Positions 1-64,000 of a stretch of 64,000 bases of DNA are shown piece by piece; the first letter of the stretch is position 1, and each line of letters opens with the position of its first letter. The stretch spans positions 96,562-160,561 of the forward strand of contig JAFVBA010000012.1 in NCBI GenBank assembly GCA_017480245.1, read 5' to 3'. The DNA is from Bacteroidales bacterium (lineage in GTDB: Bacteria; Bacteroidota; Bacteroidia; Bacteroidales; P3). The notes under the pieces were generated by a model. That model made no database searches. It saw nothing but the letters and a program-made list of their open reading frames with translations, and was not told where the DNA came from. The position numbers were made by a program, and so were the translations under genes.

Positions 1-958
1 GCATAGCAGCAAGCATATTGCCGTAAATGTCATTCAATGAACCGACTTTCTTAGAAAGTGCATTAACTTGTTCTTTATATTTAAGAACATTCTCTGCTGT
101 ATCTGCAAAGTTTGTAACAAGATTGTCTATTCTTTCCTGAACATTCTTCGTTGCCTCCAATTGTGCAGAAGAATTTTGGATTTGCATTTCATACAATGCG
201 TTAATTGAAGAAAGACTTGACGCCATTGTCTTCAATTCATCTATGTAAGAAGCATCTCCTACGGACAATGTATTTGCTGTTTCTTTGTAAATATTTGCCA
301 AAGTAGATACTGCACTCGTAGCTTCTTGAACAGACGCCAAATATTCACCTGAAGCCAATAAGTCTTTGTTCAAATAATCTGCAGTCTTCTTGTAAGCAGC
401 AGTCAATCCAGTAACTTGAGTTGAAGCCTCGCCAACATTCTTAATAAATGTCTCAGATGTTTCGGCAGCCTTAGCAACAGAACCCAATCCATTGGTTGTT
501 TCAGCCAAATTTTGAAGACCTTTACCCAAACTTTCAATCAATTCAGGTCCGATTTTAGCATCTTCTAACATCTTATCCAACTCTTGTGTAGCACTTGCAC
601 TGCCACCACCGCCAAGAACGATGTCTCCGCCACCTTCAACAGTGATACCACCTAAGCCGTTTCTCTTTGCTGTAGCTTCTTCTCTTCTCTGTTGTTTTTC
701 TTCTTCGGTAAGATCTTCCATTCCTGCCAATTCAGGATAAGCCAATGACCAATCGTATTCTACATGCAAAGGTTCAAATGCCGATGCAAAGAATATCAGA
801 GACTCAATACCCATACCGATAATCAACATAGGCGTTGCACCTGGCCAGTGTTGAATTTTAAACAAGGCACCTACGATAACTATTGATGCACCCCAACCGT
901 ACAATTTAGCTGTAATCTGTTTGTACGTCTTACTTCTAACAAAACTGTCTATACCCAT
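1..958 (-). CDS. gldL: GldL/PorL, T9SS inner-membrane motor protein (3' end outside window)
   Basis: GldL and GldM form the proton-driven inner-membrane motor of the type IX secretion system. The ATG is at 958 and the frame stays open to base 2, giving at least 319 residues, so the C-terminus is cut by the window edge. The N-terminus has the family pattern: a short cytoplasmic start, then two membrane helices at about residues 20-38 and 45-62. These include the typical GALFKIQHWPGA stretch and the MGIESLIFFASAFEP segment, which carries the conserved membrane Glu. The rest is a long Ala/Thr/Glu-rich helical cytoplasmic region. It follows gldK on the same strand after 157 bp, the usual porP-K-L-M-N order, so gldM and gldN are expected just left of the window. 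The reading is direct; the motor role comes from the family. Confidence 0.93.
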   Translation of the reverse strand, partial: MGIDSFVRSKTYKQITAKLYGWGASIVIVGALFKIQHWPGATPMLIIGMGIESLIFFASAFEPLHVEYDWSLAYPELAGMEDLTEEEKQQRREEATAKRNGLGGITVEGGGDIVLGGGGSASATQELDKMLEDAKIGPELIESLGKGLQNLAETTNGLGSVAKAAETSETFIKNVGEASTQVTGLTAAYKKTADYLNKDLLASGEYLASVQEATSAVSTLANIYKETANTLSVGDASYIDELKTMASSLSSINALYEMQIQNSSAQLEATKNVQERIDNLVTNFADTAENVLKYKEQVNALSKKVGSLNDIYGNMLAAM

Positions 959-1115
959 AATAAAATTAGTTTTTAATTGTTTTTTAGTTATTGTTTATTG
1001 ATTTATTTAATTTTTTATCTTCTATTTCTTCTCTTATTCTACCAGAATAAACTGGCTGTCAATTATATTTGATTTTGCAAGCCGATTAATCCGTAGTGTA
1101 TTTCTTTATATAATC

Positions 1116-2495
1116 CTATTTGTTATATACATTTGAAGATGTTTTTGGATTATCACCTCTTACACGTCCCAAATATGTTTGCACACAACGGAAACCGATA
1201 TAACTCTTTCCTGTATCTTGATACTCGTAAGAACGAGTAGATGTTTGAATAAAGAATTTACTGTCTTTCCAAGAACCTCCTCGGATAACTTTTCTCTTCA
1301 TAATTATATCTTCATCGTCTGCAGCACGGTAAAGGTTATATTGATTCAAATCATGTGCAAAATCATAAGCAGATTCGTTATAAGCATCAGCACACCATTC
1401 GGAAACATTACCTGCCATATCGTAAAGACCAAAATTATTAGGAGCATAATGAGCAACAACTATCGTAGTAGCGCCGCCATCTCCGTCATAAGCACCACGT
1501 AAAGGTTTATAATTAGCTAAGAAACATCCTCTGCCATTATTAACATAAGGTCCGCCCCAAGGATAAGGAGAACCATCAACTCCACCTCTTGCTGCATATT
1601 CCCATTCAGCCTCAGTCGGCAAACGGAAATCACCCATACGAGCATAATCATTTCTTTCCAAATAATCATTCATCTGAGTTGTTCTCCACCATGAAAAAGC
1701 CTGAGCCTGCATATAACTAACGCCAACAACAGGATAGTTATCATATTTAGGATGGTCAAAATAAGAACGAGTAGCTTCATCATTATATGAATAAGCATAA
1801 TCATGAATCCAGCAAAGAGTGTCAGGATAAATATTTATCTTTTCTTTCTGAATAAGATTCTTTCTTGCTCCTCTCAACTGTGCAGGACGATTGTTAAAAC
1901 CAGAACCTCTATACTCATGATTTGCCTGTTCTGCATCAAAATCTTTCTCTGCAGCTGCATGGTAATCAATCCATGTGTATTCATATATCATCTTAGCAGC
2001 ATCTAACTGCTGTTTATTATAAAATCTTTCGTCAGATTTAATATACAAATCGGATAAAGCCTCTCTTTCATCCTCACTCTTATTATTATCCCAATTGATT
2101 TTTGCTTTCCAATTGATAAGCGGAGTCTCTAAATCCTGTCCCCATTGGTCAGCTTCTATCAAATAAGTCTCAGGAGAAACTTCGCCCAACAATCTATAAG
2201 CAAGAGAATCTCTTACCCAATAAACAAATTGACGATATTCATTGTTAGTAATCTCTGTTTCGTCCATCCAGAAAGATTGTACTTGAACAGTTTTAGGTGC
2301 AAACGCAAAATTATGATTAACATCCTCATCGGCACTTCCCATAGTAAAACTACCTTGAGGAACATCAACCATACCATACGGTTGCATATCCATAGTTTTC
2401 GGTCTTTCTTGAACTCCTATCAATTCTCCATTGTCCGAACTGCCGCAACTTACCATTACCATTGCCGTTGCTACTAACAAAACTAACTTTTTCAT
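1116..2495 (-). CDS. gldK: GldK/PorK, T9SS outer-membrane-associated lipoprotein
   Basis: GldK forms, with GldN, the periplasmic ring of the type IX secretion system attached to the outer membrane. The 459-residue protein starts with a lipoprotein signal peptide whose lipobox Cys is at about residue 17 (MVMVSCGSS). Residues 45-440 form a formylglycine-generating-enzyme/sulfatase-modifying-factor fold, recognisable by VPQGSFTMGS, LPTEAEWEYAARGG, NNFGLYDMAGNVSEWC and RGGSWKD. GldK proteins keep this fold as a scaffold rather than an enzyme. It lies between porP (194 bp upstream) and gldL (157 bp downstream) on the same strand, the standard T9SS order. The ATG is chosen because the signal peptide follows immediately. 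Confidence 0.95.
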   Translation of the reverse strand: MKKLVLLVATAMVMVSCGSSDNGELIGVQERPKTMDMQPYGMVDVPQGSFTMGSADEDVNHNFAFAPKTVQVQSFWMDETEITNNEYRQFVYWVRDSLAYRLLGEVSPETYLIEADQWGQDLETPLINWKAKINWDNNKSEDEREALSDLYIKSDERFYNKQQLDAAKMIYEYTWIDYHAAAEKDFDAEQANHEYRGSGFNNRPAQLRGARKNLIQKEKINIYPDTLCWIHDYAYSYNDEATRSYFDHPKYDNYPVVGVSYMQAQAFSWWRTTQMNDYLERNDYARMGDFRLPTEAEWEYAARGGVDGSPYPWGGPYVNNGRGCFLANYKPLRGAYDGDGGATTIVVAHYAPNNFGLYDMAGNVSEWCADAYNESAYDFAHDLNQYNLYRAADDEDIIMKRKVIRGGSWKDSKFFIQTSTRSYEYQDTGKSYIGFRCVQTYLGRVRGDNPKTSSNVYNK

Positions 2496-2689
2496 ATCCT
2501 TATCTCCTAAATTTTATCAAATCTTTATACTTTCTTTATTTTTACGGTCAATTTGTGTTTTTGGTTTCATTTTTCATTAAAATAATGATTTATATATCCT
2601 CAACGTCAAATTAACACTACATCTTAATTATACAATAATACAACTTACTTTATTACTCACAAATCTTACTTCCATTTTGAAAACAAACA

Positions 2690-3700
2690 TTACATGTAAA
2701 TCGTATTTTTGTAACTTGTCGGTCGCTTAGGAGAGGTTTCTAATTTGAAGCACCATCTCAAAAAGACTTCAAAAGAACCTGTTCCTTGAGTCGATACTCT
2801 TGATGTTGGAATATCATATGATAAACCAACTTTAAAATCTTTTACGGTAAAACCTCCTAACAACATTACAGCATCATCTATTCTGTAAGACAAACCTCCC
2901 CAAATCTTATGTTCATATTCGGCAAGTAAAGAGGCATCTATTTGATATGCAGATGATGATGCAAAATCTGTTTTCAATAATGCCGACGGTAATAATCGCC
3001 AAGAAGGATAATCCGGCATAGTCCATTCATATCCAGCAAGCACATAATAAAATCTTCTATTATTCCATTTAAGTTTATCGCTTTTTGTTTCCATTATCTT
3101 ACTGGTTGCAAGACCTAAATAAACTTTTCCCGGAACCTGATAATAAATACCTAAGCCCAAATCAAACAACATATCTTCTTTATCTAAATTATTCAACACA
3201 GGATCGGTTGTTTGTTTTGGTTGATCATCGGTTCCCCATTGATCTGATCCAATTAAATTACTGTTATCTAATGAAGCATTGAACAATTGGGCTTCTATAC
3301 CTATTGCTAAATTACCCGTAGGTAACTGAAAACGATATGCATAATCCAATTTTATATATGTATTGTCGTAATATCCTATTTTATCTGAAATAAATGTTGC
3401 ACCTATACCACCATGTAAGAATTTAACTGGCATATCAAAGGAAATATTCATAGTTTCTCCCTTAGAAGCAGAAGAGTTTTGGCCGTTATCCGTCAATTTT
3501 AACCCCATCCATTGTTCTCTAAAGAATCCTGTAACACAAATAGCTCCATTACTGCCAGCATACCCTGGGTTATAGGACAATCTATTAAACATATACTGAG
3601 TAAAATGAGGTTCCTGTTGTGCATGCAAAGAAACACTACACGTAACCGAAATTATCAGAAATGATACTATTATAATAAATATATTCTTTATCCTTATCAT
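2690..3700 (-). CDS. porP: PorP/SprF family type IX secretion outer-membrane protein
   Basis: PorP/SprF proteins are outer-membrane barrel proteins of the T9SS; paralogues are often dedicated to type-B sorted cargo. The 336-residue product has a signal peptide ending near HAQQ, followed by the family signature HFTQYMFNRLSYNPGYAGS. Alternating aromatic/glycine beta strands continue to the C-terminus, as expected for a barrel. Its place directly upstream of gldK and gldL is that of the core operon copy (porP) rather than a cargo-linked sprF. A Bacteroidota -7 element lies at 3748-3755, about 50 bp before the ATG, so transcription of the T9SS operon may start here. A paralogous SprF role cannot be excluded. 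Confidence 0.92.
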   Translation of the reverse strand: MIRIKNIFIIIVSFLIISVTCSVSLHAQQEPHFTQYMFNRLSYNPGYAGSNGAICVTGFFREQWMGLKLTDNGQNSSASKGETMNISFDMPVKFLHGGIGATFISDKIGYYDNTYIKLDYAYRFQLPTGNLAIGIEAQLFNASLDNSNLIGSDQWGTDDQPKQTTDPVLNNLDKEDMLFDLGLGIYYQVPGKVYLGLATSKIMETKSDKLKWNNRRFYYVLAGYEWTMPDYPSWRLLPSALLKTDFASSSAYQIDASLLAEYEHKIWGGLSYRIDDAVMLLGGFTVKDFKVGLSYDIPTSRVSTQGTGSFEVFLRWCFKLETSPKRPTSYKNTIYM

Positions 3701-3747
3701 AAAAACATTACAAATTTTTGTTCTCTTCTATATAGAAAGAGATTGTG

Positions 3748-3755
3748 CAAAATTA
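3748..3755 (-). promoter_or_regulatory. Bacteroidota -7 element upstream of porP
   Basis: The minus strand reads TAATTTTG, an exact TAnnTTTG match, about 50 bp upstream of the porP ATG. No clear TTTG sits at the -33 position, so this is weaker than the other promoters listed here. Confidence 0.45.
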
Positions 3756-3868
3756 AAGATTTTTTCTCATTAATTAATACTAAAACTTCATTTTTTTGCA
3801 TTATTTTTTTCATTTTTTATTTTATTATCCAAATTATTAACTAATAATCAATTATTTAAACTATTAAT

Positions 3869-4597
3869 TTACATTTCTTTCTTTTTTATTAGATGTGCAA
3901 GAGGATACATCTTTTTAAGTTCATTTATTGCCAAATTAGCAGCATTTTCTGTCGGAAACGGTCCGATATTTATATAATAAAATTTTTCATTATATATCTT
4001 CTCTGCAGACATCATTCTTTTATATTGTTCAGGAAGATTATCCTGTATCTTTTTTACATTTTTTTCTCCTTCAACCGTTTTTAACCTTACGTAATATTGA
4101 TATTCAGATATAACTTTACGTTCTGTAATTAATGAATCTATATAAGCAACTCTTTCACTATCAACGACCAATCCTTCAGCAAACATTGCATTTTGTTGAT
4201 TCCATATATCTATGTAATCTTTCCCTAAAACTTCTATAGTAACTGTTTCGGAACCATTAAGACTTATTTTATCTGCTGCACTTTTTGATAAATCAATTAT
4301 ACCATTTCTTCCGCAACGATCATTAATTTTAACCAAAACACTTTTTCCTGTACGATTATTTGTCACTTTTACTATTGTATGTAAGGGTAACGTCCTGTGT
4401 GCTGCAGTATATAATTTTTGAGAAAATAATTCTCCGCTGGAAGTTCGTCTATTTTCAAATTTATTATGATAATACGTTCCTCTACAAGTAAAAATATTCT
4501 CTTTAGATTGCGCATAAATTGTACTACAGAATAAAAGAAGTATCGTTAATCCTGTAATAAAAATCCTATTTACTGTCTTTAAACTTAATTTTACCAT
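3869..4597 (-). CDS. RlpA-like double-psi beta-barrel protein with SPOR-like C-terminus
   Basis: RlpA-type proteins act in the periplasm on or near septal peptidoglycan. This 242-residue product has a signal peptide (residues 1-30, ending IYAQ). A double-psi beta-barrel follows at about 38-125, with the family motifs GTYYHNKFENRRTSSGE, AAHRTLPLHTIVKVTN and NDRCGRNGIIDLSKSAA, which contains the conserved Asp. Residues 165-240 resemble a SPOR domain (YYINIGPFPTENAANLAINELK), which binds denuded glycan. The start overlaps the end of kdsC by 7 bases, so the gene is translationally coupled as the last member of the lptB-hldD-kdsC operon. Lytic transglycosylase activity is known only for some family members and cannot be judged here. 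Confidence 0.85.
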   Translation of the reverse strand: MVKLSLKTVNRIFITGLTILLLFCSTIYAQSKENIFTCRGTYYHNKFENRRTSSGELFSQKLYTAAHRTLPLHTIVKVTNNRTGKSVLVKINDRCGRNGIIDLSKSAADKISLNGSETVTIEVLGKDYIDIWNQQNAMFAEGLVVDSERVAYIDSLITERKVISEYQYYVRLKTVEGEKNVKKIQDNLPEQYKRMMSAEKIYNEKFYYINIGPFPTENAANLAINELKKMYPLAHLIKKKEM

Positions 4598-5109
4598 TCC
4601 TTTGAATCTTCGTTAAACCATTTGTTGTGCAACTTTAATACTTGCTCAACAATATCCCTAACACAACCTTGCCCTCCTTTTTTATCCGAAATATAATCTG
4701 CAATTTGTTTTATCTCACAAGCGGCATCTGCAGGACAAGTTGCCACTCCTACATTCTGCATTATATCATAATCCGGAATATCATCCCCCATATATAAAAT
4801 ATTTTTGCGTTCAAGATTATGTTCTTTGCAATATTTATAATATATCTCTAATTTATTGCCAGCAGATATAAATACATCTCTCACCCCTAACATTCTCATT
4901 CGGGTTTCTATACTTTTACCGCTACCTCCTGAGATTATAACTATATTATATCCTTTTTTTATAGCATACTGTATAGCATAACCATCCTTTACATTACCGC
5001 TACGCATTATAATATCATCATTTGCAGTATAAATATAACCGTCACTGATTACTCCGTCGTAATCAAAAATGAACGTATTTATATCCTTTAATTTTACTTT
5101 ATAATTCAT
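4591..5109 (-). CDS. kdsC: KdsC-type HAD phosphatase (KDO-8-phosphate phosphatase)
   Basis: KdsC removes phosphate from 3-deoxy-D-manno-octulosonate 8-phosphate in lipopolysaccharide core synthesis. The 172-residue size is normal for this cap-less HAD family. The HAD motifs are present: FDYDGVISDG with the nucleophile and acid/base Asp pair at about residues 15 and 17, ISGG for motif II, and GDDIPDYDIM for motif IV. The KKGGQGCVRDIVEQVL segment near the end is the family's C-terminal tail. It sits one base after hldD and overlaps rlpA, within an envelope operon. A general HAD sugar phosphatase is the only alternative, and the neighbours favour KdsC. Confidence 0.88.
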   Translation of the reverse strand: MNYKVKLKDINTFIFDYDGVISDGYIYTANDDIIMRSGNVKDGYAIQYAIKKGYNIVIISGGSGKSIETRMRMLGVRDVFISAGNKLEIYYKYCKEHNLERKNILYMGDDIPDYDIMQNVGVATCPADAACEIKQIADYISDKKGGQGCVRDIVEQVLKLHNKWFNEDSKEW

Positions 5110-5110
5110 A

Positions 5111-6076
5111 TTAATAATATAAATGATTAATTAAATAATTCTGCACGTAATCTTTCACACCTTCTTCTAAAGAATAGAATTTTTCAGAATAACCAACGTG
5201 TCTTAACTTATTTATTTTAGCTTCTGTAAAATATTGATATTTATCTCTAATATCCTCAGGCATAGATATAAATTCTATATTCACATTTCTATTCATAGCA
5301 ACAAAAGTATTCTTTGCCAAATCCCAGAAACTCCTTGCATGACCGGTTCCTATGTTATAAATATCACTTTTAGGTTTATTAACCATAAAAAAATACATAA
5401 CATCAACCAAATCCTTTACATAAACAAAATCTCTTAACTGCCAACCATCTTCATATCCTTCTTTATATGATTTAAACAAACAAACTTTACCACTATTATT
5501 TATTTGATTAAAAGCATGCAGAATAACAGAAGCCATTCTCTGTTTATGATATTCATTGGGTCCATAAACATTAAAGAATTTCAACCCTGCCCAAAAAGGA
5601 GGTCTCTTTTCTTGTTTCAATTGCCATAAATCAAACTCTTGTTTTGACTTTCCGTATAAATTCAACGGCTGTAATTTAGGTATAATAGTCAAATCATCAT
5701 CATATTCTTGTTCTCCCGCACCATAAGTTGCAGCTGATGATGCATATATTAAAGGAATATCATTCTCTGAACAAATTTTCCAAATCTGTTTTGTATAATT
5801 CAAATTCAATCTTTCCAAAACTGTCCAACTTAATTCCGTAGTAGCAGAGCGAGCTCCTAAATGATAAAATTCATTTATTTTATTTGCATTCTCTGAAAAC
5901 CAAGTCAAAAAATCTTCTCTATCAATTTTTTCTATATATTGTTTATTTTCCCAATTAGCTCTTCTATCCTCTTTTGTAAAATCATCAACGATAATTATAT
6001 CATTAACACCCTCTCTATTGAGTTTGCCAACCATACAACTTCCAATAAATCCTGCTGCTCCAGTTACTACTCTCAT
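5111..6076 (-). CDS. hldD: ADP-L-glycero-D-manno-heptose-6-epimerase
   Basis: HldD epimerises ADP-D-glycero-D-manno-heptose to the L-glycero form used in the lipopolysaccharide inner core. The 321-residue protein is a short-chain dehydrogenase/epimerase. It has the NAD(P)-binding TGAAGFIGS at residues 5-13, VDDFTKEDRRANW near residue 31, the SSAATYGAG serine motif near 112 and the catalytic Tyr-Lys pair in LNLYGKSK near 138. The later PNEYHKQRMASV and QLRDFVYVKD segments are typical of HldD. It is 16 bp downstream of the deacetylase-like gene and 1 bp upstream of kdsC. Confidence 0.94.
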   Translation of the reverse strand: MRVVTGAAGFIGSCMVGKLNREGVNDIIIVDDFTKEDRRANWENKQYIEKIDREDFLTWFSENANKINEFYHLGARSATTELSWTVLERLNLNYTKQIWKICSENDIPLIYASSAATYGAGEQEYDDDLTIIPKLQPLNLYGKSKQEFDLWQLKQEKRPPFWAGLKFFNVYGPNEYHKQRMASVILHAFNQINNSGKVCLFKSYKEGYEDGWQLRDFVYVKDLVDVMYFFMVNKPKSDIYNIGTGHARSFWDLAKNTFVAMNRNVNIEFISMPEDIRDKYQYFTEAKINKLRHVGYSEKFYSLEEGVKDYVQNYLINHLYY

Positions 6077-6092
6077 TTTCCTACTTCAAGTT

Positions 6093-7406
6093 TTAAAGAT
6101 TTTCTATATACCTTATCTGTTTCTCAAATAACGTTCTCCAACCTTGCCATTGTTCATAATCTGACAAAGATTCGTTATGCCATAAACTTATAAACACTCC
6201 ATTAACCTGTTTCACCTCATCAATCAACTCTTTTATTCTTTCCCAAGAACTATCTTCCGTAAGAGATAATCCATTCTTTAATGCCACATCCATAAATGCA
6301 AAAGGATGAACTTTTAATTTAGTTTCGCAATCCCTGTCTAAGTCATAAAAATTATAAGGTGTACATATACCGGCACGAAATCCTATACAATCCGAATACC
6401 CCATAGAATACTCATCCGTAATACCGTTATCTGCCATCTCATTATAAGATTGAGGCAACGAAAATCTCAAATAATGAAAACGTGATGCCAAAACTTTCTT
6501 ATGAATAAGAGAAGTCATCATCTTTATTTGCCGTGTTATCTCTTGAGGATATTCAATTGAATAATACGAAGGATGGATTCCTATCTGTGAATAATCACTT
6601 AAATTCTTTACAAGCAACTGAAAAGAACGGTTATAAGGCGATGTATTTTTGTCAAATTTAGAATGAGTTCCGAAAAGAAAGAAGAAAATTGTATGAAGTT
6701 TGTATTTAGTAACATTTTGTAAGATATAATCAAAGCAATTGTAAGGGTCTTCGTCCAAATTACATAAAATCTTAAATCTCTGCAAGCATTTTTTAAAATC
6801 TCTATGCAATATATCACGCATAAATCCTCCAACAGTTCTATACAATCCCTTATGTTTGTAACAATATGCCTGATCCACATCTATTGTATTAACAAAAGTA
6901 AATTCTCTTGTTGCAAATTGCAAATCTGGATATTTTTCCAATAATTTTTTCTTCAAAAACTCAGCCCAAATATTAACGACAGGTTTCTCTAAAAACTTTT
7001 TATGCCAAGCAATACTGTCTTTAGCATTAAATCTCAAGTGTTCATCTCGGATAAATGGCAAATACTCTTCATATCTTGAGACCATATAAAAAGTTGCTGC
7101 AAATATATCAAATCCCAACGAATCATCATTGCCATAATTACGGAATATTTTATGAATACCGTCCTCAAAAACATAATCAATGTCCAAGGAATAAATATTA
7201 GTTTCAAAAAGAAGATTATTAGTATTGGATATATGTATTTCGTCATATATTTTACTCTCACAATAAGACAATTTAGCACCACCAAGAGCAATAAACTGTT
7301 CTCTTGATGTGGTTACCATATAATCAACTTGCAATAATTCCTTAAATATTAAGTTGATTGTGTAACCTAATCGATTTGTTTGTTTGTCTATATATATGAG
7401 TAGCAT
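6093..7406 (-). CDS. Polysaccharide deacetylase-family protein (Bacteroidota type)
   Basis: The 437-residue cytosolic-looking protein (no signal peptide) has an N-terminal domain of about 160 residues seen in Bacteroidota homologues. A NodB-like deacetylase barrel follows, with TIDVDQ near residue 171 as the metal-binding Asp motif, FFFLFGTHSKFD near 250 and IGIHPSYYS near 285 as the His motif. Family members remove N- or O-acetyl groups from polysaccharides; the substrate here is unknown. It lies 6 bp downstream of lptB and 16 bp upstream of hldD, so it is probably co-transcribed with lipopolysaccharide genes, which suggests a glycolipid or glycan substrate (inference). Confidence 0.8.
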   Translation of the reverse strand: MLLIYIDKQTNRLGYTINLIFKELLQVDYMVTTSREQFIALGGAKLSYCESKIYDEIHISNTNNLLFETNIYSLDIDYVFEDGIHKIFRNYGNDDSLGFDIFAATFYMVSRYEEYLPFIRDEHLRFNAKDSIAWHKKFLEKPVVNIWAEFLKKKLLEKYPDLQFATREFTFVNTIDVDQAYCYKHKGLYRTVGGFMRDILHRDFKKCLQRFKILCNLDEDPYNCFDYILQNVTKYKLHTIFFFLFGTHSKFDKNTSPYNRSFQLLVKNLSDYSQIGIHPSYYSIEYPQEITRQIKMMTSLIHKKVLASRFHYLRFSLPQSYNEMADNGITDEYSMGYSDCIGFRAGICTPYNFYDLDRDCETKLKVHPFAFMDVALKNGLSLTEDSSWERIKELIDEVKQVNGVFISLWHNESLSDYEQWQGWRTLFEKQIRYIENL

Positions 7407-7412
7407 TTGTTT

Positions 7413-8135
7413 TTACCTTAATTCAAAATTATCTCCTAAATATTTTTTTCTCACTTCTTCATCCGAGGCAAGTTCTTGAGGAGTGCCGCTTTTAAATACC
7501 TGTCCGTCTATAAGCAAATATGCTCTGTTCGTTATGGCAAGAGTTTCATGTACATTGTGGTCAGTAATTAGTACCCCGATATCTTTATCCTTAAGTTTCT
7601 TTACAATATACTGAATATCCTGTACTGCTATAGGATCAACACCTGCGAAAGGTTCGTCCAAAAGTATGAATTTAGGATTAGAAGCTAACGCCCTGGCTAT
7701 TTCAGTTCTTCTTCTCTCACCTCCTGATAATTGATTACCTTTACTTTTCCGAATCTTAGTCAAAGAAAACTCCTCCAACAATTCATTCATTCTTATGTTT
7801 CTCTGCTGAGATGTCATATTTTGAAACTCCAATATTGCCATAATATTGTCTTCCACGCTAAGATTTCTGAAAACTGAAGCTTCCTGAGGTAAATATCCTA
7901 TGCCGTTTTGAGCTCTTTTGTACATAGGCATATCTGTTATCTCTTTATCATCTAAAAATACCTTTCCGGAAAATGGTTTTATCAATCCGACAATCATATA
8001 AAACGTTGTAGTCTTCCCTGCACCGTTAGGACCTAACAGACCTACGATTTCACCTTGATTAACCTCTATTGAGGCTTCTTTAACAACGGTTCTTTTCCTA
8101 TATTTCTTTACAACTTTATCGGTATATAACCTCAT
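7413..8135 (-). CDS. lptB: LptB, lipopolysaccharide export ABC transporter ATPase
   Basis: LptB is the cytoplasmic ATPase that drives lipopolysaccharide from the inner membrane across the Lpt bridge. All ABC motifs are intact in 240 residues: Walker [10 protein letters not shown] near residue 36, the Q-loop in [14 protein letters not shown], the signature LSGGERRR near 138, Walker [13 protein letters not shown] and the switch His in [25 protein letters not shown] is characteristic of LptB rather than of other ABC ATPases. It is the first gene of the minus-strand envelope operon and is divergent from the short gene starting at 8187. Confidence 0.95.
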
Positions 8136-8155
8136 AGTTTATCAAGTTTTTTATT

Positions 8156-8163
8156 TATCTTTG
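8156..8163 (+). promoter_or_regulatory. Putative -7 element for the 8187 gene
   Basis: TATCTTTG matches TAnnTTTG and ends 23 bases before the ATG at 8187. No good -33 TTTG was seen, so this is only suggestive. Confidence 0.35.
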
Positions 8164-8186
8164 CATCTTATTAAGTTATTACAATA

Positions 8187-8600
8187 ATGAGCAAATTATT
8201 TAAAATAAAACACTACATATATTATCTAATAAGAGCAAAGGGAGCATTCTCTGTCCATTCTCCGTTTGTATTTACACTGTTTAATAATGTTATTAAACGT
8301 AAAAATGTCCAAAAAGGTTCAAAAAAAGAGCAATTAATTGAAAATATTTATTTGTTTTATCCAAATTTTACAATCATAAACCTATCTGTTAAAACGAATT
8401 ACGAGAATATTTTATCTGTTATCAAAAAACCATACACTATAATTATTTTTCCGGATATTAATTCAAATAAAGAAAACTATCTTACTTGGAAAGAAATCAT
8501 AAATTCAGAAAATAAGTTTATTTCCGTCAATATTTGGCATATCGGATTGTTGATTAATAATCCTAACATCAAACAAAAACAAAATTATATCTTAAAATAA
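8187..8600 (+). CDS. Remnant or core-deleted SAM-methyltransferase-like protein
   Basis: The 137-residue product begins with IRAKGAFSVHSPFVFTLF, the N-terminal signature of a Bacteroidota class I methyltransferase family that is usually about 240-260 residues long (family length from memory). Its end, with PDINSNKENYLTWKEIIN followed by ISVNIWHIGLLI, matches the last strands of the same fold. What is missing is the central Rossmann part with the glycine-rich SAM-binding loop. The gene therefore looks internally deleted by roughly 100 residues without losing frame. It may be a decaying gene or a small protein with a new role. Its 3' end overlaps the convergent 8585-10594 gene by 16 bases. Confidence 0.6.
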   Translation: MSKLFKIKHYIYYLIRAKGAFSVHSPFVFTLFNNVIKRKNVQKGSKKEQLIENIYLFYPNFTIINLSVKTNYENILSVIKKPYTIIIFPDINSNKENYLTWKEIINSENKFISVNIWHIGLLINNPNIKQKQNYILK

Positions 8601-10594
8601 ATCTGCCCTCCTATGTAATGACGGATATTACCTTCTATTTTATCATTGCCGGAGGATATTTCATTGGTATGATTGTACCTTGTAATATTATAACGTAAGT
8701 GAATTTGAATATTTTTTGTCGGTTTATAAGACAAAATTGCGTAAAAACGATGTCCTGTATTGTAAAGCATCTGCGAAGAATAAGAAATGGGTAAAGAATA
8801 TTCATAAATATAAAAACGGTTATCATAATCCGTTGTATGAAAATAAGTATAACGTGCGTTTAATGTTAATTTGGAGTTGAATAATTTTGAAATCATTTCA
8901 ATGTATGCGAAATATCCGTTATTACTTTTTGAATCGTTGGTAAAAGAGTGTGAATATCCAGTCCTGCCTGCGAATGTCAAATAATCATTCATACAATATT
9001 TATAACGCAATTGCCATTGTGCTACAATATTATTCATCGGTAATATTTCGCCTTTTGAATTTGTATCATTGTATTGATGATTATTCAACCTAAAATAAAG
9101 ATTTACCGTCTGTTTTTCGTTATATTTATATTCCAATTGCCCTTTCATTTTCATTCCGTACGAAGAAGAATTTGCCCGATAGGCTAAAAACGGAAAATAA
9201 TAGTAATCTAATCCTACGAAATACGACATTCTTTTATTCAAATAGCGGGAATAATCTATGTATATGCCTCTTTCGTTTTGATTGTTGGTGTGATAACCCA
9301 ATGCATCGGCATAATAATTTTGGTATTTCTTATCATAATTTCTTGCAACTACGGAAAGAGTGGTTTTATAATTAAAATTAATCTGCAAACCTAATAACTG
9401 GGCAAAAGCATTATTCTTACTGCGGGCAATTTCCGTAAAAACAATAAACTTTTTCCATTCATAAGAAGAATTAATTGCGACAATGTTATTATCTGTCCCC
9501 TCAAAATTATATTGTTGATAAGATTGATTGCCTTTTTGTATTGAATCTTTGTAATGATAAGCAAAAGCAGTCAGTCCTATTATCCAACCTTTATTATAAT
9601 ATTGAATATTAGTCCCTGCCAACAGTACGTCATCAGAATCTTTTTGCAAAAGTTCTTTTTCTGTTCTGTGATAACCCGTTTGTTGTATGGTTTTACCGTT
9701 AAAATCCAACTTATTGTAAGCACCGAATAAAGTTACATCAAATTTATTTACCTCTATTTTGACTGCAATTCCTGTATTATAATTGTACTCTGTCGTTGAA
9801 CGGAATGGAGATATAGTATTATTAGAATGTTTTGCTCCATAACCTGAGGCAAGCGAATTAAGAGCAAAACTTTGTTTCATCGCAAGACCTTCACCTAAGT
9901 TAATACGGTAATTTCCAAGCGTAACCTGCTTTAGATTCTTGGTTATATCTCTGATGGTAAAAGAAAAACTATAATGATCATAGCCATAAGTTTTATTTTT
10001 ATAGTAAAGAGGTTCGCCATAATCCTTTTCGCCGACCAAAGACAACTCCATACAGTCATAATATTTTAAATTATAACGAAGTGATGAAGAAAAATTTTCT
10101 CCTTTAAAGTCTTTGCCGTCCTCACGTAAAAATCCATAAGGAGTTTTCAAGTTTTGGATATATTGAAACCTTATATCCTGTCTTCCTTTTGAAAAAACAC
10201 TGTCCAATTTCAAAGTATGTTTCTTCTCTATCGGTACAGCCACAAGATAAGGTGCTATTTTACTTATAGTAAGCGAATCAAAACCATTTACAAAGTTCAA
10301 TTCATTAACCGAAAACAACTGTCCTGTACGTTGAATATAGTTCTCAAGAGCAAATATCTGAAAATTATTTAAGCCGAGAAGCATCATCTCTTCCCGGCTC
10401 AACTCATTAATGTTATAAATATTTATTAGGTTATTGCTTCTTTGTTCAACAGCGTCCAATAAACGCTCAGCATTTTCGCCGCTAATCTCTTCAGTTTCCA
10501 ATATTTCCAAAATATTGTCCACTGTCTGTGAATAAAGATAAAAAAAGGGAAATATCACACTTATAAATAATGATATAAAACTGACTCTCTTCAT
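8585..10594 (-). CDS. Helix-hairpin-helix domain outer-membrane barrel-like protein
   Basis: The 669-residue protein has a signal peptide (residues 1-22, ending LYSQ). A helical N-terminal region follows (residues 25-120), with helix-hairpin-helix-like repeats such as NINELSREEMMLLGLNNFQ and FSVNELNFVNGFDSLTISKIAPYL, recalling ComEA/PulK-type HhH motifs. The remaining ~540 residues are aromatic-rich alternating beta strands ending in GGQIYFKI, typical of an outer-membrane beta-barrel. This architecture is common in Bacteroidota but has no established function. DNA handling at the cell surface is one possibility suggested by the HhH part, but it is unproven. Confidence 0.75.
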   Translation of the reverse strand: MKRVSFISLFISVIFPFFYLYSQTVDNILEILETEEISGENAERLLDAVEQRSNNLINIYNINELSREEMMLLGLNNFQIFALENYIQRTGQLFSVNELNFVNGFDSLTISKIAPYLVAVPIEKKHTLKLDSVFSKGRQDIRFQYIQNLKTPYGFLREDGKDFKGENFSSSLRYNLKYYDCMELSLVGEKDYGEPLYYKNKTYGYDHYSFSFTIRDITKNLKQVTLGNYRINLGEGLAMKQSFALNSLASGYGAKHSNNTISPFRSTTEYNYNTGIAVKIEVNKFDVTLFGAYNKLDFNGKTIQQTGYHRTEKELLQKDSDDVLLAGTNIQYYNKGWIIGLTAFAYHYKDSIQKGNQSYQQYNFEGTDNNIVAINSSYEWKKFIVFTEIARSKNNAFAQLLGLQINFNYKTTLSVVARNYDKKYQNYYADALGYHTNNQNERGIYIDYSRYLNKRMSYFVGLDYYYFPFLAYRANSSSYGMKMKGQLEYKYNEKQTVNLYFRLNNHQYNDTNSKGEILPMNNIVAQWQLRYKYCMNDYLTFAGRTGYSHSFTNDSKSNNGYFAYIEMISKLFNSKLTLNARYTYFHTTDYDNRFYIYEYSLPISYSSQMLYNTGHRFYAILSYKPTKNIQIHLRYNITRYNHTNEISSGNDKIEGNIRHYIGGQIYFKI

Positions 10595-10728
10595 CTTTAT
10601 ACATCCTTTTTTGATTTGCGGTTGCGAAGGTAATACATTTTTTAATTACATAGCCTCAAACTTCAATTTTTTTGTCTTATTCTTTTTTCACAGTCTAACG
10701 AACATCTTCATAATACTGAAAATATTTG

Positions 10729-10736
10729 TAATTTTG
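10729..10736 (+). promoter_or_regulatory. -7 element for the ion transporter gene
   Basis: TAATTTTG is an exact TAnnTTTG match about 40 bp upstream of the ATG at 10778. The expected -33 TTTG is not conserved. Confidence 0.45.
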
Positions 10737-10777
10737 CACTTCAAAAAAGAATCTTAATTAAATTTGGATTGCTTAGT

Positions 10778-12013
10778 ATGGATATTGATAAATTGACAGC
10801 ACTTATAATTTTTGTCATTACTTACTTGGGGATAATTTTCAATAAATTGCCTCTTTTGAATCTCAACCGCAAAACATCGGCATACGCAGGCAGTGCGGCA
10901 ATGATACTTTTCGGTATGATAAGTTTTGAAGATGCCGTCAAAAGTATAGATTTCAATACCATAGTATTACTTTTGGGAATGATGATTATTATTTCAGCTT
11001 TGCAATTAGAAGGATTTTTCACCTTGATTTCCCGTAAAACCATGTCTTCGGCTAAAAACACTTCAAGGCTTTTAACTCTTGTTGTTTTTATTACGGGAAT
11101 TGCTTCGGCGTTTTTAGTTAATGATGCGGTAGTGTTGTTATTTACTCCCGTAATTATCAATATATGCAAAAAGTCTTCCGTTAATTCCATCCCATTTTTG
11201 CTCGGTGAGATATTTTCTTCCAATGCAGGCTCATTGATGACTATAACAGGTAATCCGCAAAATATGATTATCGGTATTGCTTCGGGTATTTCTTATGTCA
11301 AGTTTATAGTTTATATGCTGCCCATAGCAATCGTGTCCATGCTTATCATTATTTATATTATCAAAAAGACAAACCGCGATATTTTTTCAAAAAAGCAAAT
11401 TATCAAAACGGCAAATGAAGACGGCGAAACATATAATTTGAAAAATATGCGTGCAACTTTGATAATTTTTGTTTTGGTAGTATTGGGATTTTTCTTCGGT
11501 AAAATATTCAATTTGTCCATTCCGTTGATTGCACTTGTCGGCTCGGCTTTGACAATTATGTTTTCCAAACAGGACAGTAAGGAAATATTCAAAGGAGTTG
11601 ATTTCTCGCTGCTTTTGTTTTTCGCCTCACTGTTTATAATCGTTGCAGCAGTGAAACAAAGCGGAGTGTTGGATGCAGTTTTTGAGATAACTTTACATCA
11701 AAATGCCGTTTCATTGCTTATAATTTTTGCTCTTTCGCTTGTTTTGTCGCAATTAGTTTCCAATGTTCCTTATACTATCTTAGTTTTGCCTATATTTACT
11801 TTGGCAAACAGTCAGATACTTTGGTTGTCTTTGGCAGCCTCTTCAACGCTTGCAGGCAATTTGACGATTATCGGTGCAATGGCAAATTTGATTGTAATAG
11901 AGCAGGCTGAAAAAGAAGGAGTAAAAATAACGGCACGCAAATTCTACCGACCTGCAATACTAATCACGATACTAACTTATCTATTTGCAATAGTGATGTT
12001 TATGATTTACTAA
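10778..12013 (+). CDS. ArsB/NhaD/SLC13-superfamily ion transporter
   Basis: This is a polytopic inner-membrane permease of about 411 residues with 10-12 hydrophobic helices. Family hallmarks are the two re-entrant-loop motifs: NDAVVLLFTPVI near residue 110, and ITGNPQNMIIGIASG near 150 with its counterpart AASSTLAGNLTIIGAMANLIV near 365. Substrates in the superfamily include arsenite, Na+/H+, dicarboxylates and sulfate, and the sequence alone does not decide. The ATG at 10778 is preferred over the upstream TTG at 10769. The gene ends exactly where repeat copy A begins: its stop codon at 12011-12013 overlaps the first bases of the element, which may serve as its terminator. Confidence 0.85.
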   Translation: MDIDKLTALIIFVITYLGIIFNKLPLLNLNRKTSAYAGSAAMILFGMISFEDAVKSIDFNTIVLLLGMMIIISALQLEGFFTLISRKTMSSAKNTSRLLTLVVFITGIASAFLVNDAVVLLFTPVIINICKKSSVNSIPFLLGEIFSSNAGSLMTITGNPQNMIIGIASGISYVKFIVYMLPIAIVSMLIIIYIIKKTNRDIFSKKQIIKTANEDGETYNLKNMRATLIIFVLVVLGFFFGKIFNLSIPLIALVGSALTIMFSKQDSKEIFKGVDFSLLLFFASLFIIVAAVKQSGVLDAVFEITLHQNAVSLLIIFALSLVLSQLVSNVPYTILVLPIFTLANSQILWLSLAASSTLAGNLTIIGAMANLIVIEQAEKEGVKITARKFYRPAILITILTYLFAIVMFMIY

Positions 12014-12097
12014 AATAAAGTGCCGAATCACGAAATTGTTTTCAGAAAACATTTTACTCTTTTCTGAAAAGAATTTACTGATTCGGCACTTTATTTT
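12012..12097. repeat. 86-bp palindromic element, copy A (intergenic)
   Basis: A perfect 19-bp terminal inverted repeat (AAAATAAAGTGCCGAATCA and its complement) encloses a second, nearly perfect inverted segment, so almost the whole 86 bp is palindromic around ATTTTACTCTTTT. The same sequence recurs gap-free at 60542-60627, at 26097-26182 (about 67 of 86 positions identical by hand count) and at 19432-19517 (about 62 of 86). Here it follows the transporter stop directly and could fold as a terminator. Its copies inside genes show it is more than that. Confidence 0.9.
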
Positions 12098-12111
12098 GAG
12101 GGTTCATAAAT

Positions 12112-12152
12112 ACAAAATAAAAAGGACGGAATTAAAAAAATTTTTCCGTCCT
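12112..12152 (-). terminator. Rho-independent terminator of the BspA-like pseudogene
   Basis: AGGACGGAA and TTCCGTCCT form a 9-bp stem at 12123-12152, and the minus strand continues into a T-rich run. It lies just 3' of the pseudogene end at 12180. Confidence 0.75.
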
Positions 12153-12179
12153 CAAATTATTATGAACCGAAATTTTAAT

Positions 12180-13123
12180 TTATTGTACAACTAACTTAGT
12201 TATCTTTCTGCCCGCATTGACAAAATAAATTCGGTTTTCAAGGTCTGAAATATCTATCTTGTCAGACTGTTTTAGGTTTTTAATAAATTTAACTATCTGT
12301 CCCAAAGAATTGGTTATAGAAACATCGCCTTGAGTTTGCACCGAGATAAAATCACTTGCTGGGTTAGGGTAAATATTTATTGTGTTATTGCTTGCAATTT
12401 GCTCAATACCCGAAAGATTGCAGTCTTCCTGAATATTAGTAAAGACTTTCCAATCGCTGTTGTCGTATGCATCTTTTCTATCGCACATAACGAAAACATC
12501 AATTCCTTTCAAACTTTCGTCAAAAGAATCATCGGCTAAAGAAGGTGGGTTATCTGCCAAAACAATTAAGGCCTTGATGGCTGTACTTCCCGTAAAAACG
12601 CCTTGATCAACCACCGTAACACCGTCCCATAGAGTAACCTTTTCCAAAGAAGAACAATAGGCGAAAGAATACCAAGTAACTTTCTTTACTTTAGCGGGAA
12701 TAGTAATTTATTTCAATGCACTGCACATTGCAAAAGCGCCGTCAGAAACGGTTTCTAAGCTTTCAGGCAAATCTATTGCGGTAAGAGAGCTGCATTCCAT
12801 AAAAGCCCACCAACCAATTGTCTTCAAAGTGTAAGGAAGTTTGATACTTGTGATATATCTTCCGCCTTGGAAATCCGAATTTTCCAATTCGGTAACTTTA
12901 TAAGTTACTCCTTCGTACTAAACTTCGGATGGAACGACAATATCTCCCTCATAATAATATTCTCCGCCCGAATCGCACCAAACAGCGACGCAAACATTAC
13001 CGTTAGTTAATTGTTTGTAAAAAAGTTTTCCTACTTTGAACGCTCCGTCAGGCTTATCGGCAGCATAGACATTAACAAATACCAAACAAAGCACCGATAC
13101 TAAATTTTCTTAAGTTTTTTCAT
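12180..13123 (-). pseudogene. Decayed BspA-like leucine-rich secreted protein with T9SS sorting domain
   Basis: Reading down from an ATG at 13123, the conceptual product has a signal-peptide-like start. BspA-type leucine-rich repeats follow (TSIKLPYTLKTIGWWAFMEC, then SLTAIDLPESLETVSDGAF), and the end is a type A T9SS sorting domain (INIYPNPASDFISV to ITKLVVQ). It is broken by a frameshift within the first ~20 codons, an in-frame TAG at 12918-12920 and an in-frame TAA at 12708-12710. The longest surviving frame (12180-12647) lacks a signal peptide and cannot make a secreted protein. The relative at 51576 is intact, so this is a dead paralogue. Confidence 0.85.
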
Positions 13124-13149
13124 TTTATTTATTCCTTATTTCTTGTTAT

Positions 13150-13262
13150 TAATTTCAGATTTCGCAGACAAAAATAGGGTATTTAATTTTGCTAAATTAA
13201 ATACCACCCTACCAAATTCAGAATTTTGCTTACCAAATACCGAAATTATCTTACCAAATCAA
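13150..13262. repeat. 21-bp-pitch repeat with palindromic core (locus iv)
   Basis: TACCAAAT starts at 13210, 13231 and 13252, exactly 21 bp apart. Just left of it is a perfect inverted repeat, GGTATTTAATTT then AAATTAAATACC with a 4-base loop (13179-13206). The array runs to the 3' end of the response-regulator pseudogene. The left side shows no clear periodic units, so this copy looks partial compared with loci i-iii. Confidence 0.6.
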
Positions 13263-14152
13263 TTATTTATCTCAATCCAATGCAGAAAATCCGCCGTGTT
13301 TTCTCTGCTTATAGTGACAATATCATCATTAATTTTGGGGTTAAGGGTAATTTTCAGCGTGGAATTGAAATATTTTTCAATGTTTTCAAGACTTGCTACA
13401 TTAATTATATAACTGCGGTTGATAGGGTAGAATTGCGTATTATCCACTTCGGTTATTATCTTACTAAGACTGTCATCCATAAAATATTTATCACCTGAAA
13501 AAGTAACCAAATAGCAATTCCTGTTTTCCGAAACTAAATAAACTATTTCGTTTGCGTCAATTATTTTTATCTTATCGTTGAATTTCAAAATAAATTTGCG
13601 TTTTATCTCTTTTTCTTTCGGTTTTATATTCATTTGTTGCAACAGCGATGCAAGGTTTTCATTAAAAGATGTCTTTTCTTTCAATTGCATGATTTTATTT
13701 ACCGCACTTATGAATTTGTCTTCGTTTAACGGTTTGAGAAGATAACCTATTGCGTTATGTTCAAAGGCTTCCAGTGCATATTTATCGTATGCCGTTGTAA
13801 AGATTATATATGCCGAGGGATTGACTTGCGAAAAAATATTGAAACTGTTGCCATCCGTGAGTTGAATATCCATAAATATCAAATCAACTTCGTTTTTCTT
13901 CAAAAATTCTGCGATAACACGCAGTACATTACGCTTATAAAAATACTTAGAATTAAACCACGAGGCAAGAATCATTGAAGATATGGTCATCAATGAATAA
14001 ACCATAAAATTGAAAAAGAAATAAAAGCCGTCAAATTCGTAAGCCTAAGCATAGTCATTAATTAAAATATCAATGGGTAATGACGTTACGAAAGTAAATA
14101 GCATTATCACCAAATAATATTGCAAATATGTCTTCAGTTTTTGATATTTCAT
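13259..14152 (-). pseudogene. Histidine kinase N-terminus fused by deletion to a LytTR response regulator
   Basis: From an ATG at 14152 the frame reads a hydrophobic N-terminus like the membrane part of a LytS-type sensor kinase. It is interrupted by an in-frame TAG at 14045-14047. Near 13930 the sequence switches abruptly to the second half of a response-regulator receiver domain (DLIFMDIQLTDGNSF with the phospho-acceptor Asp, then TTAYDKYALEAFE and GYLLKPL), followed by an intact-looking LytTR DNA-binding domain. The kinase catalytic part and the receiver's N-terminal acidic pair (usually VDDE) are gone. One deletion joining two adjacent genes explains this. An internal ATG at 14005 could still express a 248-residue LytTR protein, but its receiver domain could not be phosphorylated normally. 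Confidence 0.8.
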
Positions 14153-14230
14153 TTTGCAAAATTACCTCTTCATTACTGTAAATTCACCGAACAGTTTCAC
14201 AAAATTGCTTTTCCAAAAAACCCTATCGCT

Positions 14231-16144
14231 TTAACGTGAAATATAAAGCACCAAAACCGAAATATCAGCAGGAGATACTCCGCTTATTCTCGATGCCTGC
14301 CCGATGGTATGCGGACGGATTTTGCTCAGTTTCTCCCTTGCCTCAAAGGAAAGTGATTTCAAGGCATTGTAATCAAAATCGTCCTTAATAATAAGTGATT
14401 CGTATTTATTGATTCTATCAACCGTTTCCTGTTCTTTAAGAATGTAGTTCTCGTATTTGATATTTATCTGCGCCAAATCGCTTATCTCCTTACGCAAAGC
14501 CTTTGGTATCTTGGTGATTTGTACGCTTAGTTTATCAATACACGAAGACAAATCCGTCAATTGCACTTGCGGACGGAGTAAAAGGTTACTTATCTTGGTA
14601 GGATTGGCAATTGCAGGAGTGGATAGTGAATCTAACGTTTCATTAACCTCATTTGGTTCGGCGTTTGTGGATTTTATAAAACTTACAAGCGAATTTCTGT
14701 ATTTAAGTTTCCTATCCAAATTACGCATTCGTTCTTTTGTCGCAAGTTTAAGCGCAAAACCTTTCGGGGTAAGCCTTTCGTCTGCATTGTCTTGACGCAA
14801 CAAAATACGGTATTCCGCTCTTGAAGTGAACATTCGGTAAGGCTCATCAACGCCTTTGGTTACCAAATCATCAATAAGCACTCCGATATAAGCCTCACTG
14901 CGTTTTAAAACAAAAGGTTCAAGATTCTTTATATTCTGGTTGGCATTTATTGCCGCAATCAACCCTTGCGATGCCGCTTCTTCGTAACCTGTCGTTCCGT
15001 TTATCTGACCTGCAAAAAACAAATTGGCTATAGGTTTGGTCTCAAGTGTGTTTTTAAGTTGCGTAGGCGGGAAATAGTCGTACTCAATTGCGTATCCGGG
15101 TTTTTCAATCACCGCTTTTTCAAATCCTTTTATATGATGAAGGGCTTTTAATTGCACATCCAAAGGCAGAGATGACGAAAAACCGTTTATATACCACAAG
15201 TTAGTAAAATTACTTTCGGGTTCAATGAACAATTGATGGTGATCCTTGTCGGCAAAACGCTCAATCTTGTCTTCAATTGACGGACAATAACGCGGACCGC
15301 GCCCTTGAATACGTCCTTGAAACATCGGAGAATCTTTAAATCCAGTCCGAAGAATGTCATGCACAGTCTCATTGGTATTAGCAATGAAACAACTGCGCTG
15401 ATTCAATGCCTTTTTTCGTTTATATAAGAAAGAAAACTGCTGAGGGTCGTCATCGCCTTTTTGTTCGGAGAGAACGGAAAAATCTATTGAGCGTCCATCA
15501 ACTCGCATCGGCGTTCCCGTTTTGAGTTTGGCGGAAATGAATCCGAGTTTTTGTAAATTCTCTGTCAAATTTTCTGCATTTGCTTCACCCAGACGTCCTC
15601 CCGTGAAATTAGTGTTGCCTATGTGTATTCTGCCGTTAAGAAAAGTTCCGTTAGTAAGCACAACCGCTTTGGCTTTTATTGATATGCCCAATTTGGTTTT
15701 AACTCCCGTAACGGCATTGCTCCGTGTCGTTATACCGATTACCTCATCTTGCCAAAGGAAAAGGTTTTCCGTATTTTCAAGTCTTCTTCTCCACGCAATA
15801 GGAAATAAAATATCATCAACCTGTGCGCGCGGTGAGTGCATAGCAGGACCTTTGGAGGCATTAAGAATGCGGAATTGCATAGTGTTTTCGTCAGTTACTA
15901 TGCCCGAATAACCTCCCAAAGCATCAATCTCCCTTACAATCTGCCCCTTTGCCACTCCACCCATAGCAGGATTGCATGACAGTTGGGCAATATTATTTAA
16001 ATTTTGAGTGATAAGCAAGGTACGGTTACCCAAATTGGCACTTGCCATAGCGGCCTCACAACCTGCATGACCCGCACCGACAACGATTATATCAAAGTGC
16101 GAGCCGCACGCGCTATTTGCGCAAAGCGATGTAGTTTTATTCAT
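14231..16144 (-). CDS. mnmG: MnmG (GidA), tRNA U34 carboxymethylaminomethyl modification enzyme
   Basis: MnmG works with MnmE to install the cmnm5 group on wobble uridine of several tRNAs, using FAD and methylene-tetrahydrofolate. The 637 residues match the family's usual ~620-630. The FAD-binding GAGHAGCEAA lies near residue 23, followed by CNPAMGGVAKGQIVREIDALGG near 56. GPAMHSPRAQ near 100, GTGYEEAASQG near 377 and the C-terminal helical domain ending RPHTIGQASRISGVSPADIS are diagnostic. There is a slightly long N-terminus (about 16 residues before FDIIVVG), and the first ATG is kept because no later Met precedes the Rossmann strand. Confidence 0.96.
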   Translation of the reverse strand: MNKTTSLCANSACGSHFDIIVVGAGHAGCEAAMASANLGNRTLLITQNLNNIAQLSCNPAMGGVAKGQIVREIDALGGYSGIVTDENTMQFRILNASKGPAMHSPRAQVDDILFPIAWRRRLENTENLFLWQDEVIGITTRSNAVTGVKTKLGISIKAKAVVLTNGTFLNGRIHIGNTNFTGGRLGEANAENLTENLQKLGFISAKLKTGTPMRVDGRSIDFSVLSEQKGDDDPQQFSFLYKRKKALNQRSCFIANTNETVHDILRTGFKDSPMFQGRIQGRGPRYCPSIEDKIERFADKDHHQLFIEPESNFTNLWYINGFSSSLPLDVQLKALHHIKGFEKAVIEKPGYAIEYDYFPPTQLKNTLETKPIANLFFAGQINGTTGYEEAASQGLIAAINANQNIKNLEPFVLKRSEAYIGVLIDDLVTKGVDEPYRMFTSRAEYRILLRQDNADERLTPKGFALKLATKERMRNLDRKLKYRNSLVSFIKSTNAEPNEVNETLDSLSTPAIANPTKISNLLLRPQVQLTDLSSCIDKLSVQITKIPKALRKEISDLAQINIKYENYILKEQETVDRINKYESLIIKDDFDYNALKSLSFEAREKLSKIRPHTIGQASRISGVSPADISVLVLYISR

Positions 16145-16172
16145 TATTATTTTTTATATGAACGTATTTATT

Positions 16173-16589
16173 TTATTTATAAAAGATTTCCAAAGCCTCG
16201 TTTTCCTTTTGACGCATTTGTTTGTCCTCCTCGGGCGAATGGTCTTTGAATCCCAACAGGTGAAGTACCCCATGAATAATCACTCTGTGCAATTCATTGT
16301 CAAAACTCACGTTAAAATCTTTCGCATTCTCCTTAACACGGTCTGCAGATATGAAAATATCACCGCTTATTATGTCATCTTGAACGTAATCAAAGGTAAT
16401 GATGTCGGTATAGGTGTCATGGTTAAGATATTGTTGATTGACATCAAGCATACTTGCGTCATCGGTAAAAATATATGATATATCACCGCATCTTTTACCG
16501 TGAAGAGCAATTATTTCCTTGACCCACGCCTTTGTTTTCAATCTGTTATTAAATTTACACGGCGTTTGAACTGAAAAACTTACAGCCAT
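16173..16589 (-). CDS. ybeY: YbeY endoribonuclease / rRNA maturation factor
   Basis: YbeY is a zinc-dependent single-strand endoribonuclease involved in 16S rRNA 3'-end maturation and ribosome quality control. The 138-residue length is normal. The metal-binding motif is HGVLHLLGFKDHSPEED near residue 106, with three His residues, and NHDTYTDIITFDY near 56 is the other conserved segment. It lies 28 bp upstream of mnmG and 8 bp downstream of the HATPase-like gene on the same strand, so co-transcription is likely. Confidence 0.93.
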   Translation of the reverse strand: MAVSFSVQTPCKFNNRLKTKAWVKEIIALHGKRCGDISYIFTDDASMLDVNQQYLNHDTYTDIITFDYVQDDIISGDIFISADRVKENAKDFNVSFDNELHRVIIHGVLHLLGFKDHSPEEDKQMRQKENEALEIFYK

Positions 16590-16597
16590 AATCTTTT

Positions 16598-17017
16598 CTA
16601 TTGAGCAATTGCTAATCTTTTACACGAAAAGGATTTTATTCTTTCCTTTCTGCTTACGGCAAGCTCCTCTTCTATTCCGTCAATAGAGAAATACAAATCA
16701 ATAACTTTACCGTCCCGCGAAATATTTACCGTATCCGTCAAATTCTTTATAAGAAATAATGATTCAAAATTGTTGTTACTTGTATCGGAAAAACTTAATG
16801 ACGAAAACTTATCACTATCCGTTTGAACGGAAAAGCAAATACCGTCTTTGTAATGGGAATATGACATAACAATATCACAATCCGCTATCTTCAATACGCT
16901 TTCCAGTGCAATATCTATCGCACCTATGTAATTATAAAGACGGTTTTTCTCACAGACTTGCTCCATGAAGGTTTCAAACTCGGAAAATTGTCCTTTTTTT
17001 ATATATATCTGTTCCAT
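16598..17017 (-). CDS. Degenerate HATPase-like (anti-sigma/RsbW-type) protein
   Basis: The ATG at 17017 (MEQIYIKKG) is preferred because the longer frame from 17062 overlaps the preceding gene. The ~139-residue product has the size and strand-helix layout of RsbW-like GHKL ATPase domains. A helix IGAIDIALESVLKIADC sits at the N-box position, and FESLFLIKNLTDTVNISRDGKVIDLYFSI matches the last strands. The expected N-box Asn and the D-x-G-x-x loop are not apparent, so nucleotide binding is doubtful. Bacteroidota commonly encode such a gene beside ybeY. A partner-switching role alongside the SpoIIE phosphatase at 27398 is conceivable but unsupported by linkage. Confidence 0.6.
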   Translation of the reverse strand: MEQIYIKKGQFSEFETFMEQVCEKNRLYNYIGAIDIALESVLKIADCDIVMSYSHYKDGICFSVQTDSDKFSSLSFSDTSNNNFESLFLIKNLTDTVNISRDGKVIDLYFSIDGIEEELAVSRKERIKSFSCKRLAIAQ

Positions 17018-17033
17018 GACATTTGATTTTACT

Positions 17034-20000
17034 TTATTTTCTTTCGCTGTTTGAATTTTCAAAATTACTAAAATAATCCGAAATCTTCGTTTTGTAATAA
17101 GGAGAATACATCGCAGGAATTTTTCTGAACAATTCAGTGTCCCTACTTTTCAATTTCTTAAATTCTTCAAACGCTGCATTGCCATTTTTCTGCTTATCAA
17201 CTCCCGTTTTGGACTCGCGCTTTTCTTCTTTGTCCTTTTTCATTTCGGCTTTTTCGCTTTCAAGCATACGGGTTAAGATTTGCTTTTGACGGTTAAGCGT
17301 TTGAGTGTTTATTCTCTTATTTACAATATCTTTTTCGGTATCTTCCATTTGTTTAATTGCCTTGTTCATATCTCCGGCTGCCTTTCCTCCGTCTTTTTTC
17401 AACTCGTTAAGATACTCTTGCATCATCTTTCGAATCATTTCTTGCTGTGCGGCGGCTTTAGCCAACCTTTCGTTGAGTTCTTTTCCCTCTCCGATTTGCT
17501 GTTTATTCTGATTACCGCGTTTTTCCAACTCTTTGCTCAAACGTTCTATCTCATTGTTCAACGCTTCCTGCAATTGACGCATATTTTTAGGGTCTTTACC
17601 CTGCTTACTTTGCGAAGGATTGTTGCATTGATTCTTCGCATTTTTGCTACTGCTCTTTTTGTTGCTGCGCATTTGCTGTTGCTGTTGGTTCATCTTGTCA
17701 AGACTTTCGGCAAGTAGTAACGCAAGATTGTTCATTGAGGACATGGAATACTGTTGTGAAGTTGCGGCTTGATTATTCTTATAATTATTATAGTAACTTT
17801 GGTTAAAATATAACAGAGAGGACAAAGTCTTTTCTATATTTTCGGAAACCTTGAACGTTTCATCGTTAATAGTTTTTGAAACCTGCGGTTGGCGTTTGCT
17901 AATGGCGTAAAGACTGTCCGAAATGGTCTGCATACTTTCTTTAACCGTGTTTTGCGAATTGATAATCTTCTGATAAGTCGGGTCAGTTACGGAAGTTTTT
18001 TGCGTAGAATAAATAAGGTCTTCCTGTTTTTTGGAAAGAGTAACCAAATTCTTCAATATCTGGCGCACATCTTCAATATCCTCAGCCAATTGTTCCTCTT
18101 GGCTTTCTTCCATTGCCTGTTCCATTTGCTGAGCCATCTCCTGCATTTGCTCTGATGCTTGTTTTTGATTTTCGGATGCTTTTTTGTTTTTGTTATTCTT
18201 CAGATTATCCTGCGCTTGTTTCTGTTGGGAACTGATTTGTTGCTCTTTTTGTTTGTCTTGTTTGAAATTGAACGGGTCTTGCAACTGATTGTCTTTCTCT
18301 TTGGTCTCATCCATCTTTTTTTGCAAGTCCTTAAATTCCTTGTTCAACTCTTCCTGACGGCGTTGTAAGTTCTCTTCGGAATCTTTCCTGTTTTTGGTGT
18401 CTTCAGATAACTGTTTTTGTTTTTCAGACAACTCTTTAAGTTTGTCAATACTCTCATTAATATCTTTTTCTACGTCCAAACGTTTGTAAAGTTCCAAATT
18501 CTTGTCCAGTTGTTTGGATATATCCTCGTTTTTCTTGGAAATATTCTTCAGTTGTTCGTTAATTTGGTCTTTATTGAGGTTTTTGTCCATCAGTTGTTCC
18601 ATTTGCTTTAGCAATTCTTCCAAATCCTTATTCTGAAGTTGCTTAAACAATTCTTCAATCAGCTTCTGCTTTTCCAAAAATTCCTCGTCAATATCTTTAT
18701 ATTTCTTTTCCAATAAAGAATTTTCCTCTATCTTCTTTTCTATTTCGTTTATCTTATCCTGAATCTCCTCTTGTTTTTGCTTCAATTGCTGTAAATCTTT
18801 CTCGTCTTGCCAAGAGAGTTCTTTCTTTTCGGTTAATTTCTTTGTCAAATCGTTTATTTCTTGTTGCAATTTGCGGATTTCGTCCAACGTTTTGTCTGCA
18901 CCTTTCTTTATGTCCTCACTGTTTTTACTCAACTTCTCATCTAACTGTTTTTCTGTCGGAATATCAACAGTAAATGTCTGCGATTTAGTGCTTTTTGCTC
19001 CATTTATAGCGTCATTATCCCACACTTCAAACCAATAATCCGCTTTATCACCTTGTTTGATACCGTATTCGCTCAAATTTTCTGCATGATAAAACTCCTG
19101 GGTACTCTCATTGTCGGTAACAGGTAACTTTTTAGTATAGATTTTTGCTTGATTGCTGTTTTGAGGAGTGATTTTCAAATGAAATTCCAACCTGGAAAAT
19201 CCGTAATCGTCCTTTATCTGACCACGGAAATAGATATTATCAACTATAAGAGTGTCCTTCTGCTCTATAACGGCGATAAACGGTTTTTCGTCAGCCACGG
19301 TATTGATATTAAACGCTATGCTGTCCGAAGAAACTGTGAATTCGTTCTGCGTTTTTATAACAACGGAAGTATTTTCCCTGTAAGTTGCAGGAACATTAAC
19401 CAATCCTTTTTTATCGGGAGTAAATTCAGTTGAAATAAAGTGCCACTTCAGTAAATTGTTTTCTGAAATCATTTTACTCTTTTCTGAAAACAATCCCATA
19501 GAATGCGATGTTATTAAAACCTTACTGCAATCTTTGGTTCTCAAATGCCAAATAACTTTAGTACCCTGCGGAACGGACAAATCGGTTACATTGTTTATCG
19601 TCTCGTTTTTAATATGTGTGTAAGCAGGATAAACAATCTCCGCACTTAAATCAGTAAGTATCGGTTTTGGATTGACTGTTATTTGATAGATTTTGCTATA
19701 TACGTCAGCCGCTTCAAATTGTACGGGAATGGTTTTCTGAATCTGTGAGATAATATAAGAAAAATGCGTTTTATCTTTCTTTTTCATCTCAAAGGTTTGT
19801 CCGTTTATCACGGCATTGACCCTTTCGGGAAGAATATCTCCTTTAACCGTTACTTCTATTTCATAATCGCTTTGTTGGACTGCCGTCAAAGGTGAAGTGA
19901 TTTCAAAAGAAAACGGCGCAGGTTTCTCATAAAATGTATTGTGGTTAATATAGCGTTTGCTTGGTTCGGAAAACAATTTCGGAAATGCGAATGCCAAAAC

Positions 20001-20492
20001 AATGACTATTGCAACCACACCGATAAGATATTTTGAAAATTTCTTTGTCTGCGTTGTATCAACAGCTTTTTGGAAAGGTATCGGACTTAATTGGGCAGTC
20101 TTTTGCTCAATTGCGGCAGAAAGTAATTCGTTTTCCTGATTTTTGGCAATGTCTTGCAATTGCAAAAGATTTAAAAGTTTATCCTGTATAGTTGAAAAGT
20201 GATTTCCGATTATTGAGGCGGCTTGCTCATACGTTAAAGTCTTACCTATTTTAAATAATTTGAATAACGGTCTTATTATCCACACACAACCAACCGCCAA
20301 AGTCAGCAAAATGTATGCATAAAACACAATTGTGCGGAATAAAACCGAAGTCCAACCGAAATATTCTATCAAATTAAGGGCTACAAAGAAGAGAATAAGT
20401 AATAAAAGTGCATAAACGATGCCTTTAACCACAAGATTCTTGTAGTATTTTCTTATAAAAGCATTCAGTTTTTCCGTTATTTTGTTCTGCAT
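17034..20492 (-). CDS. DUF4175-type large membrane protein with long coiled coil
   Basis: This 1152-residue protein has two membrane helices near residues 22-45 and 50-75 and a third near 150-170, followed by a beta-rich periplasmic region (about 190-500). A very long Gln/Lys/Glu-rich coiled coil spans about 505-1110, broken by a Gln-rich stretch. This layout matches the DUF4175 family common in Bacteroidota, whose function is not established. At about residues 328-353 it contains peptide encoded by repeat copy C (19432-19517), read in frame; homologues would be expected to lack this segment. It follows atpB by 41 bp and precedes the HATPase-like gene by 16 bp. Confidence 0.8.
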   Translation of the reverse strand: MQNKITEKLNAFIRKYYKNLVVKGIVYALLLLILFFVALNLIEYFGWTSVLFRTIVFYAYILLTLAVGCVWIIRPLFKLFKIGKTLTYEQAASIIGNHFSTIQDKLLNLLQLQDIAKNQENELLSAAIEQKTAQLSPIPFQKAVDTTQTKKFSKYLIGVVAIVIVLAFAFPKLFSEPSKRYINHNTFYEKPAPFSFEITSPLTAVQQSDYEIEVTVKGDILPERVNAVINGQTFEMKKKDKTHFSYIISQIQKTIPVQFEAADVYSKIYQITVNPKPILTDLSAEIVYPAYTHIKNETINNVTDLSVPQGTKVIWHLRTKDCSKVLITSHSMGLFSEKSKMISENNLLKWHFISTEFTPDKKGLVNVPATYRENTSVVIKTQNEFTVSSDSIAFNINTVADEKPFIAVIEQKDTLIVDNIYFRGQIKDDYGFSRLEFHLKITPQNSNQAKIYTKKLPVTDNESTQEFYHAENLSEYGIKQGDKADYWFEVWDNDAINGAKSTKSQTFTVDIPTEKQLDEKLSKNSEDIKKGADKTLDEIRKLQQEINDLTKKLTEKKELSWQDEKDLQQLKQKQEEIQDKINEIEKKIEENSLLEKKYKDIDEEFLEKQKLIEELFKQLQNKDLEELLKQMEQLMDKNLNKDQINEQLKNISKKNEDISKQLDKNLELYKRLDVEKDINESIDKLKELSEKQKQLSEDTKNRKDSEENLQRRQEELNKEFKDLQKKMDETKEKDNQLQDPFNFKQDKQKEQQISSQQKQAQDNLKNNKNKKASENQKQASEQMQEMAQQMEQAMEESQEEQLAEDIEDVRQILKNLVTLSKKQEDLIYSTQKTSVTDPTYQKIINSQNTVKESMQTISDSLYAISKRQPQVSKTINDETFKVSENIEKTLSSLLYFNQSYYNNYKNNQAATSQQYSMSSMNNLALLLAESLDKMNQQQQQMRSNKKSSSKNAKNQCNNPSQSKQGKDPKNMRQLQEALNNEIERLSKELEKRGNQNKQQIGEGKELNERLAKAAAQQEMIRKMMQEYLNELKKDGGKAAGDMNKAIKQMEDTEKDIVNKRINTQTLNRQKQILTRMLESEKAEMKKDKEEKRESKTGVDKQKNGNAAFEEFKKLKSRDTELFRKIPAMYSPYYKTKISDYFSNFENSNSERK
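19432..19517. repeat. 86-bp palindromic element, copy C (inside the DUF4175 gene)
   Basis: The first ~63 bases align without gaps to copies A and B (AAATAAAGTGCC at the start, then ATTTTACTCTTTTCTGAAAA), while the right terminal arm is eroded. It is read on the minus strand as GLFSEKSKMISENNLLKWHF, without stops. Total identity to copy A is about 62 of 86 by hand count. Confidence 0.8.
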
Positions 20493-20533
20493 CCTAATCC
20501 CTAAACTATGAACATTAAACTTTAAACCTTAAA

Positions 20534-21610
20534 CTAATGTTTCACTCTTGCCATTCCGATATATATTGCCGAAAGCAGTGTAAAGACGTAAGCCTGAATG
20601 AAAGCCACCAGCATTTCTATTAACATCATAAAAACGCTGAATATTAACGGTATTATACTTGTCGAATACCCTAAAACAATACTCTTACTTCCGAAGATAA
20701 ATATAATACACACCAAAGACAACATAATAACGTGGCCTGCGGTTATGTTAGCGAAAAGTCGGACTGTTAAAGAAAACGGTTTGGTGAATATTTCTATAAA
20801 CTCCAAGGCTGGCATCAACGGAATAGGAAGTTTCAACCAAGTAGGTACATCGGGATTGAAAGTGTGTTTCCAGAAAGTTTTGGTAGTGGATACTTGAGTT
20901 ATAACAAAGGTAAATAAAGCCAAAGTAAGCGTCACTGCAATGTTGCCCGTAATATTCGCTCCTCCAGGGAAGAATGGCAACAAACCCATAATGTTACATA
21001 AAAAGATAAAGGTGAATACGCTTAAAAGGTAGTTCATATACTTTAAATAAGCCCCCTCTCCTATTGACGGAACGGCAATGTCTTTTGTTATGAAATCAAC
21101 AAGAAATTCGGTCAAAGTCTGTACGCCTTTAGGTGCTTTGCCTTCGCGCTTTTTGGATTGTTTTGCAGAAGAAAGGACGATACAAACTATTATTGCCGCA
21201 ACGATAAATATTCCCAGCACATTTTTAGTAACAGAAAAATCCAAAGGTTGCTTTCCTGTGTATTTGCCTTCGGAATCTACGCATATTATTTTGCCTGACA
21301 AATCCTTACCGTCTGCTTCCGTACCGATTTTAAAGCCTTTGTAAGCGCTGTGTCCGTGATTGAATTTTGAAGACATAAAACAAGTTAGTTTGCCTTCGTT
21401 AATCAGTATAACAGGCAACGGAATAGACACTTCGGTTTCTCTCCAAGTGAGAATATGCCACGAATGTTCGTCTCCCAAATGCTCCATTATTACATCACCT
21501 GCATTGAAAGATTCTTTCTTTTCAGTATTCTGCGTATCGTTTGAGGCATTTAAATCAGTGTAACCCAATGTCAATACAGTTGTTATCAATATCAAAAATA
21601 TCTTTTTCAT
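20534..21610 (-). CDS. atpB: ATP synthase F0 subunit a, Bacteroidota type
   Basis: Subunit a forms the proton half-channels next to the c-ring. The 358-residue length reflects the long periplasmic N-terminal region with signal peptide (MKKIFLILITTVLTLGYTDL) usual in Bacteroidota. The essential channel Arg is in KPFSLTVRLFANITAGHV near residue 288, and AFIQAYVFTLLSAIYIGMA is the last helix. The rest of the ATP synthase operon (atpE, F, H, A, G) is not next to it: downstream lies a DUF4175 gene and upstream gapA. A promoter-like element at 21642-21672 suggests its own transcription. Confidence 0.94.
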   Translation of the reverse strand: MKKIFLILITTVLTLGYTDLNASNDTQNTEKKESFNAGDVIMEHLGDEHSWHILTWRETEVSIPLPVILINEGKLTCFMSSKFNHGHSAYKGFKIGTEADGKDLSGKIICVDSEGKYTGKQPLDFSVTKNVLGIFIVAAIIVCIVLSSAKQSKKREGKAPKGVQTLTEFLVDFITKDIAVPSIGEGAYLKYMNYLLSVFTFIFLCNIMGLLPFFPGGANITGNIAVTLTLALFTFVITQVSTTKTFWKHTFNPDVPTWLKLPIPLMPALEFIEIFTKPFSLTVRLFANITAGHVIMLSLVCIIFIFGSKSIVLGYSTSIIPLIFSVFMMLIEMLVAFIQAYVFTLLSAIYIGMARVKH

Positions 21611-21641
21611 ATTTATTTCAACGCTGTCAAAATTGAAAATA

Positions 21642-21672
21642 CAAAGTTATGAAAATTTCACCATACCGCAAT
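21642..21672 (-). promoter_or_regulatory. Promoter for atpB
   Basis: On the minus strand TAACTTTG (21642-21649) matches TAnnTTTG, and ATTG sits 19 bases further upstream in place of TTTG. It lies about 30 bp before the ATG. Confidence 0.5.
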
Positions 21673-21807
21673 AATTTTTCTCCGCTTTTTATTCAACTAT
21701 ATTTCTCTAACCGCCATTTTACTTCTGTTTAATTGCAACTATATTTGCGAACTAATGAAACAAAATCGTAAAATAAAATCTCAATTCAATGAAGTTTCTC
21801 ATCAATA

Positions 21808-21849
21808 AAATAAAGTCCCATCTTATTTCTATAAGACGAGACCTTATTA
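21808..21849 (-). terminator. Terminator of gapA
   Basis: On the minus strand an 18-bp imperfect stem (AATAAGGTCTCGTCTTAT pairing with ATAAGATGGGACTTTATT, with G-T pairs) is followed by TTTATTG. It lies 35 bp after the gapA stop. Confidence 0.7.
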
Positions 21850-21883
21850 AAATCAATTGCTGAAATGCAATTATTTTTCTTTA

Positions 21884-22970
<1,087 letters not shown>

Positions 22971-22976
22971 GAATAA

Positions 22977-24185
22977 TCAGAAGTTTTTTTCTATTGCATT
23001 CCACAAAGCATTATACAACAAATCGCCCTTCAATTGATAACCTTTTACCGTCAAATGTACTTTATCACTTTGCATTAATGAATTTTGGAAAAGTTTATTG
23101 CTGCTGTTTTTACCGCCAAGTACAGAATACATATCCAAATAAGCACAGCCTGTTTTTTGTGCGGTATTGCGGATAATCTCTACTGTTCTCTCCTGACGGG
23201 GATTAATTCTGCGTTTGTGATGCCAACACTCTACGGAGGAGATTAGCAGTATAGGTATATTCGTTTGTACATTCTTTATTCTATTTACAAGATTTGTCAG
23301 ATTGTCTTCAAAAGTGTTTTCACCGCCGGGCTCATACGTATCATTAGTTCCCAATGACACAATTATTAAATCAAAATCCATGGCCGAAAGTTCTGAGGTA
23401 AATCTCTCTGCATTAAGATATGACAAAGCCGATGCACCGTTAGTTCCCGTAACATTATAAACCACTCCTGCGTCTGCATTATCAAAATAAAAACCATAAA
23501 GATAAAACGTGCTGTTGTCTGTTTTGGTTACCGTGATTTTAATATCCGTCAAATAATCTGCAAATACGAATTCCGTATAACCTTTATCTTTGTTACGGAT
23601 TTTTTGATATGCCGTTTCAATATCCGATATTACGATATTATCTTCTTCTTTCAATTCGGAATGATAGATACGCATCCTGTTGAAATCATATTTTATGTAA
23701 TTTTTATTATTCACGCTTAAATTGATTGTGCTGCTTTGTGAGGTAGTATAGGCAGTTGTTCCCCAAAGACCTAAATTTGCATTATCCGAGTGTGAAAGAA
23801 TATTGACCGAATGCCAATCTGAAGAGAAGTTTATCTTATAAGAATCGGGCGAACCCTTAACAAACGGCGTAATCATTCCTCTTGAGCCTTCCAAACCCGA
23901 AAGAAAACTTTGGAAATTCTTACGTGCTTGTCCTGTATATAAATCTGCTTGCAAGTGAGAGTCTCCTATGTGCAGTATTTTGACTTGTCCTTTTCCCGTT
24001 TGTATCATTTTGGAAAATTTCTTGGACAATTGTTGAAATTGTTTCTCACTTTGCGAAAATAAAACCAAAGTATCCGCCTTTGTATTCAAAAAAGAATACG
24101 AAGTGATGGGTACAGGTTGGCATTTTGTCTGAAAACAAAATAAGAAAAGCAGTATATATAATATGTATATGCGTTTCAATTGCAC
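22977..24185 (-). CDS. SGNH/GDSL-type hydrolase, exported
   Basis: The ~402-residue protein has an N-terminal signal peptide (ILYILLFLFCFQTKCQ) and an SGNH hydrolase fold. Block I is HIGDSHLQAD near residue 72 with the catalytic Ser, SLGTNDTYEPGG near 283 carries the Gly/Asn block, and SDKVHLTVKGY near 378 holds the catalytic Asp-x-x-His. Long inserts between blocks are typical of Bacteroidota cell-wall or glycan acetylesterases, but the substrate is unknown. The start is unusual: no ATG is available, and GTG (24185) or TTG (24179) must be used, 7 bp after the stop of the ABC ATPase gene, which implies translational coupling. Confidence 0.8.
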   Translation of the reverse strand: MQLKRIYILYILLFLFCFQTKCQPVPITSYSFLNTKADTLVLFSQSEKQFQQLSKKFSKMIQTGKGQVKILHIGDSHLQADLYTGQARKNFQSFLSGLEGSRGMITPFVKGSPDSYKINFSSDWHSVNILSHSDNANLGLWGTTAYTTSQSSTINLSVNNKNYIKYDFNRMRIYHSELKEEDNIVISDIETAYQKIRNKDKGYTEFVFADYLTDIKITVTKTDNSTFYLYGFYFDNADAGVVYNVTGTNGASALSYLNAERFTSELSAMDFDLIIVSLGTNDTYEPGGENTFEDNLTNLVNRIKNVQTNIPILLISSVECWHHKRRINPRQERTVEIIRNTAQKTGCAYLDMYSVLGGKNSSNKLFQNSLMQSDKVHLTVKGYQLKGDLLYNALWNAIEKNF

Positions 24186-24192
24186 CGAAATA

Positions 24193-24903
24193 TTATTGCA
24201 TCAAAGTTATTTGTCTGAAAGTTTTCTCTAATGAGCCTCCCGAAGCAAGATGTTCCACTGTGTCGTCAGCAACAAGGCGTCCGTTATTGATGATTACCGC
24301 TCTAGTGCAAACGGCTTCAACTTCCTGCATAATGTGAGTGGATAACAAGACGGTCTTCTCCTCTCCCATTTGTTTTATTATCTGACGGATTTCTACCAAT
24401 TGGTTAGGGTCTAAGCCTGTTGTAGGTTCGTCCAGAATCAAAACCTTAGGATTGTGAATCATTGCCTGAGCAAGTCCTACTCTTTGGCGGTAACCTTTTG
24501 ACAAAGCACCTATTTTCTTATTTACTTCCTTTGTTAAACCTACCAACTCCACCATTCGTTCCACTCTTTGCTTTTTTTCTTTGCCCTTGATGTGATGCAA
24601 TCCTGCTATAAACTCCAAAGATTCCCTTACATACAAGTCTAAATAAAGCGGATTCTGCTCAGGAAGATAACCGATTAAGGAACGGATTTGCATAGGCTGT
24701 TCAAAGATGTCAAAACCGCACACTTTAACCTCTCCCGATGTAGGAGGAATAAAGCAAGTTATGATTTTCATCATCGTACTCTTGCCTGCACCGTTAGGAC
24801 CTAACAATCCGACAATTTCACCCTGTGAAGCAGTCAAAGAAACATCGTTTAATGCCTTTTGACTGCCGTATATTTTAGTCAGATTTTTTATTTCAATTGT
24901 CAT
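24193..24903 (-). CDS. GldA-like ABC transporter ATP-binding protein (short)
   Basis: This cytoplasmic ATPase of an ABC-2-type exporter has all motifs intact: GPNGAGKST near residue 37, IGYLPEQNPLYLDL, the signature LSKGYRQRVGLAQAM and VLILDEPTTGLDPNQL. It resembles GldA of the gliding-motility transporter. However, at 236 residues it lacks the extra C-terminal ~60 residues usual for GldA, going directly to SLEKTFRQITL. No ABC-2 permease gene lies next to it. It is divergently placed from the 24982 gene and is followed closely by the SGNH hydrolase gene. Confidence 0.8.
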   Translation of the reverse strand: MTIEIKNLTKIYGSQKALNDVSLTASQGEIVGLLGPNGAGKSTMMKIITCFIPPTSGEVKVCGFDIFEQPMQIRSLIGYLPEQNPLYLDLYVRESLEFIAGLHHIKGKEKKQRVERMVELVGLTKEVNKKIGALSKGYRQRVGLAQAMIHNPKVLILDEPTTGLDPNQLVEIRQIIKQMGEEKTVLLSTHIMQEVEAVCTRAVIINNGRLVADDTVEHLASGGSLEKTFRQITLMQ

Positions 24904-24981
24904 TTTTCTTATCTGTTTTAACCAAATTGAGTGCGAAATTACGGAAAATTCCTTATTTTTGCCGAAAATTTAGGAAATAAA

Positions 24982-25869
24982 ATGAAAATTGAGGTAAAAC
25001 AGGATGCGAAATTACTGGATTTTGTATTGAATTACTTTCCCGAAGTATCGGTAACAAAAGCCAAGAAAATGATTCTTTACAATTGTTTCTCAATGCAAGG
25101 AGCGAGTTTAAAGAGTTTTGAATTTATTTTACACAAAGGCGACACTATTGAATATCAAAAGTACAGTGGCGGGCAGCATATAGCAAAAGAAAAAAGAGAT
25201 ATTGCAATTATATATGAAGACAGGGATATTATAATTGTCAATAAGCTATCCGGGCAAAGTGTTACGCAATATAAAGACAAGAAAGAGGATACTTTGCTAA
25301 GTATGACCAAAAGTTATTTGAAAAAGAAGTATCACCGCAACGACTTGTTCGTAGTTTTTGCTCCGCAGACCGAAGAAAGCGGAATTGTTCTGTTTGCTAA
25401 AAACCGTCTGGTGCTGAATTGGTTGAATAACCAGGCGGAAAGTTTCAAATTCAACATATCTGCCGTTGTGGAAAACACATTAAAACATAAGAATGATAAG
25501 ATTCGTTTCAATGTTGTCAATAATAACGGTATTTATTCCATAGCAGACAAAGACGATAAGGCATCGCAGGAAGTTTTTTTGCAATACACTACCGTTGAAG
25601 ACTTGAGTATGGGAGATGAAGACTATTTTCAAATCAATATAACCCAAACGGGCGACAAACCGTACTTAAATCGTTTTCTTTTGTCGCAAATCGGCAATCC
25701 TGTATATGGAGATAATGCCTTTCATAAGCAAAAACAAGGAAATAAAATCTTAAGATATTGCGTTTATGGAATGGAGTTGTTGCGCCCGAGTACAAATAAA
25801 AAATTGAGAATTGAGACAACACTGCCGAGAAATTTCGACTCAATAGCTTTACCGGCCAATAAAAAATAA
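24982..25869 (+). CDS. RluA-family pseudouridine synthase homologue lacking the catalytic Asp
   Basis: The start at ATG 24982 (MKIEVKQDAKLLD) replaces an upstream GTG frame. An S4-like N-terminal domain (residues 8-65, VTKAKKMILYNCF) is followed by a synthase-like fold. IIYEDRDIIIVNKLSGQSV matches the first catalytic-domain strand. The active-site motif, normally HRLDxxTSGxxLFAK, reads FAPQTEESGIVLFAK, with Gln at the catalytic Asp position. The usual GRTHQIRVHL is replaced by GDKPYLNRFLLSQIGNPVYG. The enzyme is therefore predicted inactive; it may bind RNA only. The frame itself is intact, which argues for retained function. Confidence 0.78.
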   Translation: MKIEVKQDAKLLDFVLNYFPEVSVTKAKKMILYNCFSMQGASLKSFEFILHKGDTIEYQKYSGGQHIAKEKRDIAIIYEDRDIIIVNKLSGQSVTQYKDKKEDTLLSMTKSYLKKKYHRNDLFVVFAPQTEESGIVLFAKNRLVLNWLNNQAESFKFNISAVVENTLKHKNDKIRFNVVNNNGIYSIADKDDKASQEVFLQYTTVEDLSMGDEDYFQINITQTGDKPYLNRFLLSQIGNPVYGDNAFHKQKQGNKILRYCVYGMELLRPSTNKKLRIETTLPRNFDSIALPANKK

Positions 25870-25897
25870 ACAGTAAATAAATAAAAATACAGATAAA

Positions 25898-26833
25898 ATG
25901 AACGATAACCTTAATAACTTAAAATCAAAAACCGAAGAAGCATTGCAGCAACTTTTCGTTTGTTTGCAGGAAAATCAAACGTGCAATGAAATTCTTAAAT
26001 TAGAGGAAAAAATAGATTTGTTATTGCAAAATACTAACGAAATCCTGCGTCAAAACAAAGAGATAATATCTCTGACTAACGAGGTTTTGAATAACCAAAA
26101 TAAAGTGCCGTTTTACGAAACTAATTTCAAAAAAGAATCTACTGATTTCAAAAAAGATTTTACTGAAACGCCACCTTATTTTGAGGAAAAGCAAACAAAA
26201 GAAAATGAATCTGTTACCAAAGAATCAGAAGAGGTAAAGAAAGAAGAAGAAACTAAGAAAGAAGAAAGCGTTTCTTTGGAACAGCAGATAGTTCAGACGC
26301 AAAAAGAAATAGAAGAGTTGCAAAGACAACGGGAAGAAGCCCAAAAGGCAGAACTAACTGTTGAAGAAGAACCGAAAGAAGAAGAGAAACCTCAAGAGCA
26401 GCAAAAGACATCTTCCGTTTTGGAGTTTCTGCACAAAAGAGTTATCAAAGACAAAACTACAGAAGACATAAAAGAACAGCAAAACGAAGAATCACCACAA
26501 CCGTCTGCCATAAGAAACTTAACAGAACAGATAAAAGCGGAAGCAAAACAGTCTTCGGAGAAAAAACCGCGCTCAATAGCCGAGCAGTTTGAGGACAGAA
26601 CGAACAAAGATTTGCTTTCGGCAATAGGAGTAAGCGAAAAGTTTATGTTTATCAATGATTTGTTTTCTGGAAGTATAAAAGACTACACAGAATTTATCAA
26701 TGATTTGAACTCAAAGGCGGATTTGCAGACATCTTTATCACAAATGGAAATGATGCAAAAACAAAAAAAATGGGCTAAAACATCATTAGCTTATACGACA
26801 TTGGAAAATATAATAACAAAAAGATTTGAATAA
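25898..26833 (+). CDS. Charged coiled-coil protein with conserved C-terminal domain, unknown function
   Basis: This 311-residue protein has no signal peptide. It has an N-terminal helical region (residues 1-70), a low-complexity Glu/Lys/Gln-rich middle (80-190) and a C-terminal domain (about 225-311, SIAEQFEDRTNKDLLSAIG, then FMFINDLFSGSIKDYTEFI). A similar C-terminal domain occurs in Bacteroidota hypothetical proteins. Residues 67-95 are encoded by repeat copy D (26097-26182) and read through it in frame. It lies 4 bp upstream of gmk and 29 bp after the pseudouridine-synthase homologue, so all are probably one operon. No function is assigned. Confidence 0.7.
   Translation: MNDNLNNLKSKTEEALQQLFVCLQENQTCNEILKLEEKIDLLLQNTNEILRQNKEIISLTNEVLNNQNKVPFYETNFKKESTDFKKDFTETPPYFEEKQTKENESVTKESEEVKKEEETKKEESVSLEQQIVQTQKEIEELQRQREEAQKAELTVEEEPKEEEKPQEQQKTSSVLEFLHKRVIKDKTTEDIKEQQNEESPQPSAIRNLTEQIKAEAKQSSEKKPRSIAEQFEDRTNKDLLSAIGVSEKFMFINDLFSGSIKDYTEFINDLNSKADLQTSLSQMEMMQKQKKWAKTSLAYTTLENIITKRFE
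26097..26182. repeat. 86-bp palindromic element, copy D (inside the coiled-coil gene)
   Basis: Exactly 86 bp, it aligns gap-free to copy A (about 67 of 86 identical): it starts AAAATAAAGTGCC and ends CTTATTTT. It is read on the plus strand as NKVPFYETNFKKESTDFKKD and onward, with no stop. The middle shows a doubled ATTTCAAAAAAGA..CTACT unit. Confidence 0.82.
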
Positions 26834-26836
26834 ACG

Positions 26837-27394
26837 ATGAATCTTATAGTTTCCGCACCGAGTGGCAGTGGCAAGACAACGATATTGAAAAAATTGTTTG
26901 AGAAATACCCTAATGATTTCGGTTTTTCAGTATCGGCAACCACCCGTGCGCCGCGTAAGGGAGAAGAAAACGGGAAAGATTATCATTTTCTCACCCCTGA
27001 AGAGTTTAACAAGAGAATAACCGAAGAGGAATTCTTGGAATACGAACAGGTTTATGCCAATCTGTATTACGGAACGCTGAAAAGTGAGATAGAAAGGATA
27101 AGCGGTGAGGGCAAATACCCTGTTTTTGATGTTGATGTCAAAGGCGGAGTGAATATCAAGAAAAGTTTGGGCGATAAAGCGCTGAGCGTGTTTATTATGC
27201 CGCCGAGTATTGAAGTTCTAAGGCAAAGACTGCTTAACCGAAATACAGAAAACGAAGATACTTTGAAAAAACGTTTGGACAGAGCGGAAATGGAAATCGG
27301 TTATTCCAAGTTTTTTGACAAGGTTATCATCAATGACGATTTGAATAAGGCTGTTGAAGAATTTGTAAAGACAGTAGAAGAAAATATTTTTTAA
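26837..27394 (+). CDS. gmk: Guanylate kinase
   Basis: Gmk phosphorylates GMP to GDP with ATP. The 185 residues match the family size. The P-loop APSGSGKTTI is at residues 7-16, SATTRAPRKGEENGKDYHF near 34 is the GMP-binding segment, and VFDVDVKGGVNIKKSL and NRNTENEDTLKKRL complete the fold. It starts 4 bp after the coiled-coil gene and is followed 3 bp later by the SpoIIE phosphatase gene. Confidence 0.96.
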   Translation: MNLIVSAPSGSGKTTILKKLFEKYPNDFGFSVSATTRAPRKGEENGKDYHFLTPEEFNKRITEEEFLEYEQVYANLYYGTLKSEIERISGEGKYPVFDVDVKGGVNIKKSLGDKALSVFIMPPSIEVLRQRLLNRNTENEDTLKKRLDRAEMEIGYSKFFDKVIINDDLNKAVEEFVKTVEENIF

Positions 27395-27397
27395 ATT

Positions 27398-28594
27398 ATG
27401 ACTGACACTTTGCCGTATTACGTGGAAGTTTCCAATGCCCAGCGTTATTATGAGGGACAATATATTTGCGGAGACGTATTTCTTTCCAAAAGATTGAAAA
27501 CACAAAACCGAATACTCAGTGTTTTGTCTGACGGAATGGGACACGGAGTTAAAGCCAACGTACTTGCAACTCTTACCGCCCACATGTCGCTCAATTTTGC
27601 CGAAGAACACAGAGATGCTTCTACTATTGCACAGATTATTATGGACACTCTGCCCATCTGCAGCGAAAGACATACTTCTTACGCTACATTTACGATAGTT
27701 GATATAGCAAACGGCAAAGTCAGTATATTGGAATATGACAACCCTACGTGTCTCATCATGCGCGGAGGCAATATCTATGAACCCGAATGGCAACAAGTTC
27801 AATTGGAGAACGTGGATCACGAAGGCAGAAGCCGAACTCTTCATACTTGTGAGTTCGTTCCGATGAAAGAAGACAGGATTATATACATTTCGGACGGAGT
27901 TACTCAAAGCGGAATGGGAAGTGATAAATGGCCGTTCGGTTGGCAAAGAGAGAACTACGTGGAATATGTCCGCAAATCCGTACTTAACGACCGTTATATC
28001 CCTGCCGGCAAACTTGCACAGCGTGTTGTGGATATGGCGCACACAAACGATAATTTTGATTCCAAAGATGATACTTCGTGTGGGGTGATTTATTTCCGCG
28101 ATGCAAGGCAATTGATTATCGCAACAGGGCCTCCGGTAGATGAAAAGTCAGATAAAGACTATGTGGAGAGAGTTATGAATTTCAACGGCAAGAAGATTCT
28201 TTGCGGAGCTACAACCTCCGAGATTTTCTCAAGAGAGTTAAACCGAGAGATAACCGATAATTACGATGAATCTGTAAAAGGACTTCCGCCTTGTTCGTCT
28301 ATGGAAGGTGTGGATTTGATAACCGAAGGTGTATTGACATTAAGTAAAGTTGAAACAATACTAAATAAAATCACTTCAACAAATTCACCTTTAGGAAACA
28401 GTCCTGCGGATAAGATTGTGGCACTCCTGATGGATTCGGACAGGATTAAATTTCTTGTCGGGACAAAAATAAACCAAGATCACCACGATGCTACTATGCC
28501 TGTGGTAATTGAAATCCGCCGAACCTTGATTATGAGGATTGCATCCATATTGGAAAACAAGTTTATCAAAGAAGTAGAAATAGAATTTATATAA
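27398..28594 (+). CDS. SpoIIE-family (PP2C-type) protein phosphatase
   Basis: The 398-residue protein carries a SpoIIE-like metal-dependent phosphatase domain at about residues 10-240. Metal-binding segments are LSDGMGHGVKANVLA near 43, IIYISDGVTQSGMG near 162 and SKDDTSCGVIYF near 222. The C-terminal ~160 residues form a second domain, with KKILCGATTSEIFSREL and a long helix, of the type found in Bacteroidota SpoIIE proteins encoded near hydrogenase genes; no such genes are here. It is the last gene of the plus-strand operon with gmk and ends before a strong terminator. It probably dephosphorylates a regulatory Ser/Thr protein; the partner is unknown. Confidence 0.82.
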   Translation: MTDTLPYYVEVSNAQRYYEGQYICGDVFLSKRLKTQNRILSVLSDGMGHGVKANVLATLTAHMSLNFAEEHRDASTIAQIIMDTLPICSERHTSYATFTIVDIANGKVSILEYDNPTCLIMRGGNIYEPEWQQVQLENVDHEGRSRTLHTCEFVPMKEDRIIYISDGVTQSGMGSDKWPFGWQRENYVEYVRKSVLNDRYIPAGKLAQRVVDMAHTNDNFDSKDDTSCGVIYFRDARQLIIATGPPVDEKSDKDYVERVMNFNGKKILCGATTSEIFSRELNREITDNYDESVKGLPPCSSMEGVDLITEGVLTLSKVETILNKITSTNSPLGNSPADKIVALLMDSDRIKFLVGTKINQDHHDATMPVVIEIRRTLIMRIASILENKFIKEVEIEFI

Positions 28595-28629
28595 TAGAAT
28601 TATATTACTTTAACATACAACATTTAATC

Positions 28630-28668
28630 AAGTCGTGCAATTTCAACGGTTGCACAACTTTCTTTTTT
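28630..28668 (+). terminator. Terminator of the gmk/SpoIIE operon
   Basis: The stem AAGT-C-GTGCAA pairs with TTGCAC-A-ACTT and is followed by TTCTTTTTT. It lies about 35 bp after the SpoIIE stop codon. Confidence 0.8.
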
Positions 28669-28754
28669 AGTCATATAATATCTTTGAGGAATCTGAGATT
28701 CACAATATGAATAATCAAAAGTGATTATGTATTGCAAATTCTGTTCTCTCAATA

Positions 28755-28788
28755 TAAAAAACGGTAGCAATCAATGACTGCTACCGTT
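28755..28788 (-). terminator. Terminator of the giant adhesin gene
   Basis: AACGGTAGCA and TGCTACCGTT form a 10-bp perfect stem (28760-28788). The minus strand continues with TTTTTTATATT, 20 bp after the stop codon. Confidence 0.88.
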
Positions 28789-28808
28789 TCGGTTAGATTA
28801 GATATTTA

Positions 28809-31800
28809 CTATTTTCTCAACAACTTAGTTGTTCTTACTCTGTCTTTATCAACTATGATATTAACATTGTAATAACCAGCTGCCATTGTTGAAGAAGGTA
28901 TTGTAATAGTTGTCTGTCCCTTAGGAAGAATGTCTGTGTAGATTACTCTTCCTTGAACGTCTGTTACTGTAATAGTAGCTTCTTTATTCAATCCTTCAAC
29001 AGTCAATGTAGCATCGCTGTGAGTAGGGTTAGGATAAACATTTACAGACAAGTTGTTTTCAACATCCATCAAGCCACTTGCCTGAAGAACTAATGTAACA
29101 ACGCTGTCGCAACCATTTACAGTTTGAAGAGTTTCAGTATATACACCTTCTTTGTCGTAAGTCTTACCGTTAAATTCGTAAGTTCCTTCGAAAGGAAGAA
29201 CAGCTGTTTCAACAGTTTTTTCTGTTGGATTAACTGTCAATATAACTACTGTTACACTGTCGCAACCTGTTTCTTCTGATTGAGAAGTGAAAGTATAAGT
29301 ACCGGACATTGATACCTTAGCAGTGTAAGTTTCGCCGTCAAGTTCGTAAGTTTCACCCTCACATACAGACAATTCAACTGTGTCGTAAATCTTTTCATTT
29401 ACATTCAATGTCAATGTAACGATAGAATCACAACCATTTTCAGTCTTGTAAGTTGCAGTATAAACACCTGCAGTTGTCAAAGTCTGATTGTTGAATGTGT
29501 AAGAAGTACCTTCACAGATTGTAGCCTCTTCTGTTGAATTTACAACAGAATTAACTGTCAAATTCAATGTAACAAGAACATCGCAACCGTCGTTGTTCTT
29601 ATACGTTGTTGTATAAGTACCCTCTGTTGTGTATTCCTGACCATAGAATGAATATGAAGAGCCTTCGCAGATAGTTGCATTAACAGTTTCGTTAATTGAG
29701 CTATTAACATTCAAAGTTAATGTAACAACTGAATCACATCCGTTAATTGAAGTGAATGTTTCTTCATAAGTACCAGCTTCAGTTAATGTCTTACCGTTGA
29801 ATTCATAAGAAGAGCCTTCGCAAATAGTTGCCTCTACAGAAGAAGTCAATACGTTATTAACGTTCAACTTCAATGTAGCAGTAACATCACAACCGTTTTC
29901 ATTCTTATAAGTATCGGTATAAGTACCTGCATTGGTGTAAGACTTACCGTTGAATGTGTAAGACTCTCCTGCACAGATAGTAGCCTCAACTGTTTCAGTC
30001 AATGCAGAATTAACATTCAAAGTCAATGTAGCAGTAACATCACAACCATTTTCATTCTTATATGTAGCAGTGTAAGTACCTGCTGTAGTATAAGTCTGTC
30101 CGTGGAATGTGTATGAAGAACCTTCGCAGATTGTTGCAGTTTCTGAAGTTTCTATTGTAGGAGTTACAACAACTACAACATTAACTACTGAATCACAACC
30201 ATTGATTGACTTGTAAGTCTTAGTGTAAAGACCAGAAGTAGTACAAACAGTTCCGTCAAAGTTGTAAGAAGAACCTTCGCAGATAGTAACTGTTTCAGTT
30301 GAACTATAAACAGGATTAACAGTCAAATTGATATTGATTTTCTTTGTACAACCGTTATCTGTTATTGTTCTTTCATAGTTACCAGACTCAGTAAATACTT
30401 CTCCGTTATAAACGAATGTCTCACCCTCGCAGATGGTCTCTTCGATAGTTTCTTCAGGAGCATCCGTTACGGTTAAATTCAAGAAGTAGTTACGTGTGCA
30501 ACCGTCTTCATTTACAACTTTCTTGTAATTCTCAACTGCAGCAGTTAATGTCTCATCAAAGAATGCGTATGAAGCACCTTCGCAAATCTGAGCATTGATA
30601 ACAGTGTCAGCCAAAGGAACGATTTCAATTGCATAAGTAACGATAGAATCTATACCGTCAGCAGTAACGAATCTTTCCATAGAAAGTTGAGTGTTGTTTG
30701 CTGCTTCTTCGCTGCATACTTCTATTGTCTGTAGATTTACTGTGTAAGGAACAACAGCCAATTTCAAAGTAACAACTGAATCACAACCCTCAGCAGTCTG
30801 AGCATTAACCATATTATCTGTATAATAAGCTATCTGTGGATTTTCTGCATCAAATACGATGTCATTAGTCCAAGTATAACCATATTCTGCATTTACGTAT
30901 GTATCATTGTCATAAATATGTATCTCGTCTTCAACAACAACAGCGTAGTTTGAACGAACATACAAATTCAATGTTACAGTAGAATCGCATCCAGTTTCAC
31001 CTGCTTGAGCAAATGACTTAGTATAAACACCGGTAGCATTGTACTCTTCGAATCCTGGAACTATAGAATTAGAGTTAGCACAAATTGTGTCATAGATAAC
31101 CTTAGTCTTAACAGGAAGAACTGTTATTTCATACTTAACTTTCACATCACAACCCTTTTCTGTTTGAAGACTTCTTTCTTCAGTGATAACGATTGGATCG
31201 GAAGCATTAGCAGCAAGTTCGCCTTCGATAACAACAGGTTCATCTAATGTATAAGTAACCTCAACAGGTTTGCCATCATCGTCTTTATCAACAGGGTGTT
31301 TAACAACAATTTCATTAGCTGTGTAAGTCTGACCTGCGCAGATAGTAGCCTTGATGGTTTCGTTATACATAGGGTTGATTGTGATAGTAGTTATAGTAAC
31401 TGTATCACAAAGGCCGTCTGCATTAGCTCTGTGGTTAGTATATACTCCTGAAACGCCTGGTTTAGCAGTTCCGTTTTCAGTTTGACATTGTTCGATTGTT
31501 AAGAAGATAGTATCAATAGCAGGAATAACTTCCATATTGATTACAACAACAGAGTCGCAACCATTGTATGTAGTTGTGTCAAATACAAGTTTCTTGTATT
31601 CACCTTCTGCAGTTATGTCTTCTTCAGTTGCAGTAAATTCAAATGAAGAATTATCCAATTTGAATGTTTCACCTACTGCCATTCTCTTAGTAAATGTCTT
31701 TGTATTTTCTAATTCTTCAGTGTAAGCTTTCTTAACAAACAATTTCAAAGTAACGATAGAATCGCAACCATATTCAACTGTCTGTAAGTTTTGAGTCTTT

Positions 31801-34800
31801 ATAATCTCTGTTCCGCCTGCAACTGCAGTTTCTGCTGCTGTAACTTCAAAGTTATCTCTTGCAAATTCTACACCTTGGCAAACAGTATCTTTAATTACAC
31901 TTTCAAAAGTAGGATGTTGATAAATAGTAAGAACTACTATAGAATCGCAACCTGTTTCAGCCTTAGTGAATACAACGTTCTTTGTCCAAACTTTAACACC
32001 TTCTTCAGTTGTCTTGCTCAAAACGAAATCAGCTTCAGATGGAGCAGAGCAACTGTGAGCAACAGTCTTGTAAGTAGTATCAAGAGCATTGATAACAAGA
32101 TTCATTGTTACTACGCTGTCGCAACCAAGATAAGTTTTCAAAGTTGTTGAATATTCATAAGTACCAGCAGCAAGTTTAGATGGAGTGATTGTCTGACCAG
32201 TAGGTAATAATACCTCGTCAGTTTCGCTCTGACAATAAACCATATCAGGTAATGTTGTAGAAACAACATTATTAACTGTTAATGTCAATGTTATTGTAGA
32301 ATCACAACCATTTTCAGTTTGGAATGTCTTGCTGAATGTACCTGCTGCAGTCAAAGGAGCGTCAAATACTTCTTTTCCTTTATATTTATAAGTATAAGGT
32401 AATTCTGCAGTACAGATTGCTTTTTCTTCTGTGATGTTGTAAGTTTCATTGATTGCCATCTTGAAGTAAAGGATAGAATCATTACCGTCAGAAGCAACCA
32501 AATTAACTGTTCTGTAATAGTTACCGTCTTCTGCTAAAGTAAATCCTTCCGGAGTTTCAGCAGGAAGAGAACCATTGCAATAAGAATAAGCAAGGATAGT
32601 GTCTTTATAAACAGGATTAACTGTTAAAGTCAAAGTAACTACAGAGTCGCAAGTATTGTAAGCAGGATAAATTTTAGTTGTTGTATAAGTTCCGCGTGTC
32701 TTGCCTTCGAAGAATGAAGCGTCAAATCCATAAGTTTCGCCTGTGTAAGTTTCACCTTCTTTCATTGTTACGCTATATTCTTTAGAAGCATTAGGAAGAA
32801 CTGTTAAATGCAATACAACAGTAGAGTCACAACCAAGATAATTCTTCAAGGTTCTTGTGTAATTACCAGTTGCAGTATAACCTGTGAATCCGTGTCCTGA
32901 ATAAGTCTTGCCTTCGCAGATTGTTTCTGTAAATTCTGTTACAGGACTAACTTCATTAACAGTTAAATTCAAAGTCATAACATATTGACAGCCGTTTCTT
33001 GTAAATGTTGCAGTGTGAGTACCTGCTGCAGAAACAACTTTATCACCTGAAACATAAACATCGCCTTCTTCTGCCAAATCTCTTAAATCAACAGTCTCGT
33101 CTGAGCATATAGTCTTCTCTATTGTAACATCAAAGTCATTTACTTTGAATACAATTACATTAACGATAGAGTCAGCTTCTTCGCCCTTAGAATCAACGTC
33201 AGTGTATTTGATATTATTTTCTTTGTACCAAGAATAATCACCGTCTGCTAAGTACAATTGTTCAAATCCTTCAACAGTCTTAGAACCTGGTTGTACGCTG
33301 GCATCACCTTTACAAAATTCACCCATGGAAGTAGTGTCTCTTTGAGTAGTTCTTACAGTCAAAGTAACTGTATAGATACTATCGCAATCACCGCTTACTG
33401 TCTTGGTATTGTAAAGAGTATATTCACCTGCAGCAGTTAATTCCTTAGAACCTCCGTCCCAAGTAACTGTATAAGTTGTTCCTTCATTGATAACAATGTC
33501 ATCATGATGAACATAATTGTCAAGGAATGTTACATTGTAAGCAACAACTGAATCACAACCCAATTCTTCGGTTTGTAATGTTGTCTTGTAAATACCGTTT
33601 TCTGTATATTCTACGCCGTCTAATTCAAATACGCCGCCGAAGCAGATATTAGTATCAACTGTAGTCTCATCCATTTCACCCAAAACAGTTACATCAATCT
33701 TAAGTACTGAGTCAGCACCGTTGAATGCAACTAAATTAAGAGTAGAGTTGGTTGTTGTGCTGTAAGTAACGCTCTTTATCAAGTCTTCTTCATCCTCTGC
33801 AGTGTAATCAGGATATTCAACAGTGTAAGTTTCGCCGTTGCAGATTACAACATGAGTATGAGTTGTATCATAATAAGAACGTAATACTGTATAATTGTAA
33901 GTTACTAATGAATCACAACCGTTTATAGTTTGAAGAGCATCTGTCTTTGTATAAGTTTCAAATGCAGATTTCGTGCTTGGAGCAGATATTGTATCAATAC
34001 CGAAAGGTAATTCGTCAAGAACAACTCTTCCGTTATCAACCAACTGTTCTTCGCTTGACTTAACAGTTAATTCTACAGTATCGTTATAAACAGGATTAAC
34101 AGTTACATGAACAGTTATAATACTGTCGCAATCATTAACTGTTTTCAAAGACAATGTATAGTCATATTCACCTGCTCTGTTTTCTTTCTTGTAAAATCCG
34201 TTTGCATCATAAACTTCACCTAAGCAAAGAGTAACAGGTTCTAACTCTATCTTATAAACAGGATTTAATTTCAAATCAACTATTACAATAGAGTCGCTGC
34301 CTAAGATAGATTTCAATTCATAAACGTATGTACGTGCTTCAGTCAATACTTCCTCTACAGTTTCTTCTGTTTCATAGTCAAAGTATGTAACAGTGTAGTT
34401 TTGACCTTCGCAAAGAACAACATTCAATGTATCGCTGTAGTCAGTATTGTAAGAAGGAATAACGTTTAATGTGAAGTGAGTAAGATTGTAGCAACCTCCG
34501 TCAGTAGCAACTGAATCAGTATAAGTTCCGGCTTGAGCATACTCATGACCGTTCATTATATAAGGTAATTCAGTATCGAATACATCAATAGGAGCTTCAA
34601 CAGTAGAATCTGTTGCAATCTGAACGTGTAATGTGATTGTAGAGTCGCAACCCCATTCAACTGTAGGAACAACTGTTACATAATCACCAGGAGTCATCTT
34701 GTTGGTTTCATCACCGGCACAGATAAAGATATTCTGTTCAGTATATTGTTTGTTAGCCTCTAAAGAACAATCCAAACCTGCTTTGATTTGGAAATTGTCA

Positions 34801-37800
34801 ATTGCAGGAGCGCTACCGTTACCAACGCTACCGTCACAGTTGAACCAGAACACTACCCATTTAGTAGTTCCTGCAAGAGCTTCTGCATCAGAGAACATAT
34901 ATGCATAAGATTTCCAATCAGAAGTTCTGTCGGAAGAAGTTCTTGTGGTTACCAATTCTTTTTTACCGTTAAATGTCCAAGAACTACCTGAACCTGTATA
35001 AGTATTTGCAGGATTTACATTATCATCAATGATAGCAGCTTTGAAATCATCATAATTATGGTCTGAAGTTGTAGGCGCTTTATAATCAAATGAAAGATTA
35101 TAAGTATTGATTCCTTCAAGGAATTTTACTCTGAATGCAACATAAGCTTTTGTTGCGCTGTTGGTAGAATAAGCGTTAGTTGTACCACCGTCATTTGAAA
35201 GATATAAAGATTTGCCTTCATTACCAGTAGCAGTGCCTATAACCCATGCGTTAGTTGTACTTGTACTTCCGATAAGATAATTATCTGCATTTGGAACAGT
35301 TTCATCAAAATCAACAAAATAAGTTCTATCCGTTACATTGTCCAAATCAATAGCAAGAGGTTTTGTTGCGAAGCTTACAGTATTTGAAGGTTCAGCAATT
35401 CCCTCGCAAGAAGCAGTAACGTATGCTACATAATTAGTTTTGAATGTAAGGCCATTTATTGTAGCAAGTACTGTTGTATCAGATTTGATTGTATCATCAA
35501 TAGTTAATTCAACTGTATTGAATTCTTCTGCATCTTCTGCTTTATAGTAAAGAGTCCAAGCTGTGTGCAAATTATCTTTAAATGTGAAAGAAGCAGTTGT
35601 AGCATCCAATAATGTATCTACTCTTGTTAAAGTACCAGAGATTTTATCGCAGTTGTACTTAGTAGTAAATGTAACAATATTTGAAGCCTCTGCGTTTTTC
35701 TTTCCTACGTTACAAGTTCTTGCAACATAAGCAGAATAAGTTGTATGAGCAGAAAGGTCTGTTAATTTAACAGTATCTTTTGTCGTTGTAACTTTTGTAT
35801 ATTCGGTAACATCTTCAGCTTTGTAATAGAAATCCCAACTTGTTTGTCCTTCTTCGTCAGAGAAAGCAAGTACTGCTTGTTCATCTTTCAAAGAATCATT
35901 AACAACTGCCAATGTACCTGTAATATGAGGACAATCAGGAATCATTTCTACAACAACATCATCAACATAGAATGAAGTAGAGTAACCTCCGTTTTGGAAA
36001 CGAATAGCAATATTTTTAGCTGTTCCTGCATCTGTCAAAGGAACTATAGCATCTGTCCAAGCAGATTCTGAAGCAGAAGTACCTGTTTTTTCCAAAGTAA
36101 CAAGTTCTTTCCATGTATCTGCATTAGAAGGGTCAGTTAAAACACCTACTTTAGCATCGCCAGAATAACCATTTATTCTGTATTTGAAACGGATTCTCAA
36201 TTCAGTTAAATCATCTCCGAACTGTGCAGGTAAAGCAATCATTTGGTCGCTATTACCTTTGAACTCAAGAGCCTTAGCTCCGGAATAAACATTCCATTGA
36301 TAACTTGTTAATAACTGAGGGTAGTTGGGATAAGAACCAGTAGAAACTTTTGTTACAGTCCAACAATCAATAGCGTTATCTTCTGCATCAAAGTTTTCTG
36401 TCCAAGGAACAGCAACTTGTTGTATATCACAAAGAGTTCCGAAAGATATTTCTCCCCAATCAGAATCTTCATCATCACACATTGCCTGTACTCTTACCTT
36501 GTAATTTGTTTGAGGTTCTAATCCTGTACGTTGATAAGTAGGAGAAGTTACTTGGATAGAAGCAACTAAATTACTCCAATCTTTATCATCTTCAGTAGTT
36601 ATTTGTACTCTCCATTTAGAAGCAGAACCTGCATTCCAAGAAACAGTAGCAGCATCTTTTGTTACGTTAGAAACTGCTAAATTTGTAGGAGTCAAACAGT
36701 TTGTACCTTTAATTTTAATATTATCTATTGCAGCACCTGTATAAGTATAGTAGTCATTTTGCCAATAGAATACTATTAGTTTTGTTGTATTCTTTACACC
36801 TTCCAATACTTGAGAGAAAGATTTCCATGAATCTTCTCCAGAAACTCTGTATAAAATATTTGTTCCAGAAGGAGCACCTGTCGTTGGTAATTCATAACTT
36901 CCATCACAAATATAAACAGAAAAATAGTCATAGGAATTTTCTCCCTGACATTTATAATCAAATGAAAGAGTATATTGTTCTCTATCCCCAAACTTAACTA
37001 ATAATGAAGCATAACTATAACCATTACCACTACTATAGCCGTAGTTTAAAGTAGCACCACCGTCATTGGAAATACCCAAACCTTTAGCTCCGTCTTTTGC
37101 CGCAGCAGTAGCGCCTAAAACCCAGTCAGCTTCATGATTAGAATAACTTGTAGTAGTAGTCCAACCTGTAAAATCATTAGTTTCAAACCCTTGTTCATAA
37201 CTATTATTAGTTACTAAATCATAAGGTGTAGCCGTAGTTCTAAATGTACCTTCAATCCAATCGCTCTGTTCTCCTCCGCAGTTGTTTCTCAAACGGTAAT
37301 TGTACTTTGTACTTGAAGTCAATCCTGTAAGAGAAATAGGAGAAGTTTGATTACTCAAAGAAGTCCAAGAAGAAGATCCGTCTAATTTATAGTCAAAATC
37401 ATAAGAATCTCCTATGCCAGTCCAAGACATTTTTCCTGTTGTAGCATCGGTATTGATAACAATGCTCTTTGGTTTAGGACAAGAAACATCTGCTAAATGA
37501 ACGCCGCTAATGTCATCCAATCCGACATCACCCCCACTATTAGAGTTATTGTAAAAAGCAATATATATCTTCTTACCGACATAATCGCTTAAATCAATAG
37601 TAACTTGTTTCTTGTTTGAAGAGTAGCCATCATTGGTTATAGTATATAACAGAGAGAAATCACTTGTATTTGTTCCTGTCTCTGAAATCATAACTCTACT
37701 GTCATTTGAAGAATTATAAGAACCTTCACGCATCCAATAGAATGTCAATTTATCTCCACTAACTACATATAGTTGAGGAGTAATCAACCAAGATGCACTC

Positions 37801-38003
37801 GTACCACTCCAATATACGTATGCTCCATAACTTCCAGTATTATGGTAAGAACTTGTAGAATTCTGCTGCCAATCTCCAGTCATTGTCCAATCATCCGGAG
37901 GAAACGCAGAACCTTCAAAGCCTTCCGTTAAAGCTTCAGTCTGAGCAAACCCTGCGACGAACATAAATAACGCCGCCAATAATAAACTTAATTTTTTACT
38001 CAT
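28809..38003 (-). CDS. Giant T9SS-secreted adhesin (3064 residues, type A sorting domain)
   Basis: This is a surface or secreted protein. The signal peptide (1-20, ending AGFAQ) is followed by jelly-roll cleaved-adhesin-type domains at about 24-170, 265-435, 530-690 and 885-1085 (for example WYWSGTSASWLITPQL-like strands and YIAFYNNSNSGGDVGLDDI). Fibronectin type III-like domains alternate with them. From ~1095 to ~2970 there are about thirty repeats of a 45-60 residue module with a Cys near its start (ICEGSSYTFNG) and near its end (NGCDSVVTLTLNVN), suggesting one disulfide per module. The last ~80 residues (VNVYPNPTHSDATLTVEG to RTTKLLRK) are a T9SS type A sorting domain. The ATG follows a ~300-nt leader from a consensus promoter. 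Confidence 0.92.
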   Translation of the reverse strand: MSKKLSLLLAALFMFVAGFAQTEALTEGFEGSAFPPDDWTMTGDWQQNSTSSYHNTGSYGAYVYWSGTSASWLITPQLYVVSGDKLTFYWMREGSYNSSNDSRVMISETGTNTSDFSLLYTITNDGYSSNKKQVTIDLSDYVGKKIYIAFYNNSNSGGDVGLDDISGVHLADVSCPKPKSIVINTDATTGKMSWTGIGDSYDFDYKLDGSSSWTSLSNQTSPISLTGLTSSTKYNYRLRNNCGGEQSDWIEGTFRTTATPYDLVTNNSYEQGFETNDFTGWTTTTSYSNHEADWVLGATAAAKDGAKGLGISNDGGATLNYGYSSGNGYSYASLLVKFGDREQYTLSFDYKCQGENSYDYFSVYICDGSYELPTTGAPSGTNILYRVSGEDSWKSFSQVLEGVKNTTKLIVFYWQNDYYTYTGAAIDNIKIKGTNCLTPTNLAVSNVTKDAATVSWNAGSASKWRVQITTEDDKDWSNLVASIQVTSPTYQRTGLEPQTNYKVRVQAMCDDEDSDWGEISFGTLCDIQQVAVPWTENFDAEDNAIDCWTVTKVSTGSYPNYPQLLTSYQWNVYSGAKALEFKGNSDQMIALPAQFGDDLTELRIRFKYRINGYSGDAKVGVLTDPSNADTWKELVTLEKTGTSASESAWTDAIVPLTDAGTAKNIAIRFQNGGYSTSFYVDDVVVEMIPDCPHITGTLAVVNDSLKDEQAVLAFSDEEGQTSWDFYYKAEDVTEYTKVTTTKDTVKLTDLSAHTTYSAYVARTCNVGKKNAEASNIVTFTTKYNCDKISGTLTRVDTLLDATTASFTFKDNLHTAWTLYYKAEDAEEFNTVELTIDDTIKSDTTVLATINGLTFKTNYVAYVTASCEGIAEPSNTVSFATKPLAIDLDNVTDRTYFVDFDETVPNADNYLIGSTSTTNAWVIGTATGNEGKSLYLSNDGGTTNAYSTNSATKAYVAFRVKFLEGINTYNLSFDYKAPTTSDHNYDDFKAAIIDDNVNPANTYTGSGSSWTFNGKKELVTTRTSSDRTSDWKSYAYMFSDAEALAGTTKWVVFWFNCDGSVGNGSAPAIDNFQIKAGLDCSLEANKQYTEQNIFICAGDETNKMTPGDYVTVVPTVEWGCDSTITLHVQIATDSTVEAPIDVFDTELPYIMNGHEYAQAGTYTDSVATDGGCYNLTHFTLNVIPSYNTDYSDTLNVVLCEGQNYTVTYFDYETEETVEEVLTEARTYVYELKSILGSDSIVIVDLKLNPVYKIELEPVTLCLGEVYDANGFYKKENRAGEYDYTLSLKTVNDCDSIITVHVTVNPVYNDTVELTVKSSEEQLVDNGRVVLDELPFGIDTISAPSTKSAFETYTKTDALQTINGCDSLVTYNYTVLRSYYDTTHTHVVICNGETYTVEYPDYTAEDEEDLIKSVTYSTTTNSTLNLVAFNGADSVLKIDVTVLGEMDETTVDTNICFGGVFELDGVEYTENGIYKTTLQTEELGCDSVVAYNVTFLDNYVHHDDIVINEGTTYTVTWDGGSKELTAAGEYTLYNTKTVSGDCDSIYTVTLTVRTTQRDTTSMGEFCKGDASVQPGSKTVEGFEQLYLADGDYSWYKENNIKYTDVDSKGEEADSIVNVIVFKVNDFDVTIEKTICSDETVDLRDLAEEGDVYVSGDKVVSAAGTHTATFTRNGCQYVMTLNLTVNEVSPVTEFTETICEGKTYSGHGFTGYTATGNYTRTLKNYLGCDSTVVLHLTVLPNASKEYSVTMKEGETYTGETYGFDASFFEGKTRGTYTTTKIYPAYNTCDSVVTLTLTVNPVYKDTILAYSYCNGSLPAETPEGFTLAEDGNYYRTVNLVASDGNDSILYFKMAINETYNITEEKAICTAELPYTYKYKGKEVFDAPLTAAGTFSKTFQTENGCDSTITLTLTVNNVVSTTLPDMVYCQSETDEVLLPTGQTITPSKLAAGTYEYSTTLKTYLGCDSVVTMNLVINALDTTYKTVAHSCSAPSEADFVLSKTTEEGVKVWTKNVVFTKAETGCDSIVVLTIYQHPTFESVIKDTVCQGVEFARDNFEVTAAETAVAGGTEIIKTQNLQTVEYGCDSIVTLKLFVKKAYTEELENTKTFTKRMAVGETFKLDNSSFEFTATEEDITAEGEYKKLVFDTTTYNGCDSVVVINMEVIPAIDTIFLTIEQCQTENGTAKPGVSGVYTNHRANADGLCDTVTITTITINPMYNETIKATICAGQTYTANEIVVKHPVDKDDDGKPVEVTYTLDEPVVIEGELAANASDPIVITEERSLQTEKGCDVKVKYEITVLPVKTKVIYDTICANSNSIVPGFEEYNATGVYTKSFAQAGETGCDSTVTLNLYVRSNYAVVVEDEIHIYDNDTYVNAEYGYTWTNDIVFDAENPQIAYYTDNMVNAQTAEGCDSVVTLKLAVVPYTVNLQTIEVCSEEAANNTQLSMERFVTADGIDSIVTYAIEIVPLADTVINAQICEGASYAFFDETLTAAVENYKKVVNEDGCTRNYFLNLTVTDAPEETIEETICEGETFVYNGEVFTESGNYERTITDNGCTKKININLTVNPVYSSTETVTICEGSSYNFDGTVCTTSGLYTKTYKSINGCDSVVNVVVVVTPTIETSETATICEGSSYTFHGQTYTTAGTYTATYKNENGCDVTATLTLNVNSALTETVEATICAGESYTFNGKSYTNAGTYTDTYKNENGCDVTATLKLNVNNVLTSSVEATICEGSSYEFNGKTLTEAGTYEETFTSINGCDSVVTLTLNVNSSINETVNATICEGSSYSFYGQEYTTEGTYTTTYKNNDGCDVLVTLNLTVNSVVNSTEEATICEGTSYTFNNQTLTTAGVYTATYKTENGCDSIVTLTLNVNEKIYDTVELSVCEGETYELDGETYTAKVSMSGTYTFTSQSEETGCDSVTVVILTVNPTEKTVETAVLPFEGTYEFNGKTYDKEGVYTETLQTVNGCDSVVTLVLQASGLMDVENNLSVNVYPNPTHSDATLTVEGLNKEATITVTDVQGRVIYTDILPKGQTTITIPSSTMAAGYYNVNIIVDKDRVRTTKLLRK

Positions 38004-38304
38004 TTTTTAATAAATTTAAATTTCGTTAAGTCCCTCGTAACTTTTCTTTTATTTCATCACTTTAATAACCACCGACAAGGACTATTAACCAATAAGTATA
38101 ATTATATTAATTACTGAAATATTTTCCGAGACTATCGGAAATAGCGATTTATACAAATGTAACTTAGATTAAGACGATGATTACTTTTTCTGAAGCATTT
38201 ATTTACTTCATTTATCTTCCTCAACCTTTCATCTCACCATAGGCAATGCATTTTGTTACACATCATGTTAATATATTAGTTTTTAATTTTCTAAATTCAG
38301 CTCG
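38004..38304 (-). other. ~300-nt 5' leader of the giant adhesin mRNA
   Basis: Between the promoter (38305-38335) and the ATG lies an AT-rich leader with no open frame. It contains one short hairpin (TTCCGA and TCGGAA, about 38124-38141). Nothing else recognisable was seen. Confidence 0.55.
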
Positions 38305-38335
38305 CAAAATTACAAAATTCTGTCCGTTTGACAAA
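38305..38335 (-). promoter_or_regulatory. Promoter for the giant adhesin gene
   Basis: TTTG, a 19-base spacer and TAATTTTG on the minus strand form a perfect Bacteroidota promoter consensus. It implies a long untranslated leader of about 290 nt. Confidence 0.8.
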
Positions 38336-38479
38336 ATAAATTACTGTCTTTTTTTATTTCCCCAACCCTCTCTCCATCGTTATTTATCTTATAACTAAGG
38401 CACTTAACAATCTGTTTTTCTTTCCCTCTCAGCATAAAATCTCCCGTATTCTCTGCCATTTTCTTTTGTCTTCACAAAA

Positions 38480-38715
38480 GAAAGTTCTCATGTTTTTACT
38501 GCCAAAAGAATATATTTTTTTGCCAATAGCTGACTAATTTTTGCCACTTGCGGAAATAATAAGAAAAATACCCCCTCTTTTTGTCAAAAAGACCCGGTAT
38601 TTTCAGCAAAAAGACCCCCTTTTTTCATCACTATTTCCGCAAGTGGCAAAAATTTCTAAGCTATTGGCAGCAGAAATAAAGTAATTGGCAAAAAAATCTT
38701 CTGAAATAAAGGCAA
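38480..38715. repeat. 21-bp-pitch inverted repeat array (locus i)
   Basis: The left side has TGCCA at 38500, 38521 and 38542, exactly 21 bp apart. The right side has TGGCA at 38644, 38665 and 38686, again 21 bp apart, in inverse orientation. A perfect 23-bp inverted pair (TATTTCCGCAAGTGGCAAAA and three more bases, versus the left arm near 38535-38556) encloses a centre with CAAAAAGACCC repeated 22 bp apart (38585 and 38607). The remaining bases between this array and the promoter at 38335 hold nothing recognisable. Confidence 0.85.
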
Positions 38716-38744
38716 AAAAATAACGGAAAGAATCATTCCGTTAT
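38714..38744 (-). terminator. Terminator overlapping the TSCPD gene stop codon
   Basis: The minus strand reads ATAACGGAA, TGATTC, TTTCCGTTAT, then TTTTTTT. The TGA stop (38733-38735) lies in the loop, so termination and the gene end coincide. Confidence 0.85.
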
Positions 38745-38984
38745 CATTTTTTCCAAAGCGATTGCCAACTGATCGGGGCAACTTGTACCCTTGCCTTTGC
38801 AATCAATACCTTTCAAGCGTTTTATCGCCTCCTTGACCTCCATTCCTTTGATTAGAGCTGCCACACCTTGTGTATTACCATGGCAACCTCCAATAAAATT
38901 AACATTTTTTATCTTTTCTCCGTCCAACTCTATATCAATAAATTGCGAACACGTCCCGAAAGTTTTATAAGTCATCTGCTCCAT
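38733..38984 (-). CDS. TSCPD domain protein (TIGR03905-like)
   Basis: This small 83-residue protein contains the TSCPD signature near its end (GKGTSCPDQLAIALEKM) and the paired FIGGCHGNTQGVAALIKG segment near residue 31. The same domain ends some ribonucleotide reductases and occurs alone in many anaerobes; it may bind metal through its Cys residues, but the function is not established. It stands alone between the 21-bp-pitch array and the carbohydrate-binding gene. Confidence 0.88.
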   Translation of the reverse strand: MEQMTYKTFGTCSQFIDIELDGEKIKNVNFIGGCHGNTQGVAALIKGMEVKEAIKRLKGIDCKGKGTSCPDQLAIALEKMITE

Positions 38985-39060
38985 ATTATATATTGTTTAT
39001 TTACCACACTATAACGACGTTTCCATTTACTTATTGCATACAAGTAAAAAAGAATTAATC

Positions 39061-39094
39061 AAAAAAGGCGGAAAACCAACAAGAGTTCTCCGCC
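39061..39094 (-). terminator. Terminator of the carbohydrate-binding gene
   Basis: The minus strand reads GGCGGAGAAC, a short loop, GGTTTTCCGCC, then TTTTTT. It lies ~30 bp after the stop at 39125. Confidence 0.82.
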
Positions 39095-39124
39095 AACCAT
39101 ATTATAAAGTCAATCCGTTTGGTT

Positions 39125-41140
39125 TTACTTGCTTGAAGTCGTTACTTTGGAAGAAATTGTTACGGATTTAGAAGTTCCACCTGAGTAGGAAGCTCCCGTA
39201 TAATAGCCGTTCCACTCATCACTTCCCGTTATAGTACCGCCTTGTTTGATAGTATAAGTACCATTTACCAAGTCAGCAGAAGAGAATAACAAAGTAAGGC
39301 CATTACCACCTTGTACGCCACCACCGGGACCACCGCCCGGGCCTTTAGTAGCGGTTTGAGATTTCCACCATCCGCCTCCGCCTTGCTGACCTGAGATAGT
39401 TGGAACTTGAAATGTAACAAGGTCATTGCCATCGCTGTCTTCTATACGCAATGCTGTGCCGTTAGTAAGGCTTTTGTAGATAAGAGAATTCTGTGTGCAG
39501 ACCTTAGCAGTAGGAGTTGAAGTGCTGCCGCCGATACCAATCAAAGTTCCGCCCGTAATCTTGAATTGGTTGTTATCGCAATCAAATCCTTCTTCAGGAG
39601 CAGTGATTCCGATTGCGATAGTAAAGCCTCCGTTAAACTCCATTGTGCCGTTGCAATCAATACCGTCGTTACCCGTAGAGCGTGCAAAGGTTTTACCGCC
39701 ATTAACCTGGATATGTTTCTTAGCATTTATTGCATCGTCGTAAGTATTTATCTCAATAACTCCGCCGTTAATAAATAAGGTATCTTTACTTTCCAATCCT
39801 TCTCCGCCGTCATTCTTTGTAGTTACGGAGATTGTGCCGTTATTTACATACAAATTGCCCATTGCTTTCACTGCTTTAGGATTTGCATAGTCAGCATCCT
39901 GCCACCAACCTGCTGCTGCGGATTCCAAAATATGTTCGCCCGTAGTTGTAGCGTTGAATACTAAACTTGTTAGAGTAGTTTCGTTATTGCCGAAGATTAT
40001 TTTACCGTCTGCAGTAGCACATTTGCCTGCATTTCCATTAGCAATAAGATTAAATGTACCTGAATTGAACATTATGTCACCGTCTGCTTTAATACAAGAT
40101 GATTTGTAAGAATCTATTGTTCCCGTACTGTCTTTGTATGTATCGCCTCCGCCGTTAGAAGAAATATTTACACTTCCGCCGTTAAAAGTTATTGAACCGT
40201 CTGACTTGATCCCGCGACCTGCAACTGCTTTTTCGGATACAGTCATATTGATTGTACCTCCATTGACAATAATATCTTGGTCAGAAGAAATACCAGCACA
40301 ATAAGAAGGGTCGTAACCGCTTCCTACTTCTTCTAATATTATATTACCATTAGGGTTGCAAGTAATCGTTCCGCCGCTTATAGTAATAGTTGAGTCGGCT
40401 TTAATTCCCTTACCTGCATCACCGTTAATATTTACTGTGATATTACCGCTTGTTATATTGATGTCGGCATCGGAAGAAATACCATTCTTTTTGTTGGAAT
40501 TAACTACCAAAGTCCCGTTACCGCTAATGTTAGTCGTCCAAGAGGTACTAATAACAGGTTTCTTAGCGTTGTTTTCCGTATCGCTTATTTCGTTATACGT
40601 TCCGTCCGAAAGGATAATGTTGCAAGTAACTTCTTTGGAAGATTTAACAGGTACGGCAGTTTGGGAAGTCAAACTAACTCCGTTAAGAATAAGATTGAAA
40701 TCCTTATCATTCTTTATAGTTAAAGAACCATCAGTTGTTGAACCATAGACATAGTAGTTCAAATCCATTACTTTCATTTTGGAAGTTATAGTAACGTCTG
40801 CGCCATCAACTTCTATTGTAAGGCTTTCGGATTCTATGGAAGTAGATACCAGGGCAGTATCTCCGTTAAAATGGATATAGATTCCGTTTTCGTCTTCCGT
40901 GTTAAGAGTAGAGAACGTTATGTAATTGATTTTGGAAACATCAAAAGTAGTTGCTGCATCATCCTTATACAATAACATATTGTTCATTTGGTCGGAGAAA
41001 GTAATCTTATCAACTTCCGAAGTGGATTTCTCGGTTACCGTTCCGTCAGTATTGTAAATCCACATAGTGCTTTGTGCATTCAATTGATTAAAACTTACAA
41101 AGCACGCTGCTAAACCCAAAATGGAAAATATCTTTTTCAT
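39125..41140 (-). CDS. Exported beta-helix carbohydrate-binding domain protein (Cthe_2159-like)
   Basis: The 671-residue protein has a signal peptide (residues 1-22, ending QLNAQ). A short N-terminal region (MWIYNTDGTVTEKSTSEVDKI) is shared with the upstream partner. From ~100 to ~560 there is a right-handed parallel beta-helix with repeated ISGG, VNGG, GIKAD and GISSD turns, as in the Cthe_2159 family that binds polygalacturonate or cellulose. A Gly-rich linker (GGGPGGGVQGGNG) precedes a final beta domain. No T9SS sorting domain is present. Its ATG overlaps the stop of the upstream gene by 4 bp, so the two are coupled. Confidence 0.82.
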   Translation of the reverse strand: MKKIFSILGLAACFVSFNQLNAQSTMWIYNTDGTVTEKSTSEVDKITFSDQMNNMLLYKDDAATTFDVSKINYITFSTLNTEDENGIYIHFNGDTALVSTSIESESLTIEVDGADVTITSKMKVMDLNYYVYGSTTDGSLTIKNDKDFNLILNGVSLTSQTAVPVKSSKEVTCNIILSDGTYNEISDTENNAKKPVISTSWTTNISGNGTLVVNSNKKNGISSDADINITSGNITVNINGDAGKGIKADSTITISGGTITCNPNGNIILEEVGSGYDPSYCAGISSDQDIIVNGGTINMTVSEKAVAGRGIKSDGSITFNGGSVNISSNGGGDTYKDSTGTIDSYKSSCIKADGDIMFNSGTFNLIANGNAGKCATADGKIIFGNNETTLTSLVFNATTTGEHILESAAAGWWQDADYANPKAVKAMGNLYVNNGTISVTTKNDGGEGLESKDTLFINGGVIEINTYDDAINAKKHIQVNGGKTFARSTGNDGIDCNGTMEFNGGFTIAIGITAPEEGFDCDNNQFKITGGTLIGIGGSTSTPTAKVCTQNSLIYKSLTNGTALRIEDSDGNDLVTFQVPTISGQQGGGGWWKSQTATKGPGGGPGGGVQGGNGLTLLFSSADLVNGTYTIKQGGTITGSDEWNGYYTGASYSGGTSKSVTISSKVTTSSK

Positions 41141-41601
41141 AGTTTTGAGAATTTAAGGGTTTTACCATTGATCTTAACGGCGTAGATACCTTTCTCAAGA
41201 GAAGAAACGTTTATTCCGCTTCCGTTGTTGATGCCGTTATAAACCATTTTACCGTCCATGGAGTAGATTTCCACTCTTTCATTCTCCGCTCCTGCAATAC
41301 GTAATGATGAAGTAGCAGGGTTAGGATACAGCAAAACTGCATCTTTGCTTGTTTCATTCAAAGATGAATAGGTTATGAAGTAGATTTTTGAGATTTCAGA
41401 GAATTTCAATTCCGTTATATAACTCGAATATGAATTAGGATGAATGTAAATTCCCTCATCGTAGAAGGTAATACTCGTCAGGTCGTCATAACTGTACGTT
41501 GTTTCCGTGCCGTCTGTCTTTTGAACGACCATTTGATACTCTTGTGCATTCACTCCTATAGAAATACTGAAGAGCAATGCCGCCAAAATTAGTTTTTTCA
41601 T
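41137..41601 (-). CDS. Small T9SS-sorted exported protein
   Basis: This 154-residue protein has a signal peptide (1-19, ending GVNAQ) and an N-terminal unit YQMVVQKTDGTETTYSYDDL, similar to the start of the mature partner encoded just downstream. The C-terminal ~75 residues are a type A T9SS sorting domain (LLYPNPATSSLRIAG to KTLKFSKL). It is little more than a leader, a short domain and a sorting tail. The pairing with the carbohydrate-binding protein, through overlapping genes and shared N-terminal units, suggests they act together (inference). Confidence 0.82.
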   Translation of the reverse strand: MKKLILAALLFSISIGVNAQEYQMVVQKTDGTETTYSYDDLTSITFYDEGIYIHPNSYSSYITELKFSEISKIYFITYSSLNETSKDAVLLYPNPATSSLRIAGAENERVEIYSMDGKMVYNGINNGSGINVSSLEKGIYAVKINGKTLKFSKL

Positions 41602-41656
41602 ATCGCTGATGTTTTAAATGAATAATTAAATTTGATTAACAAATGTTTTAATGGTG

Positions 41657-41688
41657 CAAAATTCTGAAAAATTTTATAAAATTGCAAA
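41657..41688 (-). promoter_or_regulatory. Putative promoter for the 41601/41140 gene pair
   Basis: On the minus strand TTTG (41685-41688), a 20-base spacer and GAATTTTG approximate the consensus, with G for T at the first -7 base. It lies about 55 bp before the ATG. Confidence 0.5.
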
Positions 41689-41744
41689 TTCAACGAATTA
41701 TTTTTACAAAAAAGTTGAGAGAAAAAGGAAAATAAGACAACAAA

Positions 41745-41771
41745 GCAGCACCTTAAAAAATAAGATGCCGC
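41745..41771 (-). terminator. Terminator downstream of yihY
   Basis: GCGGCATCTTA and TAAGGTGCTGC pair with a 5-base loop (one G-T and one mismatch-tolerant pair). The minus strand continues into TTTGTTG. It lies ~55 bp after the yihY stop. Confidence 0.65.
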
Positions 41772-41825
41772 CAAACAAATTATGTACCTTGAAAAAGTTA
41801 ATAATATTTCCTAATTAAGAATATT

Positions 41826-42914
41826 CTATTCCTGTTTTGTAAGAATCTTTTTTACTTTGCTTCGGTTGAATATCGTTTTTACTCTTCTCGGATTAAGCAT
41901 ATTTGTAGAGGTTCTTGATATACTTACCTTGTCTTTATCTTTCGGTGTTTTATGAAGTGAAAAACCTTCATTGTAAGCCTCTGCTATGGAGGCGTTAAGT
42001 TCAAAGCCCAAGATAAGTACGTATGCATTCAAATAAAGCCATAACAAGAAAATAATGATTGCTCCGATTGAGCCATAGAGTGCATTATAGCGTGAAAAAT
42101 GAAGAATATAAAAATTGAAACCGTTTGACATCAAGATAAACATTATAGTTGCCAAAGTTGCGCCTGCCGAAAAGAATTTGTAACCGCTTCGCTTTGCAGG
42201 AGTAACATAGTATATCGTTGCCAACACTACATATATCAAAAAGACGATTATTGACCATTTGATAATCTTAAACACTAACAGTTGAACCGATGTGCTTATT
42301 ATGTCTGTAGAAATAAAATAGGATATAAGTTTTCTTGAAAACAATATCAAAGCAAAACTAATTATCACGGCTATAAATATTCCCAAAACAATCAAAATAG
42401 CAATCGTTCTTCTCTTAAGGAATTTGACTTTTTTATTTGTATGTGTGGATTGGTTGAAAGTAAGCAGTAATGAATTGAATCCCGAAGATGCTACCCATAA
42501 AGCAGAAATAAAACCTATTGACATCAAACCTTTATGTTTCTTGGAGAGTAAATCGGTTATTGTCTTTTGAATAAAATCCTGTGTATTCTCGGGAAAAAGA
42601 TTGTCAAGCGTTTCTAAAATCATCGGAATGAAATGTTCCAAATGAAAGAACGGCAAAAGAGTAAATCCTGCAAGTAACAAAGGAAACAGAGATAAGAACA
42701 GATGATAGGAAAGTGCGGCGGCGCGTTGGTTAATAACCCCTTGTTTCAACCCTTTTACGAAAAAAAGAATCACATCAAACAAGGGAACGCCCTGAAATCC
42801 TGGTAAAACAAGCATTCTTGAAGTATGAAGAGCCTGTCTTACGGGACGCCAATAAAGAAACTTCTTATCCTGAAAAAAACTTTTCTTTTCTGCAATATAG
42901 GATTTGATTCCCAT
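41826..42914 (-). CDS. YihY/BrkB-family inner-membrane protein
   Basis: The ATG at 42914 (MGIKSYIAEKK) is chosen over an upstream TTG. The ~362-residue protein has about six membrane helices between residues 40 and 310, with the family's QGVINQRAAALSYHLFLSLFPLL at the first helix and FLLWLYLNAYVLILGFELNA near the end. The C-terminal ~50 residues are basic. YihY proteins were once called RNase BN; their function is unsettled. It is 22 bp downstream of nadC. Confidence 0.9.
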   Translation of the reverse strand: MGIKSYIAEKKSFFQDKKFLYWRPVRQALHTSRMLVLPGFQGVPLFDVILFFVKGLKQGVINQRAAALSYHLFLSLFPLLLAGFTLLPFFHLEHFIPMILETLDNLFPENTQDFIQKTITDLLSKKHKGLMSIGFISALWVASSGFNSLLLTFNQSTHTNKKVKFLKRRTIAILIVLGIFIAVIISFALILFSRKLISYFISTDIISTSVQLLVFKIIKWSIIVFLIYVVLATIYYVTPAKRSGYKFFSAGATLATIMFILMSNGFNFYILHFSRYNALYGSIGAIIIFLLWLYLNAYVLILGFELNASIAEAYNEGFSLHKTPKDKDKVSISRTSTNMLNPRRVKTIFNRSKVKKILTKQE

Positions 42915-42935
42915 ACGATAAATACTCAAAACCGT

Positions 42936-43784
42936 TTAATCACTTACCAAAGAAATATCCATAGCAGAGATATGATGGGTTAAAGCACCCACCGAAATGA
43001 AATCAACATTGCTTTTAGCGTAAGTTTTCAATGTTTGGAAATTGATTCCTCCGCTCGCTTCGGTTTCATATCTGCCGTTAATGATTTGAACAGCCTTTGT
43101 CAAATCCTCAGGTGTGAAGTTGTCAAGCATAATTCTGTCAATACCTCCGCAATTCAATACTTCGTCCAACTCTTCAAAGTTTCTTACCTCAATTTCTATA
43201 CGTAAATCCATATTGTTTTCACGCAAATATTCGTTGGTTTTGGTAATTGCGTTAGTTATTCCGCCTGCGAAGTCAATATGATTGTCTTTTAACATAATCA
43301 TATCAAACAATCCTATTCTGTGATTGCATCCTCCACCCGTCTTAACGGCATATTTTTCAAGCAAGCGTAAGCCCGGGGTAGTTTTTCTTGTATCCAACAG
43401 TTTGGTATGCATACCCTCCAATTCTTTTACATATTTGGATGTAGTGGTTGCAATACCGCTCATCAGTTGAATATAATTAAGCGCCGTGCGTTCCGCTCCT
43501 AAAATATTGCGGGCATTTCCAGATATTTTAAGAATTAAATCGCCTTTCTTCACCTGCGCTCCGTCCTCAAGGAAACGTGCAATATGTATGTCATTTTCAG
43601 AATCCATCAAATGAAATACTTCACAAAAAACATCCACTCCGCAAAGTATTCCTTCATCTTTTGCTATCAATTTGACTTTTCTTTGAGCCGTCTTGTCAAT
43701 ACAAGCAATAGAAGAGAAATCTCCTTTTTGGATATCCTCTTCTAATGCGTTTAATATATGTTTTCTTAAAAATACCTTGTCCAT
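42936..43784 (-). CDS. nadC: Nicotinate-nucleotide pyrophosphorylase (carboxylating)
   Basis: NadC converts quinolinate and PRPP to nicotinate mononucleotide in NAD synthesis. The 282 residues match the family. LLDTRKTTPGLRLLEKYAV near residue 130, TGGGCNHRIGLFDMIMLKDNH near 150 and EASGGINFQTLKTYA near 240 carry the substrate- and phosphate-binding residues. It starts 3 bp after the stop of the M6 protease gene on the same strand, so it may be read through from there. Confidence 0.96.
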   Translation of the reverse strand: MDKVFLRKHILNALEEDIQKGDFSSIACIDKTAQRKVKLIAKDEGILCGVDVFCEVFHLMDSENDIHIARFLEDGAQVKKGDLILKISGNARNILGAERTALNYIQLMSGIATTTSKYVKELEGMHTKLLDTRKTTPGLRLLEKYAVKTGGGCNHRIGLFDMIMLKDNHIDFAGGITNAITKTNEYLRENNMDLRIEIEVRNFEELDEVLNCGGIDRIMLDNFTPEDLTKAVQIINGRYETEASGGINFQTLKTYAKSNVDFISVGALTHHISAMDISLVSD

Positions 43785-43787
43785 TTA

Positions 43788-46700
43788 TTATTTTGAAATG
43801 ATAAGTTTGATATTCTTGTAAATATTCTCTCCTTTTATTGTAACCAAATAAGAACCGTTCGGCAGATTTTCCAATCCCAATACATTATCTCCCAAATTTA
43901 ATGTAATATTGTCCGAATATACCTTAGCACCTTTGGAATCGGTTACAATAATATTTACATCCTTTGCATTCAAGTCTGTATTTGCCGTGATAAATACCGT
44001 TCCCGAAGAAGGATTAGGGGATATTGCAAGATTATTATCCTCATTCACCCCGTCAAATCCTACTCCATAGGTAACTTCTACCTCTCCCAAACCTGAAACT
44101 GCTGCATTGCAGACTCCACTTTTGACTGTAGCACGGTAATAATATACTCCCATATCCTCCGGTTTGTCAGTAAGATATTCTTGTCCTGAAGAATTATCTA
44201 TTTCCTGCCAATCATAACCAGGACGCAGACGCTGCCAATAAAGAATATCACCTACATAAGCGCGAAGTTGGAATTTAGCATCTTGATACTGCGGAACATT
44301 ATCTTGCATTGCGAAAACATTACCGCCTTTTGACGCCGGGTCTATAGTAATTGTAATTATATCGGAAGTATCAACGGAAACATAAGAAGTAACTACACGT
44401 CTGTAATAAGTAGTTTTGAATAATTGCATAGGAGCATACCAATAATCATCATTAACGCTGCCTTCGTCGCACGGTTGCCAAGTAATACCGTCATTAGATG
44501 AAATCCAAAGATATTCGTATGTACCGTTACCACCCGTAGGAGAAGAACCATTCAAAGAAGAAGGCACACTGCCGGTGCAAAGATGTTGGTCAGAAGATAT
44601 AGTATTATTAAATATAGGAATATAAGGTGTAGTTATTTTCATAGTCTGTCCGTATGCAGTACCGTAACTATTGGTTGCAAAAGCACGGACGTAATATGTT
44701 GTCAAAGGTTCAAGGTTGGTTATTGCCACATTGAATGTTCCGCTGCCGTTACCTGAATTTATTTTACTGTCTGCAATTGTTGGATTATTGTGTTTAGAAT
44801 AAACAAAACCTCTTTGAGTAACAGGTGTCATTCCTTCGTATGTTATTGTACCCTGTGCATACATCTTATTATAATCTGTCAAATATATGCTGTCGGTTGA
44901 TACAAAGGCTATCTGAGATACGGCTTTTACTTCCAAATTATCCAGTACATAAGCCTCATTGCTCAATCCTGCTCCCCAAAATGCAATATAGGCGTTTTCG
45001 CTTTGATGATTCAAAGTAGGGATATCAACCGTTATAGTCTGTCCGTCAGGTTCCGTTGCAGTGTTTAGCAATTCCCATTCACCCTCTACTCCATCGCGGT
45101 AATAAACCTCAACATTATGAACAGACGCATCGTCTGTCATTCTTGTCGCTTTATAAATTACTGCCATAGAATCCTTATTTGACAAATCCAATATAGGAAG
45201 TATCAATTTGTCTTGCATATCAAAACAAACAGTATCCACAGAAGTTAAATCAGGAGTGTAAGGAAAATCTGTTATCTTCGCACATTTGGTTACGAAAGTT
45301 TCTTCTGTTGAATAGGAAATCATACCTTGATTTTGTGCAAATGCCCTTACGTAATATTGAGTTGAAGATTCCAATTCATTAGTTGCAACCGTATAGTTAC
45401 CTATTGACATATCCGAAGAAGTAATCACAATATCATTAACAGTCGGTGAAGATTGAGTACTCAAAACAAAGCCTTTATTAACTAAATTAGTGAATCCGCT
45501 ACTTTGAATATTAGCTTTAAAAGTTGCTCCGTTGTCCGTAATATTTTCAATGGAAGTAAAATCAACTACAGGCCAAGAAGCGATATTTTTATCCGTAACA
45601 ATTACATCATCCAAATACACTCCGTCTCCTGCTTTCAACGCAGCTTCAAAACCTATATACAATGTTTGACTTTTAACCGGCAATTCTATAGTATCCGTCT
45701 GCCAATTGCTAATCTGAGATGTATATTCTTTCAACAAAACCCAAGAACCTCTTAAAGAAGTCTTATAATAAACTTTCAGATTATCGGTGTGGTAGGATTC
45801 AGTCTTTTGATAATGGTCAAAAATAACAATAGGCTCGTCCAAAACTGTAATATCCATCGGAGGAGTTATCAATTTGATTTGAGGTTGTGGCTTATATTCG
45901 GATCCTGTCCAAATATAATCGCTATGGATATATGCATTATTACTGTCATTTACCGTCCAATTAGTACAAACATATACCGTATTTTCTTCTCTCCAACATT
46001 CTTCTATGCCATTTGTAAAATCTTCGTAATAAGGAAATGAATTGATACTTGCACACGGAGTTTTGATTTGTATAATCTCCCCGTAAGAAATTCCGCTTGC
46101 AGTTTTAGCATAGGGGCGCAGGTAATAAGTTTGATTGTTATTCAATCCTATTAAATTAACATTGATTTGTGTATTAGAAGAAGAATTATCTATTTGTTTA
46201 GTTGAATTTGCCTCCGAAGGAACTGAATTGTCAGAATACAGAAATCCTTTTTCGGTAATTGTAAGTGAGTTTGCTTTAAGCGAAGCCGTAGATACAACGG
46301 TATCAAAAGCAAAATCAAAGTTAGCATCGTATATATCAACAAAATTACTCGTATCTCCTATATGGAAAGTTATGTTAGAGGTATTTTCATTTTCCGATAT
46401 ACGATAAAGAGGTTTGTTTAAATAGATTCCGTCATAAGACTTGGTAGATGGAGTTGTCAAATCCGAAAAAGAACGTACTTCTAAACTACCAGGAAACGGT
46501 TGATTCTGTCCGTAAGAATAGCCACCGTTCCAAAAACTATAAACATGCTTATCTGTATTTGCCGTAATAAGTTCAAAACCTAACCTTGAGGTATCGCAGT
46601 TAACACAATTGTTATTCCAACCGGAAACATTACGGTCTATTTTGTAGATAATAAGACCATGACCCGGTAAATAAGTGTCAAAACCAGTCTGTTGGCGGTT

Positions 46701-47945
46701 TTCCAATAAGAAATATTCATTAGGCAATCCGTCATAACTCAAACGGATAGCTTTAGCAGATTTGCCTAATTCCTCCAAAGTATAGTCCTCTCCGACTATG
46801 CCGTCTTCAAGTGTTACATAATTACGCACTGTTCTTTCCATAGCATGCCAAAGCGGAGGAAAAGCACTGTTACCATTGTAATTGCCGCCTGCCATCAAGT
46901 CCCACTCTCCTGGATTGAACGCATTGCCGTGTGTTTCGTAGTCCGTGTCATAATAATCCGGCTGTCCGAGAACATGAGAGAACTCATGACAAATAGTACC
47001 TATCTTCATAGGAGAGTTAGAACCCTCATAACTTTCCAGCTCGGAAGAACAACCATAATCATATATATATACATCGTCCAACATTAACGGAGTAAGCAAC
47101 CTACTTCTGTGCGGCCAAATCAAATCTGCATTATTACCCGACACTGCCTGCGAATAACCGGCATAAAGAACATATACACAAGATACATATTTATTTACAT
47201 CTCCGTTAATATACTCACTGTAATCAATATCTGGGTCTGCTTTCTTTACAGCTTCCCTTATAAGTTCCCTTACGTGTAAATCATTGGCATAATCTGCAGC
47301 CTTGCCGTAGTAATGTTGATTACTGTCAGAAACATACGGTCCAAGGACGGTTGCAGATAAGTTTAACTTACCCGAAGATGAAGCAACAAAAAAGTCATGA
47401 ACAGAGCCAGGGTGTCCGTTTTTGGAATAACCGACTTGATTAAACAAATTATCTACATCTTCTTTCGGAGTAGTAAAAGCATAATCCTTAAAGGACATCA
47501 AAATTACGACCATTTTATAGTCTTCCACCTCATCACTGCCTGCTTTGAGCTTTGCAACTTTTTTAGAATAGTCTATACCAGCATTAATGTACTGGTTCAT
47601 AAGACTTACTTGCTCTTTGGAATAAAACAGTTTCTTTTTGACAGAAGATAGAAACGCTATTTCCTCTTGAGTTCTGTCTTGAGGATTATGAGCTATGACA
47701 TTGGAAGATTTCATTCCGCCTTTACCGTCTTCGATTGCATAAACAAAATCATGATTATCGGCAATCATAAGAGTATAATCGTCAATCGTTCTGTACCAAG
47801 TTACTCTTTCGTCTCCAAACGGAGTTACCGTTAGTGTTGTTCCATCAGATTGTTTAACATCCGCAGGAACGGATTTAATAACTGTTGCCATTGCGGCATT
47901 CAATCCGAATAAGCAAATCAGAATTACAGTCAATATTTTTTTCAT
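43788..47945 (-). CDS. M6-family metalloprotease with T9SS type A sorting domain
   Basis: The ATG at 47945 (MKKILTVILICLFGLN) gives a proper signal peptide; the longer frame to 48041 would start in the promoter. The ~1385-residue protein has an immune-inhibitor-A/M6-type catalytic domain with zinc motif HEFSH near residue 318, in TICHEFSHVLGQPDYYDT. Jelly-roll and fibronectin-type III-like domains follow (about 530-1100, with repeated TYYVRAFA strands), then a PKD/Ig-like stretch. The last ~80 residues are a T9SS sorting domain (LAISPNPSSGTVFITA to IKLIISK). It is likely a secreted proteinase; the substrate is unknown. Confidence 0.9.
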   Translation of the reverse strand: MKKILTVILICLFGLNAAMATVIKSVPADVKQSDGTTLTVTPFGDERVTWYRTIDDYTLMIADNHDFVYAIEDGKGGMKSSNVIAHNPQDRTQEEIAFLSSVKKKLFYSKEQVSLMNQYINAGIDYSKKVAKLKAGSDEVEDYKMVVILMSFKDYAFTTPKEDVDNLFNQVGYSKNGHPGSVHDFFVASSSGKLNLSATVLGPYVSDSNQHYYGKAADYANDLHVRELIREAVKKADPDIDYSEYINGDVNKYVSCVYVLYAGYSQAVSGNNADLIWPHRSRLLTPLMLDDVYIYDYGCSSELESYEGSNSPMKIGTICHEFSHVLGQPDYYDTDYETHGNAFNPGEWDLMAGGNYNGNSAFPPLWHAMERTVRNYVTLEDGIVGEDYTLEELGKSAKAIRLSYDGLPNEYFLLENRQQTGFDTYLPGHGLIIYKIDRNVSGWNNNCVNCDTSRLGFELITANTDKHVYSFWNGGYSYGQNQPFPGSLEVRSFSDLTTPSTKSYDGIYLNKPLYRISENENTSNITFHIGDTSNFVDIYDANFDFAFDTVVSTASLKANSLTITEKGFLYSDNSVPSEANSTKQIDNSSSNTQINVNLIGLNNNQTYYLRPYAKTASGISYGEIIQIKTPCASINSFPYYEDFTNGIEECWREENTVYVCTNWTVNDSNNAYIHSDYIWTGSEYKPQPQIKLITPPMDITVLDEPIVIFDHYQKTESYHTDNLKVYYKTSLRGSWVLLKEYTSQISNWQTDTIELPVKSQTLYIGFEAALKAGDGVYLDDVIVTDKNIASWPVVDFTSIENITDNGATFKANIQSSGFTNLVNKGFVLSTQSSPTVNDIVITSSDMSIGNYTVATNELESSTQYYVRAFAQNQGMISYSTEETFVTKCAKITDFPYTPDLTSVDTVCFDMQDKLILPILDLSNKDSMAVIYKATRMTDDASVHNVEVYYRDGVEGEWELLNTATEPDGQTITVDIPTLNHQSENAYIAFWGAGLSNEAYVLDNLEVKAVSQIAFVSTDSIYLTDYNKMYAQGTITYEGMTPVTQRGFVYSKHNNPTIADSKINSGNGSGTFNVAITNLEPLTTYYVRAFATNSYGTAYGQTMKITTPYIPIFNNTISSDQHLCTGSVPSSLNGSSPTGGNGTYEYLWISSNDGITWQPCDEGSVNDDYWYAPMQLFKTTYYRRVVTSYVSVDTSDIITITIDPASKGGNVFAMQDNVPQYQDAKFQLRAYVGDILYWQRLRPGYDWQEIDNSSGQEYLTDKPEDMGVYYYRATVKSGVCNAAVSGLGEVEVTYGVGFDGVNEDNNLAISPNPSSGTVFITANTDLNAKDVNIIVTDSKGAKVYSDNITLNLGDNVLGLENLPNGSYLVTIKGENIYKNIKLIISK

Positions 47946-48011
47946 TTTATTATATGTTTTTATTATTCCGAACAATACACTGATAAATATAAAATTATAC
48001 TTAGCAGGTTG

Positions 48012-48042
48012 CAAAGTTATGAATATTAATTCAAATAACAAT
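48012..48042 (-). promoter_or_regulatory. Promoter for the M6 protease gene
   Basis: On the minus strand TAACTTTG (48012-48019) is preceded 19 bases upstream by ATTG. It lies ~65 bp before the ATG at 47945 and supports that start. Confidence 0.55.
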
Positions 48043-48119
48043 AAAATTTCTTGCAGTTTTTTCTTTTAGACAACAAAAAAGGTAGAATGTTTATTTTGAC
48101 AGAATTTGAATTTTTAAGA

Positions 48120-48335
48120 TTTTAACGATGCCTTTCTTTGACTTTTTTACGCCCCTTGGAGACTTTGCGCCGCCCTTTGCGGAAATAATTAAAAAAAAAC
48201 TCTTTTTTTGATACTAAAAAACAGTTTTTTTGACATAAAAAAAGAGTTTTTTTCAAAATAAATTGCGAAAGGGCGGCGGAAAATCTCCAAAGGGCAGCAA
48301 AATTAAAGGAAAGGGCAAAAAGGAATCATAGAAAA
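48120..48335. repeat. 21-bp-pitch inverted repeat array (locus ii)
   Basis: The left side has GCCTTT or GCCC words at 48130, 48151 and 48172 (21-bp steps). The right side has AAAGGGC with GGGC at 48271, 48292 and 48313 (21-bp steps), inverted relative to the left. The centre has three TTTTTTT tracts ~22 bp apart (48203, 48225, 48247), and AAAAAAACTCTTTTTTT faces AAAAAAAGAGTTTTTTT. The layout matches loci i and iii with unrelated words. No open frame of interest lies here. Confidence 0.87.
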
Positions 48336-48481
48336 ACATAATTGTTTCACCAAATTTTCATTCTATTATATCAAATTTGAATTCTATTATATAATATATG
48401 TATAGGGAATTTTGATTTTAATAACAGAAATTGAATGTTTAGTGGTTTTAATTGTGTAGTCTTTGCCGTAAATCAATAAAA
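48336..48481. other. AT-rich spacer with a 21-bp direct repeat
   Basis: TTCTATTATAT occurs at 48361 and 48382, again 21 bp apart. Otherwise the stretch between the array and the tRNA-Leu terminator shows nothing recognisable. Confidence 0.5.
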
Positions 48482-48514
48482 TAAGAGCAACCGATGTCAT
48501 ATCGGTTGCTCTTG
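48482..48514 (-). terminator. Terminator of tRNA-Leu
   Basis: AAGAGCAACCGAT and ATCGGTTGCTCTT form a perfect 13-bp stem with a 5-base loop, followed on the minus strand by ATTTTATTG. Confidence 0.9.
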
Positions 48515-48517
48515 TCG

Positions 48518-48601
48518 TACTTCTGAAGGGACTTGAACCCTTAAGCCCTTGCGGACACCAGATTTTGAGTCTAGCGCGTCTACCAATTCCGCCACAGAAG
48601 C
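48518..48601 (-). tRNA. tRNA-Leu (anticodon CAA)
   Basis: The minus-strand cloverleaf starts GCTTCTGTGGCGGAATTGG, with acceptor stem GCTTCTG pairing with CAGAAGT and anticodon loop CTCAAAA. A long variable arm (GGTGTCCGCAAGGGC) and the T-arm GGGTTCAAGTCCC follow. The long variable arm confirms a class II tRNA. CCA is not encoded. Confidence 0.95.
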
Positions 48602-48624
48602 TCGTTTTATCTCATTTGCGAGTG

Positions 48625-48654
48625 CAAAATTACAACTTTTTTTTAATATGCAAG
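48625..48654 (-). promoter_or_regulatory. Promoter for tRNA-Leu
   Basis: TAATTTTG on the minus strand (48625-48632), with CTTG near the -33 position. It is divergent from the prs promoter. Confidence 0.6.
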
Positions 48655-48671
48655 CATTTTTGCCGAAAAAT

Positions 48672-48702
48672 TTTTCTGTTAAGTGAAAAATTTGTAATTT
48701 TG
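48672..48702 (+). promoter_or_regulatory. Promoter for prs
   Basis: TTTC, a 19-base spacer and TAATTTTG (48695-48702), about 45 bp before the ATG at 48748. This excludes the longer upstream frame, which would run through the tRNA gene and promoter. Confidence 0.65.
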
Positions 48703-48747
48703 CACTCTGATTTTTTAAGGCAAAACAACAAAAAAACTTATTGGAAA

Positions 48748-49731
48748 ATGTCAGAAATACACGAAGATAACTCGGTAATATTTTCTTGTCGTGCAAGCAG
48801 ATATTTAGCAGAGAAAATTGCGGCAAGTTATGGAAAACCATTAGGAGAATCTATCTGTTTGCAGTACGCAGACGGAGAATTTCAGCCGTCTTTGGAACAA
48901 ACTGTAAGAGGTTGCAACGTTTTTATAGTGCAATCAACCTTTGCTCCTTCAGACAATGTGATGGAATTGTTGATGATGGTGGATGCGGCAAAACGTGCTT
49001 CGGCAAGAAGAATTATAGCCGTTATTCCTTATTTCGGATTTGCCCGTCAGGACAGAAAAGATAAGCCGAGAGTTCCGATTGCAGCGAAATTGATGGCGGA
49101 TATTTTGCAGGCTGCGGGAGTGAATCGTATAATTGCGATAGATTTACACGCAGACCAAATACAAGGATTCTTTGATATTCCTGTGGATCATTTGATGGCA
49201 TCAAGCATATTTATTCCTTATCTAAGGGGATTATATAACAATGTAGAGAATTTACTTATCGCTTCACCGGATGCAGGCGGAACAAAACGCGCTTCGCAAT
49301 ATGCCAAAATCTTAGGTACAGGCTTTGTGATGTGTCATAAACAGCGCTCACGTCCTAATGAAATTGCTTCAATGCAGTTGATAGGTGATGTAACGGGAAA
49401 AGATGTTATTTTGGTAGATGATATTATAGATACAGGCGGAACTCTTTGCAATGCAGCAAAACTTATCAAAGAAAGCGGAGCAAGAAGTGTAAAGGCTATG
49501 ATTACCCATCCTGTTTTATCTGGAGAGGCAATAGAGAAAATAGAAAACTCATCTATTGAAGAATTAATAGTAACGGATACTATACCTTTGCGCCGTGAAA
49601 GCAAGAAAATAAAAGTTGTTTCGGTAGCACATATATTTGCCGAAGCAATACGCAGAGTACAAAATTCAGAAAGTATTGCCAATCTTTACGAACAGGCCGT
49701 TGCGCAAGTCGGAGTGCAAACAAAGTTCTAA
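48748..49731 (+). CDS. prs: Ribose-phosphate pyrophosphokinase
   Basis: Prs makes PRPP from ribose-5-phosphate and ATP for nucleotide, His, Trp and NAD synthesis. From ATG 48748 the protein has 327 residues (normal ~310-320). IPYFGFARQDRKDKPRVP near residue 95, IAIDLHADQIQGFF near 130 and the PRPP loop DVILVDDIIDTGGTLCNAA near 220 are intact. The longer frame from 48565 overlaps the tRNA-Leu gene and is not used. Confidence 0.96.
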   Translation: MSEIHEDNSVIFSCRASRYLAEKIAASYGKPLGESICLQYADGEFQPSLEQTVRGCNVFIVQSTFAPSDNVMELLMMVDAAKRASARRIIAVIPYFGFARQDRKDKPRVPIAAKLMADILQAAGVNRIIAIDLHADQIQGFFDIPVDHLMASSIFIPYLRGLYNNVENLLIASPDAGGTKRASQYAKILGTGFVMCHKQRSRPNEIASMQLIGDVTGKDVILVDDIIDTGGTLCNAAKLIKESGARSVKAMITHPVLSGEAIEKIENSSIEELIVTDTIPLRRESKKIKVVSVAHIFAEAIRRVQNSESIANLYEQAVAQVGVQTKF

Positions 49732-49734
49732 AAA

Positions 49735-49766
49735 TTTGGTCATTACGCAAAAAAGCAGTAATTTTG
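49735..49766 (+). promoter_or_regulatory. Promoter for rplY
   Basis: TTTG (49735-49738), a 20-base spacer and TAATTTTG (49759-49766), about 48 bp before the ATG and just after the prs stop codon. Confidence 0.75.
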
Positions 49767-49813
49767 CAAAACTTTTTTAACAATACATTAATATAAATAA
49801 AGAATAAAAGACA

Positions 49814-50404
49814 ATGAAAACAGTATCAATGAGCGGTTCTTCAAGAAAGAACGTAGGGAAAAAAGATGCTAAAGCCTTAAGAAGAGACAACATGGTTCCA
49901 TGTGTTCTTTACGGCGGAAAAGAAGAGCAAGTTATTTTTGCAGTTCCTTCAAAGGATTTCAAAGGATTGTTATTTACTCCTGACACACATTATGTTGAAT
50001 TAACCATTGACGGCAATAAGACAATGGCTATTCTTCAGGATATACAATATCATCCTGTTACCGACGAAGTGTTACATGCAGATTTCTTGAGAATATTTGA
50101 CGACAAACCGATTACTATTGCTGTTCCTGTTAAAACCACAGGTACTGCTCCCGGAGTTCTTCAGGGTGGTAAATTACAGATAAAACTTAGAAAAGTACGT
50201 CTTTGCGGTTTGCCTAATGCAATTCCTCAGGAAGTGGTTTTGGATATCAGCAAATTGGGTATAGCACAGGGAATAAAAGTTAATGAAATCAATATTCCTG
50301 ATGTTGAAGTTATGGAAGTTAAATCTTCAGTTGTTGTAACCGTACGAGCTACAAGAAATGCAGTTGCCGCTGCTGCTACTGAAGAAACTGCTGCTGCAGA
50401 ATAA
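49814..50404 (+). CDS. rplY: 50S ribosomal protein L25/Ctc
   Basis: L25 binds 5S rRNA in the large subunit. The 196-residue protein is the long CTC-type form: an N-terminal L25 domain (residues 1-95, SSRKNVGKKDAKALRRDNMVPCVLYGG) plus a C-terminal TL5 beta domain (about 98-185). It ends in an Ala/Glu-rich tail (AAAATEETAAAE). It has its own promoter and terminator and precedes pth, a common pairing. Confidence 0.95.
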   Translation: MKTVSMSGSSRKNVGKKDAKALRRDNMVPCVLYGGKEEQVIFAVPSKDFKGLLFTPDTHYVELTIDGNKTMAILQDIQYHPVTDEVLHADFLRIFDDKPITIAVPVKTTGTAPGVLQGGKLQIKLRKVRLCGLPNAIPQEVVLDISKLGIAQGIKVNEINIPDVEVMEVKSSVVVTVRATRNAVAAAATEETAAAE

Positions 50405-50461
50405 TTAAGTGAAGATAAAGAAATAACTTAAACGTATATTTCAATATTCTTTTACATCAAG

Positions 50462-50494
50462 ATAACAGGCTGCCACAACAATACAGCCTGTTAT
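50462..50494 (+). terminator. Terminator of rplY
   Basis: ATAACAGGCTG and CAGCCTGTTAT form an 11-bp stem followed by TTATTT. Confidence 0.85.
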
Positions 50495-50563
50495 TTATTT
50501 AGAAAGATTATGTTAAAAAAGATTTTTCAAATATTATTTAACAAGCAAACAAAAGAAAAATAT

Positions 50564-51148
50564 ATGAACAAATATCTTATAGTCGGTTTGGGAAATCCCG
50601 ACAAAGAATATGACAATACACGCCACAATATCGGTTATGCGGTAGTTGATTCATTAATTGCCCAGATTAATGAAAAAAGCAATCAAAACTATTCATTCAC
50701 TTCGGATAGATACGCCTTTGTATGCCAAGCCAAGATGATGGGAAGACCGCTTATTGTTATCAAACCTACAACCTATATGAATTTAAGCGGTAAGGCTGTA
50801 AGATATTGGTTAGAAAAAGAAAACATTCCTATTGAGAATTTGTTCATCGTGGTAGATGATTTGGCATTACCGTTAGGTACTCTGCGCTTAAGATATAAAG
50901 GTACAGACGGAGGACATAACGGGTTGAAGAATATAATAGAGATTTTAGGCACTTCGGCATTTAACCGTATGAGATTTGGAATCGGCAATGATTTTCATAA
51001 AGGCGAGCAGATTGATTTTGTTTTGGGTAATTTTTCTGCTGAAGAGGAAGAGATAATTGCGCCCCAGATTAAAAAGATTTATGATATTATCAAATCTTTT
51101 GTTATGTCCGGAATGGATAAAACAATGAATTTGTACAACAAAAAGTAA
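50564..51148 (+). CDS. pth: Peptidyl-tRNA hydrolase
   Basis: Pth recycles peptidyl-tRNAs released from stalled ribosomes. The start at 50564 (MNKYLIVGLGNPDKEY) is preferred to the upstream ATG at 50510, which adds an unusual basic extension next to the rplY terminator. The protein is 194 residues. The catalytic His is in NTRHNIGYAVVD near residue 21, with KPTTYMNLSGKAV near 67, VVDDLALPLGTLRLRYKG near 96 and GGHNGLKNI near 115. A terminator follows at 51180-51205. Confidence 0.95.
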   Translation: MNKYLIVGLGNPDKEYDNTRHNIGYAVVDSLIAQINEKSNQNYSFTSDRYAFVCQAKMMGRPLIVIKPTTYMNLSGKAVRYWLEKENIPIENLFIVVDDLALPLGTLRLRYKGTDGGHNGLKNIIEILGTSAFNRMRFGIGNDFHKGEQIDFVLGNFSAEEEEIIAPQIKKIYDIIKSFVMSGMDKTMNLYNKK

Positions 51149-51179
51149 TAATTCTTCTTTTATTTCAGAATTTCTTTGT

Positions 51180-51205
51180 ACCGTTGCAGGTGAAATTGCA
51201 ACGGT
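51180..51205 (+). terminator. Hairpin downstream of pth
   Basis: ACCGTTGCA and TGCAACGGT form a 9-bp perfect stem with an 8-base loop. There is no strong T-run, so termination may be weak. Confidence 0.6.
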
Positions 51206-51230
51206 GCAATAGAACTTTAGCATTAACTAT

Positions 51231-51446
51231 TATTTCGCATCGATCAAATAAAGACTAGGAACCTTCATTTGAATTTTTCGAGAAATAATTAGTAAGACGG
51301 ATAAAGTTTCTTGGGAGAAAATCCCTATGTTCAACTGTGCTACACCTTCTCGGTGTGGGCTTCAAATAGAATATAGAAAAACATAGGGGCGGGTATTCTT
51401 CCTAGTCTTTACCCGTGATGCGAATAGAGAAGTTTCACACCTTTTT
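51231..51446 (+). ncRNA. Candidate structured RNA upstream of the BspA-type cargo gene
   Basis: Nested long-range pairings: TATTTCGCATC (51231-51241) with GATGCGAATA (51417-51426), the 12-bp AAAGACTAGGAA (51250-51261) with TTCCTAGTCTTT (51399-51410), and CCCTATGTT (51323-51331) with AACATAGGG (51380-51388). There is also an ACACC/GGTGT hairpin at 51342-51356. GGTGTGGGCTTC (51352-51363) can alternatively pair with GAAGTTTCACACC (51429-51441), which runs into TTTTT. CGGGTA can pair with TACCCG (51390-51415). This is either a stand-alone RNA of ~200 nt, 6S-like in size, or a switching leader for the gene at 51576. No class was recognised, and the strand is inferred from the T-run. Confidence 0.5.
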
Positions 51447-51575
51447 CTGTTCCGTATTTTCTCAATCGAAATCTTAGTTTCTGCAAAAAGTAAAACAAAA
51501 TTAATCATTAACAACAAAAAAACAGGAACTAAGGTATCCTTTTGCGTTGAGATACGCAATAAACATTAAAAGACA

Positions 51576-54440
51576 ATGAGAAAATTAAAAAACATTATCG
51601 CTTTATTTATAGCGATGCTCGTAAGTATTAATCTACTCGCCTACGATTTTGCAGTAGATGGAATCTATTACAATGTTACATCTGACACTACAGTAGAAGT
51701 AACATATTATAAGGATCATCCATATAATAATGAATATACCGGTTCTATTTCTATTCCGTCGTATGTATTATATAATGAAGTTTTTTATCAGGTAACATCT
51801 ATTGGCTATAATGCATTCCATGATTGTGCAGAATTAACAACTATAAACATACCGAATAGTGTTACATCAATTGGAAGTTATGCATTTTGGCGATGTTCCG
51901 GCTTATCAGAAGTAACTATTCCAAGCTCTGTTACTTCAATTGGGGATGCTGCCTTTGGTTTTTGTATCAACTTATCTAAGGTGTATTATAATGCCATGAA
52001 TGTAGAAGAGAATTTTTGGAATAGTCAAGGTATGTTTGATAATGATTCTAATCTTACAAACGTATATATAGCAGAAAATGTAAAGACTATTCCTCAAGGT
52101 TTTTTATGGAATTGTCCTAATGTTGATAACATTGTAATACCTGAAGGAGTAGAGGTAATTCCTCCTTTAGCATTTGTAGATTGCAAAAATTTAACTAATC
52201 TAACTTTGCCCTCAACACTTACAACAATAAAAGAAGGAGCATTTTCTGGTTGTAAGAGCCTACATTTAAATATACCTGCTAATGTTGATAGTATTGACTA
52301 TTTTGGAGACCCTATGATGTGGCATACTTTTGATAGTGTGATAACTATTACGGTAGATACAAACAATCAAACCTACACCTCTATTGATGGTTCTTTGTAT
52401 AGTAAAGATTCTACTTTTTTGATTGTTTGTAGAGCAGATGTGGATACTTTTGAAACACCTTTTCCTGTTGTTACTATTTCGGATTTGGCATTTAACAATG
52501 CAAGAAGATTAAAGAAATTGACTATATCTGAAAATGTAAAAGTTTTATATGCCAATGCATTAATAACTTGTGATAGCATTCAAGCAATAGATTATAAGGC
52601 AAAGGATATGCATATAGAAGAATTATATGGTTGTAATGTTTATTATTCCGATTATTCAGTGTCTAATAGCGTTGTAGTACAGATGCTTTCTTATGCTCCA
52701 TGGAATGTTGATTCTACAGGAGAATATCAACCTGAAATAGAATTAAATATTTATAATAGCGTAAAGAACATTCCTTTCGGATTTATGCCAGGAACGAAAA
52801 AATTTAGTTTTTTATCTTTACCCAATTCAATAGATACTACCAAACAATATGCTTTTATGGATTGGTTTGGATTAGAAAAAATAGTTTCAGAAAATCCTGT
52901 ACCACCTATTATGGATACAACTGTATTTAGAGGGATTGATAAAAATATTGCTGTTTACGTTCCATGTGGAAGCATAGATGCTTATAAGAGTGCGGAGGGT
53001 TGGAAAGAGTTTCAGAATATTCAAGCGGAGGGTGAATGCAATGAAGATACGACAATAACTACTCCAACAGACCCTATTATTACTGATACCACTATTAATA
53101 TGTCTGTTAATATTTGTGCAGGAGAGTCTTATGAATTTTACGATACCATTCTGACACAGTCGGGGTCATATACCTACACAATAAACAATTCTATATACGG
53201 CGACACTATTATTAATTTAGATTTAACCGTTTCTCCTACTTACAATAAAGATACGTTGGTTGTAGCAAAATACACTAATGGAGCATACCCTTTATATACG
53301 GAGGGCCTTACAGAGACTTACAATCAAGATGGATTATTAATTGGATTTACTAAAGAAGATACATTACAATCTATTTATGGTTGTGATAGTATTATTGTAT
53401 TAATGCTGGAGATTGAATATTCTACGCAAAACGACACCTTATCCATTTCTATTTGCGAGGGAGAAACATATTCTTTCAATGGACAAGAACTGACAGAGAG
53501 TGGTATTTATACCGATACATTGACATCTGTTGCAGGTACGGATAGTATTGTAACTCTTATATTAAAAGTTTATCAAAATATAACCAAATATGTTACTGCT
53601 GTAATCTGTGAAAATTCTTCTTACTCTTTCAACGGTGATAATTATTCGCAGGCAGGAGTTTATACCGCTAACCTAAAAACAGAAAAAGGGTGCGACAGTA
53701 CGGTTATTTTGACATTAAACACTCTTCCGACATACGATACCACCATCAAAGCAACTATCTGTAGTAACGAAACCTATACTTTAGCCAATCAAGAATTTAA
53801 TAAAGCAGGTATATATCAAATTAAACTTCCTACTGTTAATTGTTGCGATTCCAACATTACGCTCATCTTAACTGTATTACCTGAAATAACCAATGACATT
53901 GAGGTTTCAATCTGCTCTGGACACAGTTACTCTTTCGCAGGAGAGGAATTAACGGAAAGCGGAATCTATTACGATACTATTCAAAACGAAGACGGTTGCG
54001 ACAGTGTGGCAATTCTTCATCTGACTGTTAATACTGCTTATGATACAACCATAGTTGTTGAAATAGCTCCTGATGAAGTTTATATATTCAACGGAGATAC
54101 TTTATCTACTTCTGGAACATACACCGCACATTATTATACTGAGACAAATTGCGACTCAATCGTTACCGTACAGTTATATGTCAAAAGCAGTTTATCTGAA
54201 ATAGAAACAGCAAACTCTGTAATCATCTACCCTAACCCTGCAAAAGACAAAGTAACCATCGAAGGCGAAGGTGATATAATCGTAACCAATAATTTTGGAC
54301 AGATTGTTTATAAAACTAATAGCCCATATAAAACTAATGGAACTAATAAGCCTTTGACAATGATTGATGTCAGCAACTGGGAAAGTGGTATTTATTACGT
54401 AAAAGTCGGTGATAAAACGAAGAAATTAGTTATTGAATAA
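51576..54440 (+). CDS. BspA-type leucine-rich T9SS cargo protein with Cys modules
   Basis: The 954-residue protein has a signal peptide (1-22, ending NLLAY). BspA-type leucine-rich repeats follow at about 45-330 and 380-485, for example TSIGYNAFHDCAELTTINIP and VTSIGSYAFWRCSGLSEV. About seven Cys modules follow (500-870, with ICEGETYSFNGQ and GCDSVAILHLTV), the same unit as in the giant adhesin and the 60707 protein. The C-terminal sorting domain is type A (VIIYPNPAKDKVTIEGEG to TKKLVIE). It is the intact counterpart of the pseudogene at 12180. It is likely a surface or secreted adhesin. Confidence 0.9.
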   Translation: MRKLKNIIALFIAMLVSINLLAYDFAVDGIYYNVTSDTTVEVTYYKDHPYNNEYTGSISIPSYVLYNEVFYQVTSIGYNAFHDCAELTTINIPNSVTSIGSYAFWRCSGLSEVTIPSSVTSIGDAAFGFCINLSKVYYNAMNVEENFWNSQGMFDNDSNLTNVYIAENVKTIPQGFLWNCPNVDNIVIPEGVEVIPPLAFVDCKNLTNLTLPSTLTTIKEGAFSGCKSLHLNIPANVDSIDYFGDPMMWHTFDSVITITVDTNNQTYTSIDGSLYSKDSTFLIVCRADVDTFETPFPVVTISDLAFNNARRLKKLTISENVKVLYANALITCDSIQAIDYKAKDMHIEELYGCNVYYSDYSVSNSVVVQMLSYAPWNVDSTGEYQPEIELNIYNSVKNIPFGFMPGTKKFSFLSLPNSIDTTKQYAFMDWFGLEKIVSENPVPPIMDTTVFRGIDKNIAVYVPCGSIDAYKSAEGWKEFQNIQAEGECNEDTTITTPTDPIITDTTINMSVNICAGESYEFYDTILTQSGSYTYTINNSIYGDTIINLDLTVSPTYNKDTLVVAKYTNGAYPLYTEGLTETYNQDGLLIGFTKEDTLQSIYGCDSIIVLMLEIEYSTQNDTLSISICEGETYSFNGQELTESGIYTDTLTSVAGTDSIVTLILKVYQNITKYVTAVICENSSYSFNGDNYSQAGVYTANLKTEKGCDSTVILTLNTLPTYDTTIKATICSNETYTLANQEFNKAGIYQIKLPTVNCCDSNITLILTVLPEITNDIEVSICSGHSYSFAGEELTESGIYYDTIQNEDGCDSVAILHLTVNTAYDTTIVVEIAPDEVYIFNGDTLSTSGTYTAHYYTETNCDSIVTVQLYVKSSLSEIETANSVIIYPNPAKDKVTIEGEGDIIVTNNFGQIVYKTNSPYKTNGTNKPLTMIDVSNWESGIYYVKVGDKTKKLVIE

Positions 54441-54460
54441 CAAGGTTTTACAAATACCTA

Positions 54461-54524
54461 AAATAATCACGCAAAAGAATTTACTAAAGTGTGAGATTAG
54501 CAGATTCTTTTGCGTGATTATTTT
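54461..54524. terminator. Bidirectional terminator between the BspA-type gene and tmRNA
   Basis: AAAATAATCACGCAAAAGAAT and its near-perfect complement form a ~20-bp stem, with T-runs on both sides. It serves the plus-strand gene ending at 54440 and the minus-strand tmRNA ending at 54585. Confidence 0.88.
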
Positions 54525-54584
54525 TGTAAAAACTCTTCTAATATTTTTAAACCGTTATGCAGAGTTTTTTTGTTTTACTTTTTG

Positions 54585-54981
54585 TGGAGCTGCAGGGATT
54601 CGAACCCTGGTCCAAACAAGAGAAACCGAAGTTTTCTACACGCTTATTCTATTGTTATCTTGTCGGAAAAAGGCAGTCAATAGACAGGCTTTCCTTTAAC
54701 TTATCTTCTTAAATTTCATTAGCGATGCGAAGAAAATCTCTAACTAAACCTTCTTAATGATGCACCCCTTAGCGAGAAAACGGAAGGTTATAAGTCCTCT
54801 CAGGAGCGTCTTGCTCAACACCTTGTGCCGATAAAGAGTAGCCTACTGTACTTCGACTACGCAGCAAGAGCGTAAGTATTTTCGCCAATTAATTTTTCGT
54901 AACCGTATTTAAAGTTATCTGTTACCTGTAACTGCGTGCTTGCTTGAGCCTCTATCTTGCTGTCAAAACCAACCCAACCCC
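54585..54981 (-). ncRNA. ssrA: tmRNA
   Basis: tmRNA rescues stalled ribosomes. On the minus strand the 5' end GGGGTTG pairs with CAGCTCC near the 3' end (7-bp acceptor stem), and the T-arm reads GGGTTCGAATCCC. The tag reading frame at 54857-54886 encodes GENTYALAA followed by TAG. The total is ~397 nt; CCA is not encoded. A consensus promoter (55011-55041) precedes it. Short frames called here on either strand are artefacts. Confidence 0.96.
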
Positions 54982-55010
54982 AAGATTTTTACTCTTACAA
55001 TTTCAGTTTG

Positions 55011-55041
55011 CAAAATTATAACAAATCAATGAATTAGCAAA
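55011..55041 (-). promoter_or_regulatory. Promoter for tmRNA
   Basis: TTTG, a 19-base spacer and TAATTTTG on the minus strand form a perfect consensus, ~30 bp before the mature 5' end. Confidence 0.85.
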
Positions 55042-55078
55042 ATTATTTATATTTTTTTTGCATTTTTTTTGAAAAATA

Positions 55079-55110
55079 TTTGGTCAGAATTAAAAAAGGT
55101 AGTAATTTTG
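55079..55110 (+). promoter_or_regulatory. Promoter for tRNA-Asp
   Basis: TTTG, a 20-base spacer and TAATTTTG on the plus strand, ~53 bp before the tRNA 5' end. Confidence 0.8.
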
Positions 55111-55163
55111 CAAACGCAATTCGGATAGTAATTGTGAGAGTTCTTAAAATAATATAGAAAAAC

Positions 55164-55238
55164 GGTCTGGTAGTTCAGCTTGGTTAGAATACATGCCTGT
55201 CACGCATGGGGTCGCGAGTTCGAGTCTCGTCCAGACCG
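55164..55238 (+). tRNA. tRNA-Asp (anticodon GTC)
   Basis: The acceptor stem GGTCTGG pairs with CCAGACC. The D-arm is GTTCAGCTTGGTTAGAAT, the anticodon stem-loop ATGCCTGTCACGCAT contains GTC, and the T-arm is GCGAGTTCGAGTCTCGT. Its length is 75 nt, and CCA is not encoded. Confidence 0.96.
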
Positions 55239-55248
55239 CTAAAAAATG

Positions 55249-55280
55249 AAATAAGATGCTATTTTTAGCATCTTATTTTT
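55249..55280 (+). terminator. Terminator of tRNA-Asp
   Basis: AAATAAGATGCTA and TAGCATCTTATTT form a 13-bp perfect stem with a TTTT loop, followed by TT. Confidence 0.93.
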
Positions 55281-55421
55281 GTTTTAATTTACCTTTATTA
55301 CAAAGGCAATTTGTAACAATACAAAATCTTTTCGTTTTAATTATAAATTGTCATAAAATATCAACAGAATGGTACAAATAATGTGTCAACTTTTTTGCAT
55401 GCTAATTTTAATATTTTCTAT

Positions 55422-55459
55422 CTTAAAAGATTTTCTACTCGGTGAGTGGAAAATCTTTT
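55422..55459. repeat. Long hairpin, AT-rich
   Basis: AAAAGATTTTCTAC pairs with GTGGAAAATCTTTT (14 bp, one G-T pair) around a 7-base loop. No T-run follows on either strand, so a terminator role is uncertain. It lies between tRNA-Asp and the array at 55500. The rest of 55281-55484 shows nothing recognisable. Confidence 0.55.
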
Positions 55460-55499
55460 AAAAATAATTTATAACGAGTGGTGTTTATTGGTTGTGGTG

Positions 55500-55775
55500 T
55501 TGCTGTTTGAATTTACGCAATGCTTTTTTGTGTAAAATGTGCAGTTCATTTGCGTAAGATTTGCAGCACTTTAGCGTAAAATATGTAGCAGGTTTGCGTA
55601 GGAAAGTATATACTTTACATAGTGTAATGTATATACTTTTCACTGCATAAAGTATATACATTATAGAGACAAAAGTACATACTTTCTGATACAAACTTGC
55701 TGTACTTTTTACGTAATCTTGCTGTACTTTCCACACAAAAGCGCTGTACTTTTAACGCAAACAGGCTGTGTATAT
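55500..55775. repeat. 22-bp-pitch inverted repeat array (locus iii)
   Basis: The right side has TATATAC, TACATAC, then CTGTACTTT-type words whose C falls at 55636, 55659, 55682, 55705, 55727 and 55749, steps of 23, 23, 23, 22 and 22 bp. The left side has GCAG or GTAG words at 55541, 55563 and 55585, 22 bp apart, in the inverse sense. The halves meet near 55615 in GTATATACTTT facing its complement. The layout matches loci i and ii with other words. A frame at 55485-55736 across it is periodic by construction and not a gene. Confidence 0.83.
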
Positions 55776-55857
55776 TACAAAAGAACCGTCAGAATCAATG
55801 AAACTGACGGTTGCTAATCTGTAAAAATTTACGTAAATACAGAAATATTAACTTTTT

Positions 55858-57084
55858 TTATTCATAACGGATTGCTTCTATCGGGTCTAAGTTGGCTGCT
55901 TTCTTAGCCGGGTACCATCCGAAGAAGATTCCGATAACGCAGCACACACCGAAACTGATTGCTATGGAAGAAGGCGAGATTACTATCGTCCAAGAGGTAA
56001 TCAAGGCAAGTAATGTTGAAACTATGACGCCGAACAAAACACCTATCAAACCGCCTGCTACCGACATTATCACCGCTTCAACCAAGAATTGCGAAAGAAT
56101 GTCCCTGGACTTTGCACCTACACTCATTCTCAAACCTATTTCCTTGATTCTTTCGGTAACTGACACGTACATTATATTCATTATGCCGATTCCGCCGACA
56201 ATTAAGGATATTCCCGCAACGCATGACAAAAGTATTGTAAGCATATCGGTAACCGAAGTCATCATTGAAGTTAATTCTTCTTGACTACGGATGGAAAAAT
56301 CGTCCAAATCCTCATCGTCCGTTGTGATTTTGTGATTCTCTCTCAAGATAATGCGCATTTCTTCAACGGCTTTTTCGGTCAATTCTTCGCTTACGGCAGA
56401 GGCAACTATGGATTGCAAATAATTTATTGCCAAAATACGCTTCTGAACTGTGGTATAAGGGGCGATAACAACATCATCTTGGTCTTGCCCCATAGAGTTG
56501 TAACCCTTAGATTTCAATACACCGACAATAGTAAAAGGAATAGTTCCGAAACGTATCGTTTGCCCGATAGGTTCTTCGCCGTTGGTAAAAAGTTCGCTGG
56601 CAACAGTCTTTCCCACTACGCAAACCTTGGCAGCCGTTTGTATATCCGATTCACTGAACATACTTCCCGAGCCGATTTTGTATTGACGTATATCAAGGTA
56701 ATCTTCATTGCAACCCGTGATACTTGACGGGTGGTTATTATTTCCGAACACCAATTGTCCCGAAGATGAAACCGTAGGAGAGATTGCGGTAATATAGCGG
56801 CAGTTTTCTTTTAACGAAGTGTAATCTTCCATTTTCAGCGACTGCATACTTGAAGAAGATTGTTGCACTCCGCCTCTTTTCATATTGCCTGGGTGAATCA
56901 TCACCATATTACTGCCCATCTCGGAGATTTGTTGCTTAATGCCTATCTTACTTCCGTGTCCTACCGCCATCATTATTATAACTGATGACACGCCTATTAT
57001 AATTCCCAACATTGTAAGGAAACAACGCATCTTGTTATTGTTCATACTGCGAAGGGCAACGGTAATTAAATTCTTTATATTCAT
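55858..57084 (-). CDS. MacB-like ABC transporter permease (stand-alone)
   Basis: The 408-residue inner-membrane protein has one N-terminal helix (residues 18-42), a large periplasmic MacB/FtsX-type domain (45-270) and three C-terminal helices near 285-310, 330-360 and 370-395. KIKEIGLRMSVGAKSRDIL and PAKKAANLDPIEAIRYE are typical MacB ends. The ATPase is encoded by the separate upstream gene rather than fused as in E. coli MacB. It is the last gene of the four-gene efflux operon. Confidence 0.9.
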   Translation of the reverse strand: MNIKNLITVALRSMNNNKMRCFLTMLGIIIGVSSVIIMMAVGHGSKIGIKQQISEMGSNMVMIHPGNMKRGGVQQSSSSMQSLKMEDYTSLKENCRYITAISPTVSSSGQLVFGNNNHPSSITGCNEDYLDIRQYKIGSGSMFSESDIQTAAKVCVVGKTVASELFTNGEEPIGQTIRFGTIPFTIVGVLKSKGYNSMGQDQDDVVIAPYTTVQKRILAINYLQSIVASAVSEELTEKAVEEMRIILRENHKITTDDEDLDDFSIRSQEELTSMMTSVTDMLTILLSCVAGISLIVGGIGIMNIMYVSVTERIKEIGLRMSVGAKSRDILSQFLVEAVIMSVAGGLIGVLFGVIVSTLLALITSWTIVISPSSIAISFGVCCVIGIFFGWYPAKKAANLDPIEAIRYE

Positions 57085-57086
57085 AT

Positions 57087-57824
57087 TTAATCCTCCTTTG
57101 GTAATGATGCAAGAACCGTTGCAGCATCTTTGATATTTGAATTGTAAGTATCCTCAATCACTTTGCCGTCTTTGAGTACTATATTGCGGGAACAGTATTG
57201 CGAAATCTCGGGATTGTGGGTTACAAAGACAATTGTAGAACCGTTTTTGTGAAGTTCCTGGAACAAGGTAAGGATTTCAAACGATGTTCTCGTGTCTAAG
57301 TTTCCTGTTGCTTCGTCTGCAAGTATCATTACGGGGGCATTGACCAACGCTCTTGCAATTGCCACTCTTTGCTGCTGACCTCCCGACATCTGATTGCTTT
57401 TGTGATTAATTCTGCTCTCCAATCCGACACGTATAAGTGCCTGTCGGCTTTTTTCTTCTCTGTCTTTCTTTGAATAAGCGCTGTTGTACATAAGCGGAAG
57501 TTCCACATTCTCAAGAGCAGTTGTCTTGCTAAGCAAATTATAATTCTGAAAAACAAAACCAATCTTCCTATTGCGCAGTATTGCACGGGCATCTCGGTTC
57601 ATTTTCTTGACATCATTGCCGTCCAAATAGTATTCGCCTGCCGAAGGTGTGTCCAAACAACCCAAGATATTCAAAAGAGTACTTTTACCACTGCCGCTCT
57701 GTCCCATAATAGTAACAAACTCCCCCTCGTTTATGGTAAAACTCACGCCTCGTAATGCACGGACGGTTTCTCCACCCACAAGAAAGTTTCGTTCTATGTT
57801 TTCAACTCTAATAATTTCGGACAT
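57087..57824 (-). CDS. MacB/LolD-type ABC transporter ATPase
   Basis: The 245-residue cytoplasmic ATPase has intact motifs: GQSGSGKSTLLNILG near residue 39, FVFQNYNLLSKTTALENV, the signature MSGGQQQRVAIARALV near 145, MILADEATGNLDTRTS and VTHNPEISQYC. It pairs with the permease 2 bp downstream and the adaptor 6 bp upstream. Together they form a MacAB-type pump for peptides, toxins or lipids; the substrate is unknown. Confidence 0.92.
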   Translation of the reverse strand: MSEIIRVENIERNFLVGGETVRALRGVSFTINEGEFVTIMGQSGSGKSTLLNILGCLDTPSAGEYYLDGNDVKKMNRDARAILRNRKIGFVFQNYNLLSKTTALENVELPLMYNSAYSKKDREEKSRQALIRVGLESRINHKSNQMSGGQQQRVAIARALVNAPVMILADEATGNLDTRTSFEILTLFQELHKNGSTIVFVTHNPEISQYCSRNIVLKDGKVIEDTYNSNIKDAATVLASLPKED

Positions 57825-57830
57825 AAGGCG

Positions 57831-59045
57831 TTATTTCTTGCTTTTGTTATTTCTTTGTCCCGGTCCCGGCATTGAAAAAGGCGAAGAAGACTGTTGCGCT
57901 TGCTCCAAAGATTTGCCTTCTCCCAAATCATCGGACGTACCTGTTACAATACTCTGTCCTAACGTCAATCCCTCTAAGATTTCAGTATAACCGCTACCCG
58001 TAATTCCCGTTTTGACAGGAATAGCAGTCAGTTTATTGCCAGAAAGTGTATAAACGTGTTTGTCATTAGGCGTAATCTTGGAATTATCAACCGTATATTT
58101 GCTTCCGATTAAGTCAATATCGGCATTAAATGATAATGCTTTGGCAGGAACTGCGATTATATCGTTTCTTTCCTGCGTATAGATGCTTACATTTGCCGTT
58201 AAACCGGGTTTAAGTTTCAAATCATTGTTAGGAGCGTCTATAATAACCTCATAAGTTACCACATTGGAAGTTGTTTTGGCTTCCAAACGGACTTGTTTTA
58301 CCGTTCCGTCAAATTTTTCTCCGGGGTAAGCATCCACGGTAAAGGAAACGCGCTGACCTTCCTGCACTCCGCCTATGTCCGCTTCATCAACGTCTGCCAC
58401 AACCTGCATTTTTGTTAAATCGTTTGCAATAGTAAATATAGTTGGTGTGGAGAATGATGCCGCTACTGTCTGACCTTCTTCCACGCTTTTACTGATTACC
58501 GTTCCGTCAATAGGGGAATAAATGGTTGCATATCCCAAATTGGTTTGAGCACGTGATAAGTCGGTTTTGGATTTGTCGTAAGAAATCTTTGCAGTGCGGT
58601 ATTTATAGTACGCATCCTCGTATTCGCTGTCCGAAATCAACTTTTGGTCGTGAAGCGTTTTGATTCTGTCATAATTTTTCTTCTCATACTCGTACTGAGT
58701 TTTGGCAGATTCAACATTATTTTGCGCATTGGTAACTTCATTTTGCAAATTGACTTTATCCAGTTCCGCTAAAATCTGACCTTTCTTCACTAAAGAATTA
58801 TAATCTACATACAATTTGGTAACGATACCCGAAACCTGAGTACCTACATCCACTTTGTTTATCGGCTCTATTGTTCCCGTTGCGGTGATAGAGGTACTAA
58901 TGCTTTGCTTTTCTACTTTCGCCGTTGTCAAATGTACTTGTTTGTCTTTTTTAGGACGTAAAAATACAGCCAAAACTACAATGAGAGCAACAACTGCTGC
59001 ACAGATTATAATTATCTTCTTTTTCTTGCTATTTTTTGCTGACAT
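57831..59045 (-). CDS. MacA-like periplasmic adaptor protein
   Basis: The 404-residue membrane-fusion protein has one N-terminal membrane helix (residues 10-28), a biotinyl-lipoyl-like barrel region (SISTSITATGTIEPINKVDVG near 48), a long helical hairpin (about 95-170), and the second lipoyl half with YSPIDGTVISKSVEEGQTVAA near 180. Beta-barrel domains and a Gln/Ser-rich tail complete it. It bridges the inner-membrane MacB-type permease to TolC. The gene lies between tolC (20 bp upstream) and the ATPase gene. Confidence 0.92.
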   Translation of the reverse strand: MSAKNSKKKKIIIICAAVVALIVVLAVFLRPKKDKQVHLTTAKVEKQSISTSITATGTIEPINKVDVGTQVSGIVTKLYVDYNSLVKKGQILAELDKVNLQNEVTNAQNNVESAKTQYEYEKKNYDRIKTLHDQKLISDSEYEDAYYKYRTAKISYDKSKTDLSRAQTNLGYATIYSPIDGTVISKSVEEGQTVAASFSTPTIFTIANDLTKMQVVADVDEADIGGVQEGQRVSFTVDAYPGEKFDGTVKQVRLEAKTTSNVVTYEVIIDAPNNDLKLKPGLTANVSIYTQERNDIIAVPAKALSFNADIDLIGSKYTVDNSKITPNDKHVYTLSGNKLTAIPVKTGITGSGYTEILEGLTLGQSIVTGTSDDLGEGKSLEQAQQSSSPFSMPGPGQRNNKSKK

Positions 59046-59065
59046 AGTATTATGAATTTAATTAT

Positions 59066-60349
59066 TTACAACTTTATTTCTTTATTTGAGTAATAATCCA
59101 ACAGTTTTAATTTCATCAAGGCTTGATATTTTGCCTGTAAGGTTGCCTGTTGTGCCGAAGAAAGCGCTGTTCTTTGGTGCAATAACTCAATTATATTTTT
59201 CATTCCTAAATCAAATTGTTTTGAAACCAAATTATACGACTTTTCGCTCGCACTTAAGTTGGCTTTGGCACTCTTATAAGATTGTTGATATGACATACAA
59301 TCCAAATGCAATTCGTCAATAATCTTGTACAATTGCTTTTCCTGCTGGGCAATGGAGTTTTCGGCAACAAGAACTTGGTTTTTAGCCTGAATAACTGCGT
59401 TTTTGGTCTGACGTTTGTCGTAAATAGGAACGGAAATGCTCAATCCGATGTTTTCATTTACCGAACTTTTCAATTGTTTCATCACTTCCAAATCACTTTT
59501 GGAGTTATGCCCTGCCGAAACGCCCGCACCGAGAGAAACATTAGGCAAATAGCCCCCTTTAGCAGTGGAAACATTCAACTCAGCAGCCTGTTTGTCTTTT
59601 TGGGCAGCCAAAATATCGGGAACAAAGGTCAATGCCTTATTATATATTGTAATCACATCGTCCAAAGTTACCAAAATATCTTCGTCATTTACCGTTATCT
59701 CCTGTATTTCTACGTTCTCGGTAAGTTCCATCAACTGCTTAAGTTCAAGTTTCTGCTTTTGGTAAGCGTTTTGTGCCTCAATGACGCGGTAATTATACGA
59801 AGCGTTATCACTTTCCAACACCACAACATCAACCGAGGAGATACTGCCTGCTTCATACATCGCATTAGCACGTTCAAGTGTTTTGTTACTTAATTCCAAA
59901 TTCGCCTGAGCCGTAATAATGGACTCTTTGGCATAAAGGATTTGGATATAAGTTTGAAGAATTGACAACATAATATTATCTTCCGCCTGTTTGACTTCAA
60001 TAGAGGCAATCTCTCCGGCAAGATTCTTCTGTTTAATGTTGTTATACGTTTTTCCGCCATCATAAATATTCATATTGGCATTTAAACCGTACGAACCGTT
60101 ATAAACTCCCTCCCCTATGTCGTTTGTATAAGTGAAATTCTGTCCCGAAGTAAAGGAAAGCGAAGGATAATACCCTGCCTTAGCGGTTAGAATATTGTCC
60201 TGAGCCAAAGTATCGTTCAATCGGGAAAGTTTAACTGACAAATTGTTCTGCCGTGCATAGTTTATACACTCTTCCAAAGTCCAAACCTTTTGGGCTGTTA
60301 CAAAAAGAGAACAACAAATACACAACACACTGAAAAATAACCTCTTCAT
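59066..60349 (-). CDS. TolC-family outer-membrane channel
   Basis: The 427-residue protein has a signal peptide (1-19, ending FVTAQ) and the TolC duplication of long helices and short strands. It starts WTLEECINYARQNNLSVKL, continues TAKAGYYPSLSFTSGQNF and TAKGGYLPNVSLGAGVSA, and ends in FDLGMKNIIELLHQRTALSSAQQ. It is the first gene of the efflux operon with macA-, ATPase- and permease-like genes, and forms the exit duct. Confidence 0.93.
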   Translation of the reverse strand: MKRLFFSVLCICCSLFVTAQKVWTLEECINYARQNNLSVKLSRLNDTLAQDNILTAKAGYYPSLSFTSGQNFTYTNDIGEGVYNGSYGLNANMNIYDGGKTYNNIKQKNLAGEIASIEVKQAEDNIMLSILQTYIQILYAKESIITAQANLELSNKTLERANAMYEAGSISSVDVVVLESDNASYNYRVIEAQNAYQKQKLELKQLMELTENVEIQEITVNDEDILVTLDDVITIYNKALTFVPDILAAQKDKQAAELNVSTAKGGYLPNVSLGAGVSAGHNSKSDLEVMKQLKSSVNENIGLSISVPIYDKRQTKNAVIQAKNQVLVAENSIAQQEKQLYKIIDELHLDCMSYQQSYKSAKANLSASEKSYNLVSKQFDLGMKNIIELLHQRTALSSAQQATLQAKYQALMKLKLLDYYSNKEIKL

Positions 60350-60541
60350 ATTATTAGATAAATTGATTTTAAGTAATTATGGTATTTTTTAGACAAAGTT
60401 TTCAGAGAAACGTCTAAAATCTTATCATCAAAAAAAGAAAACATTTTAGTTTCTATTATCTGTAAAATACCAATCAAAACTACAACAAGAGTAAAGAAAT
60501 ATTATATAAAACAACTTATATTTCTTAGTTCTCTATTGCGC
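60350..60541. other. Region upstream of tolC
   Basis: AT-rich, no open frame. A short inverted pair TTTTAGAC/GTCTAAAA (60389-60419) is the only structure seen. No clear TAnnTTTG promoter was found. Confidence 0.4.
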
Positions 60542-60627
60542 AAAATAAAGTGCCGAATCAGAAAATTGTTTTCAAAAAAGATTTTACTCTTTTCAGAAAA
60601 CAATTCAGCGAATCGGCACTTTATTTT
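60542..60627. repeat. 86-bp palindromic element, copy B (intergenic)
   Basis: Exactly 86 bp, nearly identical to copy A with the same 13-base start and 14-base end. It lies between the tolC operon start and the terminator of the type-B cargo gene. In the frame used by copy D it has no stop codon over its full length. Confidence 0.9.
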
Positions 60628-60644
60628 CGGAAATCTTATCATCA

Positions 60645-60680
60645 ATAAAAAATGAGACAGATTCTGTCCTCTGTCTCATT
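60645..60680 (-). terminator. Terminator of the type-B cargo gene
   Basis: AATGAGACAG and CTGTCTCATT form a 10-bp stem, and the minus strand continues TTTTTTATTG, ~27 bp after the stop at 60707. Confidence 0.9.
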
Positions 60681-60706
60681 AATGTCAGATATATTTATTA
60701 GGATTA

Positions 60707-63700
60707 TTAATGCATTAACATAAATTCACCAACCTTTCTGTACAACTTGTCTTTGTTACCTTTCTTATGGTAAATCAATTCATAGACATAAACTCCCTCT
60801 TGACAAAGTTTGCCTTTGTATTTTCCGTCCCAATGTTCTGAAATTGATTTAGCAGTCCAAACAACTCCACCCCAACGGTAATAAACTTTCAAACTATTCA
60901 ATCTGAACCGTTCATCATCTACGATAATATACCATTCGTTGTTATTATCATTCGTAGGTTGGAATCCTGTCGGTACCCAAATGTCAATAGGTGTGTCAAT
61001 CTCAAGGTTAAGTGTTATGATACTGTCGCAACCATCGACTGTTTGGTAATTATGATAGTAGAATCCGCTTTCAGATGCATAGAAACCTTCTCTGTCATAG
61101 ATACTGCCTTCCGGAATTGTAACGTTAAGAGTATCATGATATGCAGGATTAACATGCAACATCAATGTAATAAGACTATCACAACCATAAGCGTTTTGTA
61201 ATGAATCTACATAAACTCCAGATTGGTCAATTTCCTCTCCGGCGAACAAATAAACTTCATCACTACAGATTGTATCAAAGATAGTGTCGTTGGTAGCAAG
61301 ATGAACAACCAAATTGAAATTAACAGTACTGTCGCAATCAAATTCAGTTCTCAATATCTCAGTATAAGAACCTGTTGCAGAATAGTCGTGTCCGTTGATA
61401 GTATAAACATCTCCATCACAAATATCCACTGTTATGGTTGTATCTTTCTTAGGATTAACAGTCAAATTCAAAACGAACAAACTGTCGCAACCATTAACCG
61501 ATGTTTCTTCGTGAGTGTAAATACCGGTTGTATTTTCATTGAATCCGAAGTCTGTATAAGTATCTCCCTCGCAAATCATTGCCTCTATAGTATCGTTAAA
61601 TACTTCTTTAACTATCAAATTCAATACAACCATACTGTCGCATCCTGTAACAACTGAGTTAGTATTGTAGATGTATTCGCCTTCCTCGGTGTATTGTTCG
61701 CCATTCCAATCAAACGGCACTCCGTTACAAGTTTCTGCTTCTACAGTATCAATTAGTTGTGGATCAACTGTCAATTTAAGAGTCAATATACTGTCGCAAC
61801 CTCTGTCTGTTGTGGTATTAATTAGTACATACGTTCCGGATTCTCCGAATGTCTTGCCGTCATACTCGTAAGAATCACCATAACACAAGTATTCTGTTAT
61901 AGTAGAGTCCATACCTTCAACTTGCAAATACAAAGTTACCGTCTGCTGACAACCAAACTCAGTAGTGATGTTTGAAGTATAAACTCCGGTAGCATTTTGA
62001 TTGAATCCATAGTCAAGATAAGTGTCTCCGATACAAATAGTATCATAAACAGTAGTGTCGGATGATTGAACATACAATTTCAAACTTACATTCTGTAAGA
62101 AACCATCCTCATTTACCCAATTAGTATCATATAATCCACTTTCAGTTAGGGAGAATCCGTATTCCTCATAAGTTATGCCTTGACAAATAACAGTATCAAC
62201 TTTAAGAGTATCCGCAGATATTACAGTCAAATCAAGATGTACATTTTGGATACAGCCACAATCGGTTGTCCATTCCGTATCATATTCACCTGTTGTGGTA
62301 GCATCAAATCCGAATGAGGTATAATGCTCTCCAGCCTTAATAGTATCAACTATTGTTGTGTCAGATTTCTGAACATAAACGTTATAAGTTATCTTTACAG
62401 GGCATTCATTATCTCCGTAAGTGAAGGATTCTTCTTTAGTTGTGGTCGCTCCTGCCTCTAAAGTATAAGTGAATGTCTTTCCGTAGTATTCTTCCATGGT
62501 ATATTCGCCGGATTCATTTTCGCAAAGAGTCAAATTAACAATTGAATCTGCTTTAATAACACTTACTTTATAGGATACATTAACATCACAATTCTTTTCG
62601 CCGTACTCAATTGTGTATGGAACTTCCACAATTGTATCTTTGCCTGGTTGTACATTAGAAAAGTCCTGAGTATCTTCAAAGTCAAACTGTTTATAAGTTA
62701 TTTTCTTATTCTCATCTGCCTCGCAGAATACCTGACTTATTGTTGTATCGCCCGCATTGATTACAGCAACATTGTAAGTTACCTTAACAAAGCACTCATG
62801 ACCGTCCTTAGTTAGAGTATAGTTCTTGTTAAGCGTCTTAGTTTCGCCTGCATTTACGTTACTGAAGTTTTCTGTATGAGATTTACCAAATTGGTCTATA
62901 TAAGTTATGGATTTATCTTCATCATCTTTACAGAACGCTTTATCTATTACTACGTTTTCAGTCTTAATTACTGTTACATTGTAAATAATCTGACGTTCGC
63001 ACTTTTGAGTTCCTATTTCATATACCGTAATCTTATTATCATCAGATACAATCTCCTTGTCATTCTCTCCGGCCTCTACATTAAAGGTTGCAATATGGTC
63101 ATTACCTAACTGATCTTTATATGTATAAGTCTGTTCATCGCCGTCGCAGAACGTTAAGTTGATTGTGGTATCCTCAGTATTGATTACAGTTATACTATAT
63201 GTTACAGTTCTTGGACAGGTAATAGTGTTTTCTCCGTCAGATACAGTTACATTATATATTTTTGTACCCGTATGAGTTTTACCTGCTGTCAAACCTTTAA
63301 CAGTTGCTACAAATTCATCTGTATTTGCAGATTCATCATAAGAATCTTTATAAGTGTAAGCCGCAAGATTCTCTGCACACATTATTTCCGTAACAGCAGT
63401 GTCATCAGGAGCTACCAAGATTACATACTTAACAGTTCTTTCTACAGTTTTTTCACAGTTATTAGTATTAATTAAAGTGTAACTATAAGTATCAACCTCT
63501 CCCTTGTTTTCTTTTCCTAATTCAATACCGTCTATTACTTTATTTCTGTTTTGAGAACCGTAATCGGTAAATGATAATGTATATTTACCATTAACAACTT
63601 CGCTTTTGCATACAACTTTGTTAATAGTTGTATCTGCCAATTGTTGTGGTAATGGATTAACTGTCAAATGTAATGTAGTAGTTACGTCACAACCAGTTAC

Positions 63701-64000
63701 ATCATCTTTATCTACTCTGGTATAATCAAATGTCTGAACAGTAGCTTGATTAGTCAAGTAAGTACCTTCTCCGTTATCTGCATCGGTTATTGCATTTGCA
63801 GAACCGTTTGTAACATTAAAGTTATTCTCTGCATAATCCTCTCCATCACAAATAACCGCCACAACTTCATTTTCTGGCTTAGGATGTACTGTTATCTTAT
63901 ACGTTACTGTGTATGCACAGCCGTTTTCATCCGTACATGATACAGGTACATCTTTTACGGTATTTGCATCACTCGCATCCCAGGTATAACTTACTGTACG
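60707..64000 (-). CDS. Giant T9SS type-B sorted protein (5' end outside window)
   Basis: The frame is open from base 64000 to the stop at 60707 (at least 1097 residues); the true start lies to the right of the window. Most of it consists of 45-70 residue modules, each starting with a Cys (ICEGDTYTDFGFNENTTGIY) and ending GCDSLFVLNLTVNP, the same unit as in the giant adhesin and the 51576 protein. A second variant in the right half has TICPRTVTYSITVI-like strands. The last ~95 residues (PIDIWVPTGFQPTNDNNNEW to KVGEFMLMH) are a CHU/T9SS type B sorting domain, unlike the type A domains of the other cargo. Type-B cargo commonly needs a PorP/SprF partner; none is adjacent inside the window. Confidence 0.9.
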   Translation of the reverse strand, partial: RTVSYTWDASDANTVKDVPVSCTDENGCAYTVTYKITVHPKPENEVVAVICDGEDYAENNFNVTNGSANAITDADNGEGTYLTNQATVQTFDYTRVDKDDVTGCDVTTTLHLTVNPLPQQLADTTINKVVCKSEVVNGKYTLSFTDYGSQNRNKVIDGIELGKENKGEVDTYSYTLINTNNCEKTVERTVKYVILVAPDDTAVTEIMCAENLAAYTYKDSYDESANTDEFVATVKGLTAGKTHTGTKIYNVTVSDGENTITCPRTVTYSITVINTEDTTINLTFCDGDEQTYTYKDQLGNDHIATFNVEAGENDKEIVSDDNKITVYEIGTQKCERQIIYNVTVIKTENVVIDKAFCKDDEDKSITYIDQFGKSHTENFSNVNAGETKTLNKNYTLTKDGHECFVKVTYNVAVINAGDTTISQVFCEADENKKITYKQFDFEDTQDFSNVQPGKDTIVEVPYTIEYGEKNCDVNVSYKVSVIKADSIVNLTLCENESGEYTMEEYYGKTFTYTLEAGATTTKEESFTYGDNECPVKITYNVYVQKSDTTIVDTIKAGEHYTSFGFDATTTGEYDTEWTTDCGCIQNVHLDLTVISADTLKVDTVICQGITYEEYGFSLTESGLYDTNWVNEDGFLQNVSLKLYVQSSDTTVYDTICIGDTYLDYGFNQNATGVYTSNITTEFGCQQTVTLYLQVEGMDSTITEYLCYGDSYEYDGKTFGESGTYVLINTTTDRGCDSILTLKLTVDPQLIDTVEAETCNGVPFDWNGEQYTEEGEYIYNTNSVVTGCDSMVVLNLIVKEVFNDTIEAMICEGDTYTDFGFNENTTGIYTHEETSVNGCDSLFVLNLTVNPKKDTTITVDICDGDVYTINGHDYSATGSYTEILRTEFDCDSTVNFNLVVHLATNDTIFDTICSDEVYLFAGEEIDQSGVYVDSLQNAYGCDSLITLMLHVNPAYHDTLNVTIPEGSIYDREGFYASESGFYYHNYQTVDGCDSIITLNLEIDTPIDIWVPTGFQPTNDNNNEWYIIVDDERFRLNSLKVYYRWGGVVWTAKSISEHWDGKYKGKLCQEGVYVYELIYHKKGNKDKLYRKVGEFMLMH

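What the first reader, a model, noticed from the sequence alone, without database searches (positions are those of the whole stretch)
12012..60627. 86-bp palindromic element, four copies, in intergenic and coding sites
Copies at 12012, 19432, 26097 and 60542 align over 86 positions with no gaps. A has a perfect 19-bp terminal inverted repeat, and nearly the whole unit is palindromic. A and B are intergenic; C and D are inside intact genes and translated in frame. B is free of stops in the frame used by D, and the complement of A is free of stops across its core in the frame used by C. That is how the Rickettsia palindromic elements behave: selfish or structural units that survive inside protein genes. 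I know of no described Bacteroidota counterpart, though I could not search.
Basis: seen in the sequence. Interest (0 to 1): 0.82.

Follow-up and report, generated by a model that had tools for sequence, protein, structure and literature searches.

The report
Dispersed 21-bp modular repeats in Bacteroidales
The repeated 86-bp palindrome is one of many copies in an uncultured Bacteroidales genome; it is built from four 21-bp blocks, and related species carry 21-bp block arrays of different sequence at many of the same places, mostly between genes and sometimes in frame inside genes, which points to an unexplained way of copying and rewriting short DNA blocks.

Summary
The repeat is real, but two labels are wrong: B (19433) and C (26098) are coding, A and D intergenic. 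The core is 84 bp: four 21-bp units, end units inverted. The draft genome holds at least 84 copies; of 82 examined, 67 are intergenic and 6 lie inside an ORF of 100 aa or more, including dnaG and a nucleotidyltransferase. A same-genus relative, G027, has 208 arrays of 21-bp units with other sequences in 1.19 Mb. Sites are often shared: 9 of 11 orthologous gaps with an own copy hold a G027 array, against 5 of 22 gaps of at least 100 bp without one (p 0.002). One nucleotidyltransferase loop carries in-frame 21-bp arrays in six genomes and none in three. Intergenic tandem periods peak at 21-22 bp. No Y1 transposase in 14 genomes, no target-duplication signal. Best reading: a REPIN/BIME-like mosaic of 21-bp modules (two helical turns, seven codons) whose sites persist while units are replaced. 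The Rickettsia comparison is partly supported.

The parts
12013..12096 (-). copy A, 84-bp core of four 21-bp units; intergenic, its first base is the last base of the stop codon of ORF 10769-12013
19433..19516 (+). copy B, 84-bp core with one decayed arm; read in frame on the minus strand as about residues 326-354 of ORF 17034-20492
26098..26181 (-). copy C, 84-bp core; read in frame on the plus strand as about residues 67-95 of ORF 25898-26833
60543..60626 (-). copy D, 84-bp core; intergenic, between an outer-membrane efflux (OEP) gene and a CHU_C secretion-signal gene
17034..20492 (-). host ORF of copy B, 1152 aa; DUF4175 match of 24.6 bits, below the 27.3-bit cut-off; none of 12 aligned relatives shows the inserted peptide
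25898..26833 (+). host ORF of copy C, 311 aa, no Pfam match, directly upstream of a guanylate kinase ORF (26837-27394); insert in a charged low-complexity linker
13188..13295 (.). possible array of about 21-bp period, unrelated in sequence, intergenic
   Evidence: 39 of 63 lag-21 matches; weak
48348..48445 (.). possible array of about 21-bp period, unrelated in sequence, intergenic
   Evidence: 39 of 63 lag-21 matches; weak

Best explanation
It is a dispersed, palindromic, modular repeat that works like a REPIN or BIME but has a fixed 21-bp module. A typical copy is end unit, inner unit, inner unit, inverted end unit = 84 bp. Shown here: module size, copy number, intergenic bias, in-frame coding copies, species-specific unit sequence, and shared sites in two species. 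Inferred: copies were seeded by a copying process of unknown enzymology; an occupied site tends to persist, while its 21-bp units are replaced one or a few at a time by the unit type now common in that genome, through ectopic conversion or template switching between dispersed copies. Because 21 bp is two turns of the helix and also seven codons, gain, loss or exchange of units keeps both helical phase and reading frame, so arrays survive in protein loops and linkers as well as between genes.
For: Module: copies align as 4 x 21; relatives show 42-, 63- and 84-bp versions; 122 of 208 G027 arrays are about 4 units long; lags 21 and 42 are the two highest intergenic autocorrelations of lags 12-49 in own (z 10.7, 7.0) and G027 (z 9.0, 6.5), also in own with the known copies masked (z 9.9); gaps with a strongly periodic window number 24 at lag 21 and 25 at lag 22 in own, 136 and 30 in G027, and 0-1 at each lag of 16-20 and 24-27; inside ORFs of 150 aa or more lag 21 leads, 7 of 306 in own and 16 of 815 in G027. 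Same sites with other units: 9 of 11 against 5 of 22 gaps of at least 100 bp, p 0.002. Coding site: in-frame arrays in the nucleotidyltransferase loop of own, G027, G016, G066, G081 and G058, with lag 21 the best lag in the five tested (G066, nearly identical to G016, was not tested), and a short loop in G037, G004 and G062. Mosaicism: 22 of 74 classifiable own copies have discordant arm types and arm types are not significantly linked (p 0.12); own copy C29:93936 keeps a G027-like end unit.
Against: No enzyme or intermediate was found. Shared sites could be insertion hot spots. Only 11 own-occupied gaps could be compared, 6 of them on one own contig; in the part of the genome sampled without regard to copies there are only 3 (3 of 3 shared against 10 of 101; with both gaps of at least 100 bp, 2 of 2 against 5 of 19, p 0.10). 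Weak linkage of arms could come from point mutation after whole-element copying. Two of 11 gaps are own-only and own dnaG holds a copy that G027 dnaG lacks, so new insertions happen too. The 22-bp arrays and the many sequence-unrelated arrays in own are not explained by one mosaic family. Pairing in the stem shows no covariation beyond shuffles.
Confidence: 0.5

Rival explanations
1. A non-autonomous mobile element (MITE- or Rickettsia-palindromic-element-like) that is copied as a whole by a transposase acting in trans and has strong target preferences, so that different species have been hit independently at the same tolerant sites.
For: Defined ends and a modal length of 84 bp in two species; near-identical copies, 8 of 82 within one difference of the consensus; own-only sites; near-absence from the interior of genes.
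Against: No excess of 2- to 9-bp direct repeats at the edges of 82 copies over re-paired flanks; no Y1 transposase in 14 genus genomes, with the control ringing in 5 of 14; array length varies from 2 to 8 units; the same coding loop holds arrays of different units in six genomes. Other transposase families were not searched.
Confidence: 0.25
2. Independent minisatellites: each array grew at its own locus by replication slippage, with a preferred step of about two helical turns.
For: Many sequence-unrelated arrays share the 21-22-bp period; a period of 14 is slightly raised too (5 gaps in own, 8 in G027); unit numbers vary.
Against: The same unit sequences recur at 84 or more dispersed places with inverted end units; slippage does not move units between loci or invert them.
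Confidence: 0.12
3. A functional DNA site: phased AT tracts every two turns form curved DNA or a binding platform for a nucleoid or supercoiling protein, and selection keeps the phase while the letters drift.
For: The sharp 21-22-bp period across unrelated sequences and persistence at shared sites. That phased AT tracts bend DNA is recalled, not tested here.
Against: Copies inside dnaG, a nucleotidyltransferase and other proteins are hard to read as chromosomal architecture sites; density differs several-fold between two close species (31 hits in 459 kb in own; 208 arrays in 1.19 Mb in G027, with different detection methods). No curvature or binding was measured.
Confidence: 0.1
4. Intrinsic transcription terminators.
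For: A strong RNA hairpin is predicted (-37.4 kcal/mol for the consensus strand) and the ends are T-rich; in G027 arrays lie nearer to gene 3' ends than 5' ends (median 43.5 against 100 bp).
Against: No preference for convergent over divergent gaps: 32 of 85 divergent, 39 of 76 convergent, 52 of 129 and 55 of 129 codirectional gaps of at least 100 bp in G027 (p 0.32); the 66 own copies with a known context also fit the background (p 0.32). In-frame copies would stop transcription inside genes.
Confidence: 0.03

Closest known systems
REPINs and bacterial interspersed mosaic elements (REP/RAYT), e.g. Bertels and Rainey 2011 PMC3116915 (abstract seen)
   Same: Short inverted doublets of palindromic units, roughly a hundred dispersed copies, mostly extragenic, mosaic arrangement, predicted hairpins.
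   Different: No RAYT-type (Y1) transposase in 14 genus genomes; no GTAG or CGTC tag at the ends of the consensus; strict 21-bp module; in-frame copies in genes; unit sequence differs between species at shared sites.
GTAG- and CGTC-tagged REPs, PMC3733652 (passages seen)
   Same: CGTC repeats are reported there from Bacteroidetes and lack a dedicated transposase; some REPs lie inside genes, including replication and repair genes; different REPs are reported at about the same site of recB in two Xanthomonas species, a precedent for shared coding sites.
   Different: Single units of 20-40 bp with a terminal tag, no 21-bp tandem module.
Rickettsia palindromic elements (PMC10969869, passages seen; the original papers were not held)
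   Same: Palindromic, many copies, read through in frame in genes, stop-free frames.
   Different: About 150 bp by that review and nearly half within ORFs; here 84 bp in 21-bp modules and about 5% clearly mid-gene.
BrickBuilt MITE of Porphyromonas gingivalis, PMC4596501 (start of the text and passages seen)
   Same: Bacteroidales; tandem bricks of about two helical turns (23 nt) between inverted ends; species-specific.
   Different: 19 copies, always intergenic, 23-nt bricks, terminal repeats resembling IS5-family elements; here 21 bp, other ends, more copies, in-frame copies.
PARCELs, PMC2996958 (abstract and outline seen)
   Same: Palindromic DNA that encodes tandem protein repeats.
   Different: 25-residue protein repeat in tandem within ORFs, against 7 codons per unit and mostly intergenic here.

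Membership tests
REPIN / REP-RAYT | inverted doublet of palindromic units, many extragenic copies | tested here: met
REPIN / REP-RAYT | RAYT (Y1 transposase) in the genome | tested here: not met
   PF01797 in 0 of 14 genus genomes; own genome 69.55% complete; control positive in 5 of 14
REPIN / REP-RAYT | GTAG or CGTC tag at one end of the unit | tested here: not met
   own core begins AAATAAAG and ends CTTTATTT; read from the consensus only
MITE | terminal inverted repeats | tested here: met
   19 bp perfect in copy A; outer stem in most copies
MITE | target-site duplication | tested here: not met
   82 copies, direct repeats of 2-9 bp not above re-paired flanks; a duplication inside the AT-rich ends could be missed
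MITE | related autonomous element in the genome | tested here: inconclusive
   only the Y1 family was searched; draft genome
BrickBuilt | 23-nt bricks | tested here: not met
   period 21, with 22 in some other arrays
BrickBuilt | always intergenic | tested here: not met
BrickBuilt | IS5-like terminal repeat (GAGACCTTCGCA as printed in the paper) | tested here: not met
   ends compared by eye
Rickettsia palindromic elements | palindromic element read in frame inside genes | tested here: met
   B, C, dnaG, nucleotidyltransferase
Rickettsia palindromic elements | large share of copies inside ORFs | tested here: not met
   6 of 82 in ORFs of 100 aa or more; G027 22 of 208
Rickettsia palindromic elements | sequence homology to a described RPE family | not tested
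   no RPE sequences compared; Rfam found no repeat family in the window or in 4 further stretches
PARCEL | 25-residue tandem repeat | tested here: not met
   seven-codon unit
Intrinsic terminator | preference for gene ends, avoidance of divergent gaps | tested here: not met
   chi-square p 0.32 in both genomes; median distances lean to 3' ends

The most novel reading that the evidence does not exclude
A lineage of Bacteroidales has an undescribed process that writes and rewrites DNA in 21-bp quanta (two helical turns, seven codons): dispersed arrays of unrelated sequence families obey the same unit length, sit at conserved intergenic sites and conserved protein loops, and are refilled in each species with its own unit sequence, so that some proteins of the genus carry species-specific heptapeptide inserts at fixed positions.
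Probability: 0.3. Interest if true: 0.9.

Novelty: new variant of a known kind. Interest (0 to 1): 0.72.

Why it matters
Dispersed bacterial palindromes are usually explained by a transposase that copies them. Here the repeats keep a strict 21-bp quantum over unrelated sequences, no such transposase was seen, and two species hold arrays of different sequence at shared sites, in genes as well as between them. If unit replacement is confirmed, it would be a short-patch concerted evolution in bacteria, and a route by which in-frame heptapeptide inserts, even in dnaG, arise and change. It also gives a concrete way to test whether REP-like repeats persist by selfish copying or by conversion.

Tried and rejected
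Covariation as proof of a selected stem: rejected. On 43 aligned copies (40 distinct) the single hairpin is paired in 84.2% of cells against 85.6% in shuffles, and the three-stem alternative is no better supported (89.0 against 88.8); palindromy looks inherited, not maintained copy by copy.

Coding selection on intergenic copies: unresolved. Frames +3 and -3 are open in 82 and 80 of 82 copies. Stop-creating changes are under-represented there (rate ratios 0.32 and 0.10, against 1.0 to 3.7 in the other frames) and the shared wobble phase is more variable (p about 0.03), but few events are involved and copies are related. I first thought that the modularity alone explains the open frames; a unit-shuffled null gives two or more open frames in only 29-36% of cases, three or more in 1.5-9%, against 123 of 180 G027 intergenic arrays with two or more, so that thought is not borne out. 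Non-array intergenic windows of G027 are fairly open too (mean 1.16 frames, arrays 1.57, shuffles 0.54).

Terminator reading: see rivals. Y1 transposase: none. Target duplication: none above chance. Gene-split reading of copy C8:23714: it lies in a 730-aa frame with one TAA, but G027 has two separate ORFs with a 117-bp gap and an array there, so a broken gene is not the simplest reading. Literature: searches listed no paper on a 21-bp modular repeat family in Bacteroidales; subscription papers are not held. PMC4679880 (abstract, outline, passages) describes TAACTGA heptamer repeats, also in some Bacteroidetes; a different, 7-nt repeat.
Full report
What was checked. The four copies exist and align without gaps. 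Two of the four labels are exchanged: B and C are coding, A and D intergenic. The repeating core is 84 bp, and writing 24 full copies in rows of 21 shows four units, with the first and last as inverted repeats.

Copy number and placement. In 459 kb taken without regard to copies (contig C9, the first 60 kb of C11, the window) a profile finds 31 hits, 24 of them full length. A covariance model finds 83 distinct places in the draft genome before its cap, B not among them, so at least 84. Context could be read for 82: 67 intergenic, 9 touching an ORF end or a short ORF, 6 inside an ORF of 100 aa or more; two of those 6 lie within 10 codons of the ORF start. The four clear cases are B, C, dnaG (688 aa, insert after the DnaB-binding match) and a nucleotidyltransferase (272 aa). 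Coding fraction of the sample is 88%, so the intergenic bias is strong. The window's two coding copies score lower (54 and 57 bits) than its intergenic ones (80 and 72).

Relatives. The genus members G027, G070 and G054 and the other-genus genome G012 carry versions with different letters and 42, 63 or 84 bp. G027 is the richest seen: 208 merged arrays in 1.19 Mb, 122 of about four units, range 2 to 8, with several core types.

A 21-bp rule. Of lags 12 to 49, identity between bases is highest at 21 and 42 in intergenic DNA of own (z 10.7 and 7.0) and G027 (9.0 and 6.5), and stays so in own when the profile hits are masked (9.9 and 6.5). In one or two stretches each from 19 further genomes, lag 21 has z of 2 or more in 12 (G004 2.0, G016 10.5, G037 7.6, G047 3.0, G054 2.1, G066 7.7, G081 4.2, G070 3.8, G003 3.2, G012 3.6, G023 5.5, G031 2.5), z of 1.0 or less in 6 (G022, G050, G002, G032, G045, G017) and one had too little DNA (G015); these are small samples and z is against the spread of other lags, so values near 2 mean little. 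Counting gaps with a strongly periodic window, own has 24 at lag 21, 25 at 22, 3 at 23 and 5 at 14; G027 has 136, 30, 9 and 8; lags 16-20 and 24-27 have 0 or 1 each. Many own arrays are unrelated in sequence to the 84-bp element. Inside ORFs of 150 aa or more, lag 21 leads: 7 of 306 in own, 16 of 815 in G027, where lag 24 has 7 and lag 18 has 3. 21 bp is two turns of B-DNA (recalled) and seven codons.

Shared sites, different units. Orthologous adjacent gene pairs (288 orthologues, median 83% identity) give 11 own-occupied gaps; 9 hold a G027 array made of G027-type units, often at a similar distance from the flanking genes. Of own-unoccupied gaps in the unbiased part, 10 of 101 hold one, 5 of 22 if the own gap is at least 100 bp (p 0.002). 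Limits: in the unbiased part alone there are only 3 own-occupied gaps (3 of 3; with both gaps of at least 100 bp, 2 of 2 against 5 of 19, p 0.10), and 6 of the 11 are on one contig.

A coding site. In the nucleotidyltransferase, between GGGxLxxA and HNVD, own, G027, G016, G066, G081 and G058 have 37 to 58 residues coded by in-frame DNA of 21-bp period with different units. Lag 21 is the best lag in own, G016, G027, G081 and G058 (0 or 1 of 2000 shuffles reach it); G066 is nearly identical to G016 and was not tested. G054 has 79 residues with a weak signal (54 of 2000). G037, G004 and G062 have 16 to 18 residues. G070 was unreadable at the site; G078 had no match; G074 and G047 had only weak matches. 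The C gene of G027 has weak profile hits at the aligned place (22.5 and 25.3 bits). None of 12 aligned B orthologues shows the inserted peptide, and G027 dnaG lacks the insert.

How it may work. Two processes seem needed. Seeding of new sites is shown by own-only copies (dnaG, two gaps). Replacement of units at old sites is inferred from shared sites with other letters, from arms of one copy that belong to different types in 22 of 74 copies, and from an own copy that keeps a G027-like end unit. Ectopic conversion or template switching would do both jobs at unit scale; the enzyme is unknown. A whole-element transposon with hot spots remains the main rival. Direct repeats at the edges are not above chance in 82 copies, and no Y1 transposase is present in 14 genus genomes. 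Gene context does not favour terminators. The stem shows no covariation beyond shuffles.

Open frames. Two frames are free of stops in almost all copies, intergenic ones included, and G027 arrays have two or more open frames in 123 of 180 cases, above a unit-shuffled null of 29-36%.

Place among known things. It works like a mosaic REP or REPIN population, with a BrickBuilt-like brick and Rickettsia-like in-frame copies, but fails a tested defining feature of each family (tag and RAYT; 23-nt bricks and intergenic restriction; share within genes). I therefore file it as a new variant of dispersed palindromic repeats and not as a member of any of them.

Noticed in passing
window 38521-38669 and 48144-48302: A second palindromic family of about 150 bp with A- and T-rich centres; blastn finds 8 further places of more than 80 bp in contigs C9 and C11, and G027 has a similar poly-A/T palindrome in one gap.
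   Followed up: partly
right or left of 8 of 24 full copies in C9, C11 and the window (C9 41461, 56972, 119406, 153511, 241949, 302109, 313026, 317107): A satellite module of about 42 bp containing TGCGGCTCGCACC abuts the 84-bp element, often keeping the 21-bp register.
   Followed up: partly
L280:1409-3475 (own genome C26): The element sits in frame inside dnaG primase, an essential gene, and is missing from dnaG of G027.
   Followed up: partly
own contig C9, e.g. 28974, 73235, 126170, 261466, 289971: Several sequence-unrelated 21-22-bp arrays, e.g. around AAAAATATTTC and ACCGTCTGAAAT cores.
   Followed up: no
window 28809-38003 and 43788-48041: Large T9SS-signal ORFs: 3064 aa with fibronectin type III and MAM matches, and 1417 aa with an M6 peptidase match.
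   Followed up: no
window 54582-54981, 55164-55238, 48518-48601: tmRNA and two tRNA genes.
   Followed up: no
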